NCBI GenBank assembly: GCA_000720535.1
Contig: JOAZ01000026.1
Location: 1-64,000 of the forward strand
DNA from: Streptomyces halstedii
GTDB taxonomy: Bacteria; Actinomycetota; Actinomycetes; Streptomycetales; Streptomycetaceae
DNA: 64,000 nucleotides
Direction: 5' to 3'
Shown: piece after piece, positions 1 to 64,000 of the stretch
Position numbering within the stretch: the first letter of the stretch is position 1
Layout of the letters: every line of letters starts with the position of its first letter
Notes under the pieces: model-generated
What the model was told of the DNA's origin: nothing
Database searches by the model: none
What the model saw: the letters and a program-made list of their open reading frames with translations, nothing else
Translations under genes and position numbers: made by a program

Positions 1-99
1 GACTTCCTCCACACCTACAACCACCACCGCAGCCACACCGCACTCGGCGGCCACCCACCCATCACCCGCGTCAACAACCCTGCGGGTCAATACACCTAG
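1..99 (+). mobile_element. 3' end of an IS481-like transposase (partial)
   Basis: Frame 1 reads openly from the window edge to a TAG at 97-99. The 32 residues include YNHHRSHTALGGHPP, which is the usual C-terminal end of the DDE integrase core in IS481/IS3-type transposases (YN..R.H.ALGG..P pattern). The catalytic DDE residues and the left end of the element lie outside the window. No terminal inverted repeat or target duplication is recognisable after the stop, so the element boundary is not defined. Confidence 0.75.
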
Positions 100-103
100 A
101 CGC

Positions 104-133
104 GTGGGGCGGGCCCCGCCGGACCCGCCCCAC
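104..133. terminator. Hairpin between transposase end and nuclease
   Basis: GTGGGGCGGG (104-113) and CCCGCCCCAC (124-133) form a perfect 10-bp stem with a 10-nt loop. It lies between two convergent genes and has no U-tract, as is normal for Streptomyces terminators. Confidence 0.5.
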
Positions 134-169
134 CGTCACACGGCCGTGACGCTCACCCGGCCGCCACGC

Positions 170-2560
170 TCACTTGATCCGCACGATCTGCGGGTCGTGG
201 TCGCTGGCCTGGTCGGCGAACTCCGCGTTGATGTGCACCACGTCGTAGTCGAGGCGGCGGATGCCGGGGCTCGTCAGGATGTGGTCCAGCGTCTGCGAGT
301 TGCCGTCGTAGACGTAGCTGTACTGCTCCGCCTTCGGCAGGGTGGTGATCAGGGGCTTGAGCACCCGGCCCCGGGTCAGCGCGTCCATCGTCGGGGAGAA
401 CGCGAAGTCGTTCAGGTCTCCGAGCGTGACGACCCGCGCCGACTTGTCCGCCTTCAGCAGCGAGGTGACGAAGGTGTTGACCTCGGCCGCCTGCCGGACC
501 CGCTGCGTCTCCGAGGAGCGCGTCGGCTCCTGGAAGCGGCCGTGCAGGGACTGGTCGCCGCCCTTGGACGCGAAGTGGTTGCCGATCACGAACACCCGCT
601 CGCCCCGGAAGAGGAACTCGCCGACCAGCGGCTTGCGGCTGGAGTTCCAGGCGTCGCCAGTCGGGTTGATCCGGCCGGGCGAGACGGAGAGCGTGGCGCC
701 CTTGCGCGTCTTGACGGCTTGCACGGCGGTCGTCGCGTCACCGCCCGCGCGGTCCACGAAGGAGACCCGCTTCGGGTTGAACAGGAAGACGTTGCGGATG
801 TTGCCGCCGGGCTCGCCGCCGTCCTTGTTGTTCTCGGGGGCGACGTAACGCCAGGAGTACCGGGGCCCGCCCGCCGCGACGATCGCGTCCGCGAAGCGCT
901 TCAGCGTCGCCTCGGAGCCCACGGTGCCGTCGTTCACCGCGCCGTTGTCGTCCTGGATCTCCTCCAGCGACACGATGTCCGGGGAGGAGAGGTTCACCGC
1001 GACCCCGGAGGCCAGCGTGTCGAACTTCGCCTGGTCGTCCAGCGCGTCCAGGTTCTCCACGTTGTACGTGGCGACCGCCAGCTCGTCACGCTTCTGCTTC
1101 CGCGTCACCTCGCGCCGCAGACCCTTGTCGACGTGCCGGCCCAGCTGGGTCGCCTGCACGTTGTAGCCGCCGTACGAGGCGTAGTCCAGGACGCCCGTGG
1201 TCGTCCCGGCCAGCGTGTCGCCCACGTTCGCCACCGGCACCGGTCGCGCGGGATCCAGCGACATCACCTTGAGGCGGCCGGTGTTCTGGTCCTCGTAGGA
1301 CCGGTACAGCGTGCCGCCGCGCCGGGTGGGGTTCTCCTTCGGCTTGACGGTGACCCAGACCTCGTCGTACGCCGTCGTCGCACCGGTCACCCGGGTGTCG
1401 GACATCGTGACCCGGACGCCTTCCAGCGACTCGTACAGGTCCAGGGCGTACTTCTTCGGCTGCAAGGGCAGCGCGTCGATCGAACCGCCGCCCGCCGTCG
1501 GCACATAGGCGTCCGGCACCGAGCGCGCGTTCAGGACGACCGGCGCGGGCAGGGCGTTGCCCGAGGAGAGGACCGTGGTCCGCGGGGCGGTCAGCTGGGT
1601 CAGCGACTGGCTGCCGGTGGCCGGGTAGTACTCGGCGACCTGCCCGCTGACCAGTACCGAGTCCCCGACCGCCACGGTGGGCACGGCGGAACCGGTGTAG
1701 ACGAACAGGCCCTCGCTGGTACGCGGGTCGTCGTCCGGCGCGGTGTCCTGGATCCAGAAGCCGCGCGAGCCACTGGTGCGTACGCCCGTGACGACCCCCG
1801 GGACCCCGGCCACCGGCTGTCCGGCGAGCGGCGAGACGCGGGTGGTGCCCTGGATGTCGTGGATCCGTACGGTGCCGGGCTCGGTCGGCCCCTCGGGCTC
1901 CTCGGGAACGGAACCGCCGGAGGTCTCCCCGGCCGCGTTGACGGGGGTCGGGGTGCCGGAGGTCAGGTCGGCCGCGTTGTCGTCGGTGTCCGCGAGGGAG
2001 GCACCGCGCGCCACGGAGGCGCCGGCCGAGGCCCCCGACGCCGGGCCGCTGCCCTCCCGTACGACGGCCGTGCCGTAGCCCACGAGGTCCACGATCCGGG
2101 TGTCGGCCGCACAGTCCGCGGCGGTCTTGCAGGTCAGCGGCGTGGTACCGGAGACCAGCGCCACGGTGCCGGCGGTCGCGGACATCGCGGTGGTGCCGGT
2201 GGCGTCGGCGGTCGGCAGGTCCACGGTGCCGCCGGTACCCGCGGCCTGGGCGACGAGATAGCGGGCGCCGGGCGCGACGGCACCGGACAGCGGGGTGACC
2301 TGCCACTGCGAACCGGCCGACGGGGTGCCGGGGAGGTACTGGACACTGAAGCCGGACAGCGCGAACTGGCCGGACGAGGCGTTGGCCAACTCGATGAAGT
2401 CGCGGGTGAGCGTCGCACCGGAGTTGCCCCCGCCGCCGTAGACCTCGGAGATCACGGCGGACGAGGACGGAGCCGCGAAGGCGGCGGGCAGCGCGGTCAC
2501 CGACAGGGTCACGGCGACGGCACCGGCCAGCAGGGCGGAGCCGGATCTGGCTATGCGCAC
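170..2560 (-). CDS. Secreted LTD/OB-fold/EEP extracellular nuclease (ExeM/NucH-like)
   Basis: The 796-residue product begins with a Sec signal peptide (R-I-A-R, then a hydrophobic run, cleavage near AFA-AP at about residue 29). A lamin-tail domain follows at about 35-135 (ISEVYGGGGNSG, DFIELAN), then an OB-fold segment at about 230-330. A C-terminal endonuclease/exonuclease/phosphatase domain starts near residue 495 (YNVENLD, SLEEIQDDNG, GNHFASKGG, GDLNDF, SDHDPQIV), and all its metal and catalytic motifs are intact. The GTG start at 2560 was chosen because a GGGGG ribosome site precedes it and the signal peptide begins there. An ATG at 2623 is in frame but only adds a non-signal extension. 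Expected role: extracellular DNA/RNA scavenging. Confidence 0.85.
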   Translation of the reverse strand: MRIARSGSALLAGAVAVTLSVTALPAAFAAPSSSAVISEVYGGGGNSGATLTRDFIELANASSGQFALSGFSVQYLPGTPSAGSQWQVTPLSGAVAPGARYLVAQAAGTGGTVDLPTADATGTTAMSATAGTVALVSGTTPLTCKTAADCAADTRIVDLVGYGTAVVREGSGPASGASAGASVARGASLADTDDNAADLTSGTPTPVNAAGETSGGSVPEEPEGPTEPGTVRIHDIQGTTRVSPLAGQPVAGVPGVVTGVRTSGSRGFWIQDTAPDDDPRTSEGLFVYTGSAVPTVAVGDSVLVSGQVAEYYPATGSQSLTQLTAPRTTVLSSGNALPAPVVLNARSVPDAYVPTAGGGSIDALPLQPKKYALDLYESLEGVRVTMSDTRVTGATTAYDEVWVTVKPKENPTRRGGTLYRSYEDQNTGRLKVMSLDPARPVPVANVGDTLAGTTTGVLDYASYGGYNVQATQLGRHVDKGLRREVTRKQKRDELAVATYNVENLDALDDQAKFDTLASGVAVNLSSPDIVSLEEIQDDNGAVNDGTVGSEATLKRFADAIVAAGGPRYSWRYVAPENNKDGGEPGGNIRNVFLFNPKRVSFVDRAGGDATTAVQAVKTRKGATLSVSPGRINPTGDAWNSSRKPLVGEFLFRGERVFVIGNHFASKGGDQSLHGRFQEPTRSSETQRVRQAAEVNTFVTSLLKADKSARVVTLGDLNDFAFSPTMDALTRGRVLKPLITTLPKAEQYSYVYDGNSQTLDHILTSPGIRRLDYDVVHINAEFADQASDHDPQIVRIK

Positions 2561-2892
2561 GGGAACAGCCCCCAAGTAGGTAGTGAGGAGGCAAAAGCTA
2601 TGCGCGTAGACAGGGGCTGACAAGGAGTCGCGAGGTTAAATCCCGGCAACACCCCGATGCGCCGGGCGCGGACCAACGGCGCGCCCCCTCCGTGCGCCCG
2701 GCCCGCGCCGGTCCGACGGCACCGAACCCGGGCGCCGGAGCCGCACGGGCCCGCAGGGGCAGTAGCTTCCTCCGCGCGGACGCAACCGGTACCCCGCCGG
2801 AACGCGTGTCGAGGGGTGGACAAGTCGGAAGCCGTAACCCGCCGTGGCCGTACGGGAGTTGATCTGTGCGGCCGAGAGGCTCAGGAGATGCC
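2561..2892. other. Intergenic region without a recognisable gene
   Basis: This 332-bp region separates divergent nuclease and acetyltransferase genes. I see no conserved reading frame, hairpin or clear -35/-10 pair. It presumably holds both promoters. Confidence 0.5.
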
Positions 2893-3426
2893 ATGCCGGA
2901 CGAGATCACCCTGCGACCCGTCACCGCCGACGATCTCGACCTGTTCGAGAGGGAGTTCAGCGGCCCGGAGGGCTGGGGCCCGCACGCGTGGTTCGGCTTC
3001 CAGTCGACGGCCGACCTCCGCCGCCGTTTCGCGGAGAACGGTCTGCTCGGTCCTGACGGAGGTCTGCTCTCGGTCGCCGAGGGGGACGTGACGGTGGGCC
3101 GGGTCAAGTGGTTCCCCGGCAGTTGGGGGCCCGCCGATCTGACCAACTGGAGCCTGGCCATCGGCCTGGTGCCCTCCGCACGGGGCCGGGGTACGGGCAC
3201 CCGGGCCCAGCAATTGCTGGCGGAGTACCTCTTCGACCACACCCGCGCCGACCGGCTCCAGGCATGGACCGATCACGCCAATCTCGCCGAGCTGCGCGCG
3301 TTGGAGAAGGCGGGCTTCGTGCGCGAAGGTGTGCTGCGCTCCGCGGTGTGGCGTGACGGGCGGTGGAACGACTCGGTGCTCTTCTCCCTGCTCCGCGCGG
3401 AGCGGCCCGGTGGCGCGCCGAGGTGA
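2893..3426 (+). CDS. GNAT N-acetyltransferase, RimJ/RimL type
   Basis: The 177-residue product is a single GNAT fold. Acetyl-CoA-binding motif A reads VPSARGRGTGTRAQ (R/Q-x-x-G-x-G/T pattern), followed by a helix and the EKAGFVREGVLR segment typical of RimJ/RimL-like enzymes. The ATG at 2893 is preceded by CAGGAGAT at good spacing; a GTG at 2866 has no ribosome site. The acceptor substrate cannot be told from sequence. It is followed by a second GNAT gene about 110 bp downstream on the same strand. Confidence 0.85.
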   Translation: MPDEITLRPVTADDLDLFEREFSGPEGWGPHAWFGFQSTADLRRRFAENGLLGPDGGLLSVAEGDVTVGRVKWFPGSWGPADLTNWSLAIGLVPSARGRGTGTRAQQLLAEYLFDHTRADRLQAWTDHANLAELRALEKAGFVREGVLRSAVWRDGRWNDSVLFSLLRAERPGGAPR

Positions 3427-3534
3427 GCGGCGAGCACGGCACGGTGTGCGCCGGGTCGTGACGACGGGGCCCGGCAGCTGAACTGACGCCCCGGTACGGA
3501 AAAGCCGTTGCACGCGGCGGTGGACGGGGCAAGC

Positions 3535-4305
3535 ATGGTGAGAATGCCGGATCTGCTTGAGCGTGTGACCACCTTCCGCGCCGCCTTCGCCCGCCGCCAG
3601 GCCCGGGAGACCGTGGAGCTGGCCGGTGCCTTTGCCGTACGCGACCCGGACTTCCCGGACTCCCAGGAGCACAACCGCCTGATCGTCGATGCCCCGGAGG
3701 CCGACCCGGCAGCCTTGGCCGATCTGGCCGTGCGGGTCCTCGGGCCGCGCGAGCGGTTCCGGATCACGGTGCTGGACGAGGCGCTCGGGGAGCGGGCCAC
3801 CTCGGTGCTGGCGGCGGCCGGATACGAGCGGGAGGCCGAGCTGATACTCGCCCGTGAGACGGCCGGCTGCGCGCTGCCCGAACCTGCCGCGCAGCGGGTC
3901 GGTCTGGCCGAACTACGAGCGGCGGTGTTCCGTCAGCAACGGGACTGGGGCCTGGACGAGGATCTCGCCCGGCAGCTCACCGAGCGCCGCGCCGCCCGGT
4001 CGCGCGGGGCCGAGCGGGTCCTGTTCCTGGCCGCCCGGACACCGGACGGCGAGATCGCGGCCTGGGCCGACCTCTACCTCGACCGGAGCGCCGGGCTGGC
4101 CCAGTTGGAGGACCTCGTCACCGCCGCACCGCACCGCAGGCGGGGCCACGGGGACATTCTACTCGCGACCGGCCTGGCGCTGGCCGCCGCCGCCGGGATC
4201 CCGCAACTCTTCCTCGTCGCGGACGCGACCGACTGGCCGCGCGAGTGGTACTCCTCCCGCGGCTTCACGGAGCTCGGCCGCAGCTCTTCCTTCCTCAACC
4301 GCTGA
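3535..4305 (+). CDS. GNAT family N-acetyltransferase
   Basis: This 256-residue protein has a C-terminal GNAT domain. Motif A is APHRRRGHGDILLATGLALA and is followed by the terminal WYSSRGFTELG strand. The N-terminal half (about 1-110) is a diverged region that could be a degenerate second GNAT lobe. The start is uncertain: ATG 3535 and ATG 3544 are both possible and neither has a strong ribosome site. Substrate unknown. Confidence 0.75.
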   Translation: MVRMPDLLERVTTFRAAFARRQARETVELAGAFAVRDPDFPDSQEHNRLIVDAPEADPAALADLAVRVLGPRERFRITVLDEALGERATSVLAAAGYEREAELILARETAGCALPEPAAQRVGLAELRAAVFRQQRDWGLDEDLARQLTERRAARSRGAERVLFLAARTPDGEIAAWADLYLDRSAGLAQLEDLVTAAPHRRRGHGDILLATGLALAAAAGIPQLFLVADATDWPREWYSSRGFTELGRSSSFLNR

Positions 4306-4461
4306 GGCCGGGGACGAACCGGGGCCCACCACTGCCGAGCCTCCCGGCCCGCGTGCGCCGCACCCGGAGGTTCGAGACCCGCGCTGTCGCCGTGGTGCCT
4401 GCACACCTCTCCCCACCAGGCACCCCGAACCGCGTGGCGGCACCCCAGCGACCGTCCGTCC

Positions 4462-4845
4462 TCAGCGTCGGGCCGCCAGCGAGAACGAGTGGCCCGCCGG
4501 GTCCGCGTAGACGCGTACGTCGTGGGAGCCGATGGCGGTGTCGCCCGTGTCCACCGGACGGGCGCCCAGGCCCACCGCCTCGCGTTCCGCCTCGTCCATC
4601 GCACCCCGCTCGACCAGGATGCGCAGATGCGCCTGCTGGGCGTCCTCTGGGCGCGGCCAGCTCGGTGGGGCGTAGCCGTGGTCGCGGCGGATCGCCAGGT
4701 GGACACCGCTGTTGCCGACGACCTCGACGAAGTCGGGATCGTTCCCGACGCGCGTCTCGGCGTCCAGCAGGGCGGCGTAGAACCCGGCGAGTTCCAGCGG
4801 TTCGGCGCAGTCCAGGACCAGAACACTCGTCTTCCCTACAGTCAT
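4462..4845 (-). CDS. VOC family protein (glyoxalase/bleomycin-resistance fold)
   Basis: The 127-residue product matches small Streptomyces VOC proteins. It has an N-terminal strand (TSVLVLDCAEPLELAGFY), a central HLAI strand and a C-terminal VRVYADPAGHSFSL block, which is the usual position of the second metal-ligand motif. The ATG at 4845 starts the conserved domain. Members are metal-dependent lyases/dioxygenases or drug-binding proteins; which one applies here is not evident. It is divergent from the MFS exporter at 4971. Confidence 0.8.
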   Translation of the reverse strand: MTVGKTSVLVLDCAEPLELAGFYAALLDAETRVGNDPDFVEVVGNSGVHLAIRRDHGYAPPSWPRPEDAQQAHLRILVERGAMDEAEREAVGLGARPVDTGDTAIGSHDVRVYADPAGHSFSLAARR

Positions 4846-4970
4846 GTGTCCCGTGTACCCGTGACGGTGCCGCGTACGCGGCGGTGGGCCCCGGTGCGCG
4901 CGGCCCGACACCGTACGCCGTGCCGCGCTGGTCCCCCGGAGAGCGACAGCCAGCCCGTAGGGTCGGGGCC

Positions 4971-6467
4971 ATGGCTGAGAGTACGGGTGACCAGGCCACA
5001 GGCGCGTCCGGTCCCGGCCCCTCCGATCCCATGCGCTGGCGCGCCCTCGGTGTCTGCCTCGTCGCCGGGTTCATGACGCTGCTCGACGTGTCCATCGTCA
5101 ATGTGGCGCTGCCCTCCATCAAGGCCGGTCTGAACACCCCGGAGTCCGACCTCCAGTGGGTGCTGTCCGGCTACGCCCTGACCTTCGGGCTGGTCCTCAT
5201 CCCCGGCGGCAGACTGGGGGACGCGCGGGGCCGCCGGGCGGTGTTCATGACCGGGCTGGCCCTGTTCACCCTGGCCTCCGCCGCCTGCGGGGCCGCCCAG
5301 TCCAGCACCTGGCTGGTCGTCGCCCGGCTGATCCAGGGCGCGGCCGGCGGGCTCCTCTCGCCGCAGATCTCGGCGCTGATCCAGCAGATGTTCTCGGGGC
5401 GTGAACGGGGCCGGGCCTTCGGCATGTTCGGCACCGTCGTCGGCATCTCCACCGCCGTCGGCCCGCTGCTGGGCGGGGTGCTGATCCAGTTCGCCGGGGC
5501 CGAGGAGGGGTGGCGCTGGGTCTTCTACGTCAACCTGCCCATCGGCGCCGTCTGCCTGGTCCTCGCCCACCGGCTGCTGCCCGACACCCCGTCGGCGGGC
5601 CGGGTGCGGCCCCGCGATCTGGATCCGCTCGGGGTGCTGCTGCTCGGCGCGGGGGTGCTGTCGCTGCTGCTGCCGTTCGTGCAGGCCCAGCAGTGGCCCG
5701 GCAATACCAAATGGCTGCTCGTGGTGCTCGCGGCGCTGCTGCTCGCCGCGTTCGTCGGCTGGGAGTCGCGGTGTTCGCGGCGCCGGGTGCAGCCCGTCCT
5801 GGACCTCGCGCTGTTCCGCTTCCGGTCCTTCTGGCTGGGCTGCCTGATGATCCTGATGTACTTCGCCGGGTTCACCTCGATCTTCTTCATCACCACCCTC
5901 TACCTCCAGTCCGGGCTGCACTACAGCGCGCTGGAGGCGGGCCTGGCCATCACCCCGTTCGCGCTCGGCGCGGGCGGCTCGGCGGGCATCGGCGGACGGC
6001 TCGTCAACCGCTTCGGACGGCCGCTGATCGTGGTGGGACTCATCATGGTGGCCCTGGGGCTCGGACTCACCGCCATGGCCGTGCACCTGGTGCCGGGCCG
6101 GGGCGCCGGGCTCGCGATGGCGGCACCGCTGCTGCTGGCCGGGCTCGGCAGTGGACTGGTCATCGCCCCCAACCAGACCCTCACCCTGTCCGAGGTGCCG
6201 GTGCACAACGCGGGCAGCGCCGGGGGCACCCTCCAGACCAGCCAGCGGGTCGGCTCGGCCATCGGTATCGCGGCGGTCGGCTCGGTGTTCTTCTCCCGGC
6301 TGGGCCGTGACGACTGGGCCCCTGCCTACGACCACGGGCTGGTGGTGTCCGTCGCGTTCGTCCTTGCCGGGCTGATCGTGGCCCTCGCCGATGTCACGGC
6401 CGGCCGGCGGGGAAGGAGACGCCAGGAGAAGGCCGAAGCCACCGACCAGCCGAGGAGCAGTCCATGA
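4971..6467 (+). CDS. MFS drug exporter, DHA2 (14-TMS) family
   Basis: The 498-residue integral membrane protein has about 14 predicted helices. Helix 1 carries LLDVSIVNVALPSI, the motif-D1-like segment of DHA2 proteins. The loop 2-3 motif A is GGRLGDARGRRAVF and a motif-C-like GPLLGGVL is present. The family uses proton motive force to export hydrophobic drugs or metabolites across the cytoplasmic membrane. The ATG at 4971 begins just before helix 1; the longer open frame upstream is non-coding in character. Its stop overlaps the next start by 4 bp (ATGA), so it is translationally coupled to the reductase, which suggests a shared quinone or xenobiotic detoxification role. Confidence 0.9.
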   Translation: MAESTGDQATGASGPGPSDPMRWRALGVCLVAGFMTLLDVSIVNVALPSIKAGLNTPESDLQWVLSGYALTFGLVLIPGGRLGDARGRRAVFMTGLALFTLASAACGAAQSSTWLVVARLIQGAAGGLLSPQISALIQQMFSGRERGRAFGMFGTVVGISTAVGPLLGGVLIQFAGAEEGWRWVFYVNLPIGAVCLVLAHRLLPDTPSAGRVRPRDLDPLGVLLLGAGVLSLLLPFVQAQQWPGNTKWLLVVLAALLLAAFVGWESRCSRRRVQPVLDLALFRFRSFWLGCLMILMYFAGFTSIFFITTLYLQSGLHYSALEAGLAITPFALGAGGSAGIGGRLVNRFGRPLIVVGLIMVALGLGLTAMAVHLVPGRGAGLAMAAPLLLAGLGSGLVIAPNQTLTLSEVPVHNAGSAGGTLQTSQRVGSAIGIAAVGSVFFSRLGRDDWAPAYDHGLVVSVAFVLAGLIVALADVTAGRRGRRRQEKAEATDQPRSSP

Positions 6468-7513
6468 GCAGCACACCGGCCGCCCGGGAACCCGACGACC
6501 GCGAACCGAACGCGAACAGCACGTACGGCCACAAGCCCTTCAAGCGGTCCCGCAGCCACTTCGCCGACCGGATCACCGCCGACGGGCGCGACGGCTGGCC
6601 CGTCGAGGCGGGGCGCTACCGGCTCGTCGTCAGCCGGGCCTGCCCCTGGGCGAGCCGAGCCCTCGTCTCCCGCAGGCTGCTCGGTCTGGAGGACGCCCTG
6701 TCACTGGCCGTCGCCGATCCCATCCAGGACGACCGCAGCTGGCGTTTCACCCTCGACGAGGGCGGCAAGGACCCGGTCCTGGGCATCCACTACCTCGGCG
6801 AGGCCTACGACGCCCGGGAGCACGACTACCCCGGCGGCGTCAGCGTCCCCGCGATCGTCGACATCCCCACCCGCACCCTGGTCACCAACGACTACCAGCA
6901 GCTCACCCTGGACCTGGCCACCGAGTGGACCGCCCTGCACCGCCCCGGCGCGCCCGACCTCTACCCGGAGCGGCTGCGCGACGAGATCGACGCGGTGATG
7001 GACGGCATCTACCGGGACGTCAACAACGGTGTCTACCGGGCCGGTTTCGCCGGTGAGCAGGGCGAGTACGAGGCCGCGTGCACCGATGTCTTCCGCCGTC
7101 TGGACCTGGTCTCCGAACGGCTGGCGGGACAGCGGTACCTGGTGGGGGACACCCTCACCGAGGCGGACATCCGGCTCTTCACCACCCTGGTGCGCTTCGA
7201 CGCCGTCTACCACGGCCACTTCAAGTGCAACCGGAACAAGCTCACCGAGGACCCCGTCCTGTGGGCGTACGCACGCGACCTCTACCAGACGCCCGGATTC
7301 GGGGACACGGTCGACTTCGACCACATCAAGCGGCACTACTACCAGGTGCACACCGGCATCAACCCGACCGGCATCGTGCCGCTCGGCCCCGACCTGTCCG
7401 GCTGGCTGACCCCGCACCACCGCGAAGAGCTGGGCGGCCGGCCGTTCGGCGACGGCACCCCGCCCGGCCCGGTGCCGCCCGGCGAGGAGATCCCGGCCGC
7501 CGGCCGCCCCTGA
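6464..7513 (+). CDS. Glutathionyl-hydroquinone reductase-like protein (Xi-class GST)
   Basis: The 349-residue protein has the Xi-class architecture: a thioredoxin-like N-terminal domain with the catalytic CPWA motif (Cys60), then a helical GST C-terminal domain (about 185-320, with YLVGDTLTEADIRLF). Family members (YqjG/Ecm4) reduce glutathionyl-hydroquinones. Streptomyces makes mycothiol rather than glutathione, so the physiological thiol is probably mycothiol; that is inference. The start overlaps the MFS stop, which indicates one operon. Confidence 0.88.
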   Translation: MSSTPAAREPDDREPNANSTYGHKPFKRSRSHFADRITADGRDGWPVEAGRYRLVVSRACPWASRALVSRRLLGLEDALSLAVADPIQDDRSWRFTLDEGGKDPVLGIHYLGEAYDAREHDYPGGVSVPAIVDIPTRTLVTNDYQQLTLDLATEWTALHRPGAPDLYPERLRDEIDAVMDGIYRDVNNGVYRAGFAGEQGEYEAACTDVFRRLDLVSERLAGQRYLVGDTLTEADIRLFTTLVRFDAVYHGHFKCNRNKLTEDPVLWAYARDLYQTPGFGDTVDFDHIKRHYYQVHTGINPTGIVPLGPDLSGWLTPHHREELGGRPFGDGTPPGPVPPGEEIPAAGRP

Positions 7514-7583
7514 GCCCGCTCCCGCCCCTGAGTCCGATTCGCCCCCGAGCCCGCTCCCGCCCTGAGCCCGCTCCCGCCCCTGA
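7511..7583. repeat. Direct repeat of a 21-bp C-rich unit
   Basis: TGAGCCCGCTCCCGCCCCTGA occurs at 7511-7531 and again at 7563-7583, with a diverged partial copy between. The first copy begins at the reductase stop codon. It looks like local slippage expansion. Confidence 0.6.
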
Positions 7584-7606
7584 CTCGGCCCCGTCCCCGG
7601 GTGGTT

Positions 7607-7648
7607 CCGGTCCCGTACCCCCGTATCCCCGTCCGGGTACGGGACCGG
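7607..7648. terminator. Hairpin terminator between convergent genes
   Basis: CCGGTCCCGTACCC (7607-7620) and GGGTACGGGACCGG (7635-7648) form a perfect 14-bp stem with a 14-nt loop. It can serve both the reductase operon and the convergent DMT gene. Confidence 0.7.
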
Positions 7649-7665
7649 GGGCACGCGGGCGGGGC

Positions 7666-8541
7666 TCACTTCACGCGTGGGGGAGGTTGTGGCCCGCCCG
7701 CCAGCGGTGAACGGGCCAGCACCACACAGCCGGCGGCGATCAGGGCCACCGCGATCAACTGCGGCAGCAGCCACCATCCGGTGCGCAACCGCTCGCCGAA
7801 CAGGGTCACCCCGTAGGTGATGCTGATCAGCGCGTCCCCGAGCGTCAGCATCGGCTGCACCGCCGCCAGCGTGCCGGCCTGCAGGGCGTTCTGAAGGATG
7901 AAGAGCGCGCCGACCCCGGCCGCCGCGGTGCCGTACAGCTGCCACGCCTTCACCAGGCCGATGAATCCGTCGCTCGCCAGCCGCGACATGGCGTCCTTCA
8001 TCAGGGCGGCCGTCAGCGCGTACGCGCAGGCGGCCGCCAGCCCCAGCAGCGCGGCCCGCGCGTTGCCCGAGGTACGCAGCGCGGCGGTGATCAGCACGGC
8101 CTCGAAGGCCCCGGTCACCACCAGCGCCGGGACCCAGGCCGTCCCCTGGACCTCGTCGGTACCGCCGACCGGCGCGGCCGACGCCATGCCGAGCGCGAGC
8201 CCGAGTGTCACGGCGGCCACCCCGGTCCAGACCGGGCGTGGCACCCGCACCCGCATGACGAACCCGGCGAGCAGCAGGGTCGCGGGCAGCTCGATGACGA
8301 AGATGGGCTGGACCACGGCGATCGGCCCGGTGGCCAGCGCCACCGCCTGGCAGACCGCCGCGACGATCACCATGCCGATCCCGCCCAGCCACACCGGCTG
8401 GCGCAGCAGATGGCCCACCAGCGACAGGCGCATCGCCTCGCCGGAGGGGACCTTGAGGGCGGCGCGGCGCTGGAGGACCGAGGCGGAGCCGTTGCTGAGC
8501 GCGGTGAGGACGGCGAACAGAACACTGATCACCCGCACCAT
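7666..8541 (-). CDS. DMT superfamily transporter (EamA/NIPA-like)
   Basis: The 291-residue hydrophobic protein has about nine to ten helices arranged as two EamA-like repeats (first from VRVISVLFAVLTALSNG, second after the VTGAFEAVLITAAL segment). It contains the proline/glycine-rich end-of-helix signatures of the drug/metabolite transporter superfamily. The start at 8541 (ATG-GTG-CGG) puts the first helix at the N-terminus. The transported compound is unknown. It is divergent from the AlkZ-like gene across about 150 bp. Confidence 0.8.
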   Translation of the reverse strand: MVRVISVLFAVLTALSNGSASVLQRRAALKVPSGEAMRLSLVGHLLRQPVWLGGIGMVIVAAVCQAVALATGPIAVVQPIFVIELPATLLLAGFVMRVRVPRPVWTGVAAVTLGLALGMASAAPVGGTDEVQGTAWVPALVVTGAFEAVLITAALRTSGNARAALLGLAAACAYALTAALMKDAMSRLASDGFIGLVKAWQLYGTAAAGVGALFILQNALQAGTLAAVQPMLTLGDALISITYGVTLFGERLRTGWWLLPQLIAVALIAAGCVVLARSPLAGGPQPPPRVK

Positions 8542-8691
8542 GATGGGGGTCCGGGGCCGTTTGCCCGTGCTGCCACGGGCACCTCCGAGTGTCGGGTTTC
8601 CACCGGACGCCGCCGGTGGCCCCCCGTGGCCCCCCGTGGCGCGTCCGGAGCACGCGCGTGCGCTGTCAGTGTCCCCCGATAGCGTGCTCCC

Positions 8692-9813
8692 ATGGTCGCC
8701 AAGACGAGCCCTCCCGTCCTGTCCCGCCGCGCGCTCAACCGCGCCACGCTGGAGCGGCAGTCGCTGCTCCGGCGCGCCACGGTGCCCGCGAAGGACATGG
8801 TCGCCCGGCTCGTCGGCCTCCAGGCGCAGAACCCCCGGCCCCCGTACTTCCAGCTGCACGCCCGGATCGAGGGCTTCGACCCCGCGGAGCTGTCCGCCCT
8901 GATGGAGTCGCGTGAGGTGGTCCGGATCGTCAGCCTGCGCTCCACCATCCACACGCACACCGCCGATGACGCGCTCACCCTGCGGCCGCTGGTGCAGCCG
9001 GCCCGTGAGCGGGAGCTGAAGGTCTTCCGGCACGGGCTGACGGGCGTGGACCTGGAGCGGCTCGCCGCCGTCAGCCGGACGCTCGTCGAGGAGCGTCCCC
9101 GCACCATGAAGGAGCTGCGGGACGAGCTGCTGCCCCACTGGCCGGACGCCGAGCCCCGCGCCCTGTCGACCGCCGCCCGGTGCGTGCTCCCGCTGGTCCA
9201 GGTCACCCCGCGCGGACTGTGGGGGCGCGGCGGGCAGGTCGCGCTCACGACCGTCGAGCACTGGCTCGGCCGCTCCTCCGAGCCGGCGCCCGCCCCCGAC
9301 GAAACGGTCCTGCGCTACCTCGGCGCCTTCGGGCCCGCCTCGGTGAAGGACATGCAGACGTGGGCGGGCCTCACCCGGCTCCGTGAGGTCTTCGAACGGC
9401 TGCGGCCCCGGCTGGTCACCTTCCGCGACGAGCACGGCGTGGAGCTCTTCGACCTGCCCGACGCACCGCGGCCCGATCCGGACACCCCCGCCCCGCCGCG
9501 CTTCCTGCCCGAATTCGACAACGTCCTGCTCGGCCACGCCGACCGGACCCGCGTCATCCCGCCCGCCTACCGCAACCGTAACGGCGTGGGGAACCAGGTG
9601 TACGGATCGGTCCTGTACGACGGGTACTTCGCGGCGATCTGGCGCCTGGACCGGGTCGGGGACACGGAGACGGCGACCGTCCAGACCTTCGGGAACCCCG
9701 GCCCGGCCGCGCGTGAGGAGATCACCGGGGAGGCCGTGCGGATGCTGGCGGTGATGTCCGACGCGACCGCCCACGACGTGCGGTACGCCCCGTTCGTCGA
9801 CTTCGGCGACTGA
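8692..9813 (+). CDS. Winged-helix DNA glycosylase, AlkZ/YcaQ (HTH_42) family
   Basis: The 373-residue protein belongs to the winged-helix family once annotated as DNA-binding domain-containing. Near the N-terminus it has VGLQAQNPRPPY, which carries the Q-x-Q motif (Gln44, Gln46). In AlkZ/AlkX glycosylases this motif is catalytic for unhooking interstrand crosslinks or removing alkylated bases. RSTIHTHTADD and the C-terminal NGVGNQVYGSVLYDG segment are also family-typical. Family members occur both as housekeeping repair genes and as self-resistance genes in genotoxin clusters. No genotoxin genes are visible nearby, so the housekeeping role is favoured. Confidence 0.82.
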   Translation: MVAKTSPPVLSRRALNRATLERQSLLRRATVPAKDMVARLVGLQAQNPRPPYFQLHARIEGFDPAELSALMESREVVRIVSLRSTIHTHTADDALTLRPLVQPARERELKVFRHGLTGVDLERLAAVSRTLVEERPRTMKELRDELLPHWPDAEPRALSTAARCVLPLVQVTPRGLWGRGGQVALTTVEHWLGRSSEPAPAPDETVLRYLGAFGPASVKDMQTWAGLTRLREVFERLRPRLVTFRDEHGVELFDLPDAPRPDPDTPAPPRFLPEFDNVLLGHADRTRVIPPAYRNRNGVGNQVYGSVLYDGYFAAIWRLDRVGDTETATVQTFGNPGPAAREEITGEAVRMLAVMSDATAHDVRYAPFVDFGD

Positions 9814-9883
9814 GTGCCGCGCACCGGCGGCCCGCCCCGTCGTCCGCACGGCCCCGCATCCACGAGCCGTCGTCCACGCGCCC

Positions 9884-9945
9884 CGCCCCAAGGACACACG
9901 GCCCGCCCCAAGGACACGCGGCCCCGCTCCAAGGCACGCGCCCCG
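9884..9945. repeat. Degenerate ~20-bp tandem repeat
   Basis: Three imperfect units of the type GCCCCAAGGACACGCGGCCC lie between the convergent glycosylase and LuxR genes. No coding potential is evident. Confidence 0.5.
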
Positions 9946-9948
9946 TCC

Positions 9949-10794
9949 CTACGGCAGCAGCCCCACCCGGCGTGCGGCCACCACCGCCTCCAGCCGGGTG
10001 TGCGCCCCCAGCTTCCGCATCGCCGAACGCAGATAGGCCTTCACCGTCTCCGGCCGCAGCCCCAGCCGCTCGGCCGCCACCGCGTTCGTCGCCCCCGACG
10101 CCACACAGGCGAGCACGTCCACCTCGCGCGGGGCCAGCCGTACGTACCTCGTCTCGGGCGGGCGGTCGCTCCCGGTGGCCGAGGCGAGCCGCCCGCAGAC
10201 CACCAGCAGCTCGTCGCGCAGACCCGGATCCGCGATCCTCGGCGCCAGTGCCCGCAGCTCCCGGTGTGCCTCGCGTACGTCCTCCCAGACCCCGGGCCCC
10301 TCCCCGGCGCCGGTCAACTGCTCGCGGGTGGTGGTGAGCAACTGCTGGACCTCGTCCCGGACGGCCAGTGCCTGCTCCACGTCCCGGGCCGCCGACGCCG
10401 CGGCGTCGAACGTACGGTCGCCCAGGGCGAGCGGGGTGCGCAGGGCCCCGTACAGCACGCCGCGCACCCGGCGGCGCACCACCACGGGCACCGCGACGAC
10501 CGAACGCAGGCCCTCCGCCGCCACCGCCGTGTCGTACTCGTGGCTGATGTGGCGGGCCGAGGCGTAGTCGGTCACCGCGCACGGCCGGGACAGGGCGATC
10601 GCCTTGCCGCCGAGGCCGCTGCCCGCCGAGATGACGAGCCCGCGCAGCGCGGAGGTCTGCGCGCCGTTCAGCTCCGCGATGCGCGCGTGACGGGCGTCGG
10701 AGAGGAGCCCCCCGAACACCACCGGCAGCCCGCTCGTACGGCGCAGTCTCAGCAGGGCCGCCTGCACCTCGGCCGCCTCGCCCGGTTCTCCCAC
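9949..10794 (-). CDS. LuxR-family regulator with N-terminal GAF domain
   Basis: The 281-residue cytoplasmic regulator has a GAF sensor domain at about 20-160 (GLGGKAIALSRPCAVTDY and the VVAVPVVVRRRVRGVLYGA core strands). After a helical linker comes a C-terminal LuxR helix-turn-helix at about 215-281 (LAPREVDVLACVASGATN, then RPETVKAYLRSAMRKLGA). There is no phospho-acceptor domain, so activity is probably set by a small ligand or redox state sensed by GAF. It is divergent from the acyl-CoA synthetase pair across 118 bp, so that operon is the natural candidate target. Confidence 0.85.
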   Translation of the reverse strand: MGEPGEAAEVQAALLRLRRTSGLPVVFGGLLSDARHARIAELNGAQTSALRGLVISAGSGLGGKAIALSRPCAVTDYASARHISHEYDTAVAAEGLRSVVAVPVVVRRRVRGVLYGALRTPLALGDRTFDAAASAARDVEQALAVRDEVQQLLTTTREQLTGAGEGPGVWEDVREAHRELRALAPRIADPGLRDELLVVCGRLASATGSDRPPETRYVRLAPREVDVLACVASGATNAVAAERLGLRPETVKAYLRSAMRKLGAHTRLEAVVAARRVGLLP

Positions 10795-10912
10795 GGGACG
10801 CGCCTCCCGCTCTCTCGGTGGTACCCCCGTTCGGGGGTGGTGAGATCTGGGTCACTGTTCACATGATGTTAAGGCCCGTCGTCACCAGACGGGTCCGCAA
10901 CGAGGAGGGCAC

Positions 10913-12589
10913 ATGTCGGCAACCAGTGCGACGGAGACGTTCCGGGCAGCCCGGGACTACCTGCTGGAGCACCGTGAGGACTACGCGACGGCCTGCGCGG
11001 GCTTCCGCTGGCCCCGGTCGCCCCACTTCAACTGGGCCCTCGACTGGTTCGACGTCATCGCCGAGGACAACGACCGCACCGCCCTGCACATCGTGGAGGA
11101 GGACGGCACCCGTACCGAGGTGTCCTTCGCGGAGATGGCCGCCCGGTCGAACCGGGCCGCGAACTGGATGCGGTCGAAGGGCGTCGCGGCCGGTGACCGC
11201 GTCCTGGTCGTGCTCGGCAACCAGACCGAGCTGTGGGAGACCGCCCTCGCCGCCATGAAGCTGCGCGCCGTCGTCATCCCCGCCACCCCGCTGCTGGGCC
11301 CCCCCGACCTGCGCGACCGGGTCGAACGCGGCAGGGTCCGGCACGTCCTCGTACGGTCGGCGGACACCGCGAAGTTCGACGAGGTGCCCGGCGACTACAC
11401 CCGGATCGCGGTCGGTGACGACGTCGAGGGCTGGCTGTCCTACCGGGGCGCCGACCAGGCGTCCGACACCTTCACGCCGGACCGGGAGACCGACGCCGAC
11501 GAAGCCCTGATGCTCTACTTCACCTCCGGGACGACCGCGAGCCCCAAGCTGGTCGAGCACACCCATGTGTCCTACCCGGTCGGCCACCTGTCCACGATGT
11601 ACTGGATCGGGCTCAAGCCCGGCGACGTCCATCTGAACATCTCCTCGCCCGGCTGGGCGAAGCACGCCTGGTCGAACCTCTTCGCCCCGTGGAGCGCCGA
11701 GGCCACCGTCTTCATCTTCAACTACACCCGCTTCGACGCGGCCCGGCTGATGGCGGAGATGGACCGCTCCTCGGTGACGAGCTTCTGCGCACCGCCGACC
11801 GTCTGGCGCATGCTCATCCAGGCCGACCTGTCCCAGCTGCGGACACCGCCGCGCGAGGTCGTCGCCGCCGGTGAGCCGCTCAACCCCGAGGTCATCGAGA
11901 CCGTCCGGAGGCTCTGGGGCGTGACCATCCGGGACGGCTTCGGGCAGACCGAGACCGCCGTCCAGGTCGCCAACACTCCGGGGCAGCTGCTGAAGGCGGG
12001 CTCCATGGGGCGTCCCAGCCCCGGCTTCACCGTCGAACTGCTGGATCCGGTGACCGGCGAACCGGGGGTGAGCGAGGGGGAGATCTCCCTCGACCTGTCC
12101 GACGCCCCGGTCGGGCTGATGACGGGCTACCACGGCGACCCGGAGCGCACCGCGCGCGCCATGGCCGGCGGCTACTACCGCACCGGGGACATCGGCTCCC
12201 GGGACGCGGACGGCTACATCACGTACATCGGCCGGAGCGACGACGTCTTCAAGGCCAGCGACTACAAGATCTCGCCGTTCGAGCTGGAGAGCGCGCTGCT
12301 GGAGCACGAGGCGGTCGCGGAGGCGGCGGTCGTCCCCGCCCCCGACCCGCTGCGGCTCGCCGTGCCGAAGGCGTACGTGGTCCTCGCGGAGGGGTGGGAG
12401 CCGGGCCCGGACACCGCCAAGGTGCTCTTCGCGCACTCCCGTTCGGTCCTCGCGCCCTACAAGCGCATCCGCAAGCTGGAGTTCGCGGAGCTGCCCAAGA
12501 CCGTCTCCGGCAAGATCCGCCGGATCGAACTGCGTGAGGCGACCGCCCGGGGTGCCGGCACCGAGTTCGACGAGGGGGACCTGCGATGA
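10913..12589 (+). CDS. Acyl-CoA synthetase (AMP-binding, medium-chain/aryl type)
   Basis: The 558-residue ANL-superfamily enzyme activates a carboxylate as acyl-AMP and transfers it to CoA. The P-loop is [12 protein letters not shown], where Ala replaces the common Gly of TSGTTG-x-PK. The A5 region (DGFGQTETA), the A7 hinge aspartate ([16 protein letters not shown]) and the catalytic lysine near the C-terminus (SGKIRRIEL) are all present. Layout and length resemble medium-chain or benzoate-type synthetases rather than FadD. The start is preceded by GAGGAGGGCAC. The stop overlaps the next start by 4 bp, so the two synthetases are coupled. The divergent GAF-LuxR gene may regulate both. Confidence 0.85.
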
Positions 12590-14196
12590 CCGGCGCACTG
12601 TCCTACGCGCACGGCACCGGCACCACGCCCCTGCTCGGTGACACCATCGGGCGCAACCTCGCCCGCGCCGTCGAGGCGTTCCCGGAACGCGAGGCCCTGG
12701 TGGACATGGCCTCCGGGCGCCGCTGGACGTACGCCGAGTTCGGGGCCGCCGTCGAGGAGCTGGCGCGGGGGCTGATGGCGTCCGGCGTGGCCAAGGGCGA
12801 CCGGGTCGGCATCTGGGCCGTCAACTGCCCGGAGTGGGTGTTCGTCCAGTACGCGACGGCCCGCGTCGGCGCCGTCATGGTCAACATCAATCCGGCCTAC
12901 CGGGCGCACGAACTGCGCTTCGTGCTCGACCAGGCCGGGATCTCCCTGCTGGTCGCCTCGCTCAGCCACCGCACCAGCGACTACCGCGCCCTGGTCGAGG
13001 AGGTCCGCGGCGACTGCCCGGAGCTCAGGTCCGTCCACCACATCGGTGACGCGTCCTGGGACGAGCTGGTCCGGGCCGCCGCCTCGGTCACCCCCGAGGA
13101 GCTGGCCGCCCGTGAGGCCGGGCTGTCCTGCGACGACCCGATCAACATCCAGTACACCTCGGGCACCACCGGATTCCCCAAGGGAGCCACCCTCTCCCAC
13201 CACAACATCCTCAACAACGGGTACTTCGTGGGGGAGCTGGTCGCCTACACCGAGCACGACCGGGTCTGTCTGCCCGTGCCCTTCTACCACTGCTTCGGCA
13301 TGGTCATGGGCAACCTGGGCATCACCTCGCACGGCGCCTGCATCGTGATCCCCGGCCCGGCCTTCGAACCCGCCACGGTGCTCGAAGCCGTCCAGCGGGA
13401 GCGCTGCACCTCGCTCTACGGCGTCCCCACCATGTTCATCGCGGAACTGAACCTGCCGGACTTCGACTCCTACGACCTCTCCTCGCTGCGGACCGGGATC
13501 ATGGCCGGATCGCCCTGCCCGGTGGAGGTGATGAAGCGGGTCGTCGCGGAGATGCACATGGACGAGGTGTCCATCTGCTACGGGATGACGGAGACCTCCC
13601 CGGTCTCCACCCAGACCCGCCGTGACGACGACCTGGAGCGCCGCACCGGCACGGTGGGGCGGGTGCTGCCGCACATCGAGGTCAAGGTGACCGACCCCGT
13701 GACGGGTGTGACCCTGCCGCGCGGTGAGGCCGGTGAGCTGTGCACCCGCGGGTACAGCGTGATGCTCGGCTACTGGAACGAGCCGGAACGGACGGCGGAG
13801 GCGGTCGACGCGGGCCGCTGGATGCACACCGGGGACCTCGCGGTGATGCGGGAGGACGGATACGTCCAGGTCGTCGGCCGGATCAAGGACATGATCATCC
13901 GGGGCGGGGAGAACGTGTACCCCAGGGAGATCGAGGAGTTCCTCTACGGCCATCCGAAGATCGCCGACGTCCAGGTGGTCGGGGTGCCGGACGCGACCTA
14001 CGGCGAGGAGATCCTGGCCTGTGTCATCCCCCGCGACCACGCCGACCCGCCGACCCTGGAGGACCTGACGGCGTACTGCCGCGAGCAGTTGGCGCACTAC
14101 AAGATCCCGCGCCTGCTGCGCGTCCTCGAAGCGTTCCCGATGACGGTCAGCGGCAAGGTCCGCAAGATCGAACTGCGCGAGGGGTACGGGGAGTAG
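12586..14196 (+). CDS. Acyl-CoA synthetase (AMP-binding, ACSF2-like)
   Basis: The 536-residue ANL enzyme has the canonical P-loop [18 protein letters not shown]. It also has [15 protein letters not shown], the adenine motif [11 protein letters not shown], the hinge [20 protein letters not shown], the [14 protein letters not shown] block and the terminal [11 protein letters not shown] lysine. This combination is typical of ACSF2/YngI-type medium- to long-chain fatty acyl-CoA ligases. It is translationally coupled to the preceding synthetase. Two ligases of different subclass in one operon suggest activation of different acids in one catabolic route, but no further pathway enzyme is adjacent. 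Confidence 0.88.
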
Positions 14197-14205
14197 GGCG
14201 TGGGG

Positions 14206-14228
14206 CCGGGGCGGGTGGACCGCCCCGG
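14206..14228. terminator. Hairpin terminator after acyl-CoA synthetase operon
   Basis: CCGGGGCGG (14206-14214) pairs perfectly with CCGCCCCGG (14220-14228) around a 5-nt loop. It sits immediately between convergent stop codons. Confidence 0.65.
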
Positions 14229-14230
14229 CG

Positions 14231-14452
14231 TCAGGCCGCCTCGGTCATGCCGGAGCCTGTGCCGCGCGTGGCGGCGGCCCATTCGATGAGCAGGATCTCG
14301 TACTTCGCGGACTCCACGGACGACCAGTCCTGGCCGGCCCGCTCGTCCACGAGCGCACGGATCGCCTCGTTCGCCTCGACGACGGCCGGGGAAGTCGGCT
14401 GTGGCGGGAAAACAGGTGCGGAGTGGGTGGAAAGGCGTGGAGTTAAGACCAT
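14231..14452 (-). CDS. Small conserved protein of unknown function
   Basis: This 73-residue soluble protein has a predicted helical core (VVEANEAIRALVDERAG, then SAKYEILLIEWAAA). I recognise it as a small conserved actinobacterial hypothetical but can assign no function. It has no signal peptide, cysteine motif or helix-turn-helix. It is convergent with the synthetase operon. The proline-rich N-terminal 20 residues may be outside the real protein if a later start is used, but no alternative with a better ribosome site is evident. Confidence 0.6.
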   Translation of the reverse strand: MVLTPRLSTHSAPVFPPQPTSPAVVEANEAIRALVDERAGQDWSSVESAKYEILLIEWAAATRGTGSGMTEAA

Positions 14453-14523
14453 GCCTTCACTCTACGTCCCCACACTGACAACAGCCCGAACATAAGTGGC
14501 TCCCGGGGCGGGGGTGACCGAAA

Positions 14524-15051
14524 TCATGCCCCGGGCCGGGAGGGGAGTTCGCGGCGCATACAGACCCGCGGCCACCGGTCCAGGCCGTGTTCCGCCTCCT
14601 GGGCCCTGATCCCGCGCAGTTCCTCGCCCGCCTCGTCCGCCGCCAGAGTCCGGAATCCGATGCGCTCGTAGTACGGGGCGTTCCACGGGACCCGGGCGAA
14701 GGTGGTGAGGGTGAGGGCGTCCGCCCCCTGTGCGACGGCCCAGTCGGCGAGCCGGTCGATGAGCGCGCGGCCGACGCCCCGGCGGGCGGCGGCGGGGGCC
14801 ACCGAGACCTGCTCGATGTGGGCCGCCCCGTCCACCAGGTCCGCGAGCAGATAGCCGACCGGGCGGTCGTCCGCCTCGTCGGCCGCCACCCAGCACCGGC
14901 CGGCGCGCGCGTAGTCCTCCAGCACGTCGAGCGGCGGGGGTTCGTCGTCGGCGACGGAATCCATGCCGAGCTCCCGGAACGGCTCACCGGCGGCACGTTC
15001 GATGTCCTGGAGCAGCGGCAGTTCGGCGCGGCGGGCGGGGCGTATGAGCAT
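14524..15051 (-). CDS. GNAT family N-acetyltransferase
   Basis: The 175-residue product is a full-length GNAT domain. Motif A reads VAPAAARRGVGRALIDRL, with the preceding strand HIEQVSV and the following PYYERIGF. The ATG at 15051 begins the first strand directly (MLIRPARRAEL). The downstream end of the zinc-ribbon gene lies only 20 bp upstream on the same strand, so the two are probably co-transcribed. Substrate unknown. Confidence 0.85.
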   Translation of the reverse strand: MLIRPARRAELPLLQDIERAAGEPFRELGMDSVADDEPPPLDVLEDYARAGRCWVAADEADDRPVGYLLADLVDGAAHIEQVSVAPAAARRGVGRALIDRLADWAVAQGADALTLTTFARVPWNAPYYERIGFRTLAADEAGEELRGIRAQEAEHGLDRWPRVCMRRELPSRPGA

Positions 15052-15071
15052 GGGACAAGTATGGCGGGCGG

Positions 15072-15773
15072 TCAGGGGCCGGTGCCGGCCACATCCTCGG
15101 CGGGGCCGTTGACCGGCTGGGGGGTTCCCGTGAGGTCCAGGACGAAGAGCGGGATGGCGAGGCCGTCACCGCGTTCCCTGGCATCGTCGGCGTACCCCGC
15201 GAGGGAGAAGAAGACGCTGGTCACCGAGGAGTTGAGGGCGTTCAGCCAGAGGCATTCGACATCGCGCAGGGCGGTCGGCCGGGTGGTCGAGTCGACCTGG
15301 GCGATCAGCCCGGCCGCCCGCAGGTCGATCCGGGACGGCGGGCGCACCTCCGGCTGGACGACGTCGCGGTAGCCCAGCCAGGTCAGATACAGCGCGGCGG
15401 CCCCGACCGCGTCGCGTGCCGTACGGATCACCAGGGGCCTGAACGGCGGACGCGGGTGCGCGGCGGTGCCGGGCGCCGGGACGGGTGAAGCGGGGGCGCC
15501 GCCGCCCCGGGTGGCGACCGGGCGCACCGGTATGCGCAGCACCGCCCCGCAGGGGCAGCAGAGTTCGGGGTGCGGCCACTGGTCGCGGCGTCCGCAGCTG
15601 TGGCAGCGGACGCTCACCCAGTCGTCCGTCCAGGTCCGGTGCGTGATCGGCTCGGCCGGGGCGCCGCGCAGCAGCGGCGGGGCGGTCGGCGCGCCGCACG
15701 GGCACGGGTACACCGGTGTGACGTACGCGTGGTCGCGCCGGCAGACCGGGCAGCGCACCGGTACGTGTTCCAC
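15072..15773 (-). CDS. Zinc-ribbon protein with restriction-endonuclease-like segment, unknown function
   Basis: The 233-residue protein starts with two or three zinc-ribbon knuckles: CPVCRRDH, then a CPCG pair, [16 protein letters not shown] and CPCG. Its C-terminal half (about 115-225) resembles Streptomyces proteins of unknown function that pair CXXC motifs with a hydrophobic alpha/beta core ([48 protein letters not shown]). That half could be an Mrr-like nuclease fold, but catalytic residues cannot be assigned with confidence. The GTG at 15773 follows GGAGGGGGACGG. It is divergent from gcl. Confidence 0.7.
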
Positions 15774-15888
15774 GATCCGTCCCCCTCCCGCCGCGGGTAC
15801 CGCGGCCGGTGCCCCGTCGGTCCATCGTCCACCAAGAGGCGTGCCCGGGGCAGGGGATCGGCGTACTTCGCGCGCACGTGGCACTCCC

Positions 15889-15918
15889 TTGACGGGCGTC
15901 CCGCGCCGCCTCTAGATT
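15889..15918 (+). promoter_or_regulatory. gcl promoter (-35 TTGACG, -10 TAGATT)
   Basis: TTGACG at 15889-15894 and TAGATT at 15913-15918 are separated by 18 bp. The expected transcription start is near 15925, inside the operator pair just downstream and about 90 nt before the gcl ATG. Confidence 0.65.
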
Positions 15919-15920
15919 AC

Positions 15921-15956
15921 TTCCGTATAGCAGAACACATTTTCCGTAATGTGGAA
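15921..15956. promoter_or_regulatory. Class A tandem operator at gcl
   Basis: Two 15-bp near-palindromes, TTCCGTATAGCAGAA (15921-15935) and TTCCGTAATGTGGAA (15942-15956), start exactly 21 bp apart. They begin 2 bp after the -10 box, so a bound repressor would cover the transcription start. The same two-site geometry recurs at hyi and at allR/allB. Confidence 0.7.
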
Positions 15957-16016
15957 ACAATGCTCTCAGGTGGCGCGACAGAGCCCGAATCCACCCTGTC
16001 CGAGCAGGAGTACTCC

Positions 16017-17801
16017 ATGCCCCGTATGACCGCTGCCCGCGCGGCAGTCGAGATCCTCAAGCGCGAAGGTGTGAGCAACGCGTTCGGTGTGCCGGGTGCG
16101 GCGATCAACCCCTTCTACGCGGCGCTCAAGGCCGCCGGCGGGGTGCGTCACACCCTGGCCCGCCACGTCGAGGGCGCCTCCCACATGGCGGAGGGCTACA
16201 CCCGCGCCGCCGCCGGGAACATCGGCGTCTGCATCGGTACGTCCGGCCCGGCCGGCACCGACATGATCACCGGCCTGTACTCCGCCATCGCCGACTCCGT
16301 GCCGATCCTCTGCGTCACGGGCCAGGCCCCGACGGCCGTGCTCCACAAGGAGGACTTCCAGGCGGTGGACATCGCGTCCATCGCCGCCCCGGTGACCAAG
16401 GCCGCCACGACGGTCCTGGAGGCCGCCCAGGTCCCCGGCGTCTTCCAGCGGGCCTTCCACCTCATGCGCACCGGACGGCCCGGCCCGGTCCTCGTCGACC
16501 TGCCCATCGACGTGCAGCTGACCGAGATCGAGTTCGACCCCGAGCTGTACGAGCCGCTGCCGGTGCACAAGCCCGCGGCGAGCCGCCGGCAGATCGAGCG
16601 CGCGCTCGACATGATGGAGGCCTCCGAACGCCCGCTCATCGTCGCGGGCGGCGGTGTCATCAACGCCGACGCCTGCGAACTCCTGGTGGAATTCGCTGAG
16701 TTGTCCGGAGTCCCGGTCGTCCCCACCCTGATGGGCTGGGGCATCCTCCCCGACGACCACGACCTCAACGCGGGCATGGTCGGCCTCCAGACCTCGCACC
16801 GCTACGGCAACGCGAACTTCCTGGAGTCCGACTTCGTCCTCGGCATCGGCAACCGCTGGGCCAACCGCCACACCGGCAGGCTCGACGTCTACACCGAGGG
16901 CCGCACCTTCGTCCACGTCGACGTCGAACCCACCCAGCTGGGCAGGATCTTCGCCCCGGACCTCGGCATCGCCTCCGACGCCCGCGCCGCGCTGGCCCTG
17001 TTCGTGGAGGTGGCCCGCGAACGCAAGGCGGCGGGCCCGCTGAAGGACCGCTCGGCGTGGGCGGCGTCCACCCAGGAGCGCCGGGCCGCGCTCCAGCGGC
17101 GGACCCACTTCGACCAGGTGCCGCTCAAGCCGCAGCGCGTCTACGAGGAGATGAACCGCGCCTTCGGACCGGAGACCCGTTACGTCACCACCATCGGCCT
17201 CTCCCAGATCGCCGGCGCGCAGATGCTCCACGTCTACCGGCCGCGCCACTGGATCAACTGCGGCCAGGCCGGCCCGCTGGGCTGGACCATCCCGGCCGCG
17301 CTCGGCGTCGCCACGGCCGACCCGGACGGCTCGGTCGTGGCACTCTCCGGCGACTACGACTTCCAGTTCATGCTGGAGGAACTGGCCGTCGGCGCCCAGC
17401 ACCGCATCCCGTACGTCCACGTGCTGGTGAACAACTCCTACCTGGGGCTCATCCGGCAGGCGCAGCGCGCCTTCGACATCGACTTCCAGGTCAACCTGGA
17501 GTTCGAGAACCTCAACTCCCCGGAGCTGGGCGCCTACGGAGTGGACCACGTCAAGGTCGTCGAGGGCCTCGGCTGCAAGGCCATCCGGGTCACGGAACCG
17601 GACCAGCTGCTGCCGGCGTTCGAGGAGGCGAAGAAGCTCGCGGCCGAACACCGGGTGCCGGTCGTGGTGGAGGCGATCCTGGAGCGGGTCACGAACATCT
17701 CGATGAGCGGGACGGACATCGCGTCGGTCAACGAGTTCGAGGAGCTGGCGACCGAGCCGGGCCACGCGCCCACGGCCGTCCGCCCGTTGACGGTGTCCTG
17801 A
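16017..17801 (+). CDS. gcl: Glyoxylate carboligase
   Basis: The 594-residue ThDP enzyme condenses two glyoxylate molecules to tartronate semialdehyde with loss of CO2. The N-terminal pyrimidine-binding domain has [20 protein letters not shown]. Glyoxylate carboligases characteristically lack the ThDP-activating Glu and carry a hydrophobic residue there. The central segment is [19 protein letters not shown]. The C-terminal PP domain has the ThDP/Mg motif [12 protein letters not shown] and [13 protein letters not shown]. The ATG at 16017 follows AGCAGGAG; an in-frame ATG at 15960 lies inside the operator pair and is unlikely. Products pass to the reductase and isomerase encoded by the operon at 19842-21594. 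Confidence 0.95.
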
Positions 17802-17827
17802 GCCGCCGCCACGCGCCCCGGTCCACG

Positions 17828-17879
17828 CGGCACCGGCCTCCACGACGGCCCCTGGCGGTCGTCGTGGAGGCCGGTGCCG
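17828..17879. terminator. Strong hairpin terminator after gcl
   Basis: A perfect 19-bp stem pairs 17828-17846 with 17861-17879 (outer bases CGGCACC...GGTGCCG) around a 14-nt loop. It lies 27 bp after the gcl stop. Confidence 0.8.
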
Positions 17880-18182
17880 TGTCCGGTGCCGCCCGCGCAC
17901 CGGTCCGGCCGCGCGGCGCGGTGCGGGGCCGGGACGGCGACGGCGCAACGGGGTGGGGCGCACGGATCTCTCCGTGCGCCCCACCCCGTTCTCGTCCTCA
18001 CGGCGACCGCGGCGGCGAGTGGCGGCCCGAGTGCGGTCCGGCCCCCTCAGGTCCGGGGCCGGGCCGCCGGGCCCTTCGCCACCGCACTGGCGTCCCCCGC
18101 CGCCGCGGTCCCGTCCTGACGGCGCCCCGCCGCACCCCTCATCCGGGTGCGCGGCGCCGCCAGGGCCCTGGGAAGGGAGGCG
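17880..18182. other. Gene-free region between gcl terminator and catalase
   Basis: The region contains the hairpin at 17947-17990 and C/G-rich low-complexity sequence up to the catalase stop. No plausible gene was found. Confidence 0.5.
17947..17990. terminator. 20-bp perfect stem with UCUC tetraloop
   Basis: The arms 17947-17966 and 17971-17990 are perfect complements (AACGGGGTGGGG... with ...CCCCACCCCGTT) around the loop TCTC. It is one of the strongest terminators in the window and probably isolates gcl from the convergent catalase. Confidence 0.8.
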
Positions 18183-19640
18183 TCAGTCCTCGCGCAGGGC
18201 GAGGACGGCCTCCTCCACGCGCGCGCCGTACTCGGGGTCGGCGGCGCGGAAGTGGGCGATGTTCTTCTCGATCACGTCGTCGCGGGTCACCCGCGAGAGG
18301 CCGCCCGCGATGGTGGCGATCAGCCGGTCCTTCTCGTCCGCCGACATCAGCCGGTAGAGCTCGCCCGCCTGGAAGAAGTCGTCGTCCTTCGGGTGCGCGG
18401 GCGACTCGTGCGTCCCGGTCCAGCCACGCACGGGGAGCGGGGCGGCCAGCGGCACCCCCGTCTGGGCGGGCCCGGCGTACGAGTTGGGCTCGTAGTTCTT
18501 GTCGTGGCGCGAGCCGTTGCGGGTGGCGTGCAGTCCGTCGCGCCCGTAGGTGTCGACGACGGGGGCCTTGGGCGCGTTGACCGGGAGCTGGGTGTGGTTG
18601 ATGCCGAGCCGGTAGCGCTGCGCGTCCGCGTACGCGAACAGCCGGCCCTGGAGCATCTTGTCCGGGGACGGGCCGATGCCGGGCACGAAGTTGTTCGGCG
18701 AGAACGCCGCCTGCTCGACCTCGGCGAACACGTTGTCCGGGTTGCGGTCCAGGACCAGGCGTCCCACCCGGCGCAGCGGGTGGTCCGCGTGCGGCCACAC
18801 CTTGGTGACGTCGAACGGGTCGAAGCGGTAGTCCGCCGCCTCGGCGGCCGGCATGACCTGGACGTACAGGGTCCAGGACGGGTTCACCCCGCGCTCGATG
18901 GCCTGGAGCAGGTCCGTCTGGTGCGAGGCGGCGTCCTGGCCGACGAGCTCGGCGGCCCGGTCCGAGTCCAGGGACCGCACGCCCTGGTTGGTCTTGAAGT
19001 GGTACTTGACGAAGAAGGCCTCGCCCTCCGCGTTCGTCCACTGGTAGGTGTGCGAGCCGTAGCCGTTCATGTGGCGGTAGGAGGCGGGGATGCCCCGGTC
19101 GCCCATCAGCCAGGTGACCTGGTGCGTCGCCTCGGGCGAGTGCGCCCAGAAGTCCCAGACGTTGTCCGGCTCCTGACGGCCTGTGAAGGGGTCGCGCTTC
19201 TGCGAGTGGATGAAGTCGGGGAACTTCACCGGGTCCTTGATGAAGAAGACCGGGGTGTTGTTGCCGACCAGGTCGTAATTGCCCTCGTCCGTATAGAACT
19301 TGAGGGCGAAGCCACGCGGGTCGCGTACGGCGTCGGCGCCGCCGAGGGAGTCCGCGACCGTGGAGAAGCGGATGAACGTCTCGGTGCGCCGGCCCACCTC
19401 GGACAGGAAGTCCGCGCGGGTGAGGCCGGTGACGTCGTCCGTCACCTCGAAGTAGCCGTACGCACCGGAGCCGCGGGCGTGCACCACGCGCTCCGGGACG
19501 CGCTCACGGTTGAAGCGGGCCAGCTTCTCCAGCAGATGCTGGTCCTGGAGGAGGAGCGGCCCGCCGGCGCCGGCGGTGGCGGAGTTCTGGTTGTCGGCGA
19601 CCGGGGCGCCTGACTCGGTGGTGAGCACACGCGGGGACAT
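18183..19640 (-). CDS. katA: Monofunctional haem catalase (clade 3)
   Basis: The 485-residue protein decomposes H2O2 in the cytoplasm. The catalytic His is in [16 protein letters not shown] (about residue 54), the distal Asn is in [14 protein letters not shown] (about 127), and the haem-ligand Tyr is in [14 protein letters not shown] near 340. The length fits small-subunit clade 3 catalases. The location between gcl and the hydroxypyruvate operon, and a class B operator shared with the uricase operon, indicate that it removes peroxide made by uricase. Its promoter is TTGACG-N18-TACGCT. Confidence 0.95.
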
Positions 19641-19677
19641 GGAGACCTTCCGTACGGGGGCTGCTGACGGCCTGAGG

Positions 19678-19719
19678 AGCGTAGGTTCGGCACGAACAGC
19701 GCGTCAACAGTTTGTTGAA
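19678..19719 (-). promoter_or_regulatory. Catalase promoter with class B operator over the -35
   Basis: On the minus strand the -35 is TTGACG (19707-19702) and the -10 is TACGCT (19683-19678), spaced 18 bp. The 17-bp palindrome TTCAACAAACTGTTGAC (19719-19703) overlaps the -35 box. The identical 17-mer is in the uricase operon promoter. Confidence 0.7.
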
Positions 19720-19841
19720 TTCGGAGTGAGTGGTTCCGGGCCGTGGCGGCGCCTGGGCGCGACAGGACAGGTGTCAGCGACGCCACGGCCCGGAGTTCGG
19801 GGGCCCTGGGACCAGGGCGGGGCCCGTACGGGCCCGGGGTG

Positions 19842-20735
19842 TCAGACGGGGGAGCCGGAGAGGCGTTCGACCGAGCGCAGCAGCGCCGAGTGGTCCAGCC
19901 CGCCGTCGCCCTGGGCGCGCAGGGAGGCGACCAGCTGGGCCACGACCGCGCCGACGGGCAGCGCGGCGCCGACGTCGCGGGCGGCTTCCGTGACGATCCC
20001 CATGTCCTTGTGGTGCAGGTCGATCCGGAAGCCCGGGGCGAAGTCCCGCTTCAGGAAGTTGTCCCTCTTACGGGCCAGGACCGTCGAGCCGGCCAGTCCG
20101 CCGGCCAGGACGTCGAGCGCGGCGCCCAGGTCCACCCCGGACTTCTCCAGGAAGACCACGGCCTCGGCGCACGCCTGGATGTTGACCGCGACGATGAGCT
20201 GGTTGGCGGCCTTGACCGTCTGGCCGGAGCCGTGCGGTCCGCACCGCACGACGGTCCTGCCGAGCGCCTCCAGCAGCGGGCGGGCCGCGTCGAAGTCCGC
20301 CTGCTCGCCGCCGACCATGATGGAGAGCACGGCCTCGATCGCGCCGGCCTCGCCGCCGGAGACCGGGGCGTCCAGCACCCGGATGCCCTTGGCCTTCGCG
20401 TTCCCGGCCAGGTCCACGGAGGTCTGCGGGGTGATCGACGACATGTCGATCAGCAGGGCGCCGGCCTTCGCGTTCTCCAGGATGCCGTCCGGACCGTAGG
20501 CGACCGCCTCGACCTGCGGGGAGGCGGGGACCATGGTGACGACGACGTCGGCGTCGCGGACGGCCTCGGCGACCGAGGCGGCACCCCTGCCGCCCGCGGC
20601 GACCAGCCGGTCCACCTTGGCCTGCTCCAGGGTGTGACCGGTGACGTCGTACCCGGCCTTGATCAGGTTCTCCGACATGGGCGAGCCCATGATGCCGAGC
20701 CCGATCCAGGCGACCTTGGGGAGGTTGCTGCTCAT
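19842..20735 (-). CDS. glxR: 2-hydroxy-3-oxopropionate (tartronate semialdehyde) reductase
   Basis: The 297-residue beta-hydroxyacid dehydrogenase reduces tartronate semialdehyde, the Gcl product, to D-glycerate with NAD(P)H. The Rossmann motif is VAWIGLGIMGSPMSENLIKAG. The substrate-binding DAPVSGGEAGA and the catalytic-lysine segment GSGQTVKAANQLIV are intact. It is downstream of hyi with only 37 bp between them, so the two form one operon under the class A-controlled hyi promoter. Confidence 0.93.
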   Translation of the reverse strand: MSSNLPKVAWIGLGIMGSPMSENLIKAGYDVTGHTLEQAKVDRLVAAGGRGAASVAEAVRDADVVVTMVPASPQVEAVAYGPDGILENAKAGALLIDMSSITPQTSVDLAGNAKAKGIRVLDAPVSGGEAGAIEAVLSIMVGGEQADFDAARPLLEALGRTVVRCGPHGSGQTVKAANQLIVAVNIQACAEAVVFLEKSGVDLGAALDVLAGGLAGSTVLARKRDNFLKRDFAPGFRIDLHHKDMGIVTEAARDVGAALPVGAVVAQLVASLRAQGDGGLDHSALLRSVERLSGSPV

Positions 20736-20772
20736 GAGGGTGCCTTCCGGTGAGAGCGTGTGGGGGCGGGGG

Positions 20773-21594
20773 TCAGGCGGGGAGCCAGCCGAAGGACTCC
20801 GCGCTCGGCCGGTCGCCCGGCTTGTACTCCAGGCCGACGTGGCCCGTGTAACCGGCGTCGGCCAGCTCGTCCAGCAGCCGTTCCAGCGGGAGCGAGCCGG
20901 TGCCCGGCGCGCCGCGCCCCGGGTTGTCGGCGATCTGGACGTGGCCGGTCTTGGCGGCGTACGCCGTGATGGCCTGGCCGAGGTCCTCGCCGTTCATGGA
21001 CAGGTGGTAGAGGTCCAGCAGGAACTTCGCGTTGCCGAGCCCCGTCGCCGCGTTGACCCTGTCCACGACCTCGATCGCGGCCGGCGCGCTCACCAGGGGA
21101 TAGTGCGGTGACTCCGGGGCGTTGAGGGCCTCGATCAGCAGGGTGGCCCCGATGCCGTGGGCCGCGTGGGCCGCCAGGACCAGGTTCTCCAGGGCGAGTT
21201 CGTCCTGCGCGGCGGGGTCGGTGCCCTCCACGCGGTTGCCGTAGAGCGCGTTGAGCGCCCGGCAGCCGACCGAGGCGGCGAACGCGGTCGCCACCTCGAC
21301 GTTGGCGCGGAACCGGTCCGACTCGGCGCCCGGCACGGAGAGCGCCCCGCGGTCGGGGCCGGGCAGCCGCCCGGCGTAGAAGTTCAGTCCCACCAGCTGG
21401 GTGCCGGCGTCGTCGAGCGCCCGCTTGAGGGCGTCCAGCTCGGCCTGGCCGGGGGTGGGGGTCTCGATCCAGGGCCACCACAGCTCGACCGCCGAGAAAC
21501 CGGCCGCGGCGGCGGCCGCGGGTCGCTCCAGGAGCGGGAGTTCCGTGAAGAGGATCGAAAGGTTCACATCGAAGCGCTGGTCCGGGTATCCCAT
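20773..21594 (-). CDS. hyi: Hydroxypyruvate isomerase
   Basis: The 273-residue TIM-barrel protein of the AP-endonuclease-2/xylose-isomerase-like family interconverts tartronate semialdehyde and hydroxypyruvate. The family core (RFDVNLSILFTELPLLERPAAA, VELWWPW, LIEALN, LLDLYHLSMNGED, VQIADNPGRGAPGTG, GLEYKP) includes the metal-binding Glu, Asp and His residues. The ATG at 21594 starts the conserved N-terminus. The nearest Shine-Dalgarno (GGAAGGAG) is 13 nt upstream and overlaps the operator. It is first in the operon with glxR. Confidence 0.92.
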   Translation of the reverse strand: MGYPDQRFDVNLSILFTELPLLERPAAAAAAGFSAVELWWPWIETPTPGQAELDALKRALDDAGTQLVGLNFYAGRLPGPDRGALSVPGAESDRFRANVEVATAFAASVGCRALNALYGNRVEGTDPAAQDELALENLVLAAHAAHGIGATLLIEALNAPESPHYPLVSAPAAIEVVDRVNAATGLGNAKFLLDLYHLSMNGEDLGQAITAYAAKTGHVQIADNPGRGAPGTGSLPLERLLDELADAGYTGHVGLEYKPGDRPSAESFGWLPA

Positions 21595-21611
21595 GAGGGG
21601 TTCGGCGCTCC

Positions 21612-21647
21612 TTCCGTATTGCGGAAGTTTGTTTCTGCTCAACGGAA
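21612..21647. promoter_or_regulatory. Class A tandem operator at hyi-glxR
   Basis: Read on the plus strand, TTCCGTATTGCGGAA (21612-21626, a perfect palindrome) and TTCTGCTCAACGGAA (21633-21647) are 21 bp apart, exactly as at gcl. The proximal site overlaps the hyi ribosome-binding site, so occupancy could affect both transcription and leader geometry. Confidence 0.7.
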
Positions 21648-21676
21648 GATTGCATGGCGGTCGGTCAGGCTGTCAA
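21647..21676 (-). promoter_or_regulatory. hyi-glxR promoter (-35 TTGACA, -10 CAATCT)
   Basis: On the minus strand a consensus TTGACA (21676-21671) and CAATCT (21652-21647) are 18 bp apart. The class A operator pair starts right at the downstream edge of the -10 box, mirroring gcl. Confidence 0.6.
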
Positions 21677-21858
21677 GGGGGGTACCCGAAAGCGCGGGCC
21701 GCGAGGGGCCGCCCCGCGGGGGCCGGGCCCGCCCTTTCCCCGGCTTTCCCCGCCTCCGGCCCAGGTCCGTGCGGCCCGGATGCGGCAGGGCCCGGCGGAT
21801 ACAGTCGGTGGCCGGGCGGCGGGACGCGCGCCCGTGGCAAGGACATCAGGGAGGCACC

Positions 21859-22110
21859 GTGCGCTTGAGGGTGGAATTCACCACCGAGCCCTTCGATCTG
21901 GACGAGGCACCCGCCCATGCCGTGGTGGCCCGGGAGGTCGTCCAGGCGGCCGATCTCGACGCCGTGGACGTGGGCCCCTTCGGCAACACCGCGGAGGGTG
22001 GTGCCGACCAGGTGCTCACCGCGGTGGACCGTCTGCTGCGCGAGGCCCTGGCCTCCGGGGCCACCCGGGTCTCGCTCCAGCTGAACGTGATCGGGGAGGA
22101 CCTCCCGTGA
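21859..22110 (+). CDS. Small MTH1187/YqgV-like (thiamine-binding superfamily) protein
   Basis: This 83-residue protein follows the pattern of the MTH1187/YkoF superfamily: an initial strand (LRVEFTTEPFDL), helix, VGPFGNTAEGGADQVLTAVD, which resembles the GT..EG..D.V motif, then GATRVSLQLNVI. These ferredoxin-like proteins bind thiamine or related small ligands. Gcl, close by, depends on ThDP, but no direct link is shown. The GTG at 21859 follows GGGAGG. Its stop overlaps the next start (GTGA), so it is coupled to the helix-turn-helix gene. It is divergent from hyi. Confidence 0.6.
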   Translation: MRLRVEFTTEPFDLDEAPAHAVVAREVVQAADLDAVDVGPFGNTAEGGADQVLTAVDRLLREALASGATRVSLQLNVIGEDLP

Positions 22111-22484
22111 CCGAACCGGTGGACCATCCCCTGGTCGCCGCGGTGAAGCCGCTCGTCGACGCCATGGGTGCCGAACTGCTCGGCCCCGACCAGGCCCAGG
22201 CCGACGACGTGGTGCTCGACTGGGAGGGGGAGGCGGTCCTGGCCGTACGGCTGCCGCAGCTCTCCGACTCGCTCGACCACATCCTGGCCGCGATGGAACG
22301 GCGGCACGGGATGCCGCTCGCCGAGCTGGACCGCAAGACCAAGCAGGGTGTCGTGCGGGCCCTGGAGGCGCGCGGCGCCTTCTCCGTGCGCCACGGCGTG
22401 GAGACCGTGGCCGGCGCCCTGGGGGTCAGCCGGTTCACGGTGTACAACTACCTGAACCGGGAGCACGCGGCCCAGGGGGAGTAG
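22107..22484 (+). CDS. Helix-turn-helix regulator, DauR/YheO-like C-terminal domain
   Basis: The 125-residue protein has an N-terminal alpha/beta region (about 1-70) that may be a small ligand-binding or dimerisation fold. The C-terminal domain is a helix-turn-helix: KTKQGVVRALEARGAFSVRH, then VETVAGALGVSRFTVYNYLNRE. This matches the DNA-binding module of YheO/DauR-type regulators. It is coupled to the preceding MTH1187-like gene and sits 160 bp upstream of the uricase operon. That makes it a candidate second regulator for the class B operators, but this is inferred from position only. Confidence 0.7.
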   Translation: MTEPVDHPLVAAVKPLVDAMGAELLGPDQAQADDVVLDWEGEAVLAVRLPQLSDSLDHILAAMERRHGMPLAELDRKTKQGVVRALEARGAFSVRHGVETVAGALGVSRFTVYNYLNREHAAQGE

Positions 22485-22555
22485 CCCCGGCCCGCTCGTC
22501 CCCCTCGATGCCGTCGTCCCCGTCCGGGGGCGGCGGCATCGCCCGTTCATGGAAT

Positions 22556-22597
22556 TTCAACAAACTGTTGACGTCGTGTGGTGAAGGGCGTTAGCTA
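22556..22597 (+). promoter_or_regulatory. Uricase operon promoter with class B operator
   Basis: The palindrome TTCAACAAACTGTTGAC (22556-22572) overlaps the -35 TTGACG (22568-22573). The -10 is TTAGCT or TAGCTA (22591-22597) at 17-18 bp spacing. The operator is identical to the one at katA. Confidence 0.7.
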
Positions 22598-22642
22598 TCC
22601 GCAGCCCGACAACGCACAGCGAAATAGGCCACGGAGGCTCCC

Positions 22643-23149
22643 GTGACTACGAGCTCCACACCGGGCCTCGCCCGGTTCAACACCCAGGCGGCCCACGAGG
22701 CCGCCGCCGCGCTGCACGAGGTGTGTGCGAGCGAACGGTGGGGGAGCGCGCTCCTCTCCCGACGGCCCTACGCCACCGCGGACGACCTCTTTCTGGCCAG
22801 TGACGCCGCCACGGCGGAGCTGTCCGGGAAGGACCTGGACGAGGCGATGGCCGGGCACCCGCCGATCGGCCGTCCCACACCCGGAGACCCGACGTCCGCC
22901 CGCGAACAGCGGGGAATGGCGGGAGCGTCCGACGCACTCAGGGCGCGGATGCTCGAACTCAACCTGGCCTACCAGGAGCGGTTCGGACACGTCTTCCTGA
23001 TCTGCGCCACCGGAGCCACCGGTGAGCGGATGCGCGAGGCGCTGGAGGACCGGATCGGCAACCCGCCCGAGCGGGAACGCGAGATCGTCCGCACCGAGCT
23101 GGGCAAGATCAACCGCATCCGGCTGGCCCGCCTGGTGCGGGACGCCTGA
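22643..23149 (+). CDS. uraD: 2-oxo-4-hydroxy-4-carboxy-5-ureidoimidazoline decarboxylase
   Basis: The 168-residue OHCU decarboxylase carries out the third step from urate and yields S-allantoin. The catalytic His is in AGHPPIGRP (about residue 72). The family signatures RFNTQAAHEAAAALHEVCAS, FNLAYQERFGHVF-like LNLAYQERFGHVFLIC, and the C-terminal ELGKINRIRLARLV are present. The GTG at 22643 follows CACGGAGG. It is the first gene of the urate operon (uraD, uraH, uricase), downstream of a class B-controlled promoter. Confidence 0.93.
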   Translation: MTTSSTPGLARFNTQAAHEAAAALHEVCASERWGSALLSRRPYATADDLFLASDAATAELSGKDLDEAMAGHPPIGRPTPGDPTSAREQRGMAGASDALRARMLELNLAYQERFGHVFLICATGATGERMREALEDRIGNPPEREREIVRTELGKINRIRLARLVRDA

Positions 23150-23187
23150 AGAACCCCTACACGCGGGACGCCTGAAGACCCCGTACA
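23137..23187. repeat. 25-bp tandem duplication spanning the uraD stop
   Basis: A unit beginning GCGGGACGCCTGAAGA occurs at 23137-23161 and 23163-23187 with two differences. The first copy contains the last uraD codons and stop, so the second copy is a duplicated, untranslated gene end. The rest of the 117-bp gap to uraH is GC-rich low-complexity sequence. Confidence 0.75.
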
Positions 23188-23266
23188 GCACCGCGAACAC
23201 CGCGCCGCGCGAACACAGCGCCGCGCGGAACGCGGCACACCGCAGAGAACAAGGAGCGTGACGGTC

Positions 23267-23659
23267 TTGAGCACCGACACCACCGCATCGGTGTCCACCC
23301 ACGTCCTGGACACCAGCACCGGACGTCCCGCCGAAGCCGTCGCCGTCTCCCTGGCCGCCCGCGGCGGCGACGCCGAGCCGTACACGACGCTCGGCGCGTC
23401 CACGACCGACGCGGACGGGCGCTGCACAGACCTGCCGGCCCTGCCGGAAGGAACCACCCACGTACGGCTCGTCTTCGACACCGGGTCGTACTTCGCCAGC
23501 GAGAACCAAGCCGAGGCGCAGCAGGACGCCCCCCGCGTAAGGGACAGCGGCGCGTTCTTCCCGGAGGTGGCGATCGCGTTCGCCGTCACCCCGGGCGAGC
23601 ACTACCACGTACCGCTGCTGCTCAACCCGTTCGGCTACTCCGTTTACCGAGGGAGCTAG
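23267..23659 (+). CDS. uraH: 5-hydroxyisourate hydrolase (transthyretin-like)
   Basis: The 130-residue protein hydrolyses 5-hydroxyisourate, the uricase product, to OHCU. It has the N-terminal catalytic His segment STHVLDTSTGRPA, the central Arg in HVRLVFD and the hallmark C-terminal YRGS tetrapeptide. The TTG at 23267 is preferred because AAGGAG lies about 10 nt upstream. A GTG at 23258 is possible but leaves only one base after the Shine-Dalgarno. Its stop is 7 bp before the uricase start. Confidence 0.92.
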   Translation: MSTDTTASVSTHVLDTSTGRPAEAVAVSLAARGGDAEPYTTLGASTTDADGRCTDLPALPEGTTHVRLVFDTGSYFASENQAEAQQDAPRVRDSGAFFPEVAIAFAVTPGEHYHVPLLLNPFGYSVYRGS

Positions 23660-23666
23660 CAGACAG

Positions 23667-24599
23667 ATGCCCACGATTCTCGGCCAGAACCAGTACGGCA
23701 AAGCAGAGAACCGCGTCGTGAAGATCACGCGGGACGGCGCCACCCACCACATCAAGGACCTCAACGTCTCGGTCGCCCTCTCCGGCGACATGGACGACGT
23801 CCACTACTCGGGCTCCAACGCCCACGTCCTGCCGACCGACACCACCAAGAACACGGTGTTCGCCTTCGCCAAGGAACACGGCATCGAATCCGCCGAGCAG
23901 TTCGGCATCCACCTCGCCCGCCACTTCGTGACCTCCCAGGAGCCGATCAAGACCGCCCGGATCCGGATAGAGGAGTACGCCTGGGAGCGCATCGCGACCT
24001 CCGACGGCAACTCCCGCTTCATCGGCGCCGACGAGGTCCGGCACTCCTTCGTCCGCAAGGGCCAGGAACTCCGCACCGCCCAGATCACCTACGACGGTGA
24101 GAGGTGGGAGGTCATCTCCGGCCTCAAGGACCTCACCGTGCTGAACTCCACCAACTCGGAGTTCTGGGGCTACGCGAAGGACAAGTACACCACCCTGAAG
24201 GAGGCGTACGACCGCATCCTGGCGACCGACGTCTCCGCCAAGTGGCGCTACAACTGGACCGACGACGAGCAGCGCATGCCGAACTGGGAGAAGTCCTACC
24301 GGCAGGCCCGTACGCACATGCTCGAAGCGTTCGCCGAGACGTACTCCCTCTCGCTCCAGCAGACCCTCTACCAGATGGGTTCGCGCATCATCAACAGCCG
24401 GAGCGAGATCGACGAGATCCGCTTCTCGCTCCCCAACAACCACCACTTCCTGGTCGACCTGGAACCCTTCGGACTGAAGAACGACACCGCGGACGGTGCC
24501 GTCTACTTCGCCGCCGACCGCCCCTACGGCCTCATCGAGGCGACGGTGCTCCGGGACGGCGTCGAGCCCGGGATCCCGGTCGACCTGACCAACCTCTGA
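23667..24599 (+). CDS. Urate oxidase (uricase)
   Basis: The 310-residue cofactor-free T-fold oxidase converts urate, O2 and water to 5-hydroxyisourate and H2O2. The catalytic Lys-Thr-His set is visible: Lys12 in GQNQYGKAENRVVK, Thr59/60 in VLPTDTTKNTVFAFAKE, and His in SLPNNHHFLVDLEPFG (about 258). IEEYAWERI is also family-specific. It is third in the operon, tightly spaced after uraH. The H2O2 it makes explains the co-regulated catalase. Confidence 0.95.
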   Translation: MPTILGQNQYGKAENRVVKITRDGATHHIKDLNVSVALSGDMDDVHYSGSNAHVLPTDTTKNTVFAFAKEHGIESAEQFGIHLARHFVTSQEPIKTARIRIEEYAWERIATSDGNSRFIGADEVRHSFVRKGQELRTAQITYDGERWEVISGLKDLTVLNSTNSEFWGYAKDKYTTLKEAYDRILATDVSAKWRYNWTDDEQRMPNWEKSYRQARTHMLEAFAETYSLSLQQTLYQMGSRIINSRSEIDEIRFSLPNNHHFLVDLEPFGLKNDTADGAVYFAADRPYGLIEATVLRDGVEPGIPVDLTNL

Positions 24600-24610
24600 C
24601 GGCCCCGGCC

Positions 24611-24643
24611 GGCCCCCGTTCCGCCCGCGGCCGGGCGGGGGCC
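24611..24643. terminator. Weak hairpin after uricase
   Basis: GGCCCCCG (24611-24618) pairs with CGGGGGCC (24636-24643) around a GC-rich 17-nt loop. It may be only a partial terminator before the deaminase gene. Confidence 0.4.
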
Positions 24644-24775
24644 CCGGACGTCCACCCTCTCGGCACCCACAGCCGCACCGCTGTGGCACTCAAATCCTCC
24701 TAGGGTCCTGCCGTGCCCTCCCCGCACTCCCCGGAGCGCGGGTGCCCCTCGCCACCGAGAGAAGAAGGAAGCGCC

Positions 24776-26164
24776 ATGGCAGCCTCGGCAGACCCGCAGC
24801 GCCTCGTCATCGAGAACTGTTCGATCGCGACCGTCGACGCCCAGGACACCGAGTACGCGTCGGGCCACATCGTCGTCGCGGACAACCGCATCGAATCCGT
24901 CGGCGCCGGCCAGGCGCCCGCGGGGCTGACCGGTGTCGTACGGCGCATCGACGCCACCGGCCACCTCGCGACACCGGGCCTCGTCAACACCCACCACCAC
25001 TTCTACCAGTGGATAACCCGGGGTCTGGCGACCGACCACAACCTCTTCGACTGGCTCGTCGCGCTGTATCCGACCTGGGCCCGCATGGACGAGGCGATGG
25101 CCCGAGCCGCCGCCCAGGGGTCGCTCGCCATGATGGCCCGCGGCGGGGTCACCACCGCCATGGACCACCACTACATCTACCCCCGGGGCACCGGAGACCT
25201 CTCGGGGGCGATCATCACAGCCGCCCGCGACATGGGCGTACGCTTCACCCTCGCCCGGGGGTCCATGGACCGCGGCGAGAAGGACGGCGGGCTGCCGCCG
25301 GACTTCGCGGTGGAGAGCCTGGAGGACGCGCTCGCCGCCACCGAGGCCACCATCGACGCCCATCACGACGCCTCCTTCGACGCGATGACCCAGATCGCGG
25401 TCGCCCCTTGCTCACCGTTCTCCGTGTCCACCGAACTCCTGCGCCAGGGAGCCGAACTGGCCCGGCGGCGGGGGGTTCGGCTGCACACCCACGGCTCCGA
25501 GACCGTCGAAGAGGAACGGTTCTGCAAGGAGCTGTTCGGGATGGGCCCCACCGACTACTTCGAGACGACGGGCTGGCTCGGGGACGACGTGTGGATGGCG
25601 CACTGCGTCCACATGAACGACTCCGACATCGCCGCCTTCGCCCGTACCGGGACCGGCGTCGCCCACTGCCCGTCCTCCAACGCCCGCCTCGCCGCCGGAA
25701 TCGCCCGGGTACCCGACATGCTCGCCGCCGGGGTACCGGTCGGCCTCGGCGTCGACGGCACCGCGTCCAACGAGTCCGGCGAGCTGCACACCGAACTGCG
25801 CAACGCCCTCCTGGTCAACCGCCTCGGCGCGCACCGCGAGAAGGCCCTGAACGCCCGTCAGGCGCTGCGCCTGGGTACGTACGGCGGCGCGCGTGTGCTG
25901 GGCCGGGCCGACCAGATCGGCTCCCTGGAGGCCGGCAAGCTCGCCGACCTCGTCCTGTGGAAGCTCGACACCCTGGCCCACTCCTCCATAGCCGACCCGG
26001 TGACCGCGCTCGTCTTCGGCGCCGCCGCCCCCGTCACCCTCTCCCTCGTGGACGGCAGGCCCGTCGTCGAGGACAGCCACCTCACCACGGTGGACGAGGA
26101 CGCCATCGCCCGCGCCACCCGTGACGAGGCACGGCGCCTGGCCCAGATCGCCGCCGGAGCCTGA
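24776..26164 (+). CDS. 8-oxoguanine deaminase (amidohydrolase)
   Basis: The 462-residue metal-dependent amidohydrolase most resembles 8-oxoguanine deaminases of the cytosine/guanine deaminase group. Metal ligands are seen in TPGLVNTHHHFYQW (H-x-H), LHTHGSETVEEE, MAHCVHMN and GLGVDGTASNESGEL. The product, urate, feeds directly into the preceding operon. The ATG at 24776 follows AGAAGGAA. A longer frame from 24713 lacks a ribosome site. A TAGGGT box at 24701 may be part of its own promoter. A hydroxydechloroatrazine/TRZ-like activity is a less likely alternative. Confidence 0.85.
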   Translation: MAASADPQRLVIENCSIATVDAQDTEYASGHIVVADNRIESVGAGQAPAGLTGVVRRIDATGHLATPGLVNTHHHFYQWITRGLATDHNLFDWLVALYPTWARMDEAMARAAAQGSLAMMARGGVTTAMDHHYIYPRGTGDLSGAIITAARDMGVRFTLARGSMDRGEKDGGLPPDFAVESLEDALAATEATIDAHHDASFDAMTQIAVAPCSPFSVSTELLRQGAELARRRGVRLHTHGSETVEEERFCKELFGMGPTDYFETTGWLGDDVWMAHCVHMNDSDIAAFARTGTGVAHCPSSNARLAAGIARVPDMLAAGVPVGLGVDGTASNESGELHTELRNALLVNRLGAHREKALNARQALRLGTYGGARVLGRADQIGSLEAGKLADLVLWKLDTLAHSSIADPVTALVFGAAAPVTLSLVDGRPVVEDSHLTTVDEDAIARATRDEARRLAQIAAGA

Positions 26165-26256
26165 CGGCTCCCCGCCGGCACCACACCCCCTGACCGGCCG
26201 GCCCGAGGGGGACGGCCCTCGGCCGGCCGCCGTGGACCCGCACCGGGCCACGGCAA

Positions 26257-26298
26257 CCGGTCCGCGGTGCGCGCCGTCGCGCACGCACCGCGGACCGG
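26257..26298. terminator. 15-bp hairpin terminator after the deaminase
   Basis: CCGGTCCGCGGTGCG (26257-26271) and CGCACCGCGGACCGG (26284-26298) form a perfect stem with a 12-nt loop. It suggests the downstream permease has its own promoter. Confidence 0.7.
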
Positions 26299-26402
26299 CG
26301 ATCCGAGCTGCCCGCACCAGCTGCACGACCTGTCCCAACGCCCCACCCGCACCACCTCCCTGACACCCACGTCGCCGACGTGTAACCGACCGGAGGAGCC
26401 CC

Positions 26403-27938
26403 GTGGCAGCTACGCCCAGGTTTCGCAAGGACGCAGTCGAAGAGCAGGACACCCCAGTCACCGACCACCGCACCACCGACGACCAGAACACCGCCGAGGA
26501 CCAGACCGCCGCCGAGGACCAGACCACCGCCGAGGACCGGCGCACCGTCGCTGAGCACGGCGGGAAACATCCGGTCGACGAGACACTGCCGCCCCTGAGG
26601 ATGTTCACCAGCGGCCTCCAGCACGTGGCCGCCATGTACGCCGGAGTGGTCGCCCCGCCCATGATCGTGGGCCCCGCCGTGGGCCTGAACGCCAAGGAGA
26701 CCGCCTTCCTGATGGGGGCGAGCCTCTTCACCGCGGGCATCGCCACCCTGCTCCAGACCCTCGGCTTCTGGCGCGTCGGCGCCCGGCTGCCGTTCGTCAA
26801 CGGCGTCTCCTTCGCCGGTGTCACCCCGATGATCGCGATCGGCAAGGACCGGGGGCACGACGGCATCGCCGTCATCTTCGGCGCGATCATCGTCGCCAGC
26901 CTCCTCGGCTTCGTCCTCGCCCCCTACTTCTGCAAACTCGTCCGGTTCTTCCCGCCGGTCGTGACCGGGACCGTCATCACGCTCATCGGCGTCTCGCTCC
27001 TGCCGGTCGCCTTCAACTGGTCCCAGGGCGGCAACGCGTCCGCCGGCGACTACGGTTCCACGACCAACATCACGATGGCCGCCGTCACCCTCGTGATCGT
27101 CCTGGCCCTGCGCAAACTGCTGCGGGGCTTCCTCCAGCAGATCGCGATCCTGCTGGGCCTGGTCATCGGCACCCTGATAGCGATACCCGTCGGCATCACC
27201 GACTTCGGAGCCATCGGCGACGCCGACCTGGTGGGCTTCCCGACGCCCTTCCACTTCGGCGCGCCGCAGTTCGAGATCGCCGCCATCGTGTCGATGTGCA
27301 TCGTGATGCTCGTCTGCATGACCGAGTCCACCGCGGACATGCTGGCGCTCGGCAAGATCGTCGACCGGCCCGCGGACGAGCGGACGATCGAGGGCGGACT
27401 GCGCGCCGACACCCTCGGCAGCGCCCTCAGCCCCCTGTTCAACGGCTTCATGTGCAGCGCGTTCGCCCAGAACATCGGGCTGGTCGCCATGACCAAGGTG
27501 CGCAGCCGGTTCGTCGTCGCCGTGGGCGGGGGAATCCTCGTGGTGCTCGGCCTCGTGCCCGTCGCGGCGTCGGTCATCGCCCTCGTCCCGCTCCCGGTAC
27601 TCGGCGGCGCGGGGATCGTCCTGTTCGGCTCGGTCGCGTCGAGCGGTATCCAGACCCTCGCCACCGCCGCCCTGGAGAAGGGCGAGAACGCGCTGATCGT
27701 GGCGGCGGCCGTCGGCGTCGGCCTCATACCGATCGCCGCCCCGGACTTCTACCACGCTTTCCCGAAGGACCTGCTGGTCGTCCTGGACTCGGGCATCTCC
27801 ACGGGCTGCGTGGTGGCCATCCTGCTCAACCTGGCCTTCAACCATCTGGGCCGGCCGGCGGAGAAGGACGCCGGGCCGGAGGAGCCGGCCGCGAGCGAGC
27901 GGCCCCAGGATCCGATGACCCTGCCGCTGGTCCACTGA
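26403..27938 (+). CDS. NCS2 nucleobase (urate/xanthine) permease
   Basis: The 511-residue membrane protein has about 14 helices. It carries the NCS2 signature QNIGLVAMTKV and the helix-8 acidic segment CMTESTADMLALGKIVDRP, which fits urate/xanthine rather than uracil transporters. The hydrophilic first 55 residues include a short acidic repeat (AEDQT-type, about 30-45) encoded by imperfect DNA repeats; this is a lineage-specific extension. It imports purines by cation symport for the adjacent uricase and deaminase. Confidence 0.9.
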   Translation: MAATPRFRKDAVEEQDTPVTDHRTTDDQNTAEDQTAAEDQTTAEDRRTVAEHGGKHPVDETLPPLRMFTSGLQHVAAMYAGVVAPPMIVGPAVGLNAKETAFLMGASLFTAGIATLLQTLGFWRVGARLPFVNGVSFAGVTPMIAIGKDRGHDGIAVIFGAIIVASLLGFVLAPYFCKLVRFFPPVVTGTVITLIGVSLLPVAFNWSQGGNASAGDYGSTTNITMAAVTLVIVLALRKLLRGFLQQIAILLGLVIGTLIAIPVGITDFGAIGDADLVGFPTPFHFGAPQFEIAAIVSMCIVMLVCMTESTADMLALGKIVDRPADERTIEGGLRADTLGSALSPLFNGFMCSAFAQNIGLVAMTKVRSRFVVAVGGGILVVLGLVPVAASVIALVPLPVLGGAGIVLFGSVASSGIQTLATAALEKGENALIVAAAVGVGLIPIAAPDFYHAFPKDLLVVLDSGISTGCVVAILLNLAFNHLGRPAEKDAGPEEPAASERPQDPMTLPLVH

Positions 27939-27983
27939 TCCGGCCCCGCCCGGCCCGGCGTCCCGGCCCGGCACCCGCGCGGC

Positions 27984-28022
27984 GCGTGCGTGAAGGCCCG
28001 TCATCGGTGCCTTCACGCACGC
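27984..28022. terminator. Bidirectional hairpin terminator
   Basis: GCGTGCGTGAAGGC (27984-27997) and GCCTTCACGCACGC (28009-28022) are perfect complements with an 11-nt loop. They lie between the convergent permease and chitosanase genes. Confidence 0.75.
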
Positions 28023-28037
28023 ACCGCGCCGTAGGCG

Positions 28038-28907
28038 TCAGCCGATGTGGAAACTGTCGCCGTAGACCTTCCAGTCCAGCGGCGGATCCAGGTCCAGATT
28101 GCCGTTCCGCAGGAAGACCCGCTGCGCGGTGTCCACCCGGCTGGTGTCCGAGTGGGCCTCCTCCTGCTCCATCGCCCAGACCCGGGCGTCCAGGAACGCG
28201 TCGAGGTAGGCCGTCTCGTCGCCGCCCCGCGACGGCGGCTGGGCCTGTGCGAGGGCGCGCTGCCGGATGGACCCGAAGCTCGTGGGGTCCCCGCCGCCGC
28301 CGTGCATGACGATCGCGTCGTAGTACGCGAACTGGCCGAGCGTGCCCAGGCCGTCGTCCTTGCCCTGGCGCACCGCCGGGTCGAAGTAGACCCGGTCCCG
28401 CTCGTCGTCCTGCGCCTGCCGGAACACCGGGTCCGTCGCGGCCTCGGCCCAGGCGCGGGTGAAGCCGGGGTCGAGCCCGTCGTGCGAGTCGGTCCCGTCC
28501 ACCGCGCGCAGGGCGGGCAGGTACGCCGCGAGGACGTTGCCGGGGGAGCGGTCCGTGTAGCGCTCGACGAGGTCGAGCATGTCGCCGGTGCCGGAGCAGA
28601 ACCCGATGATGCCGGCGGTGTAGCCGCGGCCGTCACCGATGTCCTCGATGTAGCCGTACTGCGCCTTCCAGTCGAGCGTGGAGTTCTCCGCGCTCGACAC
28701 CAGTTGCATGGCGATGTCCTTCTTGGCGGGATCGTCGAGTCCGGACGCGGCGGCCTCCAGGTGATGAGCGGCCGGCTGCGTGGGGGCGCCGGCGTGAGCG
28801 GTGACCGGCAGCGCCAGGAGGGCGAGCCCGAGGGCCGCGGCGGCGATACCGGTGGGGCGGGTGAGTCGTGTCGTGCGACGTGCGGTGCGGTTGTGGGGGT
28901 GATGCAC
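28038..28907 (-). CDS. csn: Secreted chitosanase, GH46
   Basis: The 289-residue endo-chitosanase has a long basic signal peptide (R-rich n-region, hydrophobic 20-36, cleavage near AHA-G at 39). The mature enzyme is close to the well-studied Streptomyces N174 type. Catalytic Glu74 is in VSSAENSTLDWKAQY and Asp92 is in EDIGDGRGYT; their 18-residue separation equals that of the known enzymes (Glu22/Asp40). The GTG at 28907 follows GGGAGGACAG. It hydrolyses extracellular chitosan. A perfect palindrome (TAGGAA-N3-TTCCTA) sits about 40 bp upstream as a likely operator. Confidence 0.93.
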   Translation of the reverse strand: MHHPHNRTARRTTRLTRPTGIAAAALGLALLALPVTAHAGAPTQPAAHHLEAAASGLDDPAKKDIAMQLVSSAENSTLDWKAQYGYIEDIGDGRGYTAGIIGFCSGTGDMLDLVERYTDRSPGNVLAAYLPALRAVDGTDSHDGLDPGFTRAWAEAATDPVFRQAQDDERDRVYFDPAVRQGKDDGLGTLGQFAYYDAIVMHGGGGDPTSFGSIRQRALAQAQPPSRGGDETAYLDAFLDARVWAMEQEEAHSDTSRVDTAQRVFLRNGNLDLDPPLDWKVYGDSFHIG

Positions 28908-28946
28908 CTGTCCTCCCAGGGGAGTTCGTCGTGCCCGCTGTTCTGT

Positions 28947-28961
28947 TAGGAACCTTTCCTA
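28947..28961. promoter_or_regulatory. Palindromic operator upstream of chitosanase
   Basis: TAGGAACCTTTCCTA is a perfect inverted repeat (6-bp arms, 3-bp centre) in the chitosanase leader or promoter. Streptomyces chitosanase promoters are known to carry an AGGAA/TTCCT palindrome bound by the ROK repressor CsnR; assigning it to CsnR here is inference. Confidence 0.6.
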
Positions 28962-29063
28962 TCAGCTGTGTGGGTACGGGAGAACCCTCCGGACGGAACG
29001 GGCCCGAAAAACTTCGAGCGGGGGGAGGAGCCCCACGGTGGCGGGGCTCCCCGGTGGCCCTTC

Positions 29064-29396
29064 TCAGCAGTTGAGGTAGGCCACGTGGATCCAGACGCCG
29101 GTGGGCCCGCCCCAGAGGTCGCCCATCAGCCAGCTCCCTTCCTGGCCCCGCGCGTTGATGTTCTGTCCCCGGTTCACGGTGCCGAGGACGGGGTAGTTGG
29201 TGCCCGGCCCGCCCCGGAAGTTCACCCCGTTGTCGTTGACCGTGCAGACCAGTTGCGGTGCGGCCCGCAGGGCGGCGGGTGCCGTGGCGGCGCTCCGCGC
29301 CGGGGCGGTGTTCTGCGCTCCGTACGCGGACGGGCTCGCGACGAGGCCGGCGCCGACGACGAGGGCGGCCGCGGCCAGCAGCATCTTCTTGATCAT
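29064..29396 (-). CDS. Secreted SH3-domain protein
   Basis: The 110-residue product has an N-terminal Sec signal peptide (MIKKMLLAAAALVVGAGLVA, cleavage near AYG-A). One bacterial SH3 (SH3_3-like) domain covers about 50-110 (VCTVNDNGVNFRGGPGTNYP, VLGTVNRGQNINARGQEG, WIHVAYLNC). The two cysteines at the ends of the domain could form a disulfide. Such domains usually bind cell-wall peptides. It lies between the two chitosanase genes on the same strand. The start at 29396 follows GGGAGAC. Confidence 0.78.
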   Translation of the reverse strand: MIKKMLLAAAALVVGAGLVASPSAYGAQNTAPARSAATAPAALRAAPQLVCTVNDNGVNFRGGPGTNYPVLGTVNRGQNINARGQEGSWLMGDLWGGPTGVWIHVAYLNC

Positions 29397-29587
29397 GAGA
29401 CGTGTCTCCCTGAGGCTTCGAGCGGGGCACCGTTCGTGTGCCCCCGACCGTGCGAACGGCCGGCGCCGCACGCCGGTCACGGCCCGCCGCGCATTCCCGT
29501 CGGGGAATGAGTGCGCAGGTCAGGGCCGGGCACACCGGCGTACGCGCACCTCGCCCCGGATGCCTCGTGAGCCCTCCGGGCGGCTCT

Positions 29588-30391
29588 TTACGGCCCGTCG
29601 ATCCGGAAACTCTCGCCGTACACCTTCCAGACCAGCGGGGTCTCCAGCTGGAGCCTGCCCTGCTCGACGAAGACGCGCTGGGCCGTCTCCACCCGGCTGG
29701 TGTCGTTGTGCGAGGGCTCCGCGCGCAGGGCCTCCACCCGGGCGTCGAGGAAGGCGTGGAGGTAGTCCTCCTCGTCGCCGCCCTCGGACGGCGGATCGGC
29801 GGCCTCGACGGCCTCCGCCCGTATCGTGCGGAAGCCGACGGTGCCCTTGGCGTCGGCGTACCCGTGCATCACGTACGCGTCGTAGTAGATGAACTGTCCG
29901 AGGGCGCTGAGCCCGTCCTTCTCGGCGCGGGCGACCGCCGGGTCGAAGTACGACGCGTCCCGCTCCGCGTCCTGCGCCCGCCGGAACGCCGTGTCCTCGG
30001 CCGCCTTTGCCCAGGCACCGGTGAAGGCCTCGCCCAGCCCCTCGTGCGAGTCGCCGCCCACGACCGCGCGCAGGGCGGGGAGGAACCGTTCCAGCGGGTT
30101 GCCGGGGCGCGCCTTCGCGTACCGCTCGACCACCGCCCGCATGTCGCCGGTGCCGGAGCAGAACCCGATGATGCCGGCGGTGTAGCCGCGGCCGTCGCCG
30201 ATGTCCTCGATGTAGCCGTACTGCGCCTTCCAGTCGAGCGAGGAGTTCTCCGCGCTGGAGACCAGCCGCATCGCGATGTCCTTCTTCTCCGGATCGTCGA
30301 GCCCCTTCTCGGGGGCGTCCGGGCCGGAACCGGAGCAGCCGGTCAGGGTCAGGACCAGCGCGGCGGCGAGGGCGAGGGGCTTGATCTTCAC
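29588..30391 (-). CDS. Chitosanase, GH46, predicted lipoprotein
   Basis: The 267-residue GH46 enzyme is paralogous to the one at 28038-28907. It carries a lipoprotein signal (MKIKPLALAAALVLTLTGC, lipobox Cys19) instead of a cleavable Sec peptide, so it should be anchored on the outer face of the membrane. Catalytic Glu48 (VSSAENSSLDW) and Asp66 (EDIGDGRGYT) keep the 18-residue spacing. A surface-anchored enzyme would act on oligomers released by the free paralog. A 119-bp block around the active site is almost identical between the two genes. The GTG start follows a weak site. Confidence 0.9.
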   Translation of the reverse strand: MKIKPLALAAALVLTLTGCSGSGPDAPEKGLDDPEKKDIAMRLVSSAENSSLDWKAQYGYIEDIGDGRGYTAGIIGFCSGTGDMRAVVERYAKARPGNPLERFLPALRAVVGGDSHEGLGEAFTGAWAKAAEDTAFRRAQDAERDASYFDPAVARAEKDGLSALGQFIYYDAYVMHGYADAKGTVGFRTIRAEAVEAADPPSEGGDEEDYLHAFLDARVEALRAEPSHNDTSRVETAQRVFVEQGRLQLETPLVWKVYGESFRIDGP

Positions 30392-30456
30392 CCACCCAGC
30401 GTGCCAGGTCAGGGGCGTGCGTCGGCGGGGGGCCGGACGACTGTAGCGTTCGGGCC

Positions 30457-31140
30457 ATGGAAGATCAGTCTGTTGTGGATGTCGGCGATGTACGGCTGGC
30501 GTACCGGACCTGGGGTGACTCGCTGGGCTCGCCCGTCGTCCTGCTGCACGGCCTGGGCGGCTCGTCGGCCGACTGGGAGGCGGCCGGGACCCTGCTGGGC
30601 GAGGAGTGGCGGGTGTACGCCGTCGATCTGCGCGGCCACGGCGAGAGCGACTGGCCCGACGAGTACGGCTTCGAGCAGATGCGCGACGACATCCTGGAGT
30701 TCCTGGACGCGTGCGAGCTGGACCGCGCCGGGGTCGTCGGCCACGGGATGGGCGGGATCGTCGGCTGCCTGCTCGCCGAGGAGCACCCGGACCGGGTGGA
30801 GCGGCTGGTGCTGGTGGAGACCCCGCCGCCGTTCCCGCCCGAGCGGCCGGCCGTGTTCACGCCCGAGGGCCCGGTGGACTACGACGAGAACGCCGTCCCC
30901 GCCGTCCTGGCCCAGATCAACGGCCCCGACCCCCGCCAGGAGGAGGACCTCGGCCAGATCGTCGCGCCCACGCTGATCCTGGCCGGGGGCCCGGAGAGCA
31001 CCATGCCGCAGGCGCGGCTGGCCGACATGGCGTCACTGATCCCGGACTGCCAACTGGTCACCCTGGGCGGCGGCCACCGGCCGCACCTGCGCCACCCGGA
31101 CCAGATCGCGTCCCGGATCACGGAGTTCTTCACCAGCTGA
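30457..31140 (+). CDS. Alpha/beta hydrolase-fold protein lacking the nucleophile Ser
   Basis: The 227-residue protein has a complete alpha/beta-hydrolase fold: oxyanion-loop VVLLHGLGGSSADW, DLRGHGESDWP, and a terminal GGGHRPHLRHPD with the catalytic-type His. The nucleophile elbow reads VVGHGMGG instead of GHSMGG, so residue 97, normally Ser, is Gly (GGG codon at 30745-30747). The acid position is also unclear (AGGPEST in place of G..D). It may therefore be a non-catalytic binding protein, or a lyase/dioxygenase-like member that does not need a nucleophile. It is divergent from the lipoprotein chitosanase. Confidence 0.82.
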   Translation: MEDQSVVDVGDVRLAYRTWGDSLGSPVVLLHGLGGSSADWEAAGTLLGEEWRVYAVDLRGHGESDWPDEYGFEQMRDDILEFLDACELDRAGVVGHGMGGIVGCLLAEEHPDRVERLVLVETPPPFPPERPAVFTPEGPVDYDENAVPAVLAQINGPDPRQEEDLGQIVAPTLILAGGPESTMPQARLADMASLIPDCQLVTLGGGHRPHLRHPDQIASRITEFFTS

Positions 31141-31255
31141 GCGCCCGGTCGCGGCGAAGTGGGCGGCGACGGGGGCGGGTGGCGGCCCCCATCGCCGGAC
31201 ATAGCGGAAGGTTCCGGCCCGGCCCCTTGTCCGCGGGGGCGCCGACATGGCATAC

Positions 31256-31267
31256 AGGTCTGGACCA
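31256..31267. promoter_or_regulatory. Chitinase-promoter-type element (dre-like)
   Basis: AGGTCTGGACCA (reverse complement TGGTCCAGACCT) matches the 12-bp direct-repeat element known from Streptomyces chitinase promoters, and the related DasR-responsive consensus around TGGTCTAGACCA at 10 of 12 positions. It lies 29 bp before the FnIII lipoprotein start. Confidence 0.5.
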
Positions 31268-31295
31268 ATAGCTGTCCGGATGGAAGGCGCCCCCC

Positions 31296-32279
31296 ATGCA
31301 ACGCCCCCACGCACGCACCGCGTTGGCCTGCTCCGCCGCCCTGCTGCTGGCCACACTCACCGCCTGTGGCGGCAGTGCCGGCGCCGACACCGACACCGAG
31401 AAGCCGACGGTCCCCACCAACGTCACGGCACAGGCGAGCAGCGCCACCTCCGTCCACGTCATGTGGGACCAGGCGTCCGACAACAAGGCGGTCACCGGCT
31501 ACGAGGTCTATCAGGAGGGCGAGAAGGCCGTGTCGTTGCCCGCCACCAAGCGGATGACCGACATCGACGGGCTGACCGCGTCCACCGCCTACACCTTCAC
31601 CGTCCGGGCCCGCGACGCTGCCGGGAACCTCTCCCCGCGGAGCGCCGCCGTCTCCGTCACCACCCCCGCGCCCGCGCCCCACGACGAGGAGGCGCCGACC
31701 GCGCCCGTGAAGCTGCGGGGCAAGGCCGACGACGGCCGCACGGTCTCCCTGTCCTGGGGCGGTTCCACGGACGACGTGGGCGTGACCTCGTACGACATCT
31801 ACCAGGAGGACTCCCGCATCCACAGCGTGCCCGGCACGCAGACCACGGCCCACCTCACCGGTCTGCGGCCCGGCACCGTCTACACCTTCACCGTCCGCGC
31901 CCGGGACGCCGCCGACCACTCCTCGCCGGACAGCAACGCCCTCGACCTCACCACCCCGGCCGCCTCGGGCGCCCCCGCGAGCACGGCGCCGTCCGGGCTG
32001 CGGACGGAAGTGACGGAAAGGGAAGGGGAGTTCGTGGTGGACCTCTCCTGGGACCAGCCGGAGACCGGCGGCACGATCCCCGCGTACCAGCTGTTCCTCA
32101 ACGGGAAGATGACCACCACGATCGTCTGGGGCGGCACCCCGCCGTCCGGGCGGGCCACCTACGAGCTGACCCTCAGCGACCCGCCGGGCACCCGCTACTC
32201 CCTGAAGCTCCGGCCCAAGCTCCCCGACGGCACGTGGGGCGACTTCTCGGCCCAGCGCACGGTGGTCCTGCCGGGCTGA
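31296..32279 (+). CDS. Lipoprotein with three fibronectin type III domains
   Basis: The 327-residue product has a lipoprotein signal peptide (hydrophobic 9-22, lipobox LTAC, Cys24). Three FnIII domains follow at about 36-125, 133-225 and 234-327. The first two are typical of bacterial chitinases (PTVPTNVTAQ, YEVYQEG, TFTVRARDAAGN...SP; repeated as YDIYQED and TFTVRARDAADHSSP). The third is diverged. No catalytic domain is present, so it is probably a surface adhesin or carbohydrate-associated scaffold. A chitinase-type promoter element upstream and the neighbouring chitosanases support a link to chitin/chitosan. Confidence 0.82.
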   Translation: MQRPHARTALACSAALLLATLTACGGSAGADTDTEKPTVPTNVTAQASSATSVHVMWDQASDNKAVTGYEVYQEGEKAVSLPATKRMTDIDGLTASTAYTFTVRARDAAGNLSPRSAAVSVTTPAPAPHDEEAPTAPVKLRGKADDGRTVSLSWGGSTDDVGVTSYDIYQEDSRIHSVPGTQTTAHLTGLRPGTVYTFTVRARDAADHSSPDSNALDLTTPAASGAPASTAPSGLRTEVTEREGEFVVDLSWDQPETGGTIPAYQLFLNGKMTTTIVWGGTPPSGRATYELTLSDPPGTRYSLKLRPKLPDGTWGDFSAQRTVVLPG

Positions 32280-32284
32280 CCGGA

Positions 32285-32309
32285 CGGCGGCCGCGCCGGG
32301 CGGCCGCCG
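32285..32309. terminator. Hairpin terminator after FnIII gene
   Basis: CGGCGGCCG (32285-32293) pairs with CGGCCGCCG (32301-32309) around a 7-nt loop, between convergent genes. Confidence 0.6.
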
Positions 32310-32365
32310 CGTACCGCCGCCGACAGCCGAGCCGTCCGTGCACCGGGGGCTCCGCTGTCGGCGCG

Positions 32366-32560
32366 TCAGCTTTCCGCGGTGTAGGCGACGAAGGCGGACC
32401 AGCCGCGCTGTGTGAGGGTGAGCGTGGGGCCGGTCGGGTTCTTGGAGTCGCGCACGAGGACGGCTTGCGGCTGCGCGGCGACCTCCAGGCACTGCCCGCC
32501 CTCGGCGCCGCTGTGGCTGCTCTTGAACCAGTGCGGGGTTCCTGCGGCTGACGTGGTCAC
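32366..32560 (-). CDS. DUF397 protein (third copy of cassette)
   Basis: The 64-residue DUF397 protein has the hallmark WFKSSHSGAEGGQCLEVA followed by VLVRDSKNPTGPTLTLT and the terminal WSAFVAYT. DUF397 proteins are Scr2-type partners of WhiJ/Scr1-like XRE regulators in Streptomyces and are thought to counteract them. It is the last of three tandem DUF397 genes downstream of the regulator at 33018-33836. Confidence 0.88.
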   Translation of the reverse strand: MTTSAAGTPHWFKSSHSGAEGGQCLEVAAQPQAVLVRDSKNPTGPTLTLTQRGWSAFVAYTAES

Positions 32561-32589
32561 TTCGACGTTCCACCTTTCCTGTCTGCGTG

Positions 32590-32784
32590 TCAGCGCCCGG
32601 CGGCGTAGGCGACGAAGGCAGACCAGCCGCCGGAGGTGAGTGTGAGGACGGGGCCGGTGACGTGCTTGGAGTCGCGTACGAGTACGACCCCAGGCCGTGT
32701 GGCGACCTCCAGACAGTCACCGCCCTCCGCGCCGCTGTGGCCGCTCTTGAACCAGCGCGGAGCCGCTTCTGCTGACGTGGTCAT
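32590..32784 (-). CDS. DUF397 protein (second copy)
   Basis: The 64-residue DUF397 protein (WFKSGHSGAEGGDCLEVA, VLVRDSKHVTGPVLTLT, WSAFVAYAA) is closest to the third copy, including the MTTSA... start, so the pair looks like a recent tandem duplication. The ATG at 32784 aligns with that of the third copy. A GTG at 32796 is in frame but sits directly on the ribosome site. Confidence 0.87.
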   Translation of the reverse strand: MTTSAEAAPRWFKSGHSGAEGGDCLEVATRPGVVLVRDSKHVTGPVLTLTSGGWSAFVAYAAGR

Positions 32785-32814
32785 TACGACGTTCACACCT
32801 CTTCTGCCGCGATG

Positions 32815-33021
32815 TCAGGCCCCAACGGCGTAGGCGACGAAGGCCGACCAGCTACCGGGGTCGAGTGAGAGCACGGGGCCGATCAGATGCTTGGAGTCGC
32901 GCACCAGAATCGCATGGGGCTGCGCGGCTACCTCAAGGCACTCGCCGCCGGCTCCGCTGCTGTAGCTGCTCTTGAACCACACAGTCTCGGGCGGCGTGCC
33001 CGCAAGGGCTTCGGTGTTCAT
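32815..33021 (-). CDS. DUF397 protein (first copy, coupled to XRE regulator)
   Basis: The 68-residue DUF397 protein (WFKSSYSSGAGGECLEVA, ILVRDSKHLIGPVLSLD, WSAFVAYAV) starts at an ATG overlapping the regulator stop codon (ATGA at 33018-33021). It is therefore made stoichiometrically with the regulator and is its probable cognate partner. It is more diverged from the other two copies. Confidence 0.9.
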   Translation of the reverse strand: MNTEALAGTPPETVWFKSSYSSGAGGECLEVAAQPHAILVRDSKHLIGPVLSLDPGSWSAFVAYAVGA

Positions 33022-33836
33022 GTCTCTCCCAGATACTTTTCGACGAGGGTCAGCGATTCGCGCGGAGTGAGTGCCTGGGCCCGGAGAACCCCGTACTGTT
33101 CCTCGAACTCCCGGACCGCCTTGCGCTCGGTGTAGAGGCGACTGTCCTTGTGCGCCTCAACGTATGCGATCCTGCGCTCTTCCTTCGTCTCGATCAAGGT
33201 GAACGGGCCCGCCATGCCCGCGTGGTCCTCGCGTCCGATCGGCATCACCTGGATCTCGACGTTGCGGTACTGGCCGATCACGAGAACCTGCTCCAGTTGC
33301 CCACGCAGCACTCTTCGACCGCCCAGGGGGCGGCCCAACATGGACTCCTCGATCACAAAGCTGATCGTCGGCCTGGGGCGCCGGGAGTAGATCTCGTGCC
33401 GGGCCATGCGTGCCGCCACCCGCTGTTCCACCACCTCTTCTTCCAAGAGAGGCCGCCACATCGCGAATACGGCTTGTGCGTAGTCTGCCGTCTGTAGAAG
33501 TCCGGGAACGCCGTGATTCGCGTACACGTGCAACTCCACAGCTTCTGCCTCCAGCCGGGCCGCGTCACGGAAGAACGCCGGGTACTGGGCGCGGGCCACC
33601 TCATCCTTACCCGCCTTCAGTACCCCACCCGCGTTCAGCAACTCGTCCGCTTGGTCGATGAACTTGGGTGACGGGATCCGGCGGGCCTGTTCGAACGCCG
33701 CGATCGTTGACGCCGAGTATCCCGTCATCGCACCGAACTCAGGGCGTTCCAGGCCCGCTGCGACCCGGAACAGCTTCAACTGTCTCCCGAAGGTGGACAG
33801 GACGCCCATCCCGGGCTCGTACGACTGCTCAGACAT
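33018..33836 (-). CDS. XRE-family regulator with DUF5753 (WhiJ/Scr1-like)
   Basis: The 272-residue regulator has an N-terminal helix-turn-helix at about 15-70 (FGRQLKLFRVAAGLERPEFG, YSASTIAAFEQARRIPSPKF). A DUF5753 effector domain at about 95-265 includes VPGLLQTADYAQAVF, the family signature, and IEESMLGRPLGG. WhiJ/Scr1-type proteins act in development and antibiotic regulation together with DUF397 and AbaA-like ATPase partners. All three components are present here. The ATG at 33836 is used; a GTG at 33848 is also in frame. Confidence 0.9.
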   Translation of the reverse strand: MSEQSYEPGMGVLSTFGRQLKLFRVAAGLERPEFGAMTGYSASTIAAFEQARRIPSPKFIDQADELLNAGGVLKAGKDEVARAQYPAFFRDAARLEAEAVELHVYANHGVPGLLQTADYAQAVFAMWRPLLEEEVVEQRVAARMARHEIYSRRPRPTISFVIEESMLGRPLGGRRVLRGQLEQVLVIGQYRNVEIQVMPIGREDHAGMAGPFTLIETKEERRIAYVEAHKDSRLYTERKAVREFEEQYGVLRAQALTPRESLTLVEKYLGET

Positions 33837-33970
33837 TTTTCCGCACACCTCTCCGCCCGCCGTAGCGCCGCACCGAGCCGCCTACAGCCCGCGCCCCACC
33901 GCCGTACAGCCCGGGGATGTCAGCGCGTCCGTCCTGGTCACGCTACGCAGGCGCCGGGAGGGTTGGCCCC

Positions 33971-34408
33971 ATGAACGAAGCAATTACCTCTCCCGTGCGA
34001 CGCGAGTTCCCCATGTGCTTCACCGCCACCCCGCGAGGGGCCCGGCTCGCCCGGCGGCTCGTCTCGTTGCGGCTGGACGAGTGGGGCCACCCGTACGGGT
34101 CGGACCTGAACCAGGACCTCACGCTCATCGCCGCAGAGCTGGCCGCGAACGCCGTACGCCACGGGCTCGTGGCCGGGCGGGACTTCCGGCTGCGGCTGGT
34201 GGAGACCGGTGACGGGGTGTTCCGGGTCGAGGTGTCCGACACCCGTACCGAGCGGCGGCCCGTGCCGGAGCACGCGGAACGGCCCGCAGCCGGTGACGAG
34301 GAGTCAGGGCGCGGGCTGTACCTGGTGGCTCGACTGGCCGACCGGTGGGGCGTGGACGGGCGGCCTGGGGCGCCCGGGAAGACCGTCTGGGCGGAGATCG
34401 GGGTCTGA
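33971..34408 (+). CDS. RsbW-like ATP-binding protein (HATPase_c_2, AbaA/Scr3-type)
   Basis: The 145-residue GHKL ATPase-domain protein has the N-box TLIAAELAANAVRHG, the VEVSDTRTERRP strand and the G-box GRGLYLVARLADRWG. These single-domain proteins resemble anti-sigma kinases. In Streptomyces they are frequent divergent neighbours of XRE-DUF397 pairs. The ATG at 33971 starts the conserved region. The gene is divergent from the XRE regulator across about 135 bp. Confidence 0.88.
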   Translation: MNEAITSPVRREFPMCFTATPRGARLARRLVSLRLDEWGHPYGSDLNQDLTLIAAELAANAVRHGLVAGRDFRLRLVETGDGVFRVEVSDTRTERRPVPEHAERPAAGDEESGRGLYLVARLADRWGVDGRPGAPGKTVWAEIGV

Positions 34409-34416
34409 GCGGGCCC

Positions 34417-34457
34417 GTGCGCCGCCCGGACGCGGGTCGTGGGTCCGGGCGGCGCAC
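34417..34457. terminator. 15-bp hairpin between ATPase gene and aceB
   Basis: GTGCGCCGCCCGGAC (34417-34431) and GTCCGGGCGGCGCAC (34443-34457) form a perfect stem with an 11-nt loop between convergent genes. Confidence 0.75.
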
Positions 34458-34467
34458 CGAGGAGGCG

Positions 34468-36087
34468 TCAGCGCAGCCGCTCGTACGCCGGGAGCGTCAG
34501 GAAGTCCGCGTAGTCCTCGTCCAGGGAGACCTGGAGCAGCAGGTCGTGGGCCTGCTGCCACTTCCCGGCGGCGAAGGCCTCCTCGCCGATCTCGGCCCGG
34601 ACGGTGGCCAGTTCCTCGGCCGCGACCGTACGGGCCAGCTCCGCCGTGGCGTGCTCGCCGTTCTCGAAGACCACGTCCGCGTTGATCCACTGCCAGATCT
34701 GCGAGCGGGAGATCTCCGCGGTGGCCGCGTCCTCCATCAGGTTGAAGATGGCGACCGCGCCCATGCCGCGCAGCCACGCCTCGATGTAGCGGATGCCGAC
34801 CGCCACGGCGTTGCGCAGGCCGTCGTACGAGGGCTTGGCGTCCAGGGTGTCGACGGCGATCAGGTCGCCCGCCGCCACCGAGACGTCCTCGCGCAGCCGG
34901 TCCTTCTGGTTCGGCTTGTCGCCGAGGACCGCGTCGAAGGAGGCCATCGCGATCGGGACCAGGTCCGGGTGGGCGACCCAGGAGCCGTCGAAGCCGTCGT
35001 TCGCCTCGCGGTCCTTGTCGGCCTTGACCTTCTCGAAGGCGACCTTGTTGACCTCGGCGTCGCGCCGCGAGGGGATGAAGGCGGCCATGCCCCCGATGGC
35101 GTGCGCCCCGCGCTTGTGGCAGGTGCGGACCAGGAGTTCGGTGTACGCCCGCATGAACGGGGCCGTCATCGTGACCAGGTTGCGGTCCGGCAGGACGAAC
35201 TTGGACCCGCCGTCACGGAAGTTCTTGACGATGGAGAAGAGATAGTCCCAGCGACCCGCGTTCAGCCCCGAGGCGTGGTCGCGCAGCTCGTAGAGGATCT
35301 CCTCCATCTCGTAGGCGGCGGTGATCGTCTCGATCAGGACGGTCGCGCGGACCGTGCCCCGCGGGATGCCGACGTAGTCCTGGGCGAAGACGAAGACGTC
35401 GTTCCAGAGGCGGGCCTCCAGGTGCGACTCCGTCTTCGGGAGGTAGAAGTAGGGGCCCTTGCCGAGGTCGATCAACCGCTGCGCGTTGTGGAAAAAGTAC
35501 AGGCCGAAGTCGACCAGGGCGCCGGGCACCGGGGTGCCGTCGAGCTGGAGGTGGCGCTCGTCCAGGTGCCAGCCGCGCGGGCGGGTGACGACGGTCGCCA
35601 GCTCCTCGGCGGGCTTCAGCGCGTACGCCTTGCCGGACCGGGGGTCGGTGAAGTCGATGTTCCGGGTGTAAGCGTCGATCAGGTTGAGCTGGCCGGTGAC
35701 CACGTTCTCCCAGGTGGGGGCGGACGCGTCCTCGAAGTCGGCGAGCCAGACCCGGGCGCCGGAGTTCAGCGCGTTGATGGTCATCTTGCGGTCGGTCGGA
35801 CCGGTGATCTCCACCCGGCGGTCCTCCAGCGCGGCCGGGGCCGGGGCGACCTTCCAGGTGTCGTCCACCCGGATCGCCTGCGTCTCGGGCAGGAAGTCCA
35901 GGGTGGAGGTGCGGGCGATCTCGGCGCGGCGCTCGGTCCGGCGGGCGAGCAGCTCGTCACGCCGGGGCGTGAACCGCCGGTGCAGCTCGGCCACGAACGC
36001 GAGGGCCGCGTCGGTCAGGACCTCGTCCTGCCTCGGCAGGGGCTCGGCGTCGACGATGGCCAGCGGGGACGGCGCTGGTGCGGACAT
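34468..36087 (-). CDS. aceB: Malate synthase A
   Basis: The 539-residue isoform A malate synthase condenses glyoxylate and acetyl-CoA to malate. Visible signatures are TRPRGWHLDERHLQLDG (substrate-binding Arg), LPKTESHLEARLWNDVF, VLIETITAAYEMEEILYEL (Mg-binding Glu), and the C-terminal NLMEDAATAEISRSQIWQW with the catalytic Asp. It is a glyoxylate sink alternative to Gcl. Its promoter carries both operator classes of the ureide system, which marks it as a purine/ureide-responsive malate synthase. Confidence 0.95.
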   Translation of the reverse strand: MSAPAPSPLAIVDAEPLPRQDEVLTDAALAFVAELHRRFTPRRDELLARRTERRAEIARTSTLDFLPETQAIRVDDTWKVAPAPAALEDRRVEITGPTDRKMTINALNSGARVWLADFEDASAPTWENVVTGQLNLIDAYTRNIDFTDPRSGKAYALKPAEELATVVTRPRGWHLDERHLQLDGTPVPGALVDFGLYFFHNAQRLIDLGKGPYFYLPKTESHLEARLWNDVFVFAQDYVGIPRGTVRATVLIETITAAYEMEEILYELRDHASGLNAGRWDYLFSIVKNFRDGGSKFVLPDRNLVTMTAPFMRAYTELLVRTCHKRGAHAIGGMAAFIPSRRDAEVNKVAFEKVKADKDREANDGFDGSWVAHPDLVPIAMASFDAVLGDKPNQKDRLREDVSVAAGDLIAVDTLDAKPSYDGLRNAVAVGIRYIEAWLRGMGAVAIFNLMEDAATAEISRSQIWQWINADVVFENGEHATAELARTVAAEELATVRAEIGEEAFAAGKWQQAHDLLLQVSLDEDYADFLTLPAYERLR

Positions 36088-36222
36088 GAGCTGTCACTCC
36101 TTCAGCGAGGTGGTGCGGCGGCCGCCGGGTCGCCCGGTACGGCACGGGGTGCCAGGGCTCCGAGATACGGCGAGAGATGCCGACCGGGTCCGGAAGCGGA
36201 ACCATGGGCTTCTGATCAGTGG

Positions 36223-36263
36223 ATATTAGTTTCCTCATGGTGGAAGTTCAATGGTTTGTTGAC
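36223..36263 (-). promoter_or_regulatory. aceB promoter with both operator classes
   Basis: On the minus strand the -35 is TTGAAC (36251-36246) and the -10 is TAATAT (36228-36223), spaced 17 bp. The class A palindrome TTCC-N7-GGAA (36231-36245) fills the spacer. The class B palindrome (36247-36263, TTCAATGGTTTGTTGAC on the plus strand) covers the -35 and upstream. Transcription would start near 36216, giving a leader of about 130 nt. Confidence 0.7.
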
Positions 36264-36340
36264 ATCGAGATTCTCCTGGTCGACAGAGCCCGCCGTGTGA
36301 TGGCGCACCGTGCCACGACGGACACGGTCCGTCCCCCCGC

Positions 36341-36946
36341 TCATTCCAGGTGCTTCAGGTCCTGTGCCGTGTCGATGTCGAAGGGCCGGGCCACGTCCGA
36401 GCAGTCCACGAGCACGACCGCGTCGCGATGCGCCCGCAGATACGCCCGCGCCCCCTGGTCGCCGACCGCTCCCGCCCGGATGTCCGCCCACCGGTCGGCG
36501 CCGAACAGCACCGGATGGCCGCGCTCCCCGTCGTACGACGCGGCCGCCAGCGCCGAGCGCGAGCGGCAGGCCGACCGCACGCGCGCCACCGCCTCCGCGC
36601 CGATGCCGGGCTGGTCCACCAGCAGGACGAGCGCCGCGTCCACCTCCCCGCCGTCGAGCGCCGCGAGTCCGGCCCGCAGCGAGGAGCCCATGCCCTCCTC
36701 CCACGCCGGGTTCTCGCTCACCGTGCACCCCGCCAGGTCCGCCCTCGCCCGCACCTCCGGCGCCGCGGCGCCGATCACCACATGGACGGGGCCACAGCCT
36801 CCGTCGCGCAGCGCCCGCGCCGCGTGTTCGACCAGGGGGCGGCCGCGGTGCTCCAGCAGCGCCTTCGGCCGGCCGCCGAGCCTGCGCCCGCCGCCCGCGG
36901 CGAGCAGCACCCCCGCGACCACCGGAATCCGTCGTGTCTGAGCCAT
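36341..36946 (-). CDS. Molybdenum-cofactor cytidylyltransferase-like NTP transferase
   Basis: The 201-residue MobA-like nucleotidyltransferase has the N-terminal signature VLLAAGGGRRLGGRPKALLE, the metal-binding LVLLVDQPGIG and a GERGHPVLFGADRW block. This pattern fits MocA, which makes molybdopterin cytosine dinucleotide for xanthine dehydrogenase-type enzymes. Location next to aceB in the purine region supports that reading, although no xanthine dehydrogenase is in the window. A sugar-nucleotide role is less likely. The ATG at 36946 starts the domain. Confidence 0.8.
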   Translation of the reverse strand: MAQTRRIPVVAGVLLAAGGGRRLGGRPKALLEHRGRPLVEHAARALRDGGCGPVHVVIGAAAPEVRARADLAGCTVSENPAWEEGMGSSLRAGLAALDGGEVDAALVLLVDQPGIGAEAVARVRSACRSRSALAAASYDGERGHPVLFGADRWADIRAGAVGDQGARAYLRAHRDAVVLVDCSDVARPFDIDTAQDLKHLE

Positions 36947-37146
36947 GCGCCCTGGATACCACCGGGCGTTCACCGAGGCGACGGGCGCCGCACCCCGCGC
37001 GCCCTGGTCAATTGTGTCCGCACAGTGGCGCTCTGCGCCCGTCATGGCGTTAACTTGCCTGCACCCCTGGGCACTTGACCACTCCTTGGGGACGGCTCGA
37101 CCTGGTCGCGACACCGGCACGAAGACGTGCGAGGGGGAGTGCTTTG

Positions 37147-37458
37147 TTGCGGAGCGTGGGACAGAAGAGAGCGACCGGCGGCGACGTGGACCCGAGGGTG
37201 GCCGCACTGCGGACAGCCGTCTCCCGGCTCCGGCGCGAGCTGGCCGGACACCCCGCGGAGTTCCCGGACCGGGGCATCGCGGAGGACGAACTCGCGGCGC
37301 TGGACGCCATGGCCATCGGCGGCGCCCCCGAGATCCCCCGGCTGCGGCGCTCCCTGCTCCTGGTCGCGGGGTCGATCGGCTCGGTCAGCGCGCTGGCACC
37401 CGGGCTGCGGGACGTACGGATCGCCGTGGACCTCTTCGGGGAGCCGCCGCGTCGGTGA
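37147..37458 (+). CDS. DUF5955-like conserved Streptomyces protein
   Basis: The 103-residue protein has a helical N-terminal half (VDPRVAALRTAVSRLRRELA) and a more hydrophobic C-terminal half (SLLLVAGSIGSVSALAPGLRDVRIAVDLFG). I recognise it as a conserved Streptomyces protein of unknown function. TTG codons at 37144 and 37147 both follow GAGGGGGAG; the second has better spacing. No enzymatic motif is present. Confidence 0.65.
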   Translation: MRSVGQKRATGGDVDPRVAALRTAVSRLRRELAGHPAEFPDRGIAEDELAALDAMAIGGAPEIPRLRRSLLLVAGSIGSVSALAPGLRDVRIAVDLFGEPPRR

Positions 37459-37513
37459 GGCGTGACCCGGCCGGGCCCACGGGGGACAGGTCCACGGGTG
37501 ACGCGCCGGGCCG

Positions 37514-38146
37514 TCAGCGGCGGATCAGCCTGCGCGCCGTGGCCGCGGCGACCGCCGACGTACGCGAGTCGACGCCCAGCTTCGCGTAGATGTGCACCAG
37601 ATGGGACTTCACCGTGGCCTGGCTCAGGAAGAGCCGCTTGCTGATCTGCTGGTTGGACAGGCCCTCGCCCACCAGCTGGAGCACTTCCAGCTCCCGCTTG
37701 GTCAACGCCTGGGCGGGTGTCCGCATCCGGTCCATGAGGCGGTGCGCGACCGCCGGGGCGAGCGCCGAGCGGCCCGCCGCCGCCGTCCGCACGGCGGCCG
37801 CGAGCTCCTCCGGGGGCGCGTCCTTGAGGAGATAGCCGCCCGCGCCCGCCTCGACGGCGGTCAGGATGTCGGCGTCCGACTCGTACGTGGTGAGGATCAG
37901 GACCCGGGGGGCGTCCGGTGCCGCCGTGATCGCCGCGGTGGCCTCCGCGCCGTGCATACCGGCGCCGAACTGGAGGTCCATCAGCACGACGTCGAACCCG
38001 CCGGTCGCGGCCAGGGCCACGGCCCGTTCCGCGGTCGCGGCCTCCGCCACCACCTCGAAGTCCGGTTCGGCGTCCAGCACCGCGCGCAGACCGGCCCGGA
38101 CCACCGGGTGGTCGTCGGCGAGCAGCAGTCTGATCGGGTCGCTCAT
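37514..38146 (-). CDS. NarL/FixJ-family response regulator
   Basis: The 210-residue regulator has a receiver domain (acidic pair Asp11/12, phospho-acceptor Asp57 in [10 protein letters not shown], Thr in ILTTYES, Lys in [10 protein letters not shown]). The LuxR-type DNA-binding domain includes [20 protein letters not shown] and [19 protein letters not shown]. Its start overlaps the sensor kinase stop by 4 bp, so the pair is coupled. The divergent ABC exporter is the obvious target. Confidence 0.93.
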
Positions 38147-39408
38147 GCGGCGTCCTCCTGATCCACGGCGGCCGGGAGCGGCAGCGTCACGGCGACCGCC
38201 GTGCCCTGCCCCGGCGCCGACTCCACGCTGAGCGTGCCGCCCAGCGAACGCGCCCGCGCCCGCATCGCGGGCAGCCCGAAGCCGCCGGACGGCTCGGTAC
38301 CGCCGGTCCCGGGCCCGTCCGTCCCGCCACAGCCGGGCTCATGGCCCACGGCGCCCCGGTCGCCACGCGGCGCGGACGGGTCGAAGCCCCGCCCGTCGTC
38401 CACCACGTCCAGGGAGACCGAGGTCTCCATGAAGCTCAGGGTGATCCCGGCCCGCCGCGCACCCGAGTGCCGCACGGTGTTGGCCAGCGCCGACTGCGCC
38501 GTACGCAGCAGCGCGACCTCGTACGGGGTGGGCAGCTCCACCGGGGTGCCGCTGACCGCGCACCGCACGGACAGGTCCGGCGTCGAGGTGCGCGAGGCCA
38601 GCCGGGACAGGGCCGCGGCCAGGGACCCGTGCTCCAGGTCCGGCGGCGACAGCGCCCGTACGAAGCGGCGGGCCTCGGCCAGGTTCTCCTGGGCCGCCTC
38701 GCGGGCCCGGCGCACGTGGACGACGGCCGGGGCGTCCTCGGGCAGGGTGCGCTCGGCGGCCCGCAGCAGCAGGTGGATGCTGGACAGGCCCTGGGCCAGG
38801 GTGTCGTGGATCTCCCGGGCCAGCCGCTCCCGTTCGGCGAGGGTGCCCGCGGTGCGGCCGGCGGCGGCCAGCTCGGCACGGGTGGCGACCAGTTCCTCGA
38901 TCAGCTCGCGGCGCCGTTCGCTCTCCCGGAACAACGCGTCGTAGCCGAGGACGGTGGCGACGGCCACCGCCGCGCCGAGCAGCGGCCCGATGAACGTACC
39001 CGGTGTGACCCCCTGCCCGTGCAGTACGAAGCTGGTGATCGCCGCCGCCGCCGTGACCACCACGGCGGGCAGGCCCCAGCGCACCGGGAGCAGGTGCAGC
39101 TGGAGGAAGTAGAGCGGGAAGGCCACCCACAGCGCGTCGGGCGACACCGCGAGCAGCGCCAGCCACAGGGCCCCCAGCGCGGCGAGCCAGCCGGCGGCCG
39201 CCCGGGTGTACGGCTGCACGAAGGGGGCCGGCGCGCCCGCCCCGTACAGCGCGGCCATCACCGCCGCGAGCACGACGACCGCCGTGCCGTGCGGGACCCC
39301 CTCGGTCACCGCGCGGACCACCACCAGCGCCAGCAGCCCGATCAGCAGCGCGTGCAGACAGAGCCGCAGGGCGGTGGCGACGGGGGTGGCGTGGGCGGAT
39401 GAGTCCAT
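38143..39408 (-). CDS. Sensor histidine kinase (HisKA_3, NarX/DesK type)
   Basis: The 421-residue membrane kinase has about five to six helices within residues 15-155, with only short extracytoplasmic loops. A HisKA_3 dimerisation domain follows with His201 in [20 protein letters not shown]. The HATPase_c domain has N-box [14 protein letters not shown]1 DDGRGFDPS and [13 protein letters not shown] Gly-rich insertion lies in the ATP lid (about 355-380). The lack of a large sensor domain suggests it senses membrane stress or a lipid-soluble drug. It is coupled to the response regulator. Confidence 0.92.
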
Positions 39409-39518
39409 GGTCCCTCCAGCGTAGACGCGGGGCGGGCGGCGCCGGTCAACCGAAAGGTTGATGTCGGGCCCGTCCGGCGCGCGATGTCCGCGCGGGCCGG
39501 AAAGCCGAGGCTGGAGCC

Positions 39519-40598
39519 ATGTTCGTCGCATGGAGAGACCTACGGTTCGCCAAGGGGCGGTTCGCCCTCATGGGCACCGTCGTCGTACTGATCACGCTGC
39601 TCGTCGGGATGCTGTCCGGGCTGACGGCGGGCCTCGGGAAGGAGAACACCTCGGCCGTCACCGGCCTCAGCGCGGACCGCATCGCGTTCGCCGCCCCGCC
39701 GGACGGCCGGTCGGAGTCGTTCACCGACTCGTCCGTCCCACAGGACGCCTGGCGCGCCTGGGCCGAGCGCCCCGGGGTCACCGCCGCCGAACCCCTCGGC
39801 ATCCGCACACTGAACGCCGCCGCCGACGACGGGAAGCGCACCGCCGCGGTCTCCGCCTTCGGCGTCGAACCGGACGGCGGGCTCGCCCCCGGCACGGTCG
39901 CCCCCGGCACGGTCGTCCTCTCGGAGCAGGCCGCCGACGAGCTGGGCGCCGCGGCCGGTGACACGCTCGCCCTGGCCGGTACGGACGTGACGGTCGGCGC
40001 GGTCGCGGGCGACGCCTCGTACAGCCACACCCCGGTCGTCTGGACCTCCCTCGCCGACTGGCAGCGCCTCTCGGGCACCGAGGGGCAGGCCACCGTGATC
40101 GCCCTGAGGACCACCGGCGACGCCGATCTCGCGGCCGGGGACAAGGCGGCGGGGACCCGCACCCTCACCCTCGACGAGTCCCTGGGCGCCATCGGCTCCT
40201 ACCAGGCCGAGAACGGCTCGCTCCAGCTGATGCGGGCCTTCCTCTTCGCGATCTCCGCGCTGGTCATCGGCGCCTTCTTCACCGTCTGGACGATCCAGCG
40301 CAGCGGCGACGTCGCCGTGCTCAAGGCGCTGGGCGCCTCGACGCCGTACCTCCTCAAGGACGCGCTGGGCCAGGCCGTCGTGATGCTCGCCGCCGGTACG
40401 GCCGTGGGCACCGGGCTCGCCGCGGGCATCGGCGCGCTGGTCGGCGGGGACGGCGGCGCCGTGCCGTTCGTCCTGGACGCCTCGACCGTGCTGGTACCGG
40501 CCGCGGTCATGATCGTCCTCGGTGCGCTCGGGGCCGCCCTGTCCATCCGGCGCATCACCGCCGTCGATCCGCTCACCGCACTCGGGAGTACCCGATGA
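39519..40598 (+). CDS. ABC transporter permease, MacB/FtsX type
   Basis: The 359-residue protein has one N-terminal helix (about 15-38) and a soluble extracytoplasmic domain at about 40-235. Three C-terminal helices contain the FtsX-like core (VWTIQRSGDVAVLKALGAST). This is the four-helix topology of MacB-type permeases, which power export or envelope processes mechanically. Its stop overlaps the ATPase start (ATGA). It is divergent from the two-component system across 110 bp, which fits inducible export of an antimicrobial. Confidence 0.9.
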   Translation: MFVAWRDLRFAKGRFALMGTVVVLITLLVGMLSGLTAGLGKENTSAVTGLSADRIAFAAPPDGRSESFTDSSVPQDAWRAWAERPGVTAAEPLGIRTLNAAADDGKRTAAVSAFGVEPDGGLAPGTVAPGTVVLSEQAADELGAAAGDTLALAGTDVTVGAVAGDASYSHTPVVWTSLADWQRLSGTEGQATVIALRTTGDADLAAGDKAAGTRTLTLDESLGAIGSYQAENGSLQLMRAFLFAISALVIGAFFTVWTIQRSGDVAVLKALGASTPYLLKDALGQAVVMLAAGTAVGTGLAAGIGALVGGDGGAVPFVLDASTVLVPAAVMIVLGALGAALSIRRITAVDPLTALGSTR

Positions 40599-41275
40599 CC
40601 CTCACCCTGACCGATGTCACCCTCACCTACCCCGACGGCGACGCCCGGCTCACCGCGCTCGACCACGTCTCGCTGGAGGTCCCGGCCGGGACCCTGACCG
40701 CCGTCGTCGGACCGTCCGGTTCCGGCAAGTCGAGCCTGCTCGCGGTCGCCGCGACCCTGGTCACCCCGGACCGGGGGCGGGTCGTGGTGGCCGGTACGGA
40801 GACCGCGGGACTCAGCCGCTCGGAGAAGACGGACCTGCGCCGGGAGCGCATCGGCATCGTCTTCCAGCAGCCGAACCTGCTGCCGTCGCTGACCGCCGCC
40901 GAGCAGCTCCAGGTGATGGCGCACCTGTCGGGCGGTTCGGTACGGGACGCCCGGATCCGGGCGCTGGACCTGCTGGACGCGGTCGGGCTGGCGGACAAGG
41001 CGGACCGCAGGCCCCACCAGTTGTCCGGCGGCCAGCGCCAGCGTGTCAACATCGCGCGGGCCCTGATGAACGAGCCCGCCGTCCTGCTCGTCGACGAGCC
41101 GACCAGCGCGCTCGACCACGAACGCGGCGCGGCCGTCCTGGACCTCCTGCTCGGCCTGACCCGGGAGCGGTCCACGGCCACCGTCCTGGTCACCCACGAC
41201 CGGGCCCACCTGGACCGGGTGGACGGGACGGCGACGATGAACGACGGCCGCCTGGCGGTGCCCGCTCCGGCCTGA
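40595..41275 (+). CDS. ABC transporter ATP-binding protein, LolD/MacB type
   Basis: The 226-residue ATPase carries Walker A (VGPSGSGKSSLLAVAATLV), the Q-loop (IGIVFQQPNLLPSLTAAEQL), signature LSGGQRQRVNIARAL, Walker B VLLVDEPTSALD and the H-loop VLVTHDRAH. It is the partner of the preceding permease. No clear terminator hairpin was found in the 116 bp before the convergent IclR gene. Confidence 0.93.
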   Translation: MTLTLTDVTLTYPDGDARLTALDHVSLEVPAGTLTAVVGPSGSGKSSLLAVAATLVTPDRGRVVVAGTETAGLSRSEKTDLRRERIGIVFQQPNLLPSLTAAEQLQVMAHLSGGSVRDARIRALDLLDAVGLADKADRRPHQLSGGQRQRVNIARALMNEPAVLLVDEPTSALDHERGAAVLDLLLGLTRERSTATVLVTHDRAHLDRVDGTATMNDGRLAVPAPA

Positions 41276-41391
41276 CCCGCGCCCCGGCCTGAATCCGCCG
41301 GTCCGCCCCGTCCCCGGCTGCCGCCGCCCCGGTCCGTCCGCTCCGGCCTGACCCCGCCCGGCGGATTCCGGGGGCGGCGGGCCGTCCGGGC

Positions 41392-42195
41392 TCAGCCCGT
41401 CGGGCCGCCGCTGCTCGCCAGCGCCTCGGAGAGCTCCTTGGCGACCTGCTGGAGGATCGGCACGATCCGCTCCGTCGCCGCCTCCGTCACCCGGCCCGCC
41501 GGGCCCGAGATGGAGATGGCGGCCGACGTGGGGGAGTCGGGGACCGGGACCGCGAGGCAACGGACCCCGATCTCCTGCTCGTTGTCGTCCACGGCGTAGC
41601 CCGCACGGCGCACCTGCTCCAGCGCGTCCAGGAAGCCGTCCGGCGTGGTGATCGTCTTGTCGGTGGCCGCGGGCATGCCCGTACGGGCCAGCAGCGCGCG
41701 CACCTCGTCCGCCGGGGTGTGCGCCAACAGCGCCTTGCCGACGCCCGTGGAGTGCGGCAGCACCCGGCGGCCCACCTCCGTGAACATCCGCATCGAGTGC
41801 TTCGACGGCACCTGCGCGACGTACACGACCTCGTCGCCGTCGAGCAGGGCCATGTTCGCCGTCTCGCCCGTCTCCTCGACCAGCCGCTGGAGGTACGGAC
41901 GCGCCCAGGTGCCCAGCAGCCGGGACGCCGACTCGCCGAGCCGGATCAGCCGCGGCCCCAGGGCATAGCGGCGGTTGGACTGCTGGCGGACGTACCCGCA
42001 CAGCACCAGGGTGCGCATCAGCCGGTGGATGGTCGGCAGGGGGAGGCCGCTGCTCGCGGAGAGTTCGCTGAGACCGACCTCGCCCCCGGCGTCCGCCATA
42101 CGCTCCAGCAGGTCGAAGGCACGTTCGAGGGACTGCACCCCTCCGCCGGAGCCGGAGGGCTTGGAGTCGGAAGTGCTGGCGTGGGACGACGGCAC
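41392..42195 (-). CDS. allR: IclR-family repressor, AllR-like
   Basis: The 267-residue regulator has an N-terminal winged helix at about 20-80 (VQSLERAFDLLERMADAGGEV, LPLPTIHRLMRTLVLCGYV). The IclR effector domain follows at about 95-255 (ALLDGDEVVYVAQVPSKHSM, VLPHSTGVGKALLA, GYAVDDNEQEIGVRCLAVPV). It is divergent from allantoinase. In Streptomyces coelicolor an IclR protein in this position, AllR, represses allantoin genes, so the same role is inferred here. A class A tandem operator lies across its likely promoter (-10 TAGAAT), which suggests autoregulation. Confidence 0.88.
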   Translation of the reverse strand: MPSSHASTSDSKPSGSGGGVQSLERAFDLLERMADAGGEVGLSELSASSGLPLPTIHRLMRTLVLCGYVRQQSNRRYALGPRLIRLGESASRLLGTWARPYLQRLVEETGETANMALLDGDEVVYVAQVPSKHSMRMFTEVGRRVLPHSTGVGKALLAHTPADEVRALLARTGMPAATDKTITTPDGFLDALEQVRRAGYAVDDNEQEIGVRCLAVPVPDSPTSAAISISGPAGRVTEAATERIVPILQQVAKELSEALASSGGPTG

Positions 42196-42362
42196 GTCAA
42201 CGGTCCTTTCGAAGCGGAGGCAAGGCAGCAGCCTACCGGGCCGCTCCGGATCGGCCCACTGCTCCCGGTGCGGCGTCCTTGCCGGTCAGGCCCTGCTTTG
42301 TCCCGGTGTCAGGCGGTCGGGTCGCCGGGGCCGCCGAGGTCCGGTGACGCCGTTGCTGGACC

Positions 42363-42406
42363 ATTCTACGTTCCGTATGGCGAAAGAGGGCTTCTACTTC
42401 GTGGAA
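42363..42406. promoter_or_regulatory. allR -10 and class A tandem operator
   Basis: A minus-strand TAGAAT (42368-42363) is the probable allR -10. Immediately upstream are two 15-bp class A sites, TTCCGTATGGCGAAA (42371-42385) and TTCTACTTCGTGGAA (42392-42406), again 21 bp apart though individually degenerate. They would cover the allR spacer and -35 and lie upstream of the allB promoter. Confidence 0.6.
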
Positions 42407-42424
42407 ATCTCCAGGGGGCGAGTC

Positions 42425-42472
42425 TTGACGTGGCGCCCCGGCGAGTGAAGACTCCTTCAACAATTCGTTGAA
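42425..42472 (+). promoter_or_regulatory. allB promoter with class B operator downstream
   Basis: TTGACG (42425-42430) and AAGACT (42448-42453) are 17 bp apart. The perfect 17-bp palindrome TTCAACAATTCGTTGAA (42456-42472) starts 2 bp after the -10 box, where a repressor would block initiation. Confidence 0.65.
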
Positions 42473-42491
42473 CTCGGCGTGAGGAGTGCGG

Positions 42492-43844
42492 GTGTCCGAG
42501 GCACAGGTGAAGGCGGACGCGAAGCTGGTGCTGCGCTCGACCCGCGTCGTGACCCCCGAGGGGACCCGCGCGGCCTCGGTGCTCGTCGCGGGAGAGGTGA
42601 TCGAGGCCGTCCTGCCGTACGGCACCGAGGTGCCGGGGGCGAGCCTGGAGGACTTCGGCGACGACGTGCTCCTGCCGGGCCTGGTGGACACCCACGTCCA
42701 TGTGAACGACCCCGGCCGCACCGCGTGGGAGGGCTTCTGGACGGCCACCCGCGCCGCCGCGGCCGGCGGCGTCACCACCCTGCTCGACATGCCGCTCAAC
42801 TCCCTCCCGCCGACGACCACCGTCGGCCATCTGCGTACCAAACAGGAGGTGGCACAACCCAAGGCGCACGTCGACACCGGCTTCTGGGGCGGCGCGGTCC
42901 CCACCAACACCGCGGACCTGCGCCCCCTGTACGAGGCCGGGGTGTTCGGCTTCAAGTGCTTCCTCTCGCCGTCCGGCGTCGAGGAGTTCCCCGAGCTGGA
43001 CCAGGACCAACTGGCCCGCTCCCTGGCCGAGATCACCGGCTTCGGCGGACTCCTGATCGTGCACGCCGAGGACCCCCACCACCTGGCGTCCGCCCCGCAG
43101 CGCGGCGGACCCGCGTACGCCGACTTCCTGGCCTCGCGCCCGCGCGACGCGGAGAACACGGCGATCGAGGGCCTCGTCGCGCACGCCAGGCGGCTGAACG
43201 CCCGCGTCCATGTCCTGCACCTGTCCTCCGCCGACGCCCTGCCGCTGATCGCGGCCGCCAAACGGGAGGGCGTCCGTGTCACCGTCGAGTCCTGCCCGCA
43301 CTTCCTCACCCTCACGGCGGAGGAAGTCCCGGACGGAGCAACGGAGTTCAAGTGCTGCCCGCCCATCCGGGAGGCCGCCAACCAGGACGCGCTGTGGGCG
43401 GGCCTCGCCGACGGCACGATCGACTGCGTCGTCTCCGACCACTCGCCCTGCACCACTGACCTGAAGACCCCGGACTTCGGGACCGCGTGGGGCGGTATCT
43501 CCTCGCTGCAACTGGGGCTGCCCGCGATCTGGACCGAGGCCCGGCGGCGCGGACACACCCTGGACGACGTGGCCCGCTGGATGTCCACCGCTCCCGCGGC
43601 CCTCGCCGGTCTCACCCGCAAGGGCGCCGTCGAGGCCGGACGTGACGCCGACTTCGCGGTCCTCGACCCCGACGCCACCTTCACCGTCGACCCGGCCGGA
43701 CTCTTCCACCGCAACCAGGTCACCGCCTACGCCGGACGGACGCTGCACGGGGTGGTGCGGTCCACCTGGCTGCGCGGACGGCGGATCGCGGCGGACGGCG
43801 AACTCACCGCACCGACCGGCCGCCTCCTCGCACGGGACCGCTGA
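42492..43844 (+). CDS. allB: Allantoinase
   Basis: The 450-residue dihydroorotase-like amidohydrolase opens the allantoin ring to allantoate. Metal ligands are seen in [15 protein letters not shown] (H-x-H, about residues 68-70), the carboxylated Lys in [13 protein letters not shown] (about 155), [21 protein letters not shown] and VVSDHSPC. The GTG at 42492 is favoured because GAGGAG ends 5 bp earlier; a GTG at 42486 overlaps that ribosome site. No allantoicase or allantoate amidohydrolase gene follows, unlike some Streptomyces clusters. Confidence 0.94.
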
Positions 43845-44073
43845 GCGGGGGTTCCTGGGCACGGGGCCGCTGAGCAGAGGGGCACGGGGCACGGGACCGC
43901 CGGCCAGGAAGCCGGTACCTCGCGCACGGCCCGCGACGGGCCGCCGGCCGTACGTCGGGTGGACGTCGGCGGGGCGTGACCGTCCGGCGGCCTCCGGGTG
44001 TGCCGGACGTGCGCTCACCCCCGCGTGTGGCAGCCTGGACGACGCCCGCACCGGCCCCCGACCAGGAGTCGCC

Positions 44074-44403
44074 ATGATCTTCATCGCCGTCAAGTTCACC
44101 GTCCGCACCGCCGAGCGCGACAACTGGCTCCCGGCCGTCGACGCGTTCACCCTCGCCACGCGGCAGGAGCCCGGCAACCTCTTCTTCGAGTGGTCCTACA
44201 GCGTGGAGAACCCGGACCAGTTCGTCCTGCTCGAAGCGTTCGCCGACGAGGCGGCGGGGGTGGCGCACGTGAACTCCGACCACTTCAAGGCCGCCATCGA
44301 CACCATGTCCGGGCTGGTCGCCGAGATCCCGGAGATCATCAACGTCGAGGTGCCGGGGACCGAGTGGTCCCGGATGGCGGAGGTCACCCCGCGCAACCGG
44401 TGA
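44074..44403 (+). CDS. Putative quinol monooxygenase (ABM domain)
   Basis: The 109-residue ferredoxin-like protein of the antibiotic-biosynthesis-monooxygenase family (YgiN-like) has the pattern IFIAVKFTVRTAERDNWL, TRQEPGNLFFEWSYSVENPDQFVLLEAF and HVNSDHFKAA. Family members oxidise quinols or aromatic intermediates without a cofactor, or bind haem/metabolites. The ATG at 44074 follows CCAGGAGTC. The next gene, aldo/keto reductase, is convergent. Confidence 0.85.
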   Translation: MIFIAVKFTVRTAERDNWLPAVDAFTLATRQEPGNLFFEWSYSVENPDQFVLLEAFADEAAGVAHVNSDHFKAAIDTMSGLVAEIPEIINVEVPGTEWSRMAEVTPRNR

Positions 44404-44494
44404 GCCGGACGGTGGGGTGACCGGACGGGGGCGGTGGCCGGGGGCCGGGGGCCCGGACCGTGGTCCGCGTCCGGCTCACGGCGCCGGGCGGGCC

Positions 44495-44516
44495 GGTGAC
44501 CGGGTGTCCGGTCACC
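44495..44516. terminator. Hairpin within GGTGACC-rich spacer
   Basis: GGTGACCGG (44495-44503) pairs with CCGGTCACC (44508-44516) around GTGT. Further GGTCACC/GGTCACCC copies follow up to about 44533, so alternative pairings exist. Confidence 0.6.
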
Positions 44517-44565
44517 TGGTCACCGGTCACCCGGTCGCGCCCGGCGTGGTGACGGCCGGGCGGCC

Positions 44566-45402
44566 TCAGAACTCCTCGTGCGTCTCGGGGTCGCCCCCGA
44601 AGCGGTGCGGCGCCCGGGACCCGATGGCCGCCACCTCCTCGGGCGTCAGCTCGAATCCGAACAGGTCGAGGTTCTGCCGCTGCCGGGCGGGGTCCGAGGA
44701 CTTGGGGATCGGCACCGCGCCCAGCTGGGTGTGCCACCGCAGCACCACCTGACCGGGGGTCACCCCGTGCGCCTCGGAGGCCGCCGTGACCTCCGGGGCC
44801 TGGAGGACCTGCCGTCCCCGGGCCAGCGGGCTCCAGCTCTCCGTGACGATGCCCTTCGCGGCGTGCACCGCCCGCAACTCCTCCTGCGGGAGCAGCGGGT
44901 GCATCTCGATCTGGTTCACCACCGGCAGTACGCCCGTCTCCCGCTCCAGCCGGTCCAGATGCTCCGCGGTGAAGTTGGAGACGCCGATGGAGCGCACCAG
45001 ACCGTCTTCGCGCAGCTTGATCATCGCCTTCCAGGTGTCCACGTACTTGTCCACCCCCGGCAGCGGCCAGTGGATCAGATAGAGATCGACGTACTCCAGG
45101 CCGAGATGGGACCGGGACTCCTCGAACGAGGCCAGCGTCTCCTCGTAGCCGTGGTGGCGGCCCGGCACCTTGGTGGTGACGAAGACGTCCTCGCGCGGTA
45201 CGCCGGAACGGGCGATGCCGCGTCCGGTGCCGGTCTCGTTGCCGTAGTTCAGCGCCGTGTCCACCAGTCGGTAGCCCAGTCCCAGCGCTCCGGCGACGGC
45301 CTGTTCGGCCGCGTCGTCGTCGAGCGGCCAGGTGCCGAGGCCCACCGCGGGCAGGGCGCGGCCGTCGTGGAGGGTGTGGACCGGGGTCGGGGTCTGGCTC
45401 AT
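44566..45402 (-). CDS. Aldo/keto reductase (2,5-diketogluconate reductase-like)
   Basis: The 278-residue NADPH-dependent TIM-barrel reductase has the catalytic tetrad visible as Asp in YRLVDTALNYGNE, Tyr in the same segment, Lys in VFVTTKVPGRHHG and His in DLYLIHWPLPG. The cofactor-binding PIPKSSDPARQRQNL is intact. It belongs to the AKR5-like bacterial group that reduces diketogluconate, methylglyoxal and other aldehydes. Physiological substrate unknown. Confidence 0.92.
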   Translation of the reverse strand: MSQTPTPVHTLHDGRALPAVGLGTWPLDDDAAEQAVAGALGLGYRLVDTALNYGNETGTGRGIARSGVPREDVFVTTKVPGRHHGYEETLASFEESRSHLGLEYVDLYLIHWPLPGVDKYVDTWKAMIKLREDGLVRSIGVSNFTAEHLDRLERETGVLPVVNQIEMHPLLPQEELRAVHAAKGIVTESWSPLARGRQVLQAPEVTAASEAHGVTPGQVVLRWHTQLGAVPIPKSSDPARQRQNLDLFGFELTPEEVAAIGSRAPHRFGGDPETHEEF

Positions 45403-45434
45403 CGGAGTCCCTTTTCGTTCGCGGTGCCGTCCTG

Positions 45435-45503
45435 AGGGCTGTCCCGTGGTCCGTGGCGGATCAGCGCACGGCGCCGGACGCGGTACCTCGCGAGGACAGC
45501 CCT
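45435..45503. repeat. Spaced 10-bp inverted repeat upstream of the AKR gene
   Basis: AGGGCTGTCC (45435-45444) and GGACAGCCCT (45494-45503) are perfect inverted copies 49 bp apart, 30-100 bp upstream of the aldo/keto reductase start. They could be paired regulator sites; there is no direct evidence. Confidence 0.35.
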
Positions 45504-45657
45504 TGGCTCAGCGTAGGTCCGTGCCGCGTCGGCGGGCGGCGCGGCGCGGCGTCGGCGGGGGGCGTCGTGCCACCCGCCGTGACGGCCGCGCGGTGTGGGC
45601 ACCGCCGTCCCCGTCGCGTAGGCGGCCCCGGTGCGCGACCGGACGGACGCCGGGGGA

Positions 45658-46302
45658 TCACGGGGCGGCGGGCAGCGCCACCGGGTCCGTGGCGACGGCG
45701 CGCAACCGGCCCAGGATCGCCCTCGTCGCCTTCGTGTAGCCCGGGGCGTTGTCGTGGAGCACCGACTCGGCGTTGGCCAGCTCCATGAACGCGATGAGTT
45801 CGAAGGCCAGTTGGGAGATGTCCGTGTCCGCCGCCAGCTCGCCGCGCACCCTGGCCTCCTCCAGCGTCTCCTCCACGAAGGTGACCCAGCCGGTCTGGGT
45901 GGCCGCCAGCGCGTCGTGCACCTTGCCCTTGCGGGAGTCGAACTCCGCGATCGTGGCGTAGAAGAAGCAGCCGCCCCGGAAGACCCGGGTTCGCGAATAG
46001 GTGAGCCAGCTCTCGCACATGCGCCAGACCCGCCCCAGGCCGGGCCCGACCGCCCTCGTCGGTGTCAGCACATGGTCCACGAAGATCGTCACCGCGGCCC
46101 GCACGGTGGCCAGTTGCAGTTCCTCCTTGGATCCGAAGAGGGCGAACACGCCGCTCTTGCTCAGCTTCAGTTCCGTGGCCAGCCGCCCGAGCGACAGGCC
46201 GTCCAGGCCCTCCGTCGAGGCGACCTGGACCGCGCGCGCCAGGACCAGCTGTCTGGTCTGGTTCCCCCGCTCGACCCGTCCGTCCGGCCGCGCTTCACCC
46301 AT
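45658..46302 (-). CDS. TetR-family transcriptional regulator
   Basis: The 214-residue regulator has an N-terminal TetR helix-turn-helix at about 14-60 (TRQLVLARAVQVASTEGLDG, LSLGRLATELKLSKSGVFALFGSKEEL). The C-terminal ligand domain contains FRGGCFFYATIAEFDSR, typical of the TetR_C_16/YxaF-like group. The ATG at 46302 begins the helix-turn-helix region. It is divergent from the P450-thioesterase pair across 429 bp and is their likely regulator. Confidence 0.9.
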   Translation of the reverse strand: MGEARPDGRVERGNQTRQLVLARAVQVASTEGLDGLSLGRLATELKLSKSGVFALFGSKEELQLATVRAAVTIFVDHVLTPTRAVGPGLGRVWRMCESWLTYSRTRVFRGGCFFYATIAEFDSRKGKVHDALAATQTGWVTFVEETLEEARVRGELAADTDISQLAFELIAFMELANAESVLHDNAPGYTKATRAILGRLRAVATDPVALPAAP

Positions 46303-46731
46303 GTGCCAACTCCGTGTCTGCGAACGTCCCAAGACCGACATTCTAGGAGGACCCGGAACCCCGGAACGGCCTCTTCGGCGGGGGTGGACCTTTCGGGAGG
46401 TAAGGGCGGTCCGTCCTGCGGACGGGTGTTCCCGATTCGGCCTTTCGTTCGTGGTCAGCGCCTTTCGCGCCGGACGAACGGGGGGTACGCGCCGTCCGCG
46501 CCGGAGCGGTCTGATGTGTCCGGAAAGGCGCGCCATCCGACCGGAGCGTGCGGGCGGTCCGGCGGGTCGCCGCCGGTGAAGGCGCACGTCTCCCGCCTCC
46601 TCCCTCGTCGCCGCCCCGCCGGCCGTGTCCAGATCACGCTGTCGGTCCTCGGTGCCGGGCCGCCGGGCGAGGACCGGTGGCCGGACGGCCGCCTACCCTG
46701 GACGGGGCGGACCGAACGAGGGGGTATCCCG
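46303..46731. other. Gene-free region between TetR and P450
   Basis: This 429-bp region has no plausible gene. A minus-strand TAGAAT (46345-46340) could be the tetR -10 box. No clear palindrome matching a TetR operator stands out. The region is unusually long for Streptomyces divergent promoters. Confidence 0.5.
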
Positions 46732-47904
46732 ATGCCGGTGGTCGATCTGCGTGGAATCCCGGATTTCACGGCCGATCCGTATCCGTACTACGCGAAACTG
46801 CGCGCCGAGGGGCCGGTGCACTCCATCCGCACCGACGACATGGAGAGCGCGTGGCTGGTCGTCGGTTACGAGGAGGCCCGCGCGACCCTGGCGGACCAGC
46901 GGTTCGGCAAGGACTGGCGCATCGCGAACGGCTGGGAGGAGGACGCGATCCCGATCTTCGCCAACATGCTGGAGCTGGACGCGCCGCACCACACCCGGCT
47001 GCGCAGGCTCGTGGCCGGTGAGTTCACCGCACGGCGGATCGAGGCGCTGCGCCCGCGTGTCGAGGAGATCACCCGGGGGCTGCTCGACGCCATGGTGCCC
47101 GCCGGGAGCGCCGACCTCGTCGACGCCCTCGCCTTCCCGCTGCCGATGACGGTGATCTGCGAACTCATCGGCGTCCCCGACATGGACGGGGACACCTTCC
47201 GGCTGCTGTCCAACGCCGTCGTCGCGCCGGTCTCGCCCGAGGCCGCGGACAAGGCGGCCCGCGCCATGCAGACCTACCTCGACGACCTGATCGCGGCCAA
47301 GCGCCGCTCCCCGGGCGACGACCTGATGAGCGCACTGATCCAGACCCGGGACGAGCGGGGTGACGGCCTGTCGTCCGACGAACTGGTCGGCATGGCCTTC
47401 CTGTTGCTGGTGGCAGGCCATGAGACGACCGTGAACCTGATCTCCAACGGAGTGCGCGCGCTGCTGGACCACCCGGACCAACTCGCCCTGCTGCGTGCCG
47501 AACCGGAGCTGATCGACGGGGCGGTGGAGGAGATGCTGCGCTACGAGGGCCCGGTGGAGAACGCGACTTTCCGTTTCGCCCGGGAACGGGTCACCATCGG
47601 CTCCCAGGTCATCCGGAAGGGCGACCCGGTCCTGGTCGCCATCGGCTCGGGGAACCGCGACGCCGAACGCTATCCGGACCCCGACACCTTCGACATCCGG
47701 CGCGAGCCGCGGGGCCATCTGGCCTTCGGACACGGGGCGCACTTCTGCCTGGGCGCGCCGCTGGCCCGCATGGAGGGCCGGATCGCCGTCCGCGCGCTGC
47801 TGGAGCGGTGTCCCGGACTCGTACGCGACCCGGACGGCGAGGAGCCTCAGTGGCTGCCGGGGATGCTGATCCGGGGGGTGCGTCGCCTGCCGGTCCGGTG
47901 GTGA
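46732..47904 (+). CDS. Cytochrome P450 (actinobacterial class I, CYP105/107-like)
   Basis: The 390-residue soluble P450 has the I-helix oxygen-binding motif LLLVAGHETTVNLI, the K-helix E-x-x-R in VEEMLRYEGPVE, and the haem-ligand motif FGHGAHFCLGAPLARME (Cys near 340). The ATG at 46732 follows GAGGGGG. It needs ferredoxin and reductase partners; no ferredoxin is adjacent (the nearest is 13 kb away at 61381). It is followed 15 bp later by a thioesterase gene in the same operon. Substrate unknown. Confidence 0.93.
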   Translation: MPVVDLRGIPDFTADPYPYYAKLRAEGPVHSIRTDDMESAWLVVGYEEARATLADQRFGKDWRIANGWEEDAIPIFANMLELDAPHHTRLRRLVAGEFTARRIEALRPRVEEITRGLLDAMVPAGSADLVDALAFPLPMTVICELIGVPDMDGDTFRLLSNAVVAPVSPEAADKAARAMQTYLDDLIAAKRRSPGDDLMSALIQTRDERGDGLSSDELVGMAFLLLVAGHETTVNLISNGVRALLDHPDQLALLRAEPELIDGAVEEMLRYEGPVENATFRFARERVTIGSQVIRKGDPVLVAIGSGNRDAERYPDPDTFDIRREPRGHLAFGHGAHFCLGAPLARMEGRIAVRALLERCPGLVRDPDGEEPQWLPGMLIRGVRRLPVRW

Positions 47905-47919
47905 GGTAGGAAGACCGCC

Positions 47920-48339
47920 ATGAAGGAACTCTCCCTCCAGGCGGCCCAACAGGTCCTCGACAGCCAGCCGTTCAGCGTGCTCCTCGGGGCCCGGCTCACC
48001 GCGTTCGGCGGCGGTGCCGCCACCCTGGAGATCGACGTACGGGAGGACCTACGGCAGCAGAACGGCTTCCTGCACGGCGGTGTGCTGGCGTACGCCGCCG
48101 ACAACTCCCTCACGTTCGCCGCCGGGACCACCCTCGGGCCCGCCGTGCTCACCGGTGGCTTCTCCGTCCAGTACATCCGGCCCGCCACCGGCCGGACCCT
48201 GAGTGCCCGCGCGGTCGTCGTCCACACCGGCCGCAGGCAGGCCGTCGCCCGCTGCGACCTGTACACCGTGGACGAGGAGGGCACCGAGACCCTGTGCGCG
48301 GTGGCCCAGGGAACGGTGCTCTCCGCCCGCACGGCCTGA
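47920..48339 (+). CDS. PaaI-family hotdog thioesterase
   Basis: The 139-residue hotdog-fold protein has the PaaI signature QQNGFLHGGVLAYAADNSLTFAAG (HGG active-site segment with the following Asp/Asn) and GGFSVQYIRPATG. It hydrolyses acyl- or aryl-CoA thioesters. Spacing of 15 bp after the P450 indicates co-transcription. The stop is 12 bp from that of the convergent dehydrogenase, with no visible terminator between. Confidence 0.88.
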   Translation: MKELSLQAAQQVLDSQPFSVLLGARLTAFGGGAATLEIDVREDLRQQNGFLHGGVLAYAADNSLTFAAGTTLGPAVLTGGFSVQYIRPATGRTLSARAVVVHTGRRQAVARCDLYTVDEEGTETLCAVAQGTVLSARTA

Positions 48340-48351
48340 GCCGGAAGAGGG

Positions 48352-49356
48352 TCAGCCCCCGGAGATCTCGGCCAGCCGCACCGGCTCGCGCTTCGCGCGC
48401 GAACGCTCGCAGGCCTCCGCCACACGCAGCGCGTGCAGGGCTTCCCGGCCGTCGCAGGGGTTCGCCAGTTCGCCGCGTACCACCCGGAGGAACGCGTCCA
48501 GCTCCGCCTCGTACGCCGGGGCGAAGCGCTCCAGGAAGCCCGGCCAGGGCTTGGCGGGTGCGGGCGGGCCCTCCGGTTCCACCGAGGTGATCGGCGTACG
48601 GTCGTCCAGGCCGACCGCGAACTGGTCGAGGTCGCCCGCCAGTTCCATGCGGACGTCGTACCCGGCGCCGTTGCACCGGGTGGCCGTCGCCGTCACCGGC
48701 GTGCCGTCGTCCAGGGTCAGCAGGGCCGCCGCCGTCGCCACGTCGCCCGCCTCGCGGAACGCGGACAGGCCGCCGTCCGTGCCGGTCGCGTACACCTCCG
48801 CCACCTCACGGCCCGTCACCCACCGCAGGATGTCGAAGTCGTGCACCAGGCAGTCCCGGAACAGGCCGCCGGAGGACGGGAGATAGGCGGCCGGTGGGGG
48901 AGCCGGGTCGGAGGTGACGGCCCGTACGGTGTGCAGCCGGCCCAGCACGCCGTCGCGCACGGCCGCTCGCGCCGCCGTGTACCCCGCGTCGAAGCGGCGC
49001 ATGAACCCGAGTTGGAGGACGCTGCCCGCCCGCTCCACCTCGGCCAGCGCGTCCAGGGTGCCCGCCAGGTCCAGGGCGATCGGCTTCTCGCAGAAGGCGG
49101 GCAGGCCGGCCCGCGCCGCCCGGCGGATGAGGTCCGCGTGTGCCGAGGTGGCCGAGGTGATGACCACGGCGTCCACCCCGGCGGCCAGGACGTCGTCGGC
49201 CGAGGCGAGCGCCCTGGCTCCGGCGCGCTCCGCGACGTGGGCCGCCCGGCCCGCGTCGGGGTCCGTCACCACCAGGGAGTCGACGCCCGGGTGGCGGCCG
49301 AGGACGCCCGCGTGGAAGGAACCGATCCGGCCGGTGCCGATGAGTCCGATACGCAT
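48352..49356 (-). CDS. Gfo/Idh/MocA oxidoreductase (inositol dehydrogenase-like)
   Basis: The 334-residue enzyme has an N-terminal Rossmann fold (MRIGLIGTGRIGSFHAGVL). The conserved CEKPIALD carries the catalytic-type Lys, and GGLFRDCLVHDFDILRW matches the G-x-x-x-D-x-x-x-H pattern of inositol 2-dehydrogenases. It oxidises a sugar or inositol with NAD(P). Its promoter TTGACA-N17-CACGTT puts transcription start at the ATG, so a leaderless mRNA is predicted. It is divergent from a GntR regulator and shares a 21-bp inverted repeat with it. Confidence 0.88.
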   Translation of the reverse strand: MRIGLIGTGRIGSFHAGVLGRHPGVDSLVVTDPDAGRAAHVAERAGARALASADDVLAAGVDAVVITSATSAHADLIRRAARAGLPAFCEKPIALDLAGTLDALAEVERAGSVLQLGFMRRFDAGYTAARAAVRDGVLGRLHTVRAVTSDPAPPPAAYLPSSGGLFRDCLVHDFDILRWVTGREVAEVYATGTDGGLSAFREAGDVATAAALLTLDDGTPVTATATRCNGAGYDVRMELAGDLDQFAVGLDDRTPITSVEPEGPPAPAKPWPGFLERFAPAYEAELDAFLRVVRGELANPCDGREALHALRVAEACERSRAKREPVRLAEISGG

Positions 49357-49362
49357 GCACTC

Positions 49363-49406
49363 AACGTGCCGCCCGCCCGGCGCACTGTCAACTATATGTC
49401 CTGACA
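49363..49406. promoter_or_regulatory. Operator/promoter between Idh/MocA and GntR genes
   Basis: TGTCA (49386-49390) and TGACA (49402-49406) form an inverted repeat with 11-bp spacer. On the minus strand the repeat contains the -35 TTGACA (49391-49386) of the dehydrogenase, whose -10 is CACGTT (49368-49363). A GntR dimer bound here would repress the dehydrogenase and probably its own gene. Confidence 0.6.
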
Positions 49407-49450
49407 AAAAGCCGGGTGCGGCGCGGCGGGCACGCGGTACGCTCCCGTCC

Positions 49451-50212
49451 GTGCCCAAACCCACCGCCGACCCCGCCGCCCTGGGGCTGGGTGTGGACCG
49501 CACCAGCCCCGTACCGCTCCACCACCAGCTCGCCCAGCAGCTCCAGGCGGCCGTCGAGCAGGGCCGCCTCGCCCCCGGCAGCCTCCTCGGCAACGAACTG
49601 GAGCTCGCCGCACGCCTCGGGCTGTCCCGGCCGACCGTCCGCCAGGCGATCCAGTCGCTGGTGGACAAGGGGATGCTGGTGCGCCGACGCGGGGTCGGCA
49701 CCCAGGTCGTGCACAGCCGTATCAAGCGACCGCTCGAACTGAGCAGCCTCTACGACGACCTGGAGGCCGCCGGCCGCCGCCCGGCCACCCGCGTCCTGCG
49801 CAACACGGTCGAGGCCGCCACCGCCCCGGTCGCCGCCGCGCTCGGGGTCGCGGAGGGCAGCGAGGTCCACGTCGTCGAACGGCTGCGCCTCGCGCGGGAC
49901 GAGCCCCTGGCCCTCCTCCGCAACCACCTGCCCCCGGGCCTGCTCGACCTGGACAGCGCCCGGCTGGAGGCGACCGGGCTGTACCGGATGATGCGGTCGG
50001 CCGGTATCACCCTGCACAGCGCCCGTCAGTCCGTCGGGGCGCGGGCGGCGGAGGGCGAGGAGGCCCGGCTGCTCGCCGAGCCCAGGGGGGCGCCGCTGCT
50101 GACGATGGAGCGGACCACCTTCGACGCGGGCGGCCGGGCGGTCGAGCTGGGATCCCACGTCTACCCCGCCTCCCGGTACGCCTTCGAGTTCCAGCTCCTG
50201 GCCCGCCCCTGA
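49451..50212 (+). CDS. GntR-family regulator, HutC/UTRA subfamily
   Basis: The 253-residue regulator has a winged helix at about 15-80 (PLHHQLAQQLQAAVEQGRLA, LELAARLGLSRPTVRQAIQSLVDKGMLVRRRGVGTQV). The UTRA ligand domain follows at about 95-245 (VHVVERLRLARDEPLALLRNHLP, LLTMERTTFDAGGRAVELGSHVYPASRYAFEF). UTRA regulators sense sugars, amino-sugars or histidine-like ligands. Position between the dehydrogenase and the sugar-type importer suggests it controls both. The GTG at 49451 gives a typical N-terminus. Confidence 0.88.
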   Translation: MPKPTADPAALGLGVDRTSPVPLHHQLAQQLQAAVEQGRLAPGSLLGNELELAARLGLSRPTVRQAIQSLVDKGMLVRRRGVGTQVVHSRIKRPLELSSLYDDLEAAGRRPATRVLRNTVEAATAPVAAALGVAEGSEVHVVERLRLARDEPLALLRNHLPPGLLDLDSARLEATGLYRMMRSAGITLHSARQSVGARAAEGEEARLLAEPRGAPLLTMERTTFDAGGRAVELGSHVYPASRYAFEFQLLARP

Positions 50213-50240
50213 GCCCACCGCCCCGGGCCCGCCGCGACCC

Positions 50241-50292
50241 GAGCCGGTCCCGCCCCGCCGCGCGCCGAGCCGGTCCCGCCCCGCCGCGCGCC
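50241..50292. repeat. Two perfect 26-bp tandem repeats
   Basis: A unit starting GAGCCGGTCCCGCC occupies 50241-50266 and is repeated exactly at 50267-50292, with a partial third copy after. Confidence 0.75.
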
Positions 50293-50344
50293 GAGCCGTC
50301 CGCTTCCGTACCCGCCCGCCCCCGTCCCCCCGTACCGCCGAGTA

Positions 50345-50373
50345 TTGACGCGGTCACGTAAGGCGGCTAGAAC
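50345..50373 (+). promoter_or_regulatory. Promoter of the sugar-type ABC operon
   Basis: TTGACG (50345-50350) and TAGAAC (50368-50373) are 17 bp apart. A small palindrome TGACGCGGTCA overlaps the -35. The leader to the binding-protein start is about 175 nt. Confidence 0.55.
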
Positions 50374-50555
50374 TCCCTCAGCCCCACTCCCACGGCCCGG
50401 CCACGGGAGGCCACCGGCGTGCCCCGAGCCGCCGCCGCGCCCCTGCCGGGCAGCGCGGCACCGGACTCGGGGATACTTGGGCGGCCGGGCCCGGGAGTCC
50501 GCTCTCCCCGGCCCACCAGGCAGCACAGCGAGCAGCACAAGAAGGGCACGGCGTC

Positions 50556-51569
50556 GTGGCAAGGGTTCGGACAGGGGTACGCGCGATGGGCGCCGTGCTC
50601 GCAGCGGTGCTGGGAGTCTCCCTCGTGGGATGCAGCAGCACCGGCGGCAAGCGGGCGGAAGAACGCGCCGCCAAGGAGGCCTCCGCGGGGCGTTCCGCGG
50701 TGAACACGCCCCGCTGGACGTTCGCCATGGTCACCCACTCGGGAGACGGGGACACCTTCTGGGACATCGTCCAGAAGGGCGCCCAGCAGGCCGCCGACAA
50801 GGACAACATCAACTTCCTCTACACGCACAACGACGAGGGCCAGCAGCAGGCCGAGCTCGTCCAGACCGCGATCGACAAGAAGGTCGACGGCCTGATCGTC
50901 TCGCTCGCCAAGCCCGACTCGATGAAGGCCGTCGTCGCCAAGGCGGTCAAGGCCGGCATCCCCGTGATCACGGTGAACTCCGGATCGGCCGAGTCCAAGC
51001 AGTTCGGGGCGCTCACCCACATCGGCCAGGACGAGTCGATCGCCGGTGAGGCCGTGGGCGACGAGCTCGACGCCCGGGGGCACAAGAAGGTGCTCTGCGT
51101 CCTGCACGAACAGGGCAACGTCGGCCACGAGCAGCGCTGCGCCGGAGCGAAGAAGACCTTCGACGGCACCCTCCAGAACCTCTACGTCGACGGCACCAAC
51201 ATGCCCGACGTCCAGGCGTCCATCGAGGCCAAGCTCGACTCCGACAGGAGCATCGACGCGGTCCTCACGCTGGGCGCCCCCTTCGCCGCCGCCGCCGTCA
51301 AGGCCAAGCAGACCGCCGGCAGCAAGGCCGAGATCGACACCTTCGACCTCAACGTGAGCGTGGCCACCGGCCTGTCGAACAAGACCCTCGGCTTCGCCGT
51401 CGACCAGCAGCCCTACCTCCAGGGGTACGAGGCCGTGGACCTGCTCTGGCTCCACCGCTTCAACCAGAACGTGCTCGGCGGCGGCCGCCCCGTACTGACC
51501 GGCCCGCAGATCATCACCGCCGACGACGCGGACGAGCTGGCCGAGTACACGAACCGGGGCACCCGATGA
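50556..51569 (+). CDS. ABC sugar-binding lipoprotein (RbsB/periplasmic-binding protein 4 type)
   Basis: The 337-residue binding protein has a lipoprotein signal peptide (basic n-region ARVRTGVR, hydrophobic stretch, lipobox LVGC near residue 27). The RbsB-like fold shows [52 protein letters not shown] and [16 protein letters not shown]. Ligands of the family are ribose, xylose, inositol and similar sugars or polyols. The neighbouring Idh/MocA enzyme favours inositol or a related polyol. An internal ATG at 50586 is possible, but the GTG at 50556 is needed for the basic n-region. Confidence 0.88.
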
Positions 51570-52618
51570 CGGGGACCCACCCGGCACCGGCCCCGCCCGG
51601 GGCCGACGAGCGGCTGCTGCGCACCTCACCGCTGCGCAAGCTCCTCGGCCGCCCCGAGCTGGGCTCGGTCGTCGGGGCCGTGGCGGTGTTCGTCTTCTTC
51701 GCGCTCGTCGCCGACAGCTTCCTCCAGACGTCCAGCATCGGCACGGTGCTCTACGCGGCCTCCACCATCGGGATCATGGCGGCGCCGGTCGCGCTGCTGA
51801 TGATCGGCGGCGAGTTCGACCTGTCCGCCGGTGTGATGGTGACCAGCTCCGCGCTCGTCTCCTCGATGTTCAGCTACCAGATGACCGCCAACGTCTGGGT
51901 CGGCGTCTTCGTGTCGCTGCTGGTGACCCTCGGGTTCGGCGCCTTCAACGGCTTCATGCTGACGCGCACCAGGCTCCCCAGCTTCATCATCACCCTCGGC
52001 ACCTTCCTGATGCTGACCGGGCTGAACCTGGGCTTCACCAAGCTGATCAGCGGCACCGTGTCGACCAAGGGCATCGGGGACATGGAGGGCTTCGCGTCCG
52101 CCCGCAAGGTCTTCGCGTCCTACCTCACCGTCGGGGGCGTCGAGCTGAAGGTCACCATCCTGTGGTGGGCGGCCCTGGTCGCCGTCGCCACCTGGATCCT
52201 GATCCGCACCCGCTTCGGCAACTGGATCTTCGCCGTCGGCGGCGAGGCCGACGCGGCCCGCGCGGTCGGCGTCCCGGTCATCCGCACCAAGATCGGCCTC
52301 TACCTCGGCGTGGCCTTCGCCGCCTGGGTCTCCGGACAGCACCTGCTGTTCTCGTACGACGTGGTGCAGTCGGGCGAGGGCGTCGGCAACGAGCTGACGT
52401 ACATCATCGCGGCCGTCATCGGCGGCTGCCTGATCACCGGCGGCTACGGTTCCGCGATCGGGGCCGCGGTCGGCGCGATCATCTTCGGCATGACCAGCAA
52501 GGGCATCGTGTACGCGGAGTGGAACCCCGACTGGTTCAAGTTCTTCCTGGGAGCGATGCTGCTCCTGGCCACCCTGCTCAACGCATGGGTACGCAAGCGC
52601 GCGGAGGCGACGACATGA
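51566..52618 (+). CDS. Sugar ABC transporter permease (RbsC/BPD_transp_2)
   Basis: The 350-residue permease has about eight to ten helices and the RbsC-type signature [22 protein letters not shown], followed by [21 protein letters not shown] and [18 protein letters not shown], the cytoplasmic coupling region that meets the ATPase. It overlaps the binding protein and the ATPase by 4 bp at each end (ATGA), so the three genes are tightly coupled. Confidence 0.92.
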
Positions 52619-53505
52619 CGGCCGCCCAGGCCCCCCGGGAGCCGGACCCCCGGAACACGTCCTCCCAGGACGCGGCGCCGGACCACCGGGCACTCGTCGA
52701 GCTCGACCGGGTCAGCAAGTACTACGGCAACATCAAGGCGCTCCAGGACGTCTCGCTGGTGGTCCACGCCGGGGAGATCTCCTGTGTCCTCGGCGACAAC
52801 GGCGCCGGCAAGTCCACCCTCATCAAGATCATCTCGGGTCTGCACCGGCACGACTCCGGGACGTTCCGGGTGGAGGGCGAGGAGACCGTCCTCACCAACC
52901 CGCGCGACGCCCTGGACCGGGGCATCGCCACCGTCTACCAGGACCTGGCCGTCGTCCCGCTGATGCCGGTCTGGCGCAACTTCTTCCTCGGCTCCGAGCC
53001 GACGAAGGGGGCGGGACCCTTCAAGCGCCTCGACGTGGCGCTGATGCGCGAGACCACCCGCGCGGAACTGCTCCGCATGGGCATCGACCTGCGCGACGTC
53101 GACCAGCCGATCGGCACCCTGTCCGGCGGTGAGCGCCAGTGCGTGGCCATCGCCCGCGCGGTGTACTTCGGCGCCAAGGTCCTCGTCCTGGACGAGCCGA
53201 CGGCGGCGCTCGGCGTCAAGCAGTCCGGCGTCGTGCTCAAGTACGTCGCGGCCGCCCGGGACGCCGGACTCGGCGTGGTCCTCATCACGCACAACCCGCA
53301 CCACGCGTATCTCGTCGGTGACCGCTTCGTACTCCTCAAGCGCGGCGCGATGTCCGGCAGCCACACCAAGGGCGACGTCACCCTGGACGAGCTGACCCGT
53401 CAGATGGCGGGCGGCAGCGAGCTGGAGGAGCTCAGCCACGAGCTGGAGCGGGCCCCCTCCCCGGACCGGCCCGGCGGCCCTCCGGCCGCCGGAGACACCC
53501 CGTAG
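52615..53505 (+). CDS. Sugar ABC transporter ATPase, single-domain
   Basis: The 296-residue ATPase has Walker A ([18 protein letters not shown]), Q-loop ([23 protein letters not shown]), signature [15 protein letters not shown], Walker B ([13 protein letters not shown]) and H-loop ([10 protein letters not shown]). It aligns with one half of RbsA/MglA-type proteins, which usually have two nucleotide-binding domains (about 500 residues). Here a single-domain protein presumably forms a homodimer. The Pro-rich, acidic C-terminus (about 270-296) is unstructured. Confidence 0.9.
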
Positions 53506-53638
53506 ACCACCTCCCGCCACCGTGTCCCCTGGACCGTCCACCGGATCCAGGGGCGCGGGAATGGCAGAATCGAGCACGGCGGACGCCGTCCGCCGCCGGA
53601 AGAACCACTTCCCGGCTCCCCGATACGCCCCAGGGACG

Positions 53639-54808
53639 ATGAGCACGTACCGCGACTTCACCCACCGCGGCTCCGCCCGCGCCACCGTCCTGCGGACCGT
53701 CGGAACCAGGGAGCGGCGCTCCCACCTCACGGCGCCCCGGGTCCCCACCGTCGGCATCGACATCGGCGGTACCAAGGTGATGGCCGGTGTCGTCGACGCC
53801 GACGGCACCATCCTGGAGACCCTGCGCGCCGAGACGCCGGACAAGTCCAAGAGCCCCAAAGTCGTCGAGGACACCATCGTCGAACTGGTCCTGGACCTCT
53901 CCGACCGGCACGACGTGCACGCCGTCGGCATCGGCGCCGCGGGCTGGGTGGACGCCGACCGCTCCAAGGTGCTGTTCGCCCCGCACCTGGCCTGGCGCGA
54001 CGAGCCGCTGCGTGACGCCCTCGCCTCCCGCCTCGTCGTCCCCGTCATGGTCGACAACGACGCCAACACGGCCGCCTGGGCGGAATGGCGCTTCGGCGCC
54101 GGACGCGGCGAGGACCACCTCGTCATGATCACGCTGGGCACCGGCATCGGCGGCGCGATCCTGGAGGGCGGGCACGTCAAGCGCGGCAGGTACGGCGTCG
54201 CCGGTGAGTTCGGCCATATGCAGGTGGTGCCGGGCGGGCACCGCTGCCCGTGCGGCAACCGCGGCTGCTGGGAGCAGTACAGCTCCGGCAACGCCCTGGT
54301 GCGCGAGGCCAAGGAACTGGCCGCCGCCGACTCCCCGGTGGCCCACGGCATCATCGAGCGCGTCAAGGGCAACATCCCGGACATCACCGGCCCGCTCATC
54401 ACCGAGCTGGCCCGGGAGGGCGACGCGATGTGCGTCGAACTCCTCCAGGACATCGGACAGTGGCTCGGCGTCGGCATCGCCAACCTCGCCGCCGCCCTGG
54501 ACCCCTCGTGCTTCGTCATCGGCGGCGGTGTCAGCGCGGCCGACGACCTGCTGATCGGCCCGGCCCGCGACGCCTTCAAGCGCCAGCTCACCGGCCGCGG
54601 CTACCGCCCCGAGGCCCGGATCGCCAAGGCCCAGCTCGGCCCGGAGGCCGGCATGGTCGGCGCCGCCGACCTGGCCCGCCTGGTCGCCCGGAGATTCCGG
54701 CGGACCAACCGCCGCCGGGTCGAGCGGTACGAGCGCTACGCGCAGATCTACGACCAGGCCGCCAGCACCCTGCGCAACTCACGCGGCGGCACCCGCACCG
54801 CGGACTGA
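53639..54808 (+). CDS. ROK-family sugar kinase (glucokinase-like)
   Basis: The 389-residue ROK kinase has the ATP-binding VGIDIGGTKVMAGVVD near residue 38, catalytic Asp in VDNDANTAAWAEWRFGAG, GTGIGGAILEGG, EFGHMQVV and the zinc motif CPCGNRGCWEQYSSG. The basic N-terminal 35 residues have no helix-turn-helix, so it is a kinase rather than a ROK repressor. It ends in a basic, Arg-rich tail. The ATG at 53639 is preferred; ATG 53561 would add a non-conserved extension. Its position after the importer suggests it phosphorylates the imported sugar. Confidence 0.9.
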   Translation: MSTYRDFTHRGSARATVLRTVGTRERRSHLTAPRVPTVGIDIGGTKVMAGVVDADGTILETLRAETPDKSKSPKVVEDTIVELVLDLSDRHDVHAVGIGAAGWVDADRSKVLFAPHLAWRDEPLRDALASRLVVPVMVDNDANTAAWAEWRFGAGRGEDHLVMITLGTGIGGAILEGGHVKRGRYGVAGEFGHMQVVPGGHRCPCGNRGCWEQYSSGNALVREAKELAAADSPVAHGIIERVKGNIPDITGPLITELAREGDAMCVELLQDIGQWLGVGIANLAAALDPSCFVIGGGVSAADDLLIGPARDAFKRQLTGRGYRPEARIAKAQLGPEAGMVGAADLARLVARRFRRTNRRRVERYERYAQIYDQAASTLRNSRGGTRTAD

Positions 54809-54829
54809 GCCGCCGCCGTCCGCCGTCCG

Positions 54830-54874
54830 CCGTCCACCCGGCCGTCCGTACGCCGTCCACCCGGCCATCCGTAC
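54830..54874. repeat. 22-bp direct repeat between ROK and membrane-protein genes
   Basis: CCGTCCACCCGGCCGTCCGTAC (54830-54851) is repeated at 54853-54874 with one change. It appears to be local duplication. Confidence 0.65.
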
Positions 54875-54905
54875 TTCGCACCGCAGCTCCGAGGGGTAAC
54901 CGACC

Positions 54906-55685
54906 ATGACCGCCGCAGCCGGGCACCACGTCGTGCCGTGCCAGCCCCCGTCCTCAGGATGTCCGGAGCCGGGCGGTGACGAGGGGGCCGCCTTCGACGG
55001 GAAGCCGCAAGGGGCCACCGGGGGCGCGCCCGGCAGGTCCGCCGGGGGCCCGTCCGGCGGCGCTTCCGAGGGCTCTTCCGGGGGCCCGTCCGGCGGGTCG
55101 TCCGGAGGCTCCTCCGGTGGATCCTCGGGCGGCTTCTCAGGAGGCGACGGAACGCCCCCCGAGGACCGGCGCCGGGTCTTCCGGCGGCGGCTGATCACCC
55201 TCACCATCATCGTGCTGCTCATCGGCATCCCGGCCGGCTACCTGGTGATCTCCGCGTCGCAGAGCCGCCGTTCGGGCATGGACAAGGAGGCCGAGGCCTC
55301 GGCGCAGGGGCTGCGTGAGGACTGGCCGTCCGGGATGCAGCGCAGGATCTTCGAGCTGCCGGTGCCGGGCAACGCGGTGGGCGTCCAGTACTACGAGACG
55401 AACAACTGGAAAGTCAGCCGGATGTACCTGAAGTTCCGTACGACCTCCGCGGGGCTGGACCGGTTCCTGAGCGGCGTCGGCACCGGCCGGGCCGCCCTGG
55501 AGACGGGCCAGGTCACCATCGGCGAACGGGACATCAAGATCACCGGCTGGTTCTTCGGGCCCGGCGTCGACTGGGCGGGCACCGTCCACCGGAACGAGGG
55601 CCCCCGCCCGACCCAGGACATCACCGTCAACATGACCGACCCGGCGGCCCCGGTGGTCTACGTGGTGTCCTCGGCGGCCCCCTGA
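54906..55685 (+). CDS. Membrane protein with Gly/Ser-rich N-terminal linker
   Basis: In this 259-residue protein, residues 1-80 are low complexity. A Ser-Gly-Gly-type repeat at about 42-80 is encoded by imperfect GGCTCTTCCGGGGGC-like DNA repeats. A basic stretch (DRRRVFRRR) precedes a single helix at about 95-115 (LITLTIIVLLIGIPAGYLVI). The C-terminal 135 residues are a conserved extracytoplasmic domain (GNAVGVQYYETNNWKVSRMYLKF, ITGWFFGPGVDWAGTVHR) of unknown function. The topology is type II. I recognise it only as a conserved Streptomyces hypothetical. Confidence 0.72.
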   Translation: MTAAAGHHVVPCQPPSSGCPEPGGDEGAAFDGKPQGATGGAPGRSAGGPSGGASEGSSGGPSGGSSGGSSGGSSGGFSGGDGTPPEDRRRVFRRRLITLTIIVLLIGIPAGYLVISASQSRRSGMDKEAEASAQGLREDWPSGMQRRIFELPVPGNAVGVQYYETNNWKVSRMYLKFRTTSAGLDRFLSGVGTGRAALETGQVTIGERDIKITGWFFGPGVDWAGTVHRNEGPRPTQDITVNMTDPAAPVVYVVSSAAP

Positions 55686-55980
55686 CCGAAGACGGGGCGG
55701 CGGGCGAGGGTGATGCCCTGGCCGCGCAGCCGGCGGTGGCGGTGGGCCACGTCCCACCGGGCGCCGGTACGGCGGTAGAGGCCGACGGCCTCGCTCAGGT
55801 GCGCCTCCCCTTTCCCGAGGTGACGGGGCAGGACGCAGCGGCCTCTGGCTTCGAGGGCGCGTGCGTCTTCGTGCGGCCGGCCGGCCTCGTGCCAGGCGAA
55901 CCGGGCCGCGCCGAACTGGTTCGCGGCCCCTTCGCCGTCCCCCGCGGCCTCGGTGAGGAGCGCCCGGCAGGAAAGTCGAA
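55682..55980 (-). pseudogene. C-terminal remnant of a LuxR/AAA (LAL-like) regulator
   Basis: On the minus strand about 95 residues from CRALLTEAAGDGEGAAN through AARFAWHEAGRPHEDARALE, GLYRRTGARWDVAHRHRRLR to GQGITLARR match the TPR-like tail that precedes the DNA-binding domain in AAA-type LuxR giants. There is no upstream ATPase part, and the frame stops before any helix-turn-helix, so it is a truncated, non-functional fragment. It lies next to an intact LAL regulator at 56836, on the opposite strand. Confidence 0.55.
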
Positions 55981-56185
55981 GGTGCCCGCCGAGGCGGAGC
56001 CGGTGGCACGGCCCGTACGGCCGTCCCCCACCCCGGCCGTGCCGTCGTCGGACGGCTGCTTCCCCCGGCCTGGCCGGGGTGGGGGACCGAGACCGGCGCG
56101 GGACGGCGCGCCGACCGCGTGGGCGGCGGCAGGACGACCCGGGTGGCTCCCGGGTGACGGCCCCTGCCGTCCTGTGGGGGGTTGT

Positions 56186-56231
56186 GGCCGCACGGACCCA
56201 GAAGATCTTCGGGACCTGGGTCCGTGCGGCC
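56186..56231. terminator. 16-bp perfect hairpin in gene-free region
   Basis: GGCCGCACGGACCCAG (56186-56201) and CTGGGTCCGTGCGGCC (56216-56231) are perfect complements with a 14-nt loop. No adjacent gene ends here, so it may mark a lost gene end or a mobile-element scar. Confidence 0.55.
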
Positions 56232-56337
56232 GGGCACGTTCCGGGCGTACTGCCCGTCAGCAGCGACCTCCCATGGCCGACCGGAACGTGCGTCTCGGGG
56301 GACCGGGGCGACCGGTCGGTTCGTTGCCGAAGAGGAC

Positions 56338-56366
56338 GCCGTCGCGGATGGGTGATCCGCGACGGC
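56338..56366. terminator. 12-bp perfect hairpin in gene-free region
   Basis: GCCGTCGCGGAT (56338-56349) and ATCCGCGACGGC (56355-56366) enclose a 5-nt loop. It is compact and terminator-like, but no intact gene ends nearby. Confidence 0.55.
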
Positions 56367-56835
56367 GACACCTCGCGACGGCTCCGCTTTCTGGGGGAAA
56401 CACCGCGTTCCTCCCGGTTGCGTCGTGGTGGGGCATTCCGGAAGGGCCTCGGCCGAGGCCGCCTTCGAACTGCACAGAGCATCGGCCCCGCCGTAGGAAC
56501 GGTGCAATCCGTAGAGGTACCTATTGATTTCCGGGGTGGGACGGCAGCATCAGGTAGTCGCCGCCCCTGACGACCCGCGGCCCGTCGGGAGGGGCGGGTC
56601 TCCAGCCGCCCCTCCCCGCGCCGAGGACCGGCCGGGGCGGGGGGCGTGACCAGCGACGTCGCGGTGTCCGGTCCCCAAGCGCGGTGCGCGGTACGGAGGT
56701 TCGGGAACGAGGTGTGTGTGCGGTCCTTGCCCGCGCGCCCCACGGGCAAGTAGCTTCGTCACTCACCCGCGGTGATCAGCTGGACAGCGGACGGTCGCGG
56801 GTACACACAGGGCCTTCACCCGGTTCGGAGCCTTC

Positions 56836-59709
56836 ATGACCAGTCCCCTTCTTCGCGACTCGGGGGCGCCCGTCCTCGTCGGCCGTACCGGTGAACTGCA
56901 CGCCCTGCTGGACGCCCTCGCCCATCCACCGGCGGTCGTGCTGGTCGAGGGCGAGGCGGGCATCGGCAAGACCCGCCTGATCCGCGAGGCGCTGCGGCAC
57001 CCGTCGGTCCGTGGCCGGCGAATCCTGCTGGGCACCTGCCACCCGCTGCGCGAGCCCTTTCCGTACGGCCCCGTGTTCGACCTCCTGCGGCAGTTGGAGA
57101 ACCGGGTGCCCGAGGGGCTCAACCCCGTGTGCGGCGCCTTGCACCCCTATCTGCCGGAGCTCACCGACTCCCTGCCGCCCCCGCTGGAGGAACTCCAGGA
57201 CCACCGGGCCCGTCAGCACCGGCTCTTCCGGGCCGTGCTGTCGCTCCTGGAGGCGCTCGGCCAGGTCGTCATCGTCGTGGAGGACCTGCACTGGGCCGAC
57301 GACGGCACCAGGGACCTCGTCCGGTTCCTGGTCGACGACCCGCCGAACGGCCTGTCCGTCGTGCTGAGTTACCGACGCGAGGACCTTCCCGGCGCGGCGC
57401 TGCCGCTCGGCCGCGCCTACCGGCACCCTCCGGGGACCACGGCGGTCCTCGTACCCCTGCGCCCCCTGGACGTCCACGCCGTACGCAACCTCACCGCGGC
57501 CATCACCGGCAGCCAGGACGTACCCGCCGAAGTCGCGGCCGAACTGCACGGACGCACCGCGGGCATCCCCTTCGTCCTGGAAGAGGTCCTGCGCACCCTC
57601 ACCCGGCAGGGGCGGCAGCCGGACTGGCGCGCCGGGCGGGAGACCCTGGACACGCTGGAAGTGCCCACCCTGCTGCGCGACGCCATGGCCGACCGCATGT
57701 CCGACCTCTCCCCGCCCTCCGTGGCGGTGGTGCACGCCGCGGCGGTCCTGCGCTTCCCCGCGAGCGAGGACCTGCTCACCGCCGTGACGGAGGCCCCCCG
57801 GGAGCGGATCCACGACGCCATCCGGGAAGCACTGATCGCCGGCGTGCTGTACGACTGCGGGGACGACCTGTACGGCTTCCGGCACGGGCTCGCCCAGCAG
57901 GCCGTCTACCACAGCCTGCACGGCATCGACCGCCGCCGGCTGCACCGCGGGGTGGTCGACGCCCTCACCGAGGCCGATCCGCAGCCACAGGTCCAACTCG
58001 CCTACCACGCGCGGCAGGCGGGCGAGCTGGGCGTCTGGTTGCTGCACGGCGAGGCCGCCGCGGAGCGGGCCCGGGAGATGGGCGACACCGCCGTCGCCGT
58101 GGAGATCCTGGAGAGCTTGCTGGGCGACCCGCAGTTGCGCGCGGACGACCGTGCCCGGCTCGCCGCCCAGCTCAGCCGCGCGGCCGTGATCGGCCTCTCC
58201 TACCGCCGCGCCGCGAAGCTCCTGCGGCGCATCGTCCAGGACAACGACCTGCCCGACGCGGTGCGCGGGGAGATACGGCTCAACCTCGGACTCCTCCTCA
58301 CCAACCAGGCGGGCAGTTACGAACAGGGCCGCGTCGACACCGAGATAGCGGTGGGGGAGTTGTGGGAGCGCCCGGCGCTCGCGGCCCGAGGCATGGCGGC
58401 ACTCGCGATGCCCGGCTGGGGCGAGCATCCGTACGCGGTGTACCAGCAGTGGATCGCCCGGGCCGAACAACTCGTCGAGGGGGAACAGGACACCGCGCTG
58501 CGGATGGCGGTACGCGGCAACCACCTGGCCCTCCGGATGAGCCGGGGCGACCCCTCGGCGTGGGCGGACGCCGAGGCGATGATCGGATCCGGACGGGACA
58601 CGGCCGAACGGCTCCAGGCCGCCCGTCTCTGCGGCAACCTCGCGGACGCCGCCACCTGGCTCGGTCACCACACACAGGCCCAGCGCTTCAGGCTGGAGGG
58701 CCGTCGGCTCGCCGCCGAGTGCGGCGCCCCGTTCCTGCAAGGCGTCATCGACGGCACCGGGCTGCGGCTGGAGTGGACCCACGGTGAGTGGTCCGGCCTG
58801 GCCGAGCGCGCCCGGCGGCTCCTCGACATGGCGCAGGGTGTCTCCGGTATCGCCGCCGACGCCCACCTCGTCCTCGGGCTGCTCGCCGTCGCGCGCGGCG
58901 AATGGGAGGAGGCCACCGACGAGTTGGGCGCCGCGGGCCTCCGCGACCCCGCGAACGCCCCGGCTGCCGTCCTGGCCGCCGCCACCGGGGCCATGGCCAG
59001 GGTGCGGATGGCGCGCGGAGAGGCGGAGGCCGGCTGCGCCGAAGCCGAACGGGGCATCGTCCGCCTCCGCCGCAAGGGCATCTGGGCATGGGGAGGCGAC
59101 CTCGTCCCGATGGCCGTGGCCGCGCTGGTGCGCACCGGCCGGATGCCCGAGGCCGAGTCCCTGCTCGCCGAGTTCACCGACGGTGTCGCCGGTCTGGACG
59201 CGCCACTGGCGGCCGCCGCGCTGGAGGCCGGCCGGGGCACGGTCGCCTTCGGCGGGCAGCGCTACGCCGAGGCCGCCACGGCGTTCGGCGCCGCCCGGGA
59301 CGCGTACGCCGAGCTGCCCCACCCCTACTCGGCCGCACGGGCCGCCGAGGCGTGGGTGCGGTGCCGGATCGCGAGCGGCGAGGACATGCCCGCGCACGGC
59401 ATGGCGGATGTCGCGGAGCAGTTCACGGCGCTCGGCGCCACGCGCGACGCGGCCCGGTGCCGCCGTGTGCTGCGCGGCGAAGGCGTCGTGACGCCCTCGC
59501 GCCGGGGCAGACGCGGATACGGCGACCAGCTGTCACCGCGCGAGAAGGAGGTGGCCAGGCTGGTGGCCATCGGACACACCAACCGCGAGATCGCCGACGT
59601 GCTCTTCCTCTCGCCCCGCACCATCGAACAGCACGTCGCGAAGGTGCTGCGCAAGCTCAATGTGGCATCCCGCGCCGACGTCGTGTCACCGCCGACGAAA
59701 GCCTGGTGA
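56836..59709 (+). CDS. LAL-type LuxR regulator with AAA/NACHT-like ATPase
   Basis: The 957-residue LAL (MalT-like) regulator has Walker A VEGEAGIGKTRLIREAL near residue 39 and Walker B VVIVVEDLHWADD near 155. A long helical/TPR-like middle covers about 400-880. The C-terminal LuxR helix-turn-helix at about 895-950 has LSPREKEVARLVAIGHTNRE and LSPRTIEQHVAKVLRKLNVASR. The tail after the last helix (ADVVSPPTKAW) departs from the usual R-x-E-L ending, so the last residues may reflect a small terminal frameshift. ATP and an unknown inducer are expected to control activity. No target operon is evident; the subtilase downstream is convergent. Confidence 0.9.
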   Translation: MTSPLLRDSGAPVLVGRTGELHALLDALAHPPAVVLVEGEAGIGKTRLIREALRHPSVRGRRILLGTCHPLREPFPYGPVFDLLRQLENRVPEGLNPVCGALHPYLPELTDSLPPPLEELQDHRARQHRLFRAVLSLLEALGQVVIVVEDLHWADDGTRDLVRFLVDDPPNGLSVVLSYRREDLPGAALPLGRAYRHPPGTTAVLVPLRPLDVHAVRNLTAAITGSQDVPAEVAAELHGRTAGIPFVLEEVLRTLTRQGRQPDWRAGRETLDTLEVPTLLRDAMADRMSDLSPPSVAVVHAAAVLRFPASEDLLTAVTEAPRERIHDAIREALIAGVLYDCGDDLYGFRHGLAQQAVYHSLHGIDRRRLHRGVVDALTEADPQPQVQLAYHARQAGELGVWLLHGEAAAERAREMGDTAVAVEILESLLGDPQLRADDRARLAAQLSRAAVIGLSYRRAAKLLRRIVQDNDLPDAVRGEIRLNLGLLLTNQAGSYEQGRVDTEIAVGELWERPALAARGMAALAMPGWGEHPYAVYQQWIARAEQLVEGEQDTALRMAVRGNHLALRMSRGDPSAWADAEAMIGSGRDTAERLQAARLCGNLADAATWLGHHTQAQRFRLEGRRLAAECGAPFLQGVIDGTGLRLEWTHGEWSGLAERARRLLDMAQGVSGIAADAHLVLGLLAVARGEWEEATDELGAAGLRDPANAPAAVLAAATGAMARVRMARGEAEAGCAEAERGIVRLRRKGIWAWGGDLVPMAVAALVRTGRMPEAESLLAEFTDGVAGLDAPLAAAALEAGRGTVAFGGQRYAEAATAFGAARDAYAELPHPYSAARAAEAWVRCRIASGEDMPAHGMADVAEQFTALGATRDAARCRRVLRGEGVVTPSRRGRRGYGDQLSPREKEVARLVAIGHTNREIADVLFLSPRTIEQHVAKVLRKLNVASRADVVSPPTKAW

Positions 59710-59770
59710 TTACGTACGCGTACCTGCTGTTCCACGGATTGTTCCGTAAGGGGAACCCCCGGAAGGTCAC

Positions 59771-59809
59771 CGCGCGGCCCGTCCTCCTTCGGGGAGGCCG
59801 GGCCGCGCG
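59771..59809. terminator. UUCG-capped terminator hairpin
   Basis: CGCGCGGCCCG (59771-59781) pairs with CGGGCCGCGCG (59799-59809). After one mismatch the stem continues as CCTCC/GGAGG closed by a TTCGG loop. It is shared by the convergent LAL and protease genes. Confidence 0.75.
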
Positions 59810-59836
59810 GCGAATCGTGGGATCAGGGGTGGGGGA

Positions 59837-61000
59837 TCAGAAGCCGGACGTGAAGAGCAGGCGGTTCGGCGAGCCGGTGGTGTTGCTGATCACGTTGGTC
59901 GTGGCGTTGTTGATCAGCCAGTTGTTGATGGTCGAGGACGAGGCGTCTCCCTTGTTCGCCTTGTAGAGGGCCGCGACACCTGCCACGTGCGGGGAGGCCA
60001 TGGAGGTGCCGTTCATCTGGGTGGAACCGCCGCCGAGGCGGGTGGAGGTGATGGAGACTCCGGGCGCGAACAGGTCGGTGCAGCGTCCGTAGTTGCTGAA
60101 CGAGGCCCTGCGGTCGGAGCTGTCCGAGGCCGCGACGCTGATGACGCCGGGGGCGCTGGCCGGGGTGTAGTCGCAGGCGTCGTCGTCGCTGTTGCCCGCG
60201 GCGACGGACAGGAAGACGCCCGAGTTGTTCAGGGCGGCGGCCGCGCTGTTCACCGCGGAGGAGTAGCCCCCGCCGAGCGAGGCGTTGGCCACGGCCGGCT
60301 TCACCGCGTTCTTGCGGACCCAGTCGAAGCCGGCGATGATCCCGGAGTAGGAGCCGCTGCCGTCGCAGCCCAGGACACGGACACCGTACAGGGACACGCC
60401 CTTGGCGACGCCGTAGGTGTTGCTGCCCACGGTGCCGGCCACATGCGTGCCGTGCCCGTTGCAGTCCCGCCCGTTGCCGCCGAGGGCGTCGTAGACGTTG
60501 CGGGCCCGGCCGCCGAAGTCGGTGTGGCCGGTGTCGATGCCGGTGTCGATGATGTAGGCGCTGACGCCGGATCCGTTGCGGTTGTAGGTGTAGGTCCCGC
60601 TCAGCGGACGGTTCCGCTGGTCGATCCGGTCCAGCCCCCACGTGGGATTGTTCTGCGTCGCGGCGGCGGTGATCTTCTGGTCCTCCTCGATGGCCTTGAC
60701 GGACGGGTCACGGCGCAGGTCCGCGAGCTGGTCGGCCGAGAGCTTCGCGGAGAAGCCGTTGAAGACGTTCGTGTAGAGGTGACGGGCGCTGATGTCCTCT
60801 CTGTTCATGAGCCCCTTGGCGGCCGCGCCCGACTTGAGGGTGATGATGTAGCTGCCCTTGATGACCTTGTGGTCCGGAGCCCGCTCGACGGATATCAGTT
60901 GCGGGGAGGCGTCCTGGCCGGAGGCGGCCGCGGCACCGGCGGCGGGGACGACGGTGGCCGGCAGCGCCAGCAGGAGTGCGGCGAGGTGAGAGCGCTTCAT
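59837..61000 (-). CDS. Secreted subtilisin-like serine protease (S8) with I9 propeptide
   Basis: The 387-residue preproprotease has a signal peptide at 1-26 ([20 protein letters not shown]). An inhibitor-I9 propeptide covers about 45-110 ([36 protein letters not shown]). The S8 domain is of the proteinase K/aqualysin subgroup. The catalytic triad is Asp in [17 protein letters not shown], His in [12 protein letters not shown] and Ser in [13 protein letters not shown]. The oxyanion Asn lies in [13 protein letters not shown]. Cysteine pairs (DCNGHG, LGCDG, ACDY, RCTD) suggest disulfides for extracellular stability. The ATG at 61000 starts the signal peptide. Confidence 0.94.
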
Positions 61001-61380
61001 CGGGGATACGCCTTTCACGGGAATGGGGGGTGTCCCGCCTCGGCCTGAGGACCGAGACGGGCGGAACGCGCCGCCGCGAGACCGGTCGGTGTCGGTCCCG
61101 CGGCGGCAGGACCTCACTTTCGGCCTGCCGGCCAGGCGGAACAATCCGTAGTTCTCCAGGTACCGCCACCTGTTTCACCGCCACCCGCGCGGATGGCCCG
61201 GGACGCCTCGCCGTCCCGGGCTTCGTCGTCTCCACCCGGTCTCCGGCCGCCTCCCTCCCGCGAGGAGGGGGCGGGTAGCTTGTTGAATATGGATGTCGTT
61301 ATCGATTACTGTCTGATCGTCGCACCGGAGGCCGTATGTGTGGCGGGAGCCGTGTGTGCGGCGGTAGGGGAGGGGTCGTC
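61001..61380. other. Divergent promoter region of protease and ferredoxin operon
   Basis: This 380-bp region has no gene. The only obvious signal is the ferredoxin promoter within an AT-richer patch at 61277-61315. Confidence 0.5.
61283..61312 (+). promoter_or_regulatory. Promoter of ferredoxin/peptide-transporter operon
   Basis: TTGAAT (61283-61288) and TACTGT (61307-61312) are 18 bp apart in a locally AT-rich segment, about 62 bp before the ferredoxin ATG after allowing for the start point. Confidence 0.5.
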
Positions 61381-61602
61381 ATGACCGTTGAAGGCCGGGC
61401 GTCCGGTGCCGGGAGGATCGGCGCGCGCCGCGACAGGTGCGTGGGGGCGGGGCAGTGCGTGCTCGCCGCGCCGGCCGTCTTCGACCAGGACGAGGAGGAC
61501 GGACTCGTACGCGTCCTCGACGAAGAGCCGCCGGTGTCCCAGTCGGACGCCGTGCGCGAGGCCGTGTGGGCGTGCCCGTCCGGCGCTCTCGACCTGCGGT
61601 AG
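61381..61602 (+). CDS. Single-cluster (3Fe-4S) ferredoxin
   Basis: The 73-residue ferredoxin has Cys20-x5-Cys26 (RCVGAGQCVLAAPAVFDQDE) and Cys65 in the final ACPSGAL. This three-cysteine pattern is that of Streptomyces 3Fe-4S ferredoxins, which donate electrons to P450s. No P450 is adjacent. It precedes an ABC peptide-type binding protein by 145 bp, probably on the same transcript, so its partner may lie beyond the right edge. Confidence 0.88.
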   Translation: MTVEGRASGAGRIGARRDRCVGAGQCVLAAPAVFDQDEEDGLVRVLDEEPPVSQSDAVREAVWACPSGALDLR

Positions 61603-61747
61603 CCCCGGCGGGGCACGAACCGGCGGCGGCGCGGCTCCCCGGTGCCCGCACCCGTCGTGCGCCGCCCGTCCTCGCGACGGCCTCGTCGCGCGCGCCGTGG
61701 AATTCCCCCGGCGCGCGGTTCAGCTCAGCGGAACGTCAAGGAGAAAC

Positions 61748-63334
61748 ATGTCCAGACAGTTCGACCGCCGCGCCTTCCTGCGTCGCGGTGCGGCCGGAGC
61801 CGCGGCTCTGGCGGTGGGGCCGGGCCTGTTGGCGGCGTGCGCCACCGACGAGCCGCGCCCCGGACGGAAGCCGGGGGCGGGTTCCCCGCCCCGCTCGGGC
61901 GGCACCCTGCGCGCCGCGTTCGTCGGAGGGGGCGCCTCCGAGACGCTCGACTTCTTCAAGGGCCCCTCGGCACTGGACCTGGTGCGCGCCCGGGCCTGGC
62001 ACGGCACCCTGGGCAACCTCGACCCCGAAGGGCCCGACGGGGTGCGCTACGGCGTGCTCAAGGGGATCGACGTCTCCGACGACCTGTCGGCCTACACGCT
62101 GCACGTGCGGCCGGGCGTCCGCTTCACCGACGGCTCCGAGCTGACCTCCGCCGACATCCTGCACTCGCTCGGCGCCCTCGCGGCCCGGAGCACCCTGCCG
62201 GTGTACCGGCTCGCCGCCGCGAACTTCGACCTCGCGCGCGCCAAGGCCGACGGTGATCTGAAGGTCGTCCTGCCCACCCTCCGGCCCATCGCGGACGGCC
62301 GCATGATCCTCTGTCAGGGCAACTTCCTGGTCGTCAAGGACGGCACCAAGAACTTCCGTGAGGGCATGCCCAGTTGTGGCCCCTTCCGGCTGACCGGGTT
62401 CACGGCCGGCCAGGGATCGGCCTTCGAACGCTACGACGACCACTACGGTCACGTGCCCCACCTGGACGGTCTGGAGCTGCGGTCGATCGCCGACTCGACC
62501 GCCAGGGCCGGGGCGCTCACGAGTGGGGAGACCGACTTCGCCCACGACCTCTCCCCGGTCACCGCGCGCACCCTCGCGGACGACGGGAAGGTCCGGCTCG
62601 TCCCGACGAAGAGCCCCTACCTGGTCGGGCTCTCCTTCCAGATGAACATGAACACCGAGCCGTTCGCCGACCCGCGGGTGAGGGAGGCGTTCAAGCTCGC
62701 GGCCGACCGGGAGGCCATGGTGAAGACGGTGTTCTACGGAAACGCGGAGATCGGCAACGACCTGCCGTCCATGGGCTTCCCGGACTACGCCGAGGGCCTG
62801 CCCCAGCGCGCCCACGACCCGGAGCGGGCCCGCAAGCTCCTCAAGGAGGCCGGCGCCGACGGGATGAGGATCCAGCTGACGACCGGTCCCGAGACGCCGG
62901 GCATGGTGGAGATGGCCACCCTCTTCGCCGAGGACCTGAAGAAGGCCGGTGTCCGGGCGTCGGTCCGTGAACTGCCCGCGGGCCAGCTCTACGCCGACTT
63001 CGCCGCCTACGCGGCGCTGCCGCTGGCGGGTTCGTACCAGATGCCCATCCCCGCGCTGTCGACCTATCAGATGAACACGGCGGGCGGATCGCCTTCGGCG
63101 TTCGGCTGGAAGCAGGCGGAGACCGACGCCCTGGTGGCGAAGGCCCGCGCCGAGAGCGACCGGGCCGAGGCGAAGAAGCTGGGCACACGCGCGCAGCGCT
63201 CCCGCTGGGAGGAGGGCAACCAGGTGCTGCCGGTCTTCAAGCCGAACCTGAACGCCCAGGCCGAGGGGGTCGGCGGGATCGGCGACGACCTCTTCGAGCA
63301 GTTCCCCGGCTTCTCCCAGGCCTCCCTGGGGTGA
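61748..63334 (+). CDS. ABC transporter substrate-binding lipoprotein (DppA/OppA type)
   Basis: The 528-residue family-5 extracellular binding protein has an N-terminus that combines a Tat-like motif (DRRAFLRRG) with a lipobox (LLAAC, near residue 26), so it is a predicted Tat-exported lipoprotein. The SBP_bac_5 fold shows YTLHVRPGVRFTDGSELTSADI, MPSCGPFRLTGF, FADPRVREAFKLAADREAMV and DLPSMGFPDYA. Ligands of the family are peptides, nickel chelates or other small molecules. The ATG at 61748 follows AAGGAG. Its stop overlaps the start of the permease gene. Confidence 0.9.
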   Translation: MSRQFDRRAFLRRGAAGAAALAVGPGLLAACATDEPRPGRKPGAGSPPRSGGTLRAAFVGGGASETLDFFKGPSALDLVRARAWHGTLGNLDPEGPDGVRYGVLKGIDVSDDLSAYTLHVRPGVRFTDGSELTSADILHSLGALAARSTLPVYRLAAANFDLARAKADGDLKVVLPTLRPIADGRMILCQGNFLVVKDGTKNFREGMPSCGPFRLTGFTAGQGSAFERYDDHYGHVPHLDGLELRSIADSTARAGALTSGETDFAHDLSPVTARTLADDGKVRLVPTKSPYLVGLSFQMNMNTEPFADPRVREAFKLAADREAMVKTVFYGNAEIGNDLPSMGFPDYAEGLPQRAHDPERARKLLKEAGADGMRIQLTTGPETPGMVEMATLFAEDLKKAGVRASVRELPAGQLYADFAAYAALPLAGSYQMPIPALSTYQMNTAGGSPSAFGWKQAETDALVAKARAESDRAEAKKLGTRAQRSRWEEGNQVLPVFKPNLNAQAEGVGGIGDDLFEQFPGFSQASLG

Positions 63335-64000
63335 GGGTGATCGCCTTCGCCGGCCGTCGCCTCGCGGGGGCGGCCGTCCTGCTGGTGCTGCTGTCAGGCG
63401 TGATCTTCGCGGCCACGGCCGTCCTTCCGGGGGACGCCGTCAGCGCGGTCGCCGGGGTGGACGCCTCCGAGGCGCAACGCGCCGACGTCCGGGCCGGACT
63501 CGGCCTGGACCGGTCCGCCGCCGAGCGGTACGCGTCCTGGGTGGCCGGTGCCGTCCGCGGAGATCTGGGCAACGGCTTCGTCGGGGACCGGCCGGTCACC
63601 GAGGTCGTCGCCACCCGCCTGCCCAACAGCCTGCTGCTCGCGGGGCTGACCCTCGCGGTCACGGTGCCGCTCGCCACGCTGCTCGGTCTGTGGACCGGGC
63701 TGCGCGGCGGCGGTGCCGACCGGCTGGTCGCCACGGGTGCCCAAGTCATCGCGGCCATACCGGAGTTCGTCATCGCCGCGCTGCTCGTCGCGGTGCTCGC
63801 GGTAGGGCTGGAGGTCTTCCCGCGCGTCTCCCTCGTCCCCTTGGGCGGCACCCCGCTCGACGTGCCGCGCGCCCTGGTCCTGCCCGTGCTGACGCTCAGC
63901 GCGGTCGGCCTCACCGTCGCCACCCGACTGCTGCGCGTCTCCGTCGCGGACGCGGCGGCCACCCCCTACTGCGAAGCTGCACGACTCAACGGCGTACGCG
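63331..64000 (+). CDS. ABC transporter permease, DppB type (partial, runs off window)
   Basis: The frame starts at a GTG overlapping the binding-protein stop (GTGA) and is open for 223 codons to the window end. The first helix is LAGAAVLLVLLSGVIFAAT, followed by VLPGDAVSAVAG, the typical DppB extracytoplasmic start. The BPD_transp_1 part has NSLLLAGLTLAVTVPLATLLGLWTG, IAAIPEFVIAALLVAV and an ATRLLRVSVADA..YCEAARLNGVR segment, the EAA loop that contacts the ATPase. A GTG at 63337 is an alternative start. Confidence 0.88.
   Translation, partial: MRVIAFAGRRLAGAAVLLVLLSGVIFAATAVLPGDAVSAVAGVDASEAQRADVRAGLGLDRSAAERYASWVAGAVRGDLGNGFVGDRPVTEVVATRLPNSLLLAGLTLAVTVPLATLLGLWTGLRGGGADRLVATGAQVIAAIPEFVIAALLVAVLAVGLEVFPRVSLVPLGGTPLDVPRALVLPVLTLSAVGLTVATRLLRVSVADAAATPYCEAARLNGVR

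Follow-up and report, generated by a model that had tools for sequence, protein, structure and literature searches.

In Streptomyces coelicolor, the IclR-family regulator AllR reportedly represses genes of allantoin and glyoxylate metabolism and binds their promoters, with hyi among its targets, and it is said to be released by allantoate and, to a lesser extent, by glyoxylate. In the same species, hyi expression influences antibiotic production. In E. coli, AllR and IclR act as repressors of glyoxylate/allantoin and glyoxylate-bypass genes, and their DNA binding is weakened by glyoxylate (PMC11323563). BhcR of Paracoccus denitrificans is a glyoxylate-responsive IclR-family regulator encoded divergently from its target operon. 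The motifs of E. coli AllR and IclR are KTTGGAAWAWTWTTCCAAC and TGGAAATNATTTCCA, respectively (PMC8222616 Table 1). Suvorova and Gelfand (2021, PMC8222616) describe tandem palindromes with 18-22 nt between centres in 94 orthologous groups of the IclR family and account for them by tetramers bound to one DNA face. Here we analyze a 64-kb stretch of Streptomyces halstedii DNA (the window) that contains paired 15-bp sites (class A), and we consider it highly probable that these pairs are the operator of the IclR-family protein encoded at 41392-42195, which would bind as two dimers on one DNA face and repress the adjoining genes.

Paired sites at glyoxylate and allantoin genes

The initial annotation had reported three pairs of class A sites with a 21-bp pitch, and we recovered all six sites where it had placed them, at 15921/15942, 21612/21633 and 42371/42392, with a pitch of exactly 21 bp in each case. 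With three mismatches allowed, its 15-bp consensus matched the window 10 times compared to 2.2 expected, a number reached by none of 100 shuffles. A position profile trained on Streptomyces gcl and hyi pairs (source genome included) scored the pitch-21 pairs of gcl, hyi and allR/allB at 49.5, 42.9 and 36.2, respectively, and identified a fourth, weaker pair, absent from that annotation, in the aceB promoter (36210/36231; score 18.0). The next-best pair at this pitch scored -8.0, and the best score at pitches of 19, 20, 22, 23, 31 and 32 was 8.8. All four window pairs belong to glyoxylate/allantoin genes. The features at gcl and hyi-glxR are as follows.

15889..15894, + strand, gcl -35 hexamer TTGACG (putative promoter), 18 bp before the -10
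15913..15918, + strand, gcl -10 hexamer TAGATT (putative promoter); the operator starts 2 bp later
15921..15956, + strand, predicted class A operator of gcl, TTCCGTATAGCAGAA-CACATT-TTCCGTAATGTGGAA
16017..17801, + strand, gcl, glyoxylate carboligase (TIGR01504, 1177.6 bits, exceeding the cut-off)
19842..20735, - strand, glxR, 2-hydroxy-3-oxopropionate reductase, downstream of hyi (TIGR01505, 474.7 bits, exceeding the cut-off)
20773..21594, - strand, hyi, hydroxypyruvate isomerase family (TIGR03234, 302.2 bits, below the cut-off of 353.45)
21612..21647, - strand, predicted class A operator of hyi, TTCCGTTGAGCAGAA-ACAAAC-TTCCGCAATACGGAA
21647..21652, - strand, hyi -10-like hexamer CAATCT (putative promoter), sharing 1 bp with the operator
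21671..21676, - strand, hyi -35 hexamer TTGACA (putative promoter), with an 18-bp spacer

The pair had been described as beginning within 2 bp of the -10 box at both promoters; this is correct for gcl, with its 2-bp gap, whereas at hyi the pair is not adjacent to the putative hexamer (21647-21652) but shares its last base. Among Streptomyces upstream regions, a pair with a pitch of 21 is present in 77 of 82 for gcl and in 85 of 92 for hyi. TTGAC begins 30-32 bp ahead of the first site in 72 of the 77 gcl relatives and 28-30 bp ahead in 84 of the 85 hyi relatives, and the distance from the pair to the start codon varies within the genus from 28 to 160 at gcl and from -2 to 222 at hyi. AllR bound at either promoter would extend from the end of the -10 across the transcription start and block initiation. 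The pair at aceB is placed differently.

34468..36087, - strand, aceB, malate synthase A (TIGR01344, 844 bits, exceeding the cut-off)
36210..36245, - strand, degenerate class A pair in the aceB promoter, TTCCACCATGAGGAA-ACTAAT-ATCCACTGATCAGAA
36223..36228, - strand, aceB -10 TAATAT (putative promoter), which overlaps the pair's 6-bp spacer
36246..36251, - strand, aceB -35 TTGAAC (putative promoter); site 1 lies inside the 17-bp promoter spacer

Here the pair would interlace with the -35 and -10 elements. The -10 reads TACTAT in many relatives, and 28 of 30 aceB upstream regions from Streptomyces have their best pair at a pitch of 21. The remaining pair lies between allR and allB, which are divergently arranged.

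41392..42195, - strand, AllR, IclR-family regulator and proposed class A binder (PF09339 and PF01614)
42371..42406, - strand, predicted class A operator between allR and allB, TTCCACGAAGTAGAA-GCCCTC-TTTCGCCATACGGAA
42486..43844, + strand, allB, allantoinase, start perhaps at 42492 (TIGR03178, 608.8 bits, exceeding the cut-off)

Read on the minus strand, this pair matches the refined directional pattern, and pitch 21 gives the best pair at 76 of 79 and 30 of 36 loci in two sets. It had been thought to cover the probable allR promoter, but it lies instead between the divergent allR and allB promoters and, upstream of both genes, would most likely serve autoregulation. A class B palindrome, which implies a second regulator, is located at 42456-42472. 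An alternative that is plausible but less likely than not is that the class A pair acts here as an allB activator site or in autoregulation only, with allB repressed through class B. The pair does end 18 bp upstream of the predicted allB -35, class B lies at the predicted allB start, and class B is conserved with at most one arm mismatch in 31 of 36 and 79 of 79 allR/allB regions of two sets; however, the S. coelicolor homologue is reported to act as a repressor (PMC12772271), and a tetramer bound upstream could still repress allB. As an observation on the AllR repression model itself, a position upstream of the predicted -35 would be unusual for an allB repressor and counts against that model.

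Geometry of the proposed paired operator

Since equivalent points of the two sites are 21 bp, or two helical turns, apart, they lie on the same DNA face. The proposal that a single regulator binds as two dimers, originally drawn from the fixed pitch, gains support from the retention of this pitch at gcl and hyi and across AllR loci outside the genus. Sixty of the 86 AllR matches outside Streptomyces, picked by protein and not by motif, were examined for pairs. A scorable pair was found at 33 of these loci, and in 31 of the 33 the best of 31 pitches tried was 21; at the other 27 no pair was scorable with the Streptomyces-trained profile. Of the 31 pitch-21 pairs, 30 lie upstream of AllR (27), hyi (2) or aceB (1) at a distance of no more than 400 bp. 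In other families, too, class A pairs are found ahead of AllR's own gene.

We regard it as unlikely that AllR dimers bind the 15-bp sites independently, the pitch reflecting only that two dimers can sit next to each other, with neither tetramer formation nor cooperativity. IclR-family proteins do bind as dimers or tetramers, and Streptomyces GylR, of the same family, is described as a dimer in solution that binds an 18-bp palindrome (PMC9732521). Nevertheless, the pitch is near-constant over four promoters and several families despite changing spacer sequence, which favors a geometric link between the dimers. The arrangement that we prefer is one in which two AllR dimers, probably as one tetramer, would occupy the two palindromes.

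The two copies are not equivalent at gcl and hyi. Position 12 is A in the first copy (77 of 77 at gcl and 83 of 85 at hyi), which ends A-GAA, and G in the second (77 of 77 and 85 of 85), which ends G-GAA. The 6-bp spacer tends to be TA-rich across promoters and families (ACTAAC, GTTAGT, ACTAAT). The A/G order is reversed at aceB and, in several clades, at allR, so direction may depend on the position of the promoter. These features raise the possibility, to which we give somewhat less than an even chance, that the 36-bp element works as a single composite operator with a direction instead of as two equivalent, exchangeable sites. An asymmetric AllR tetramer would then bend or grip the spacer, and a weak and a strong dimer site would provide for sharp release; in this view the unit would represent a glyoxylate switch of ancient standing in actinobacteria, staying at its own regulator and moving among hyi, gcl and aceB.

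Probable identity of the regulator

The 41392-42195 protein matches the IclR HTH domain at its N-terminus and the effector domain at its C-terminus, both above their gathering scores (PF09339, 64.8 bits; PF01614, 153.8 bits). Its best NCBIfam match is BhcR (NF045644, 206.4 bits, below the cut-off of 350); its scores are 171.9 bits for E. coli-type IclR (NF008601, below 380) and 125.9 bits for E. coli-type AllR (NF007548, below 406). We call it AllR after the S. coelicolor protein, its putative counterpart. The AllR of the FK506 papers (e.g., PMC4606968) is apparently an unrelated namesake. In our reading of an alignment, Gly160, Asp212, Ser239 and Ser241, which hold the glyoxylate oxygens in E. 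coli IclR (PMC11323563, Table 1), are kept in the window protein, and Ala161 is replaced by Val. A pathway intermediate may release AllR, and release would switch on glyoxylate use by Gcl, GlxR and Hyi as well as malate synthase, together with allantoin breakdown.

Outside Streptomyces, the 36-bp pattern occurs in 14 of 354 genomes. An AllR homologue (E <= 1e-70) is present in all 14, compared to 83 of the 354 overall (Fisher 6e-10, uncorrected for relatedness), and the pattern was not found in 69 of the 83 genomes carrying AllR. Of the 15 places where the pattern occurs, 12 also have AllR, hyi, aceB, allB or uricase homologues in the surrounding 8-13 kb, and the other three (L405, L406 and L413) have no known target within 13 kb. 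This co-occurrence, together with the pitch-21 pairs at AllR loci outside the genus, indicates that the IclR protein, already named the leading candidate in the initial annotation, is very probably the regulator of the class A pairs.

It is very improbable that class A is bound instead by a small HTH_22 regulator whose gene, at 22107-22484, is divergent from hyi. Its gene adjoins the hyi pair, upstream of uraD, and the protein is found in 39 of 40 Streptomyces in a class sample (two only weakly, E about 1e-7), but it matches in only 3 of the 14 pattern-bearing genomes outside the genus (G146, G407 and, weakly, G401), compared to 14 of 14 for AllR. Moreover, no match (E <= 1e-3) was found around the 15 non-genus places or at the 60 non-genus AllR loci, and class A sites are shaped like IclR sites. 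On these grounds we rejected this protein as the class A binder.

Distribution in Streptomyces

The refined 36-bp pattern, allowing up to three mismatches, matched the source genome three times, each inside the window. That the pattern is common and unrelated to ureide genes, which the initial annotation had named as a finding against its reading, was rejected, the scans giving the opposite result of a rare, target-specific pattern. Over 101 Streptomyces genomes the pattern is present in 86, with no match in 15, and the reversed pattern has none. Among the matches listed for these genomes, 127 of 130 distinct places lie, by sequence, ahead of gcl (60 places), hyi (64) or allR (3); of the remaining three, two fall at gcl and hyi when placed by coordinate and one is unassigned. 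The single-site consensus is unspecific, with 66 forward and 84 reverse matches at up to two mismatches in the whole genome (palindromes counted twice), compared to 14 and 26 for the reversed control. Specificity resides only in the pair. Chance alignment of unrelated AT-rich palindromes can be dismissed as an origin of the pitch given the shuffles, the reversed-pattern control, the comparison of 31 pitches and the conservation of the pairs.

Because an AllR homologue (E <= 1e-60) is found in 99 of the 101 genomes, co-occurrence of pattern and regulator within the genus is uninformative. The two Streptomyces genomes in the class sample that lack AllR, G257 and G371, are also without hyi and thus do not provide a clean natural knock-out. 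In G050, an 82% complete assembly, there is a pair at hyi and AllR was not found.

Comparison with known systems

A paired AllR operator in Streptomyces was not described in the literature that we searched, a weak negative given that subscription literature was largely outside the search. The 36-bp motif has the specificity needed to recognize the glyoxylate/allantoin regulon of most Streptomyces by sequence alone, and in this window it adds aceB to the predicted regulon. The conserved pitch and fixed A/G asymmetry also provide a clean test case for an IclR-family tetramer on unequal sites, and the effect of hyi on antibiotic production, if true, would give the switch practical interest. The predicted regulon resembles that of S. 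coelicolor AllR, another IclR-family protein that reportedly represses allantoin and glyoxylate genes. The motifs of E. coli AllR and IclR differ from class A, and the NCBIfam cut-offs for these two proteins are far above what the window protein scores. BhcR of Paracoccus denitrificans serves a different pathway, with one potential palindromic site described. The class A pair is an example of an already known IclR-family switch type: the four window pairs, at 21 bp, fall within the 18-22 nt range of IclR-family tandem operators, and class A fits the group-1 consensus GKTYCRYW3-4RYGRAMC, minus the outer G and C (PMC8222616). It differs from IclR-family tandem operators in general in that its pitch is almost strictly 21 and in that the gcl and hyi copies differ at one fixed position.

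Class A operators in the window

The class A operator is a pair of 15-bp near-palindromes. The three pairs described in the initial annotation, at gcl, hyi and allR/allB, were found where it had placed them with an offset of 21 bp in each, and a profile search added a fourth at aceB.

15921/15942, pair upstream of gcl (glyoxylate carboligase)
21612/21633, pair upstream of hyi (hydroxypyruvate isomerase family)
42371/42392, pair between allR and the divergent allB (allantoinase)
36210-36245, minus strand, pair upstream of aceB (malate synthase A)
41392-42195, minus strand, AllR, the IclR-family protein proposed to bind class A

In the window (GC content about 72%), the single-site consensus has 10 matches versus 2.2 expected, a count reached by 0 of 100 shuffles. 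Searching the whole genome with up to two mismatches gave 66 forward and 84 reverse matches, compared with 14 and 26 for the reversed pattern, each palindrome being counted twice. Specificity resides in the pairing of sites; a lone site matches too often genome-wide. A symmetrised 15-bp profile, trained on the pairs that Streptomyces relatives carry at gcl and hyi (the S. halstedii genome among them), was used to scan the window at seven pitches. At pitch 21 the scores were 49.5 (gcl), 42.9 (hyi), 36.2 (allR/allB) and 18.0 (aceB), with the next best at -8.0, and the best score at pitches 19, 20, 22, 23, 31 and 32 was 8.8. The allR/allB and aceB pairs were absent from the training set. The two aceB sites score 3.8 and 14.2, and the second site is weak.

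Conservation of the 21-bp pitch in Streptomyces

The genus sample comprised 101 genomes including that of S. halstedii, with gcl in 82, hyi in 90, AllR in 99 and aceB in 99. Every gcl and hyi upstream region was analysed, and the best pair was at pitch 21 in 77/82 gcl and 85/92 hyi regions (92 because two genomes carry two copies). The same procedure applied to 522 Markov-resampled regions produced 67 pairs scattered across many pitches, of which 3 had pitch 21. Among the gcl exceptions, two regions were mis-extracted from genes near a contig end (G017, G001), although the G017 pair is present by the coordinates of a genome-scan match; G048 scored at pitch 28, yet contains a pitch-21 pair found by the genome scan; and a search upstream of gcl in G088 and G073 found no pair. 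For hyi, the G017 region was mis-extracted, the second copies of G086 and G090 have no pair upstream, G092 and G073 scored at pitch 20 with a run of T that leaves the register ambiguous, and the best pairs of G048 and G051 were at other pitches.

For allR, we used 36 genus-sample regions (the 30 closest and 6 divergent of the 99 AllR genomes) and 79 named loci, drawn from the 80 with the closest AllR genes (79/80 Streptomyces; L099 was left out because its upstream sequence is missing). Pitch 21 was best in 30/36 (exceptions G030, G037, G043, G055 and the mis-extracted G072 and G099) and 76/79 (exceptions L086, L102, L095), respectively, and in 28 of the 30 closest aceB regions (exceptions G021 and the mis-extracted G085). 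Since the distance from pair to start codon varies widely, from 28 to 160 at gcl and from -2 to 222 at hyi, the constant pitch is not mere frozen sequence.

With up to three mismatches, the refined, directional 36-bp pattern matched 86 of the 101 genomes, while the pattern read backwards matched none. The S. halstedii genome has three matches, all inside the window, whose degenerate aceB pair falls under the threshold. Among the matches listed (at least 130 distinct places), 127 lie in front of gcl (60), hyi (64) or allR (3), as assigned by sequence identity with the upstream regions retrieved; of the other three of 130, two in G017 are placed in front of gcl and hyi by their coordinates, and one, in G001, is on a different contig and carries no gene assignment. 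The initial annotation had read the fixed pitch as the mark of one regulator of these genes; consistent with this, the pair is rare, and the listed places are nearly all at gcl, hyi or allR instead of scattered elsewhere.

AllR as the probable partner of the operator

In a class sample of 394 genomes, the refined pattern occurred in 47 and the reversed control gave one match (G450). Outside Streptomyces, the pattern was found in 14/354 genomes and an AllR homologue (E ≤ 1e-70) in 83/354, including all 14 with the pattern (Fisher 6e-10, uncorrected for relatedness). Fifteen places in these 14 genomes were examined.

L407, pair between AllR and hyi
L411, pair between AllR and aceB
L412, L419, pair near AllR
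L409, L410, L414, pair in front of hyi
L415 to L418, pair in front of aceB
L408, pair inside a uricase/OHCU-decarboxylase cluster

In L405 (6340), L406 (6548) and L413 (6631), the 13 kb retrieved around the match contained no homologue of AllR, hyi, gcl, aceB or allB, and the genomes of these three encode AllR at another locus.

A further set comprised 60 of the 86 AllR matches outside the genus, chosen for the AllR homologue and not for the motif, mostly in score order; some previously retrieved loci were skipped and some genomes with pattern matches elsewhere were kept. With the profile trained on Streptomyces, no pair scored in 27/60 loci. In the remaining 33, pitch 21 was the best of 31 pitches in 31 and ranked second in two. 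These 31 pairs are located at most 400 bp upstream of AllR (27), hyi (2) or aceB (1), L460 being without a known neighbour. This protein-first test is the strongest evidence that AllR is probably the partner of the class A operator and that the 21-bp spacing appears to be selected.

The other protein considered as the class A binder is encoded next to the hyi pair.

22107-22484, plus strand, small HTH_22 protein, encoded between hyi and uraD

The HTH_22 protein matches 3 of the 14 non-genus pattern genomes, one weakly, compared with all 14 for AllR. At E ≤ 1e-3, no match to it was obtained in the sequence surrounding the 15 non-genus places, nor in any of the 60 AllR loci. This protein is found in 39/40 Streptomyces of the class sample (two of them weak matches only) and in 10/354 non-genus genomes (E ≤ 1e-6). 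Because it is mostly missing where the pattern occurs outside the genus, it is an unlikely binder, and AllR remains the favored partner.

Promoter architecture and proposed regulation

gcl inferred promoter, TTGACG 15889-15894, 18 bp, TAGATT 15913-15918; the pair begins 2 bp further on
hyi inferred promoter, TTGACA 21671-21676, 18 bp, CAATCT 21647-21652; the pair overlaps its last base

TTGAC begins 30-32 bp ahead of site 1 in 72/77 gcl relatives and 28-30 bp ahead in 84/85 hyi relatives; since this distance is kept, operator and promoter shift as one. At gcl and hyi, AllR bound to the pair would mask the transcription start. At aceB, site 1 falls inside the 17-bp spacer of the predicted promoter, whose -10 element (TAATAT) overlaps the 6 bp separating the two sites. 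The allR/allB pair is located between divergent promoters; it probably serves autoregulation and may also act on allB. Near the allR start codon, on the minus strand of 42195-42370, is a GGTAGGCT block, kept in 34/36 genus-sample allR regions (the other two mis-extracted) and 68/79 named loci, which may be the true allR -10, besides TAGAAT adjoining the operator.

When AllR was aligned with E. coli IclR, whose glyoxylate-pocket residues are given in Table 1 of PMC11323563, the oxygen-binding Gly160, Asp212, Ser239 and Ser241 were, by our reading, kept in the AllR C-terminal domain, Leu143, Leu154 and Leu220 of the hydrophobic patch were replaced by Ser, Val and Val, respectively, and Ala161 by Val.

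A second palindrome class, class B (TTCAACAATTCGTTGAA and relatives), is also present.

42456-42472, plus strand, at the inferred allB start
36247-36263, minus strand, over the aceB -35, recognised by eye
19703-19719, upstream of katA
22556-22572, upstream of uraD

The three places other than the aceB copy match with up to three mismatches, and shuffles give none. With up to one mismatch, all 101 genus genomes have matches, many apparently by chance. The copy at allR/allB is kept in 31/36 genus-sample regions and 79/79 named loci. The HTH_22 protein is one candidate regulator of class B.

Unequal copies and comparison with known systems

At gcl and hyi, the two class A copies are non-equivalent, with A at position 12 of the first (gcl 77/77, hyi 83/85) and G at that position of the second (gcl 77/77, hyi 85/85). 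This order is inverted at aceB and many allR regions, and the TA-rich spacer is conserved in part. The asymmetry is the unusual remaining feature of the operator, and is not ground for a separate category. Tandem IclR-family sites 18-22 nt apart are reported for 94 orthologous groups and ascribed to tetramers (Suvorova and Gelfand 2021, PMC8222616); the class A pair resembles these sites and fits their group-1 consensus. A paper on S. coelicolor AllR is cited in PMC12772271, and the regulon of this kind of system has very probably been reported already. Since both IclR-family tandem operators and S. coelicolor AllR have been described before, this is a known kind of system, new in this genome.
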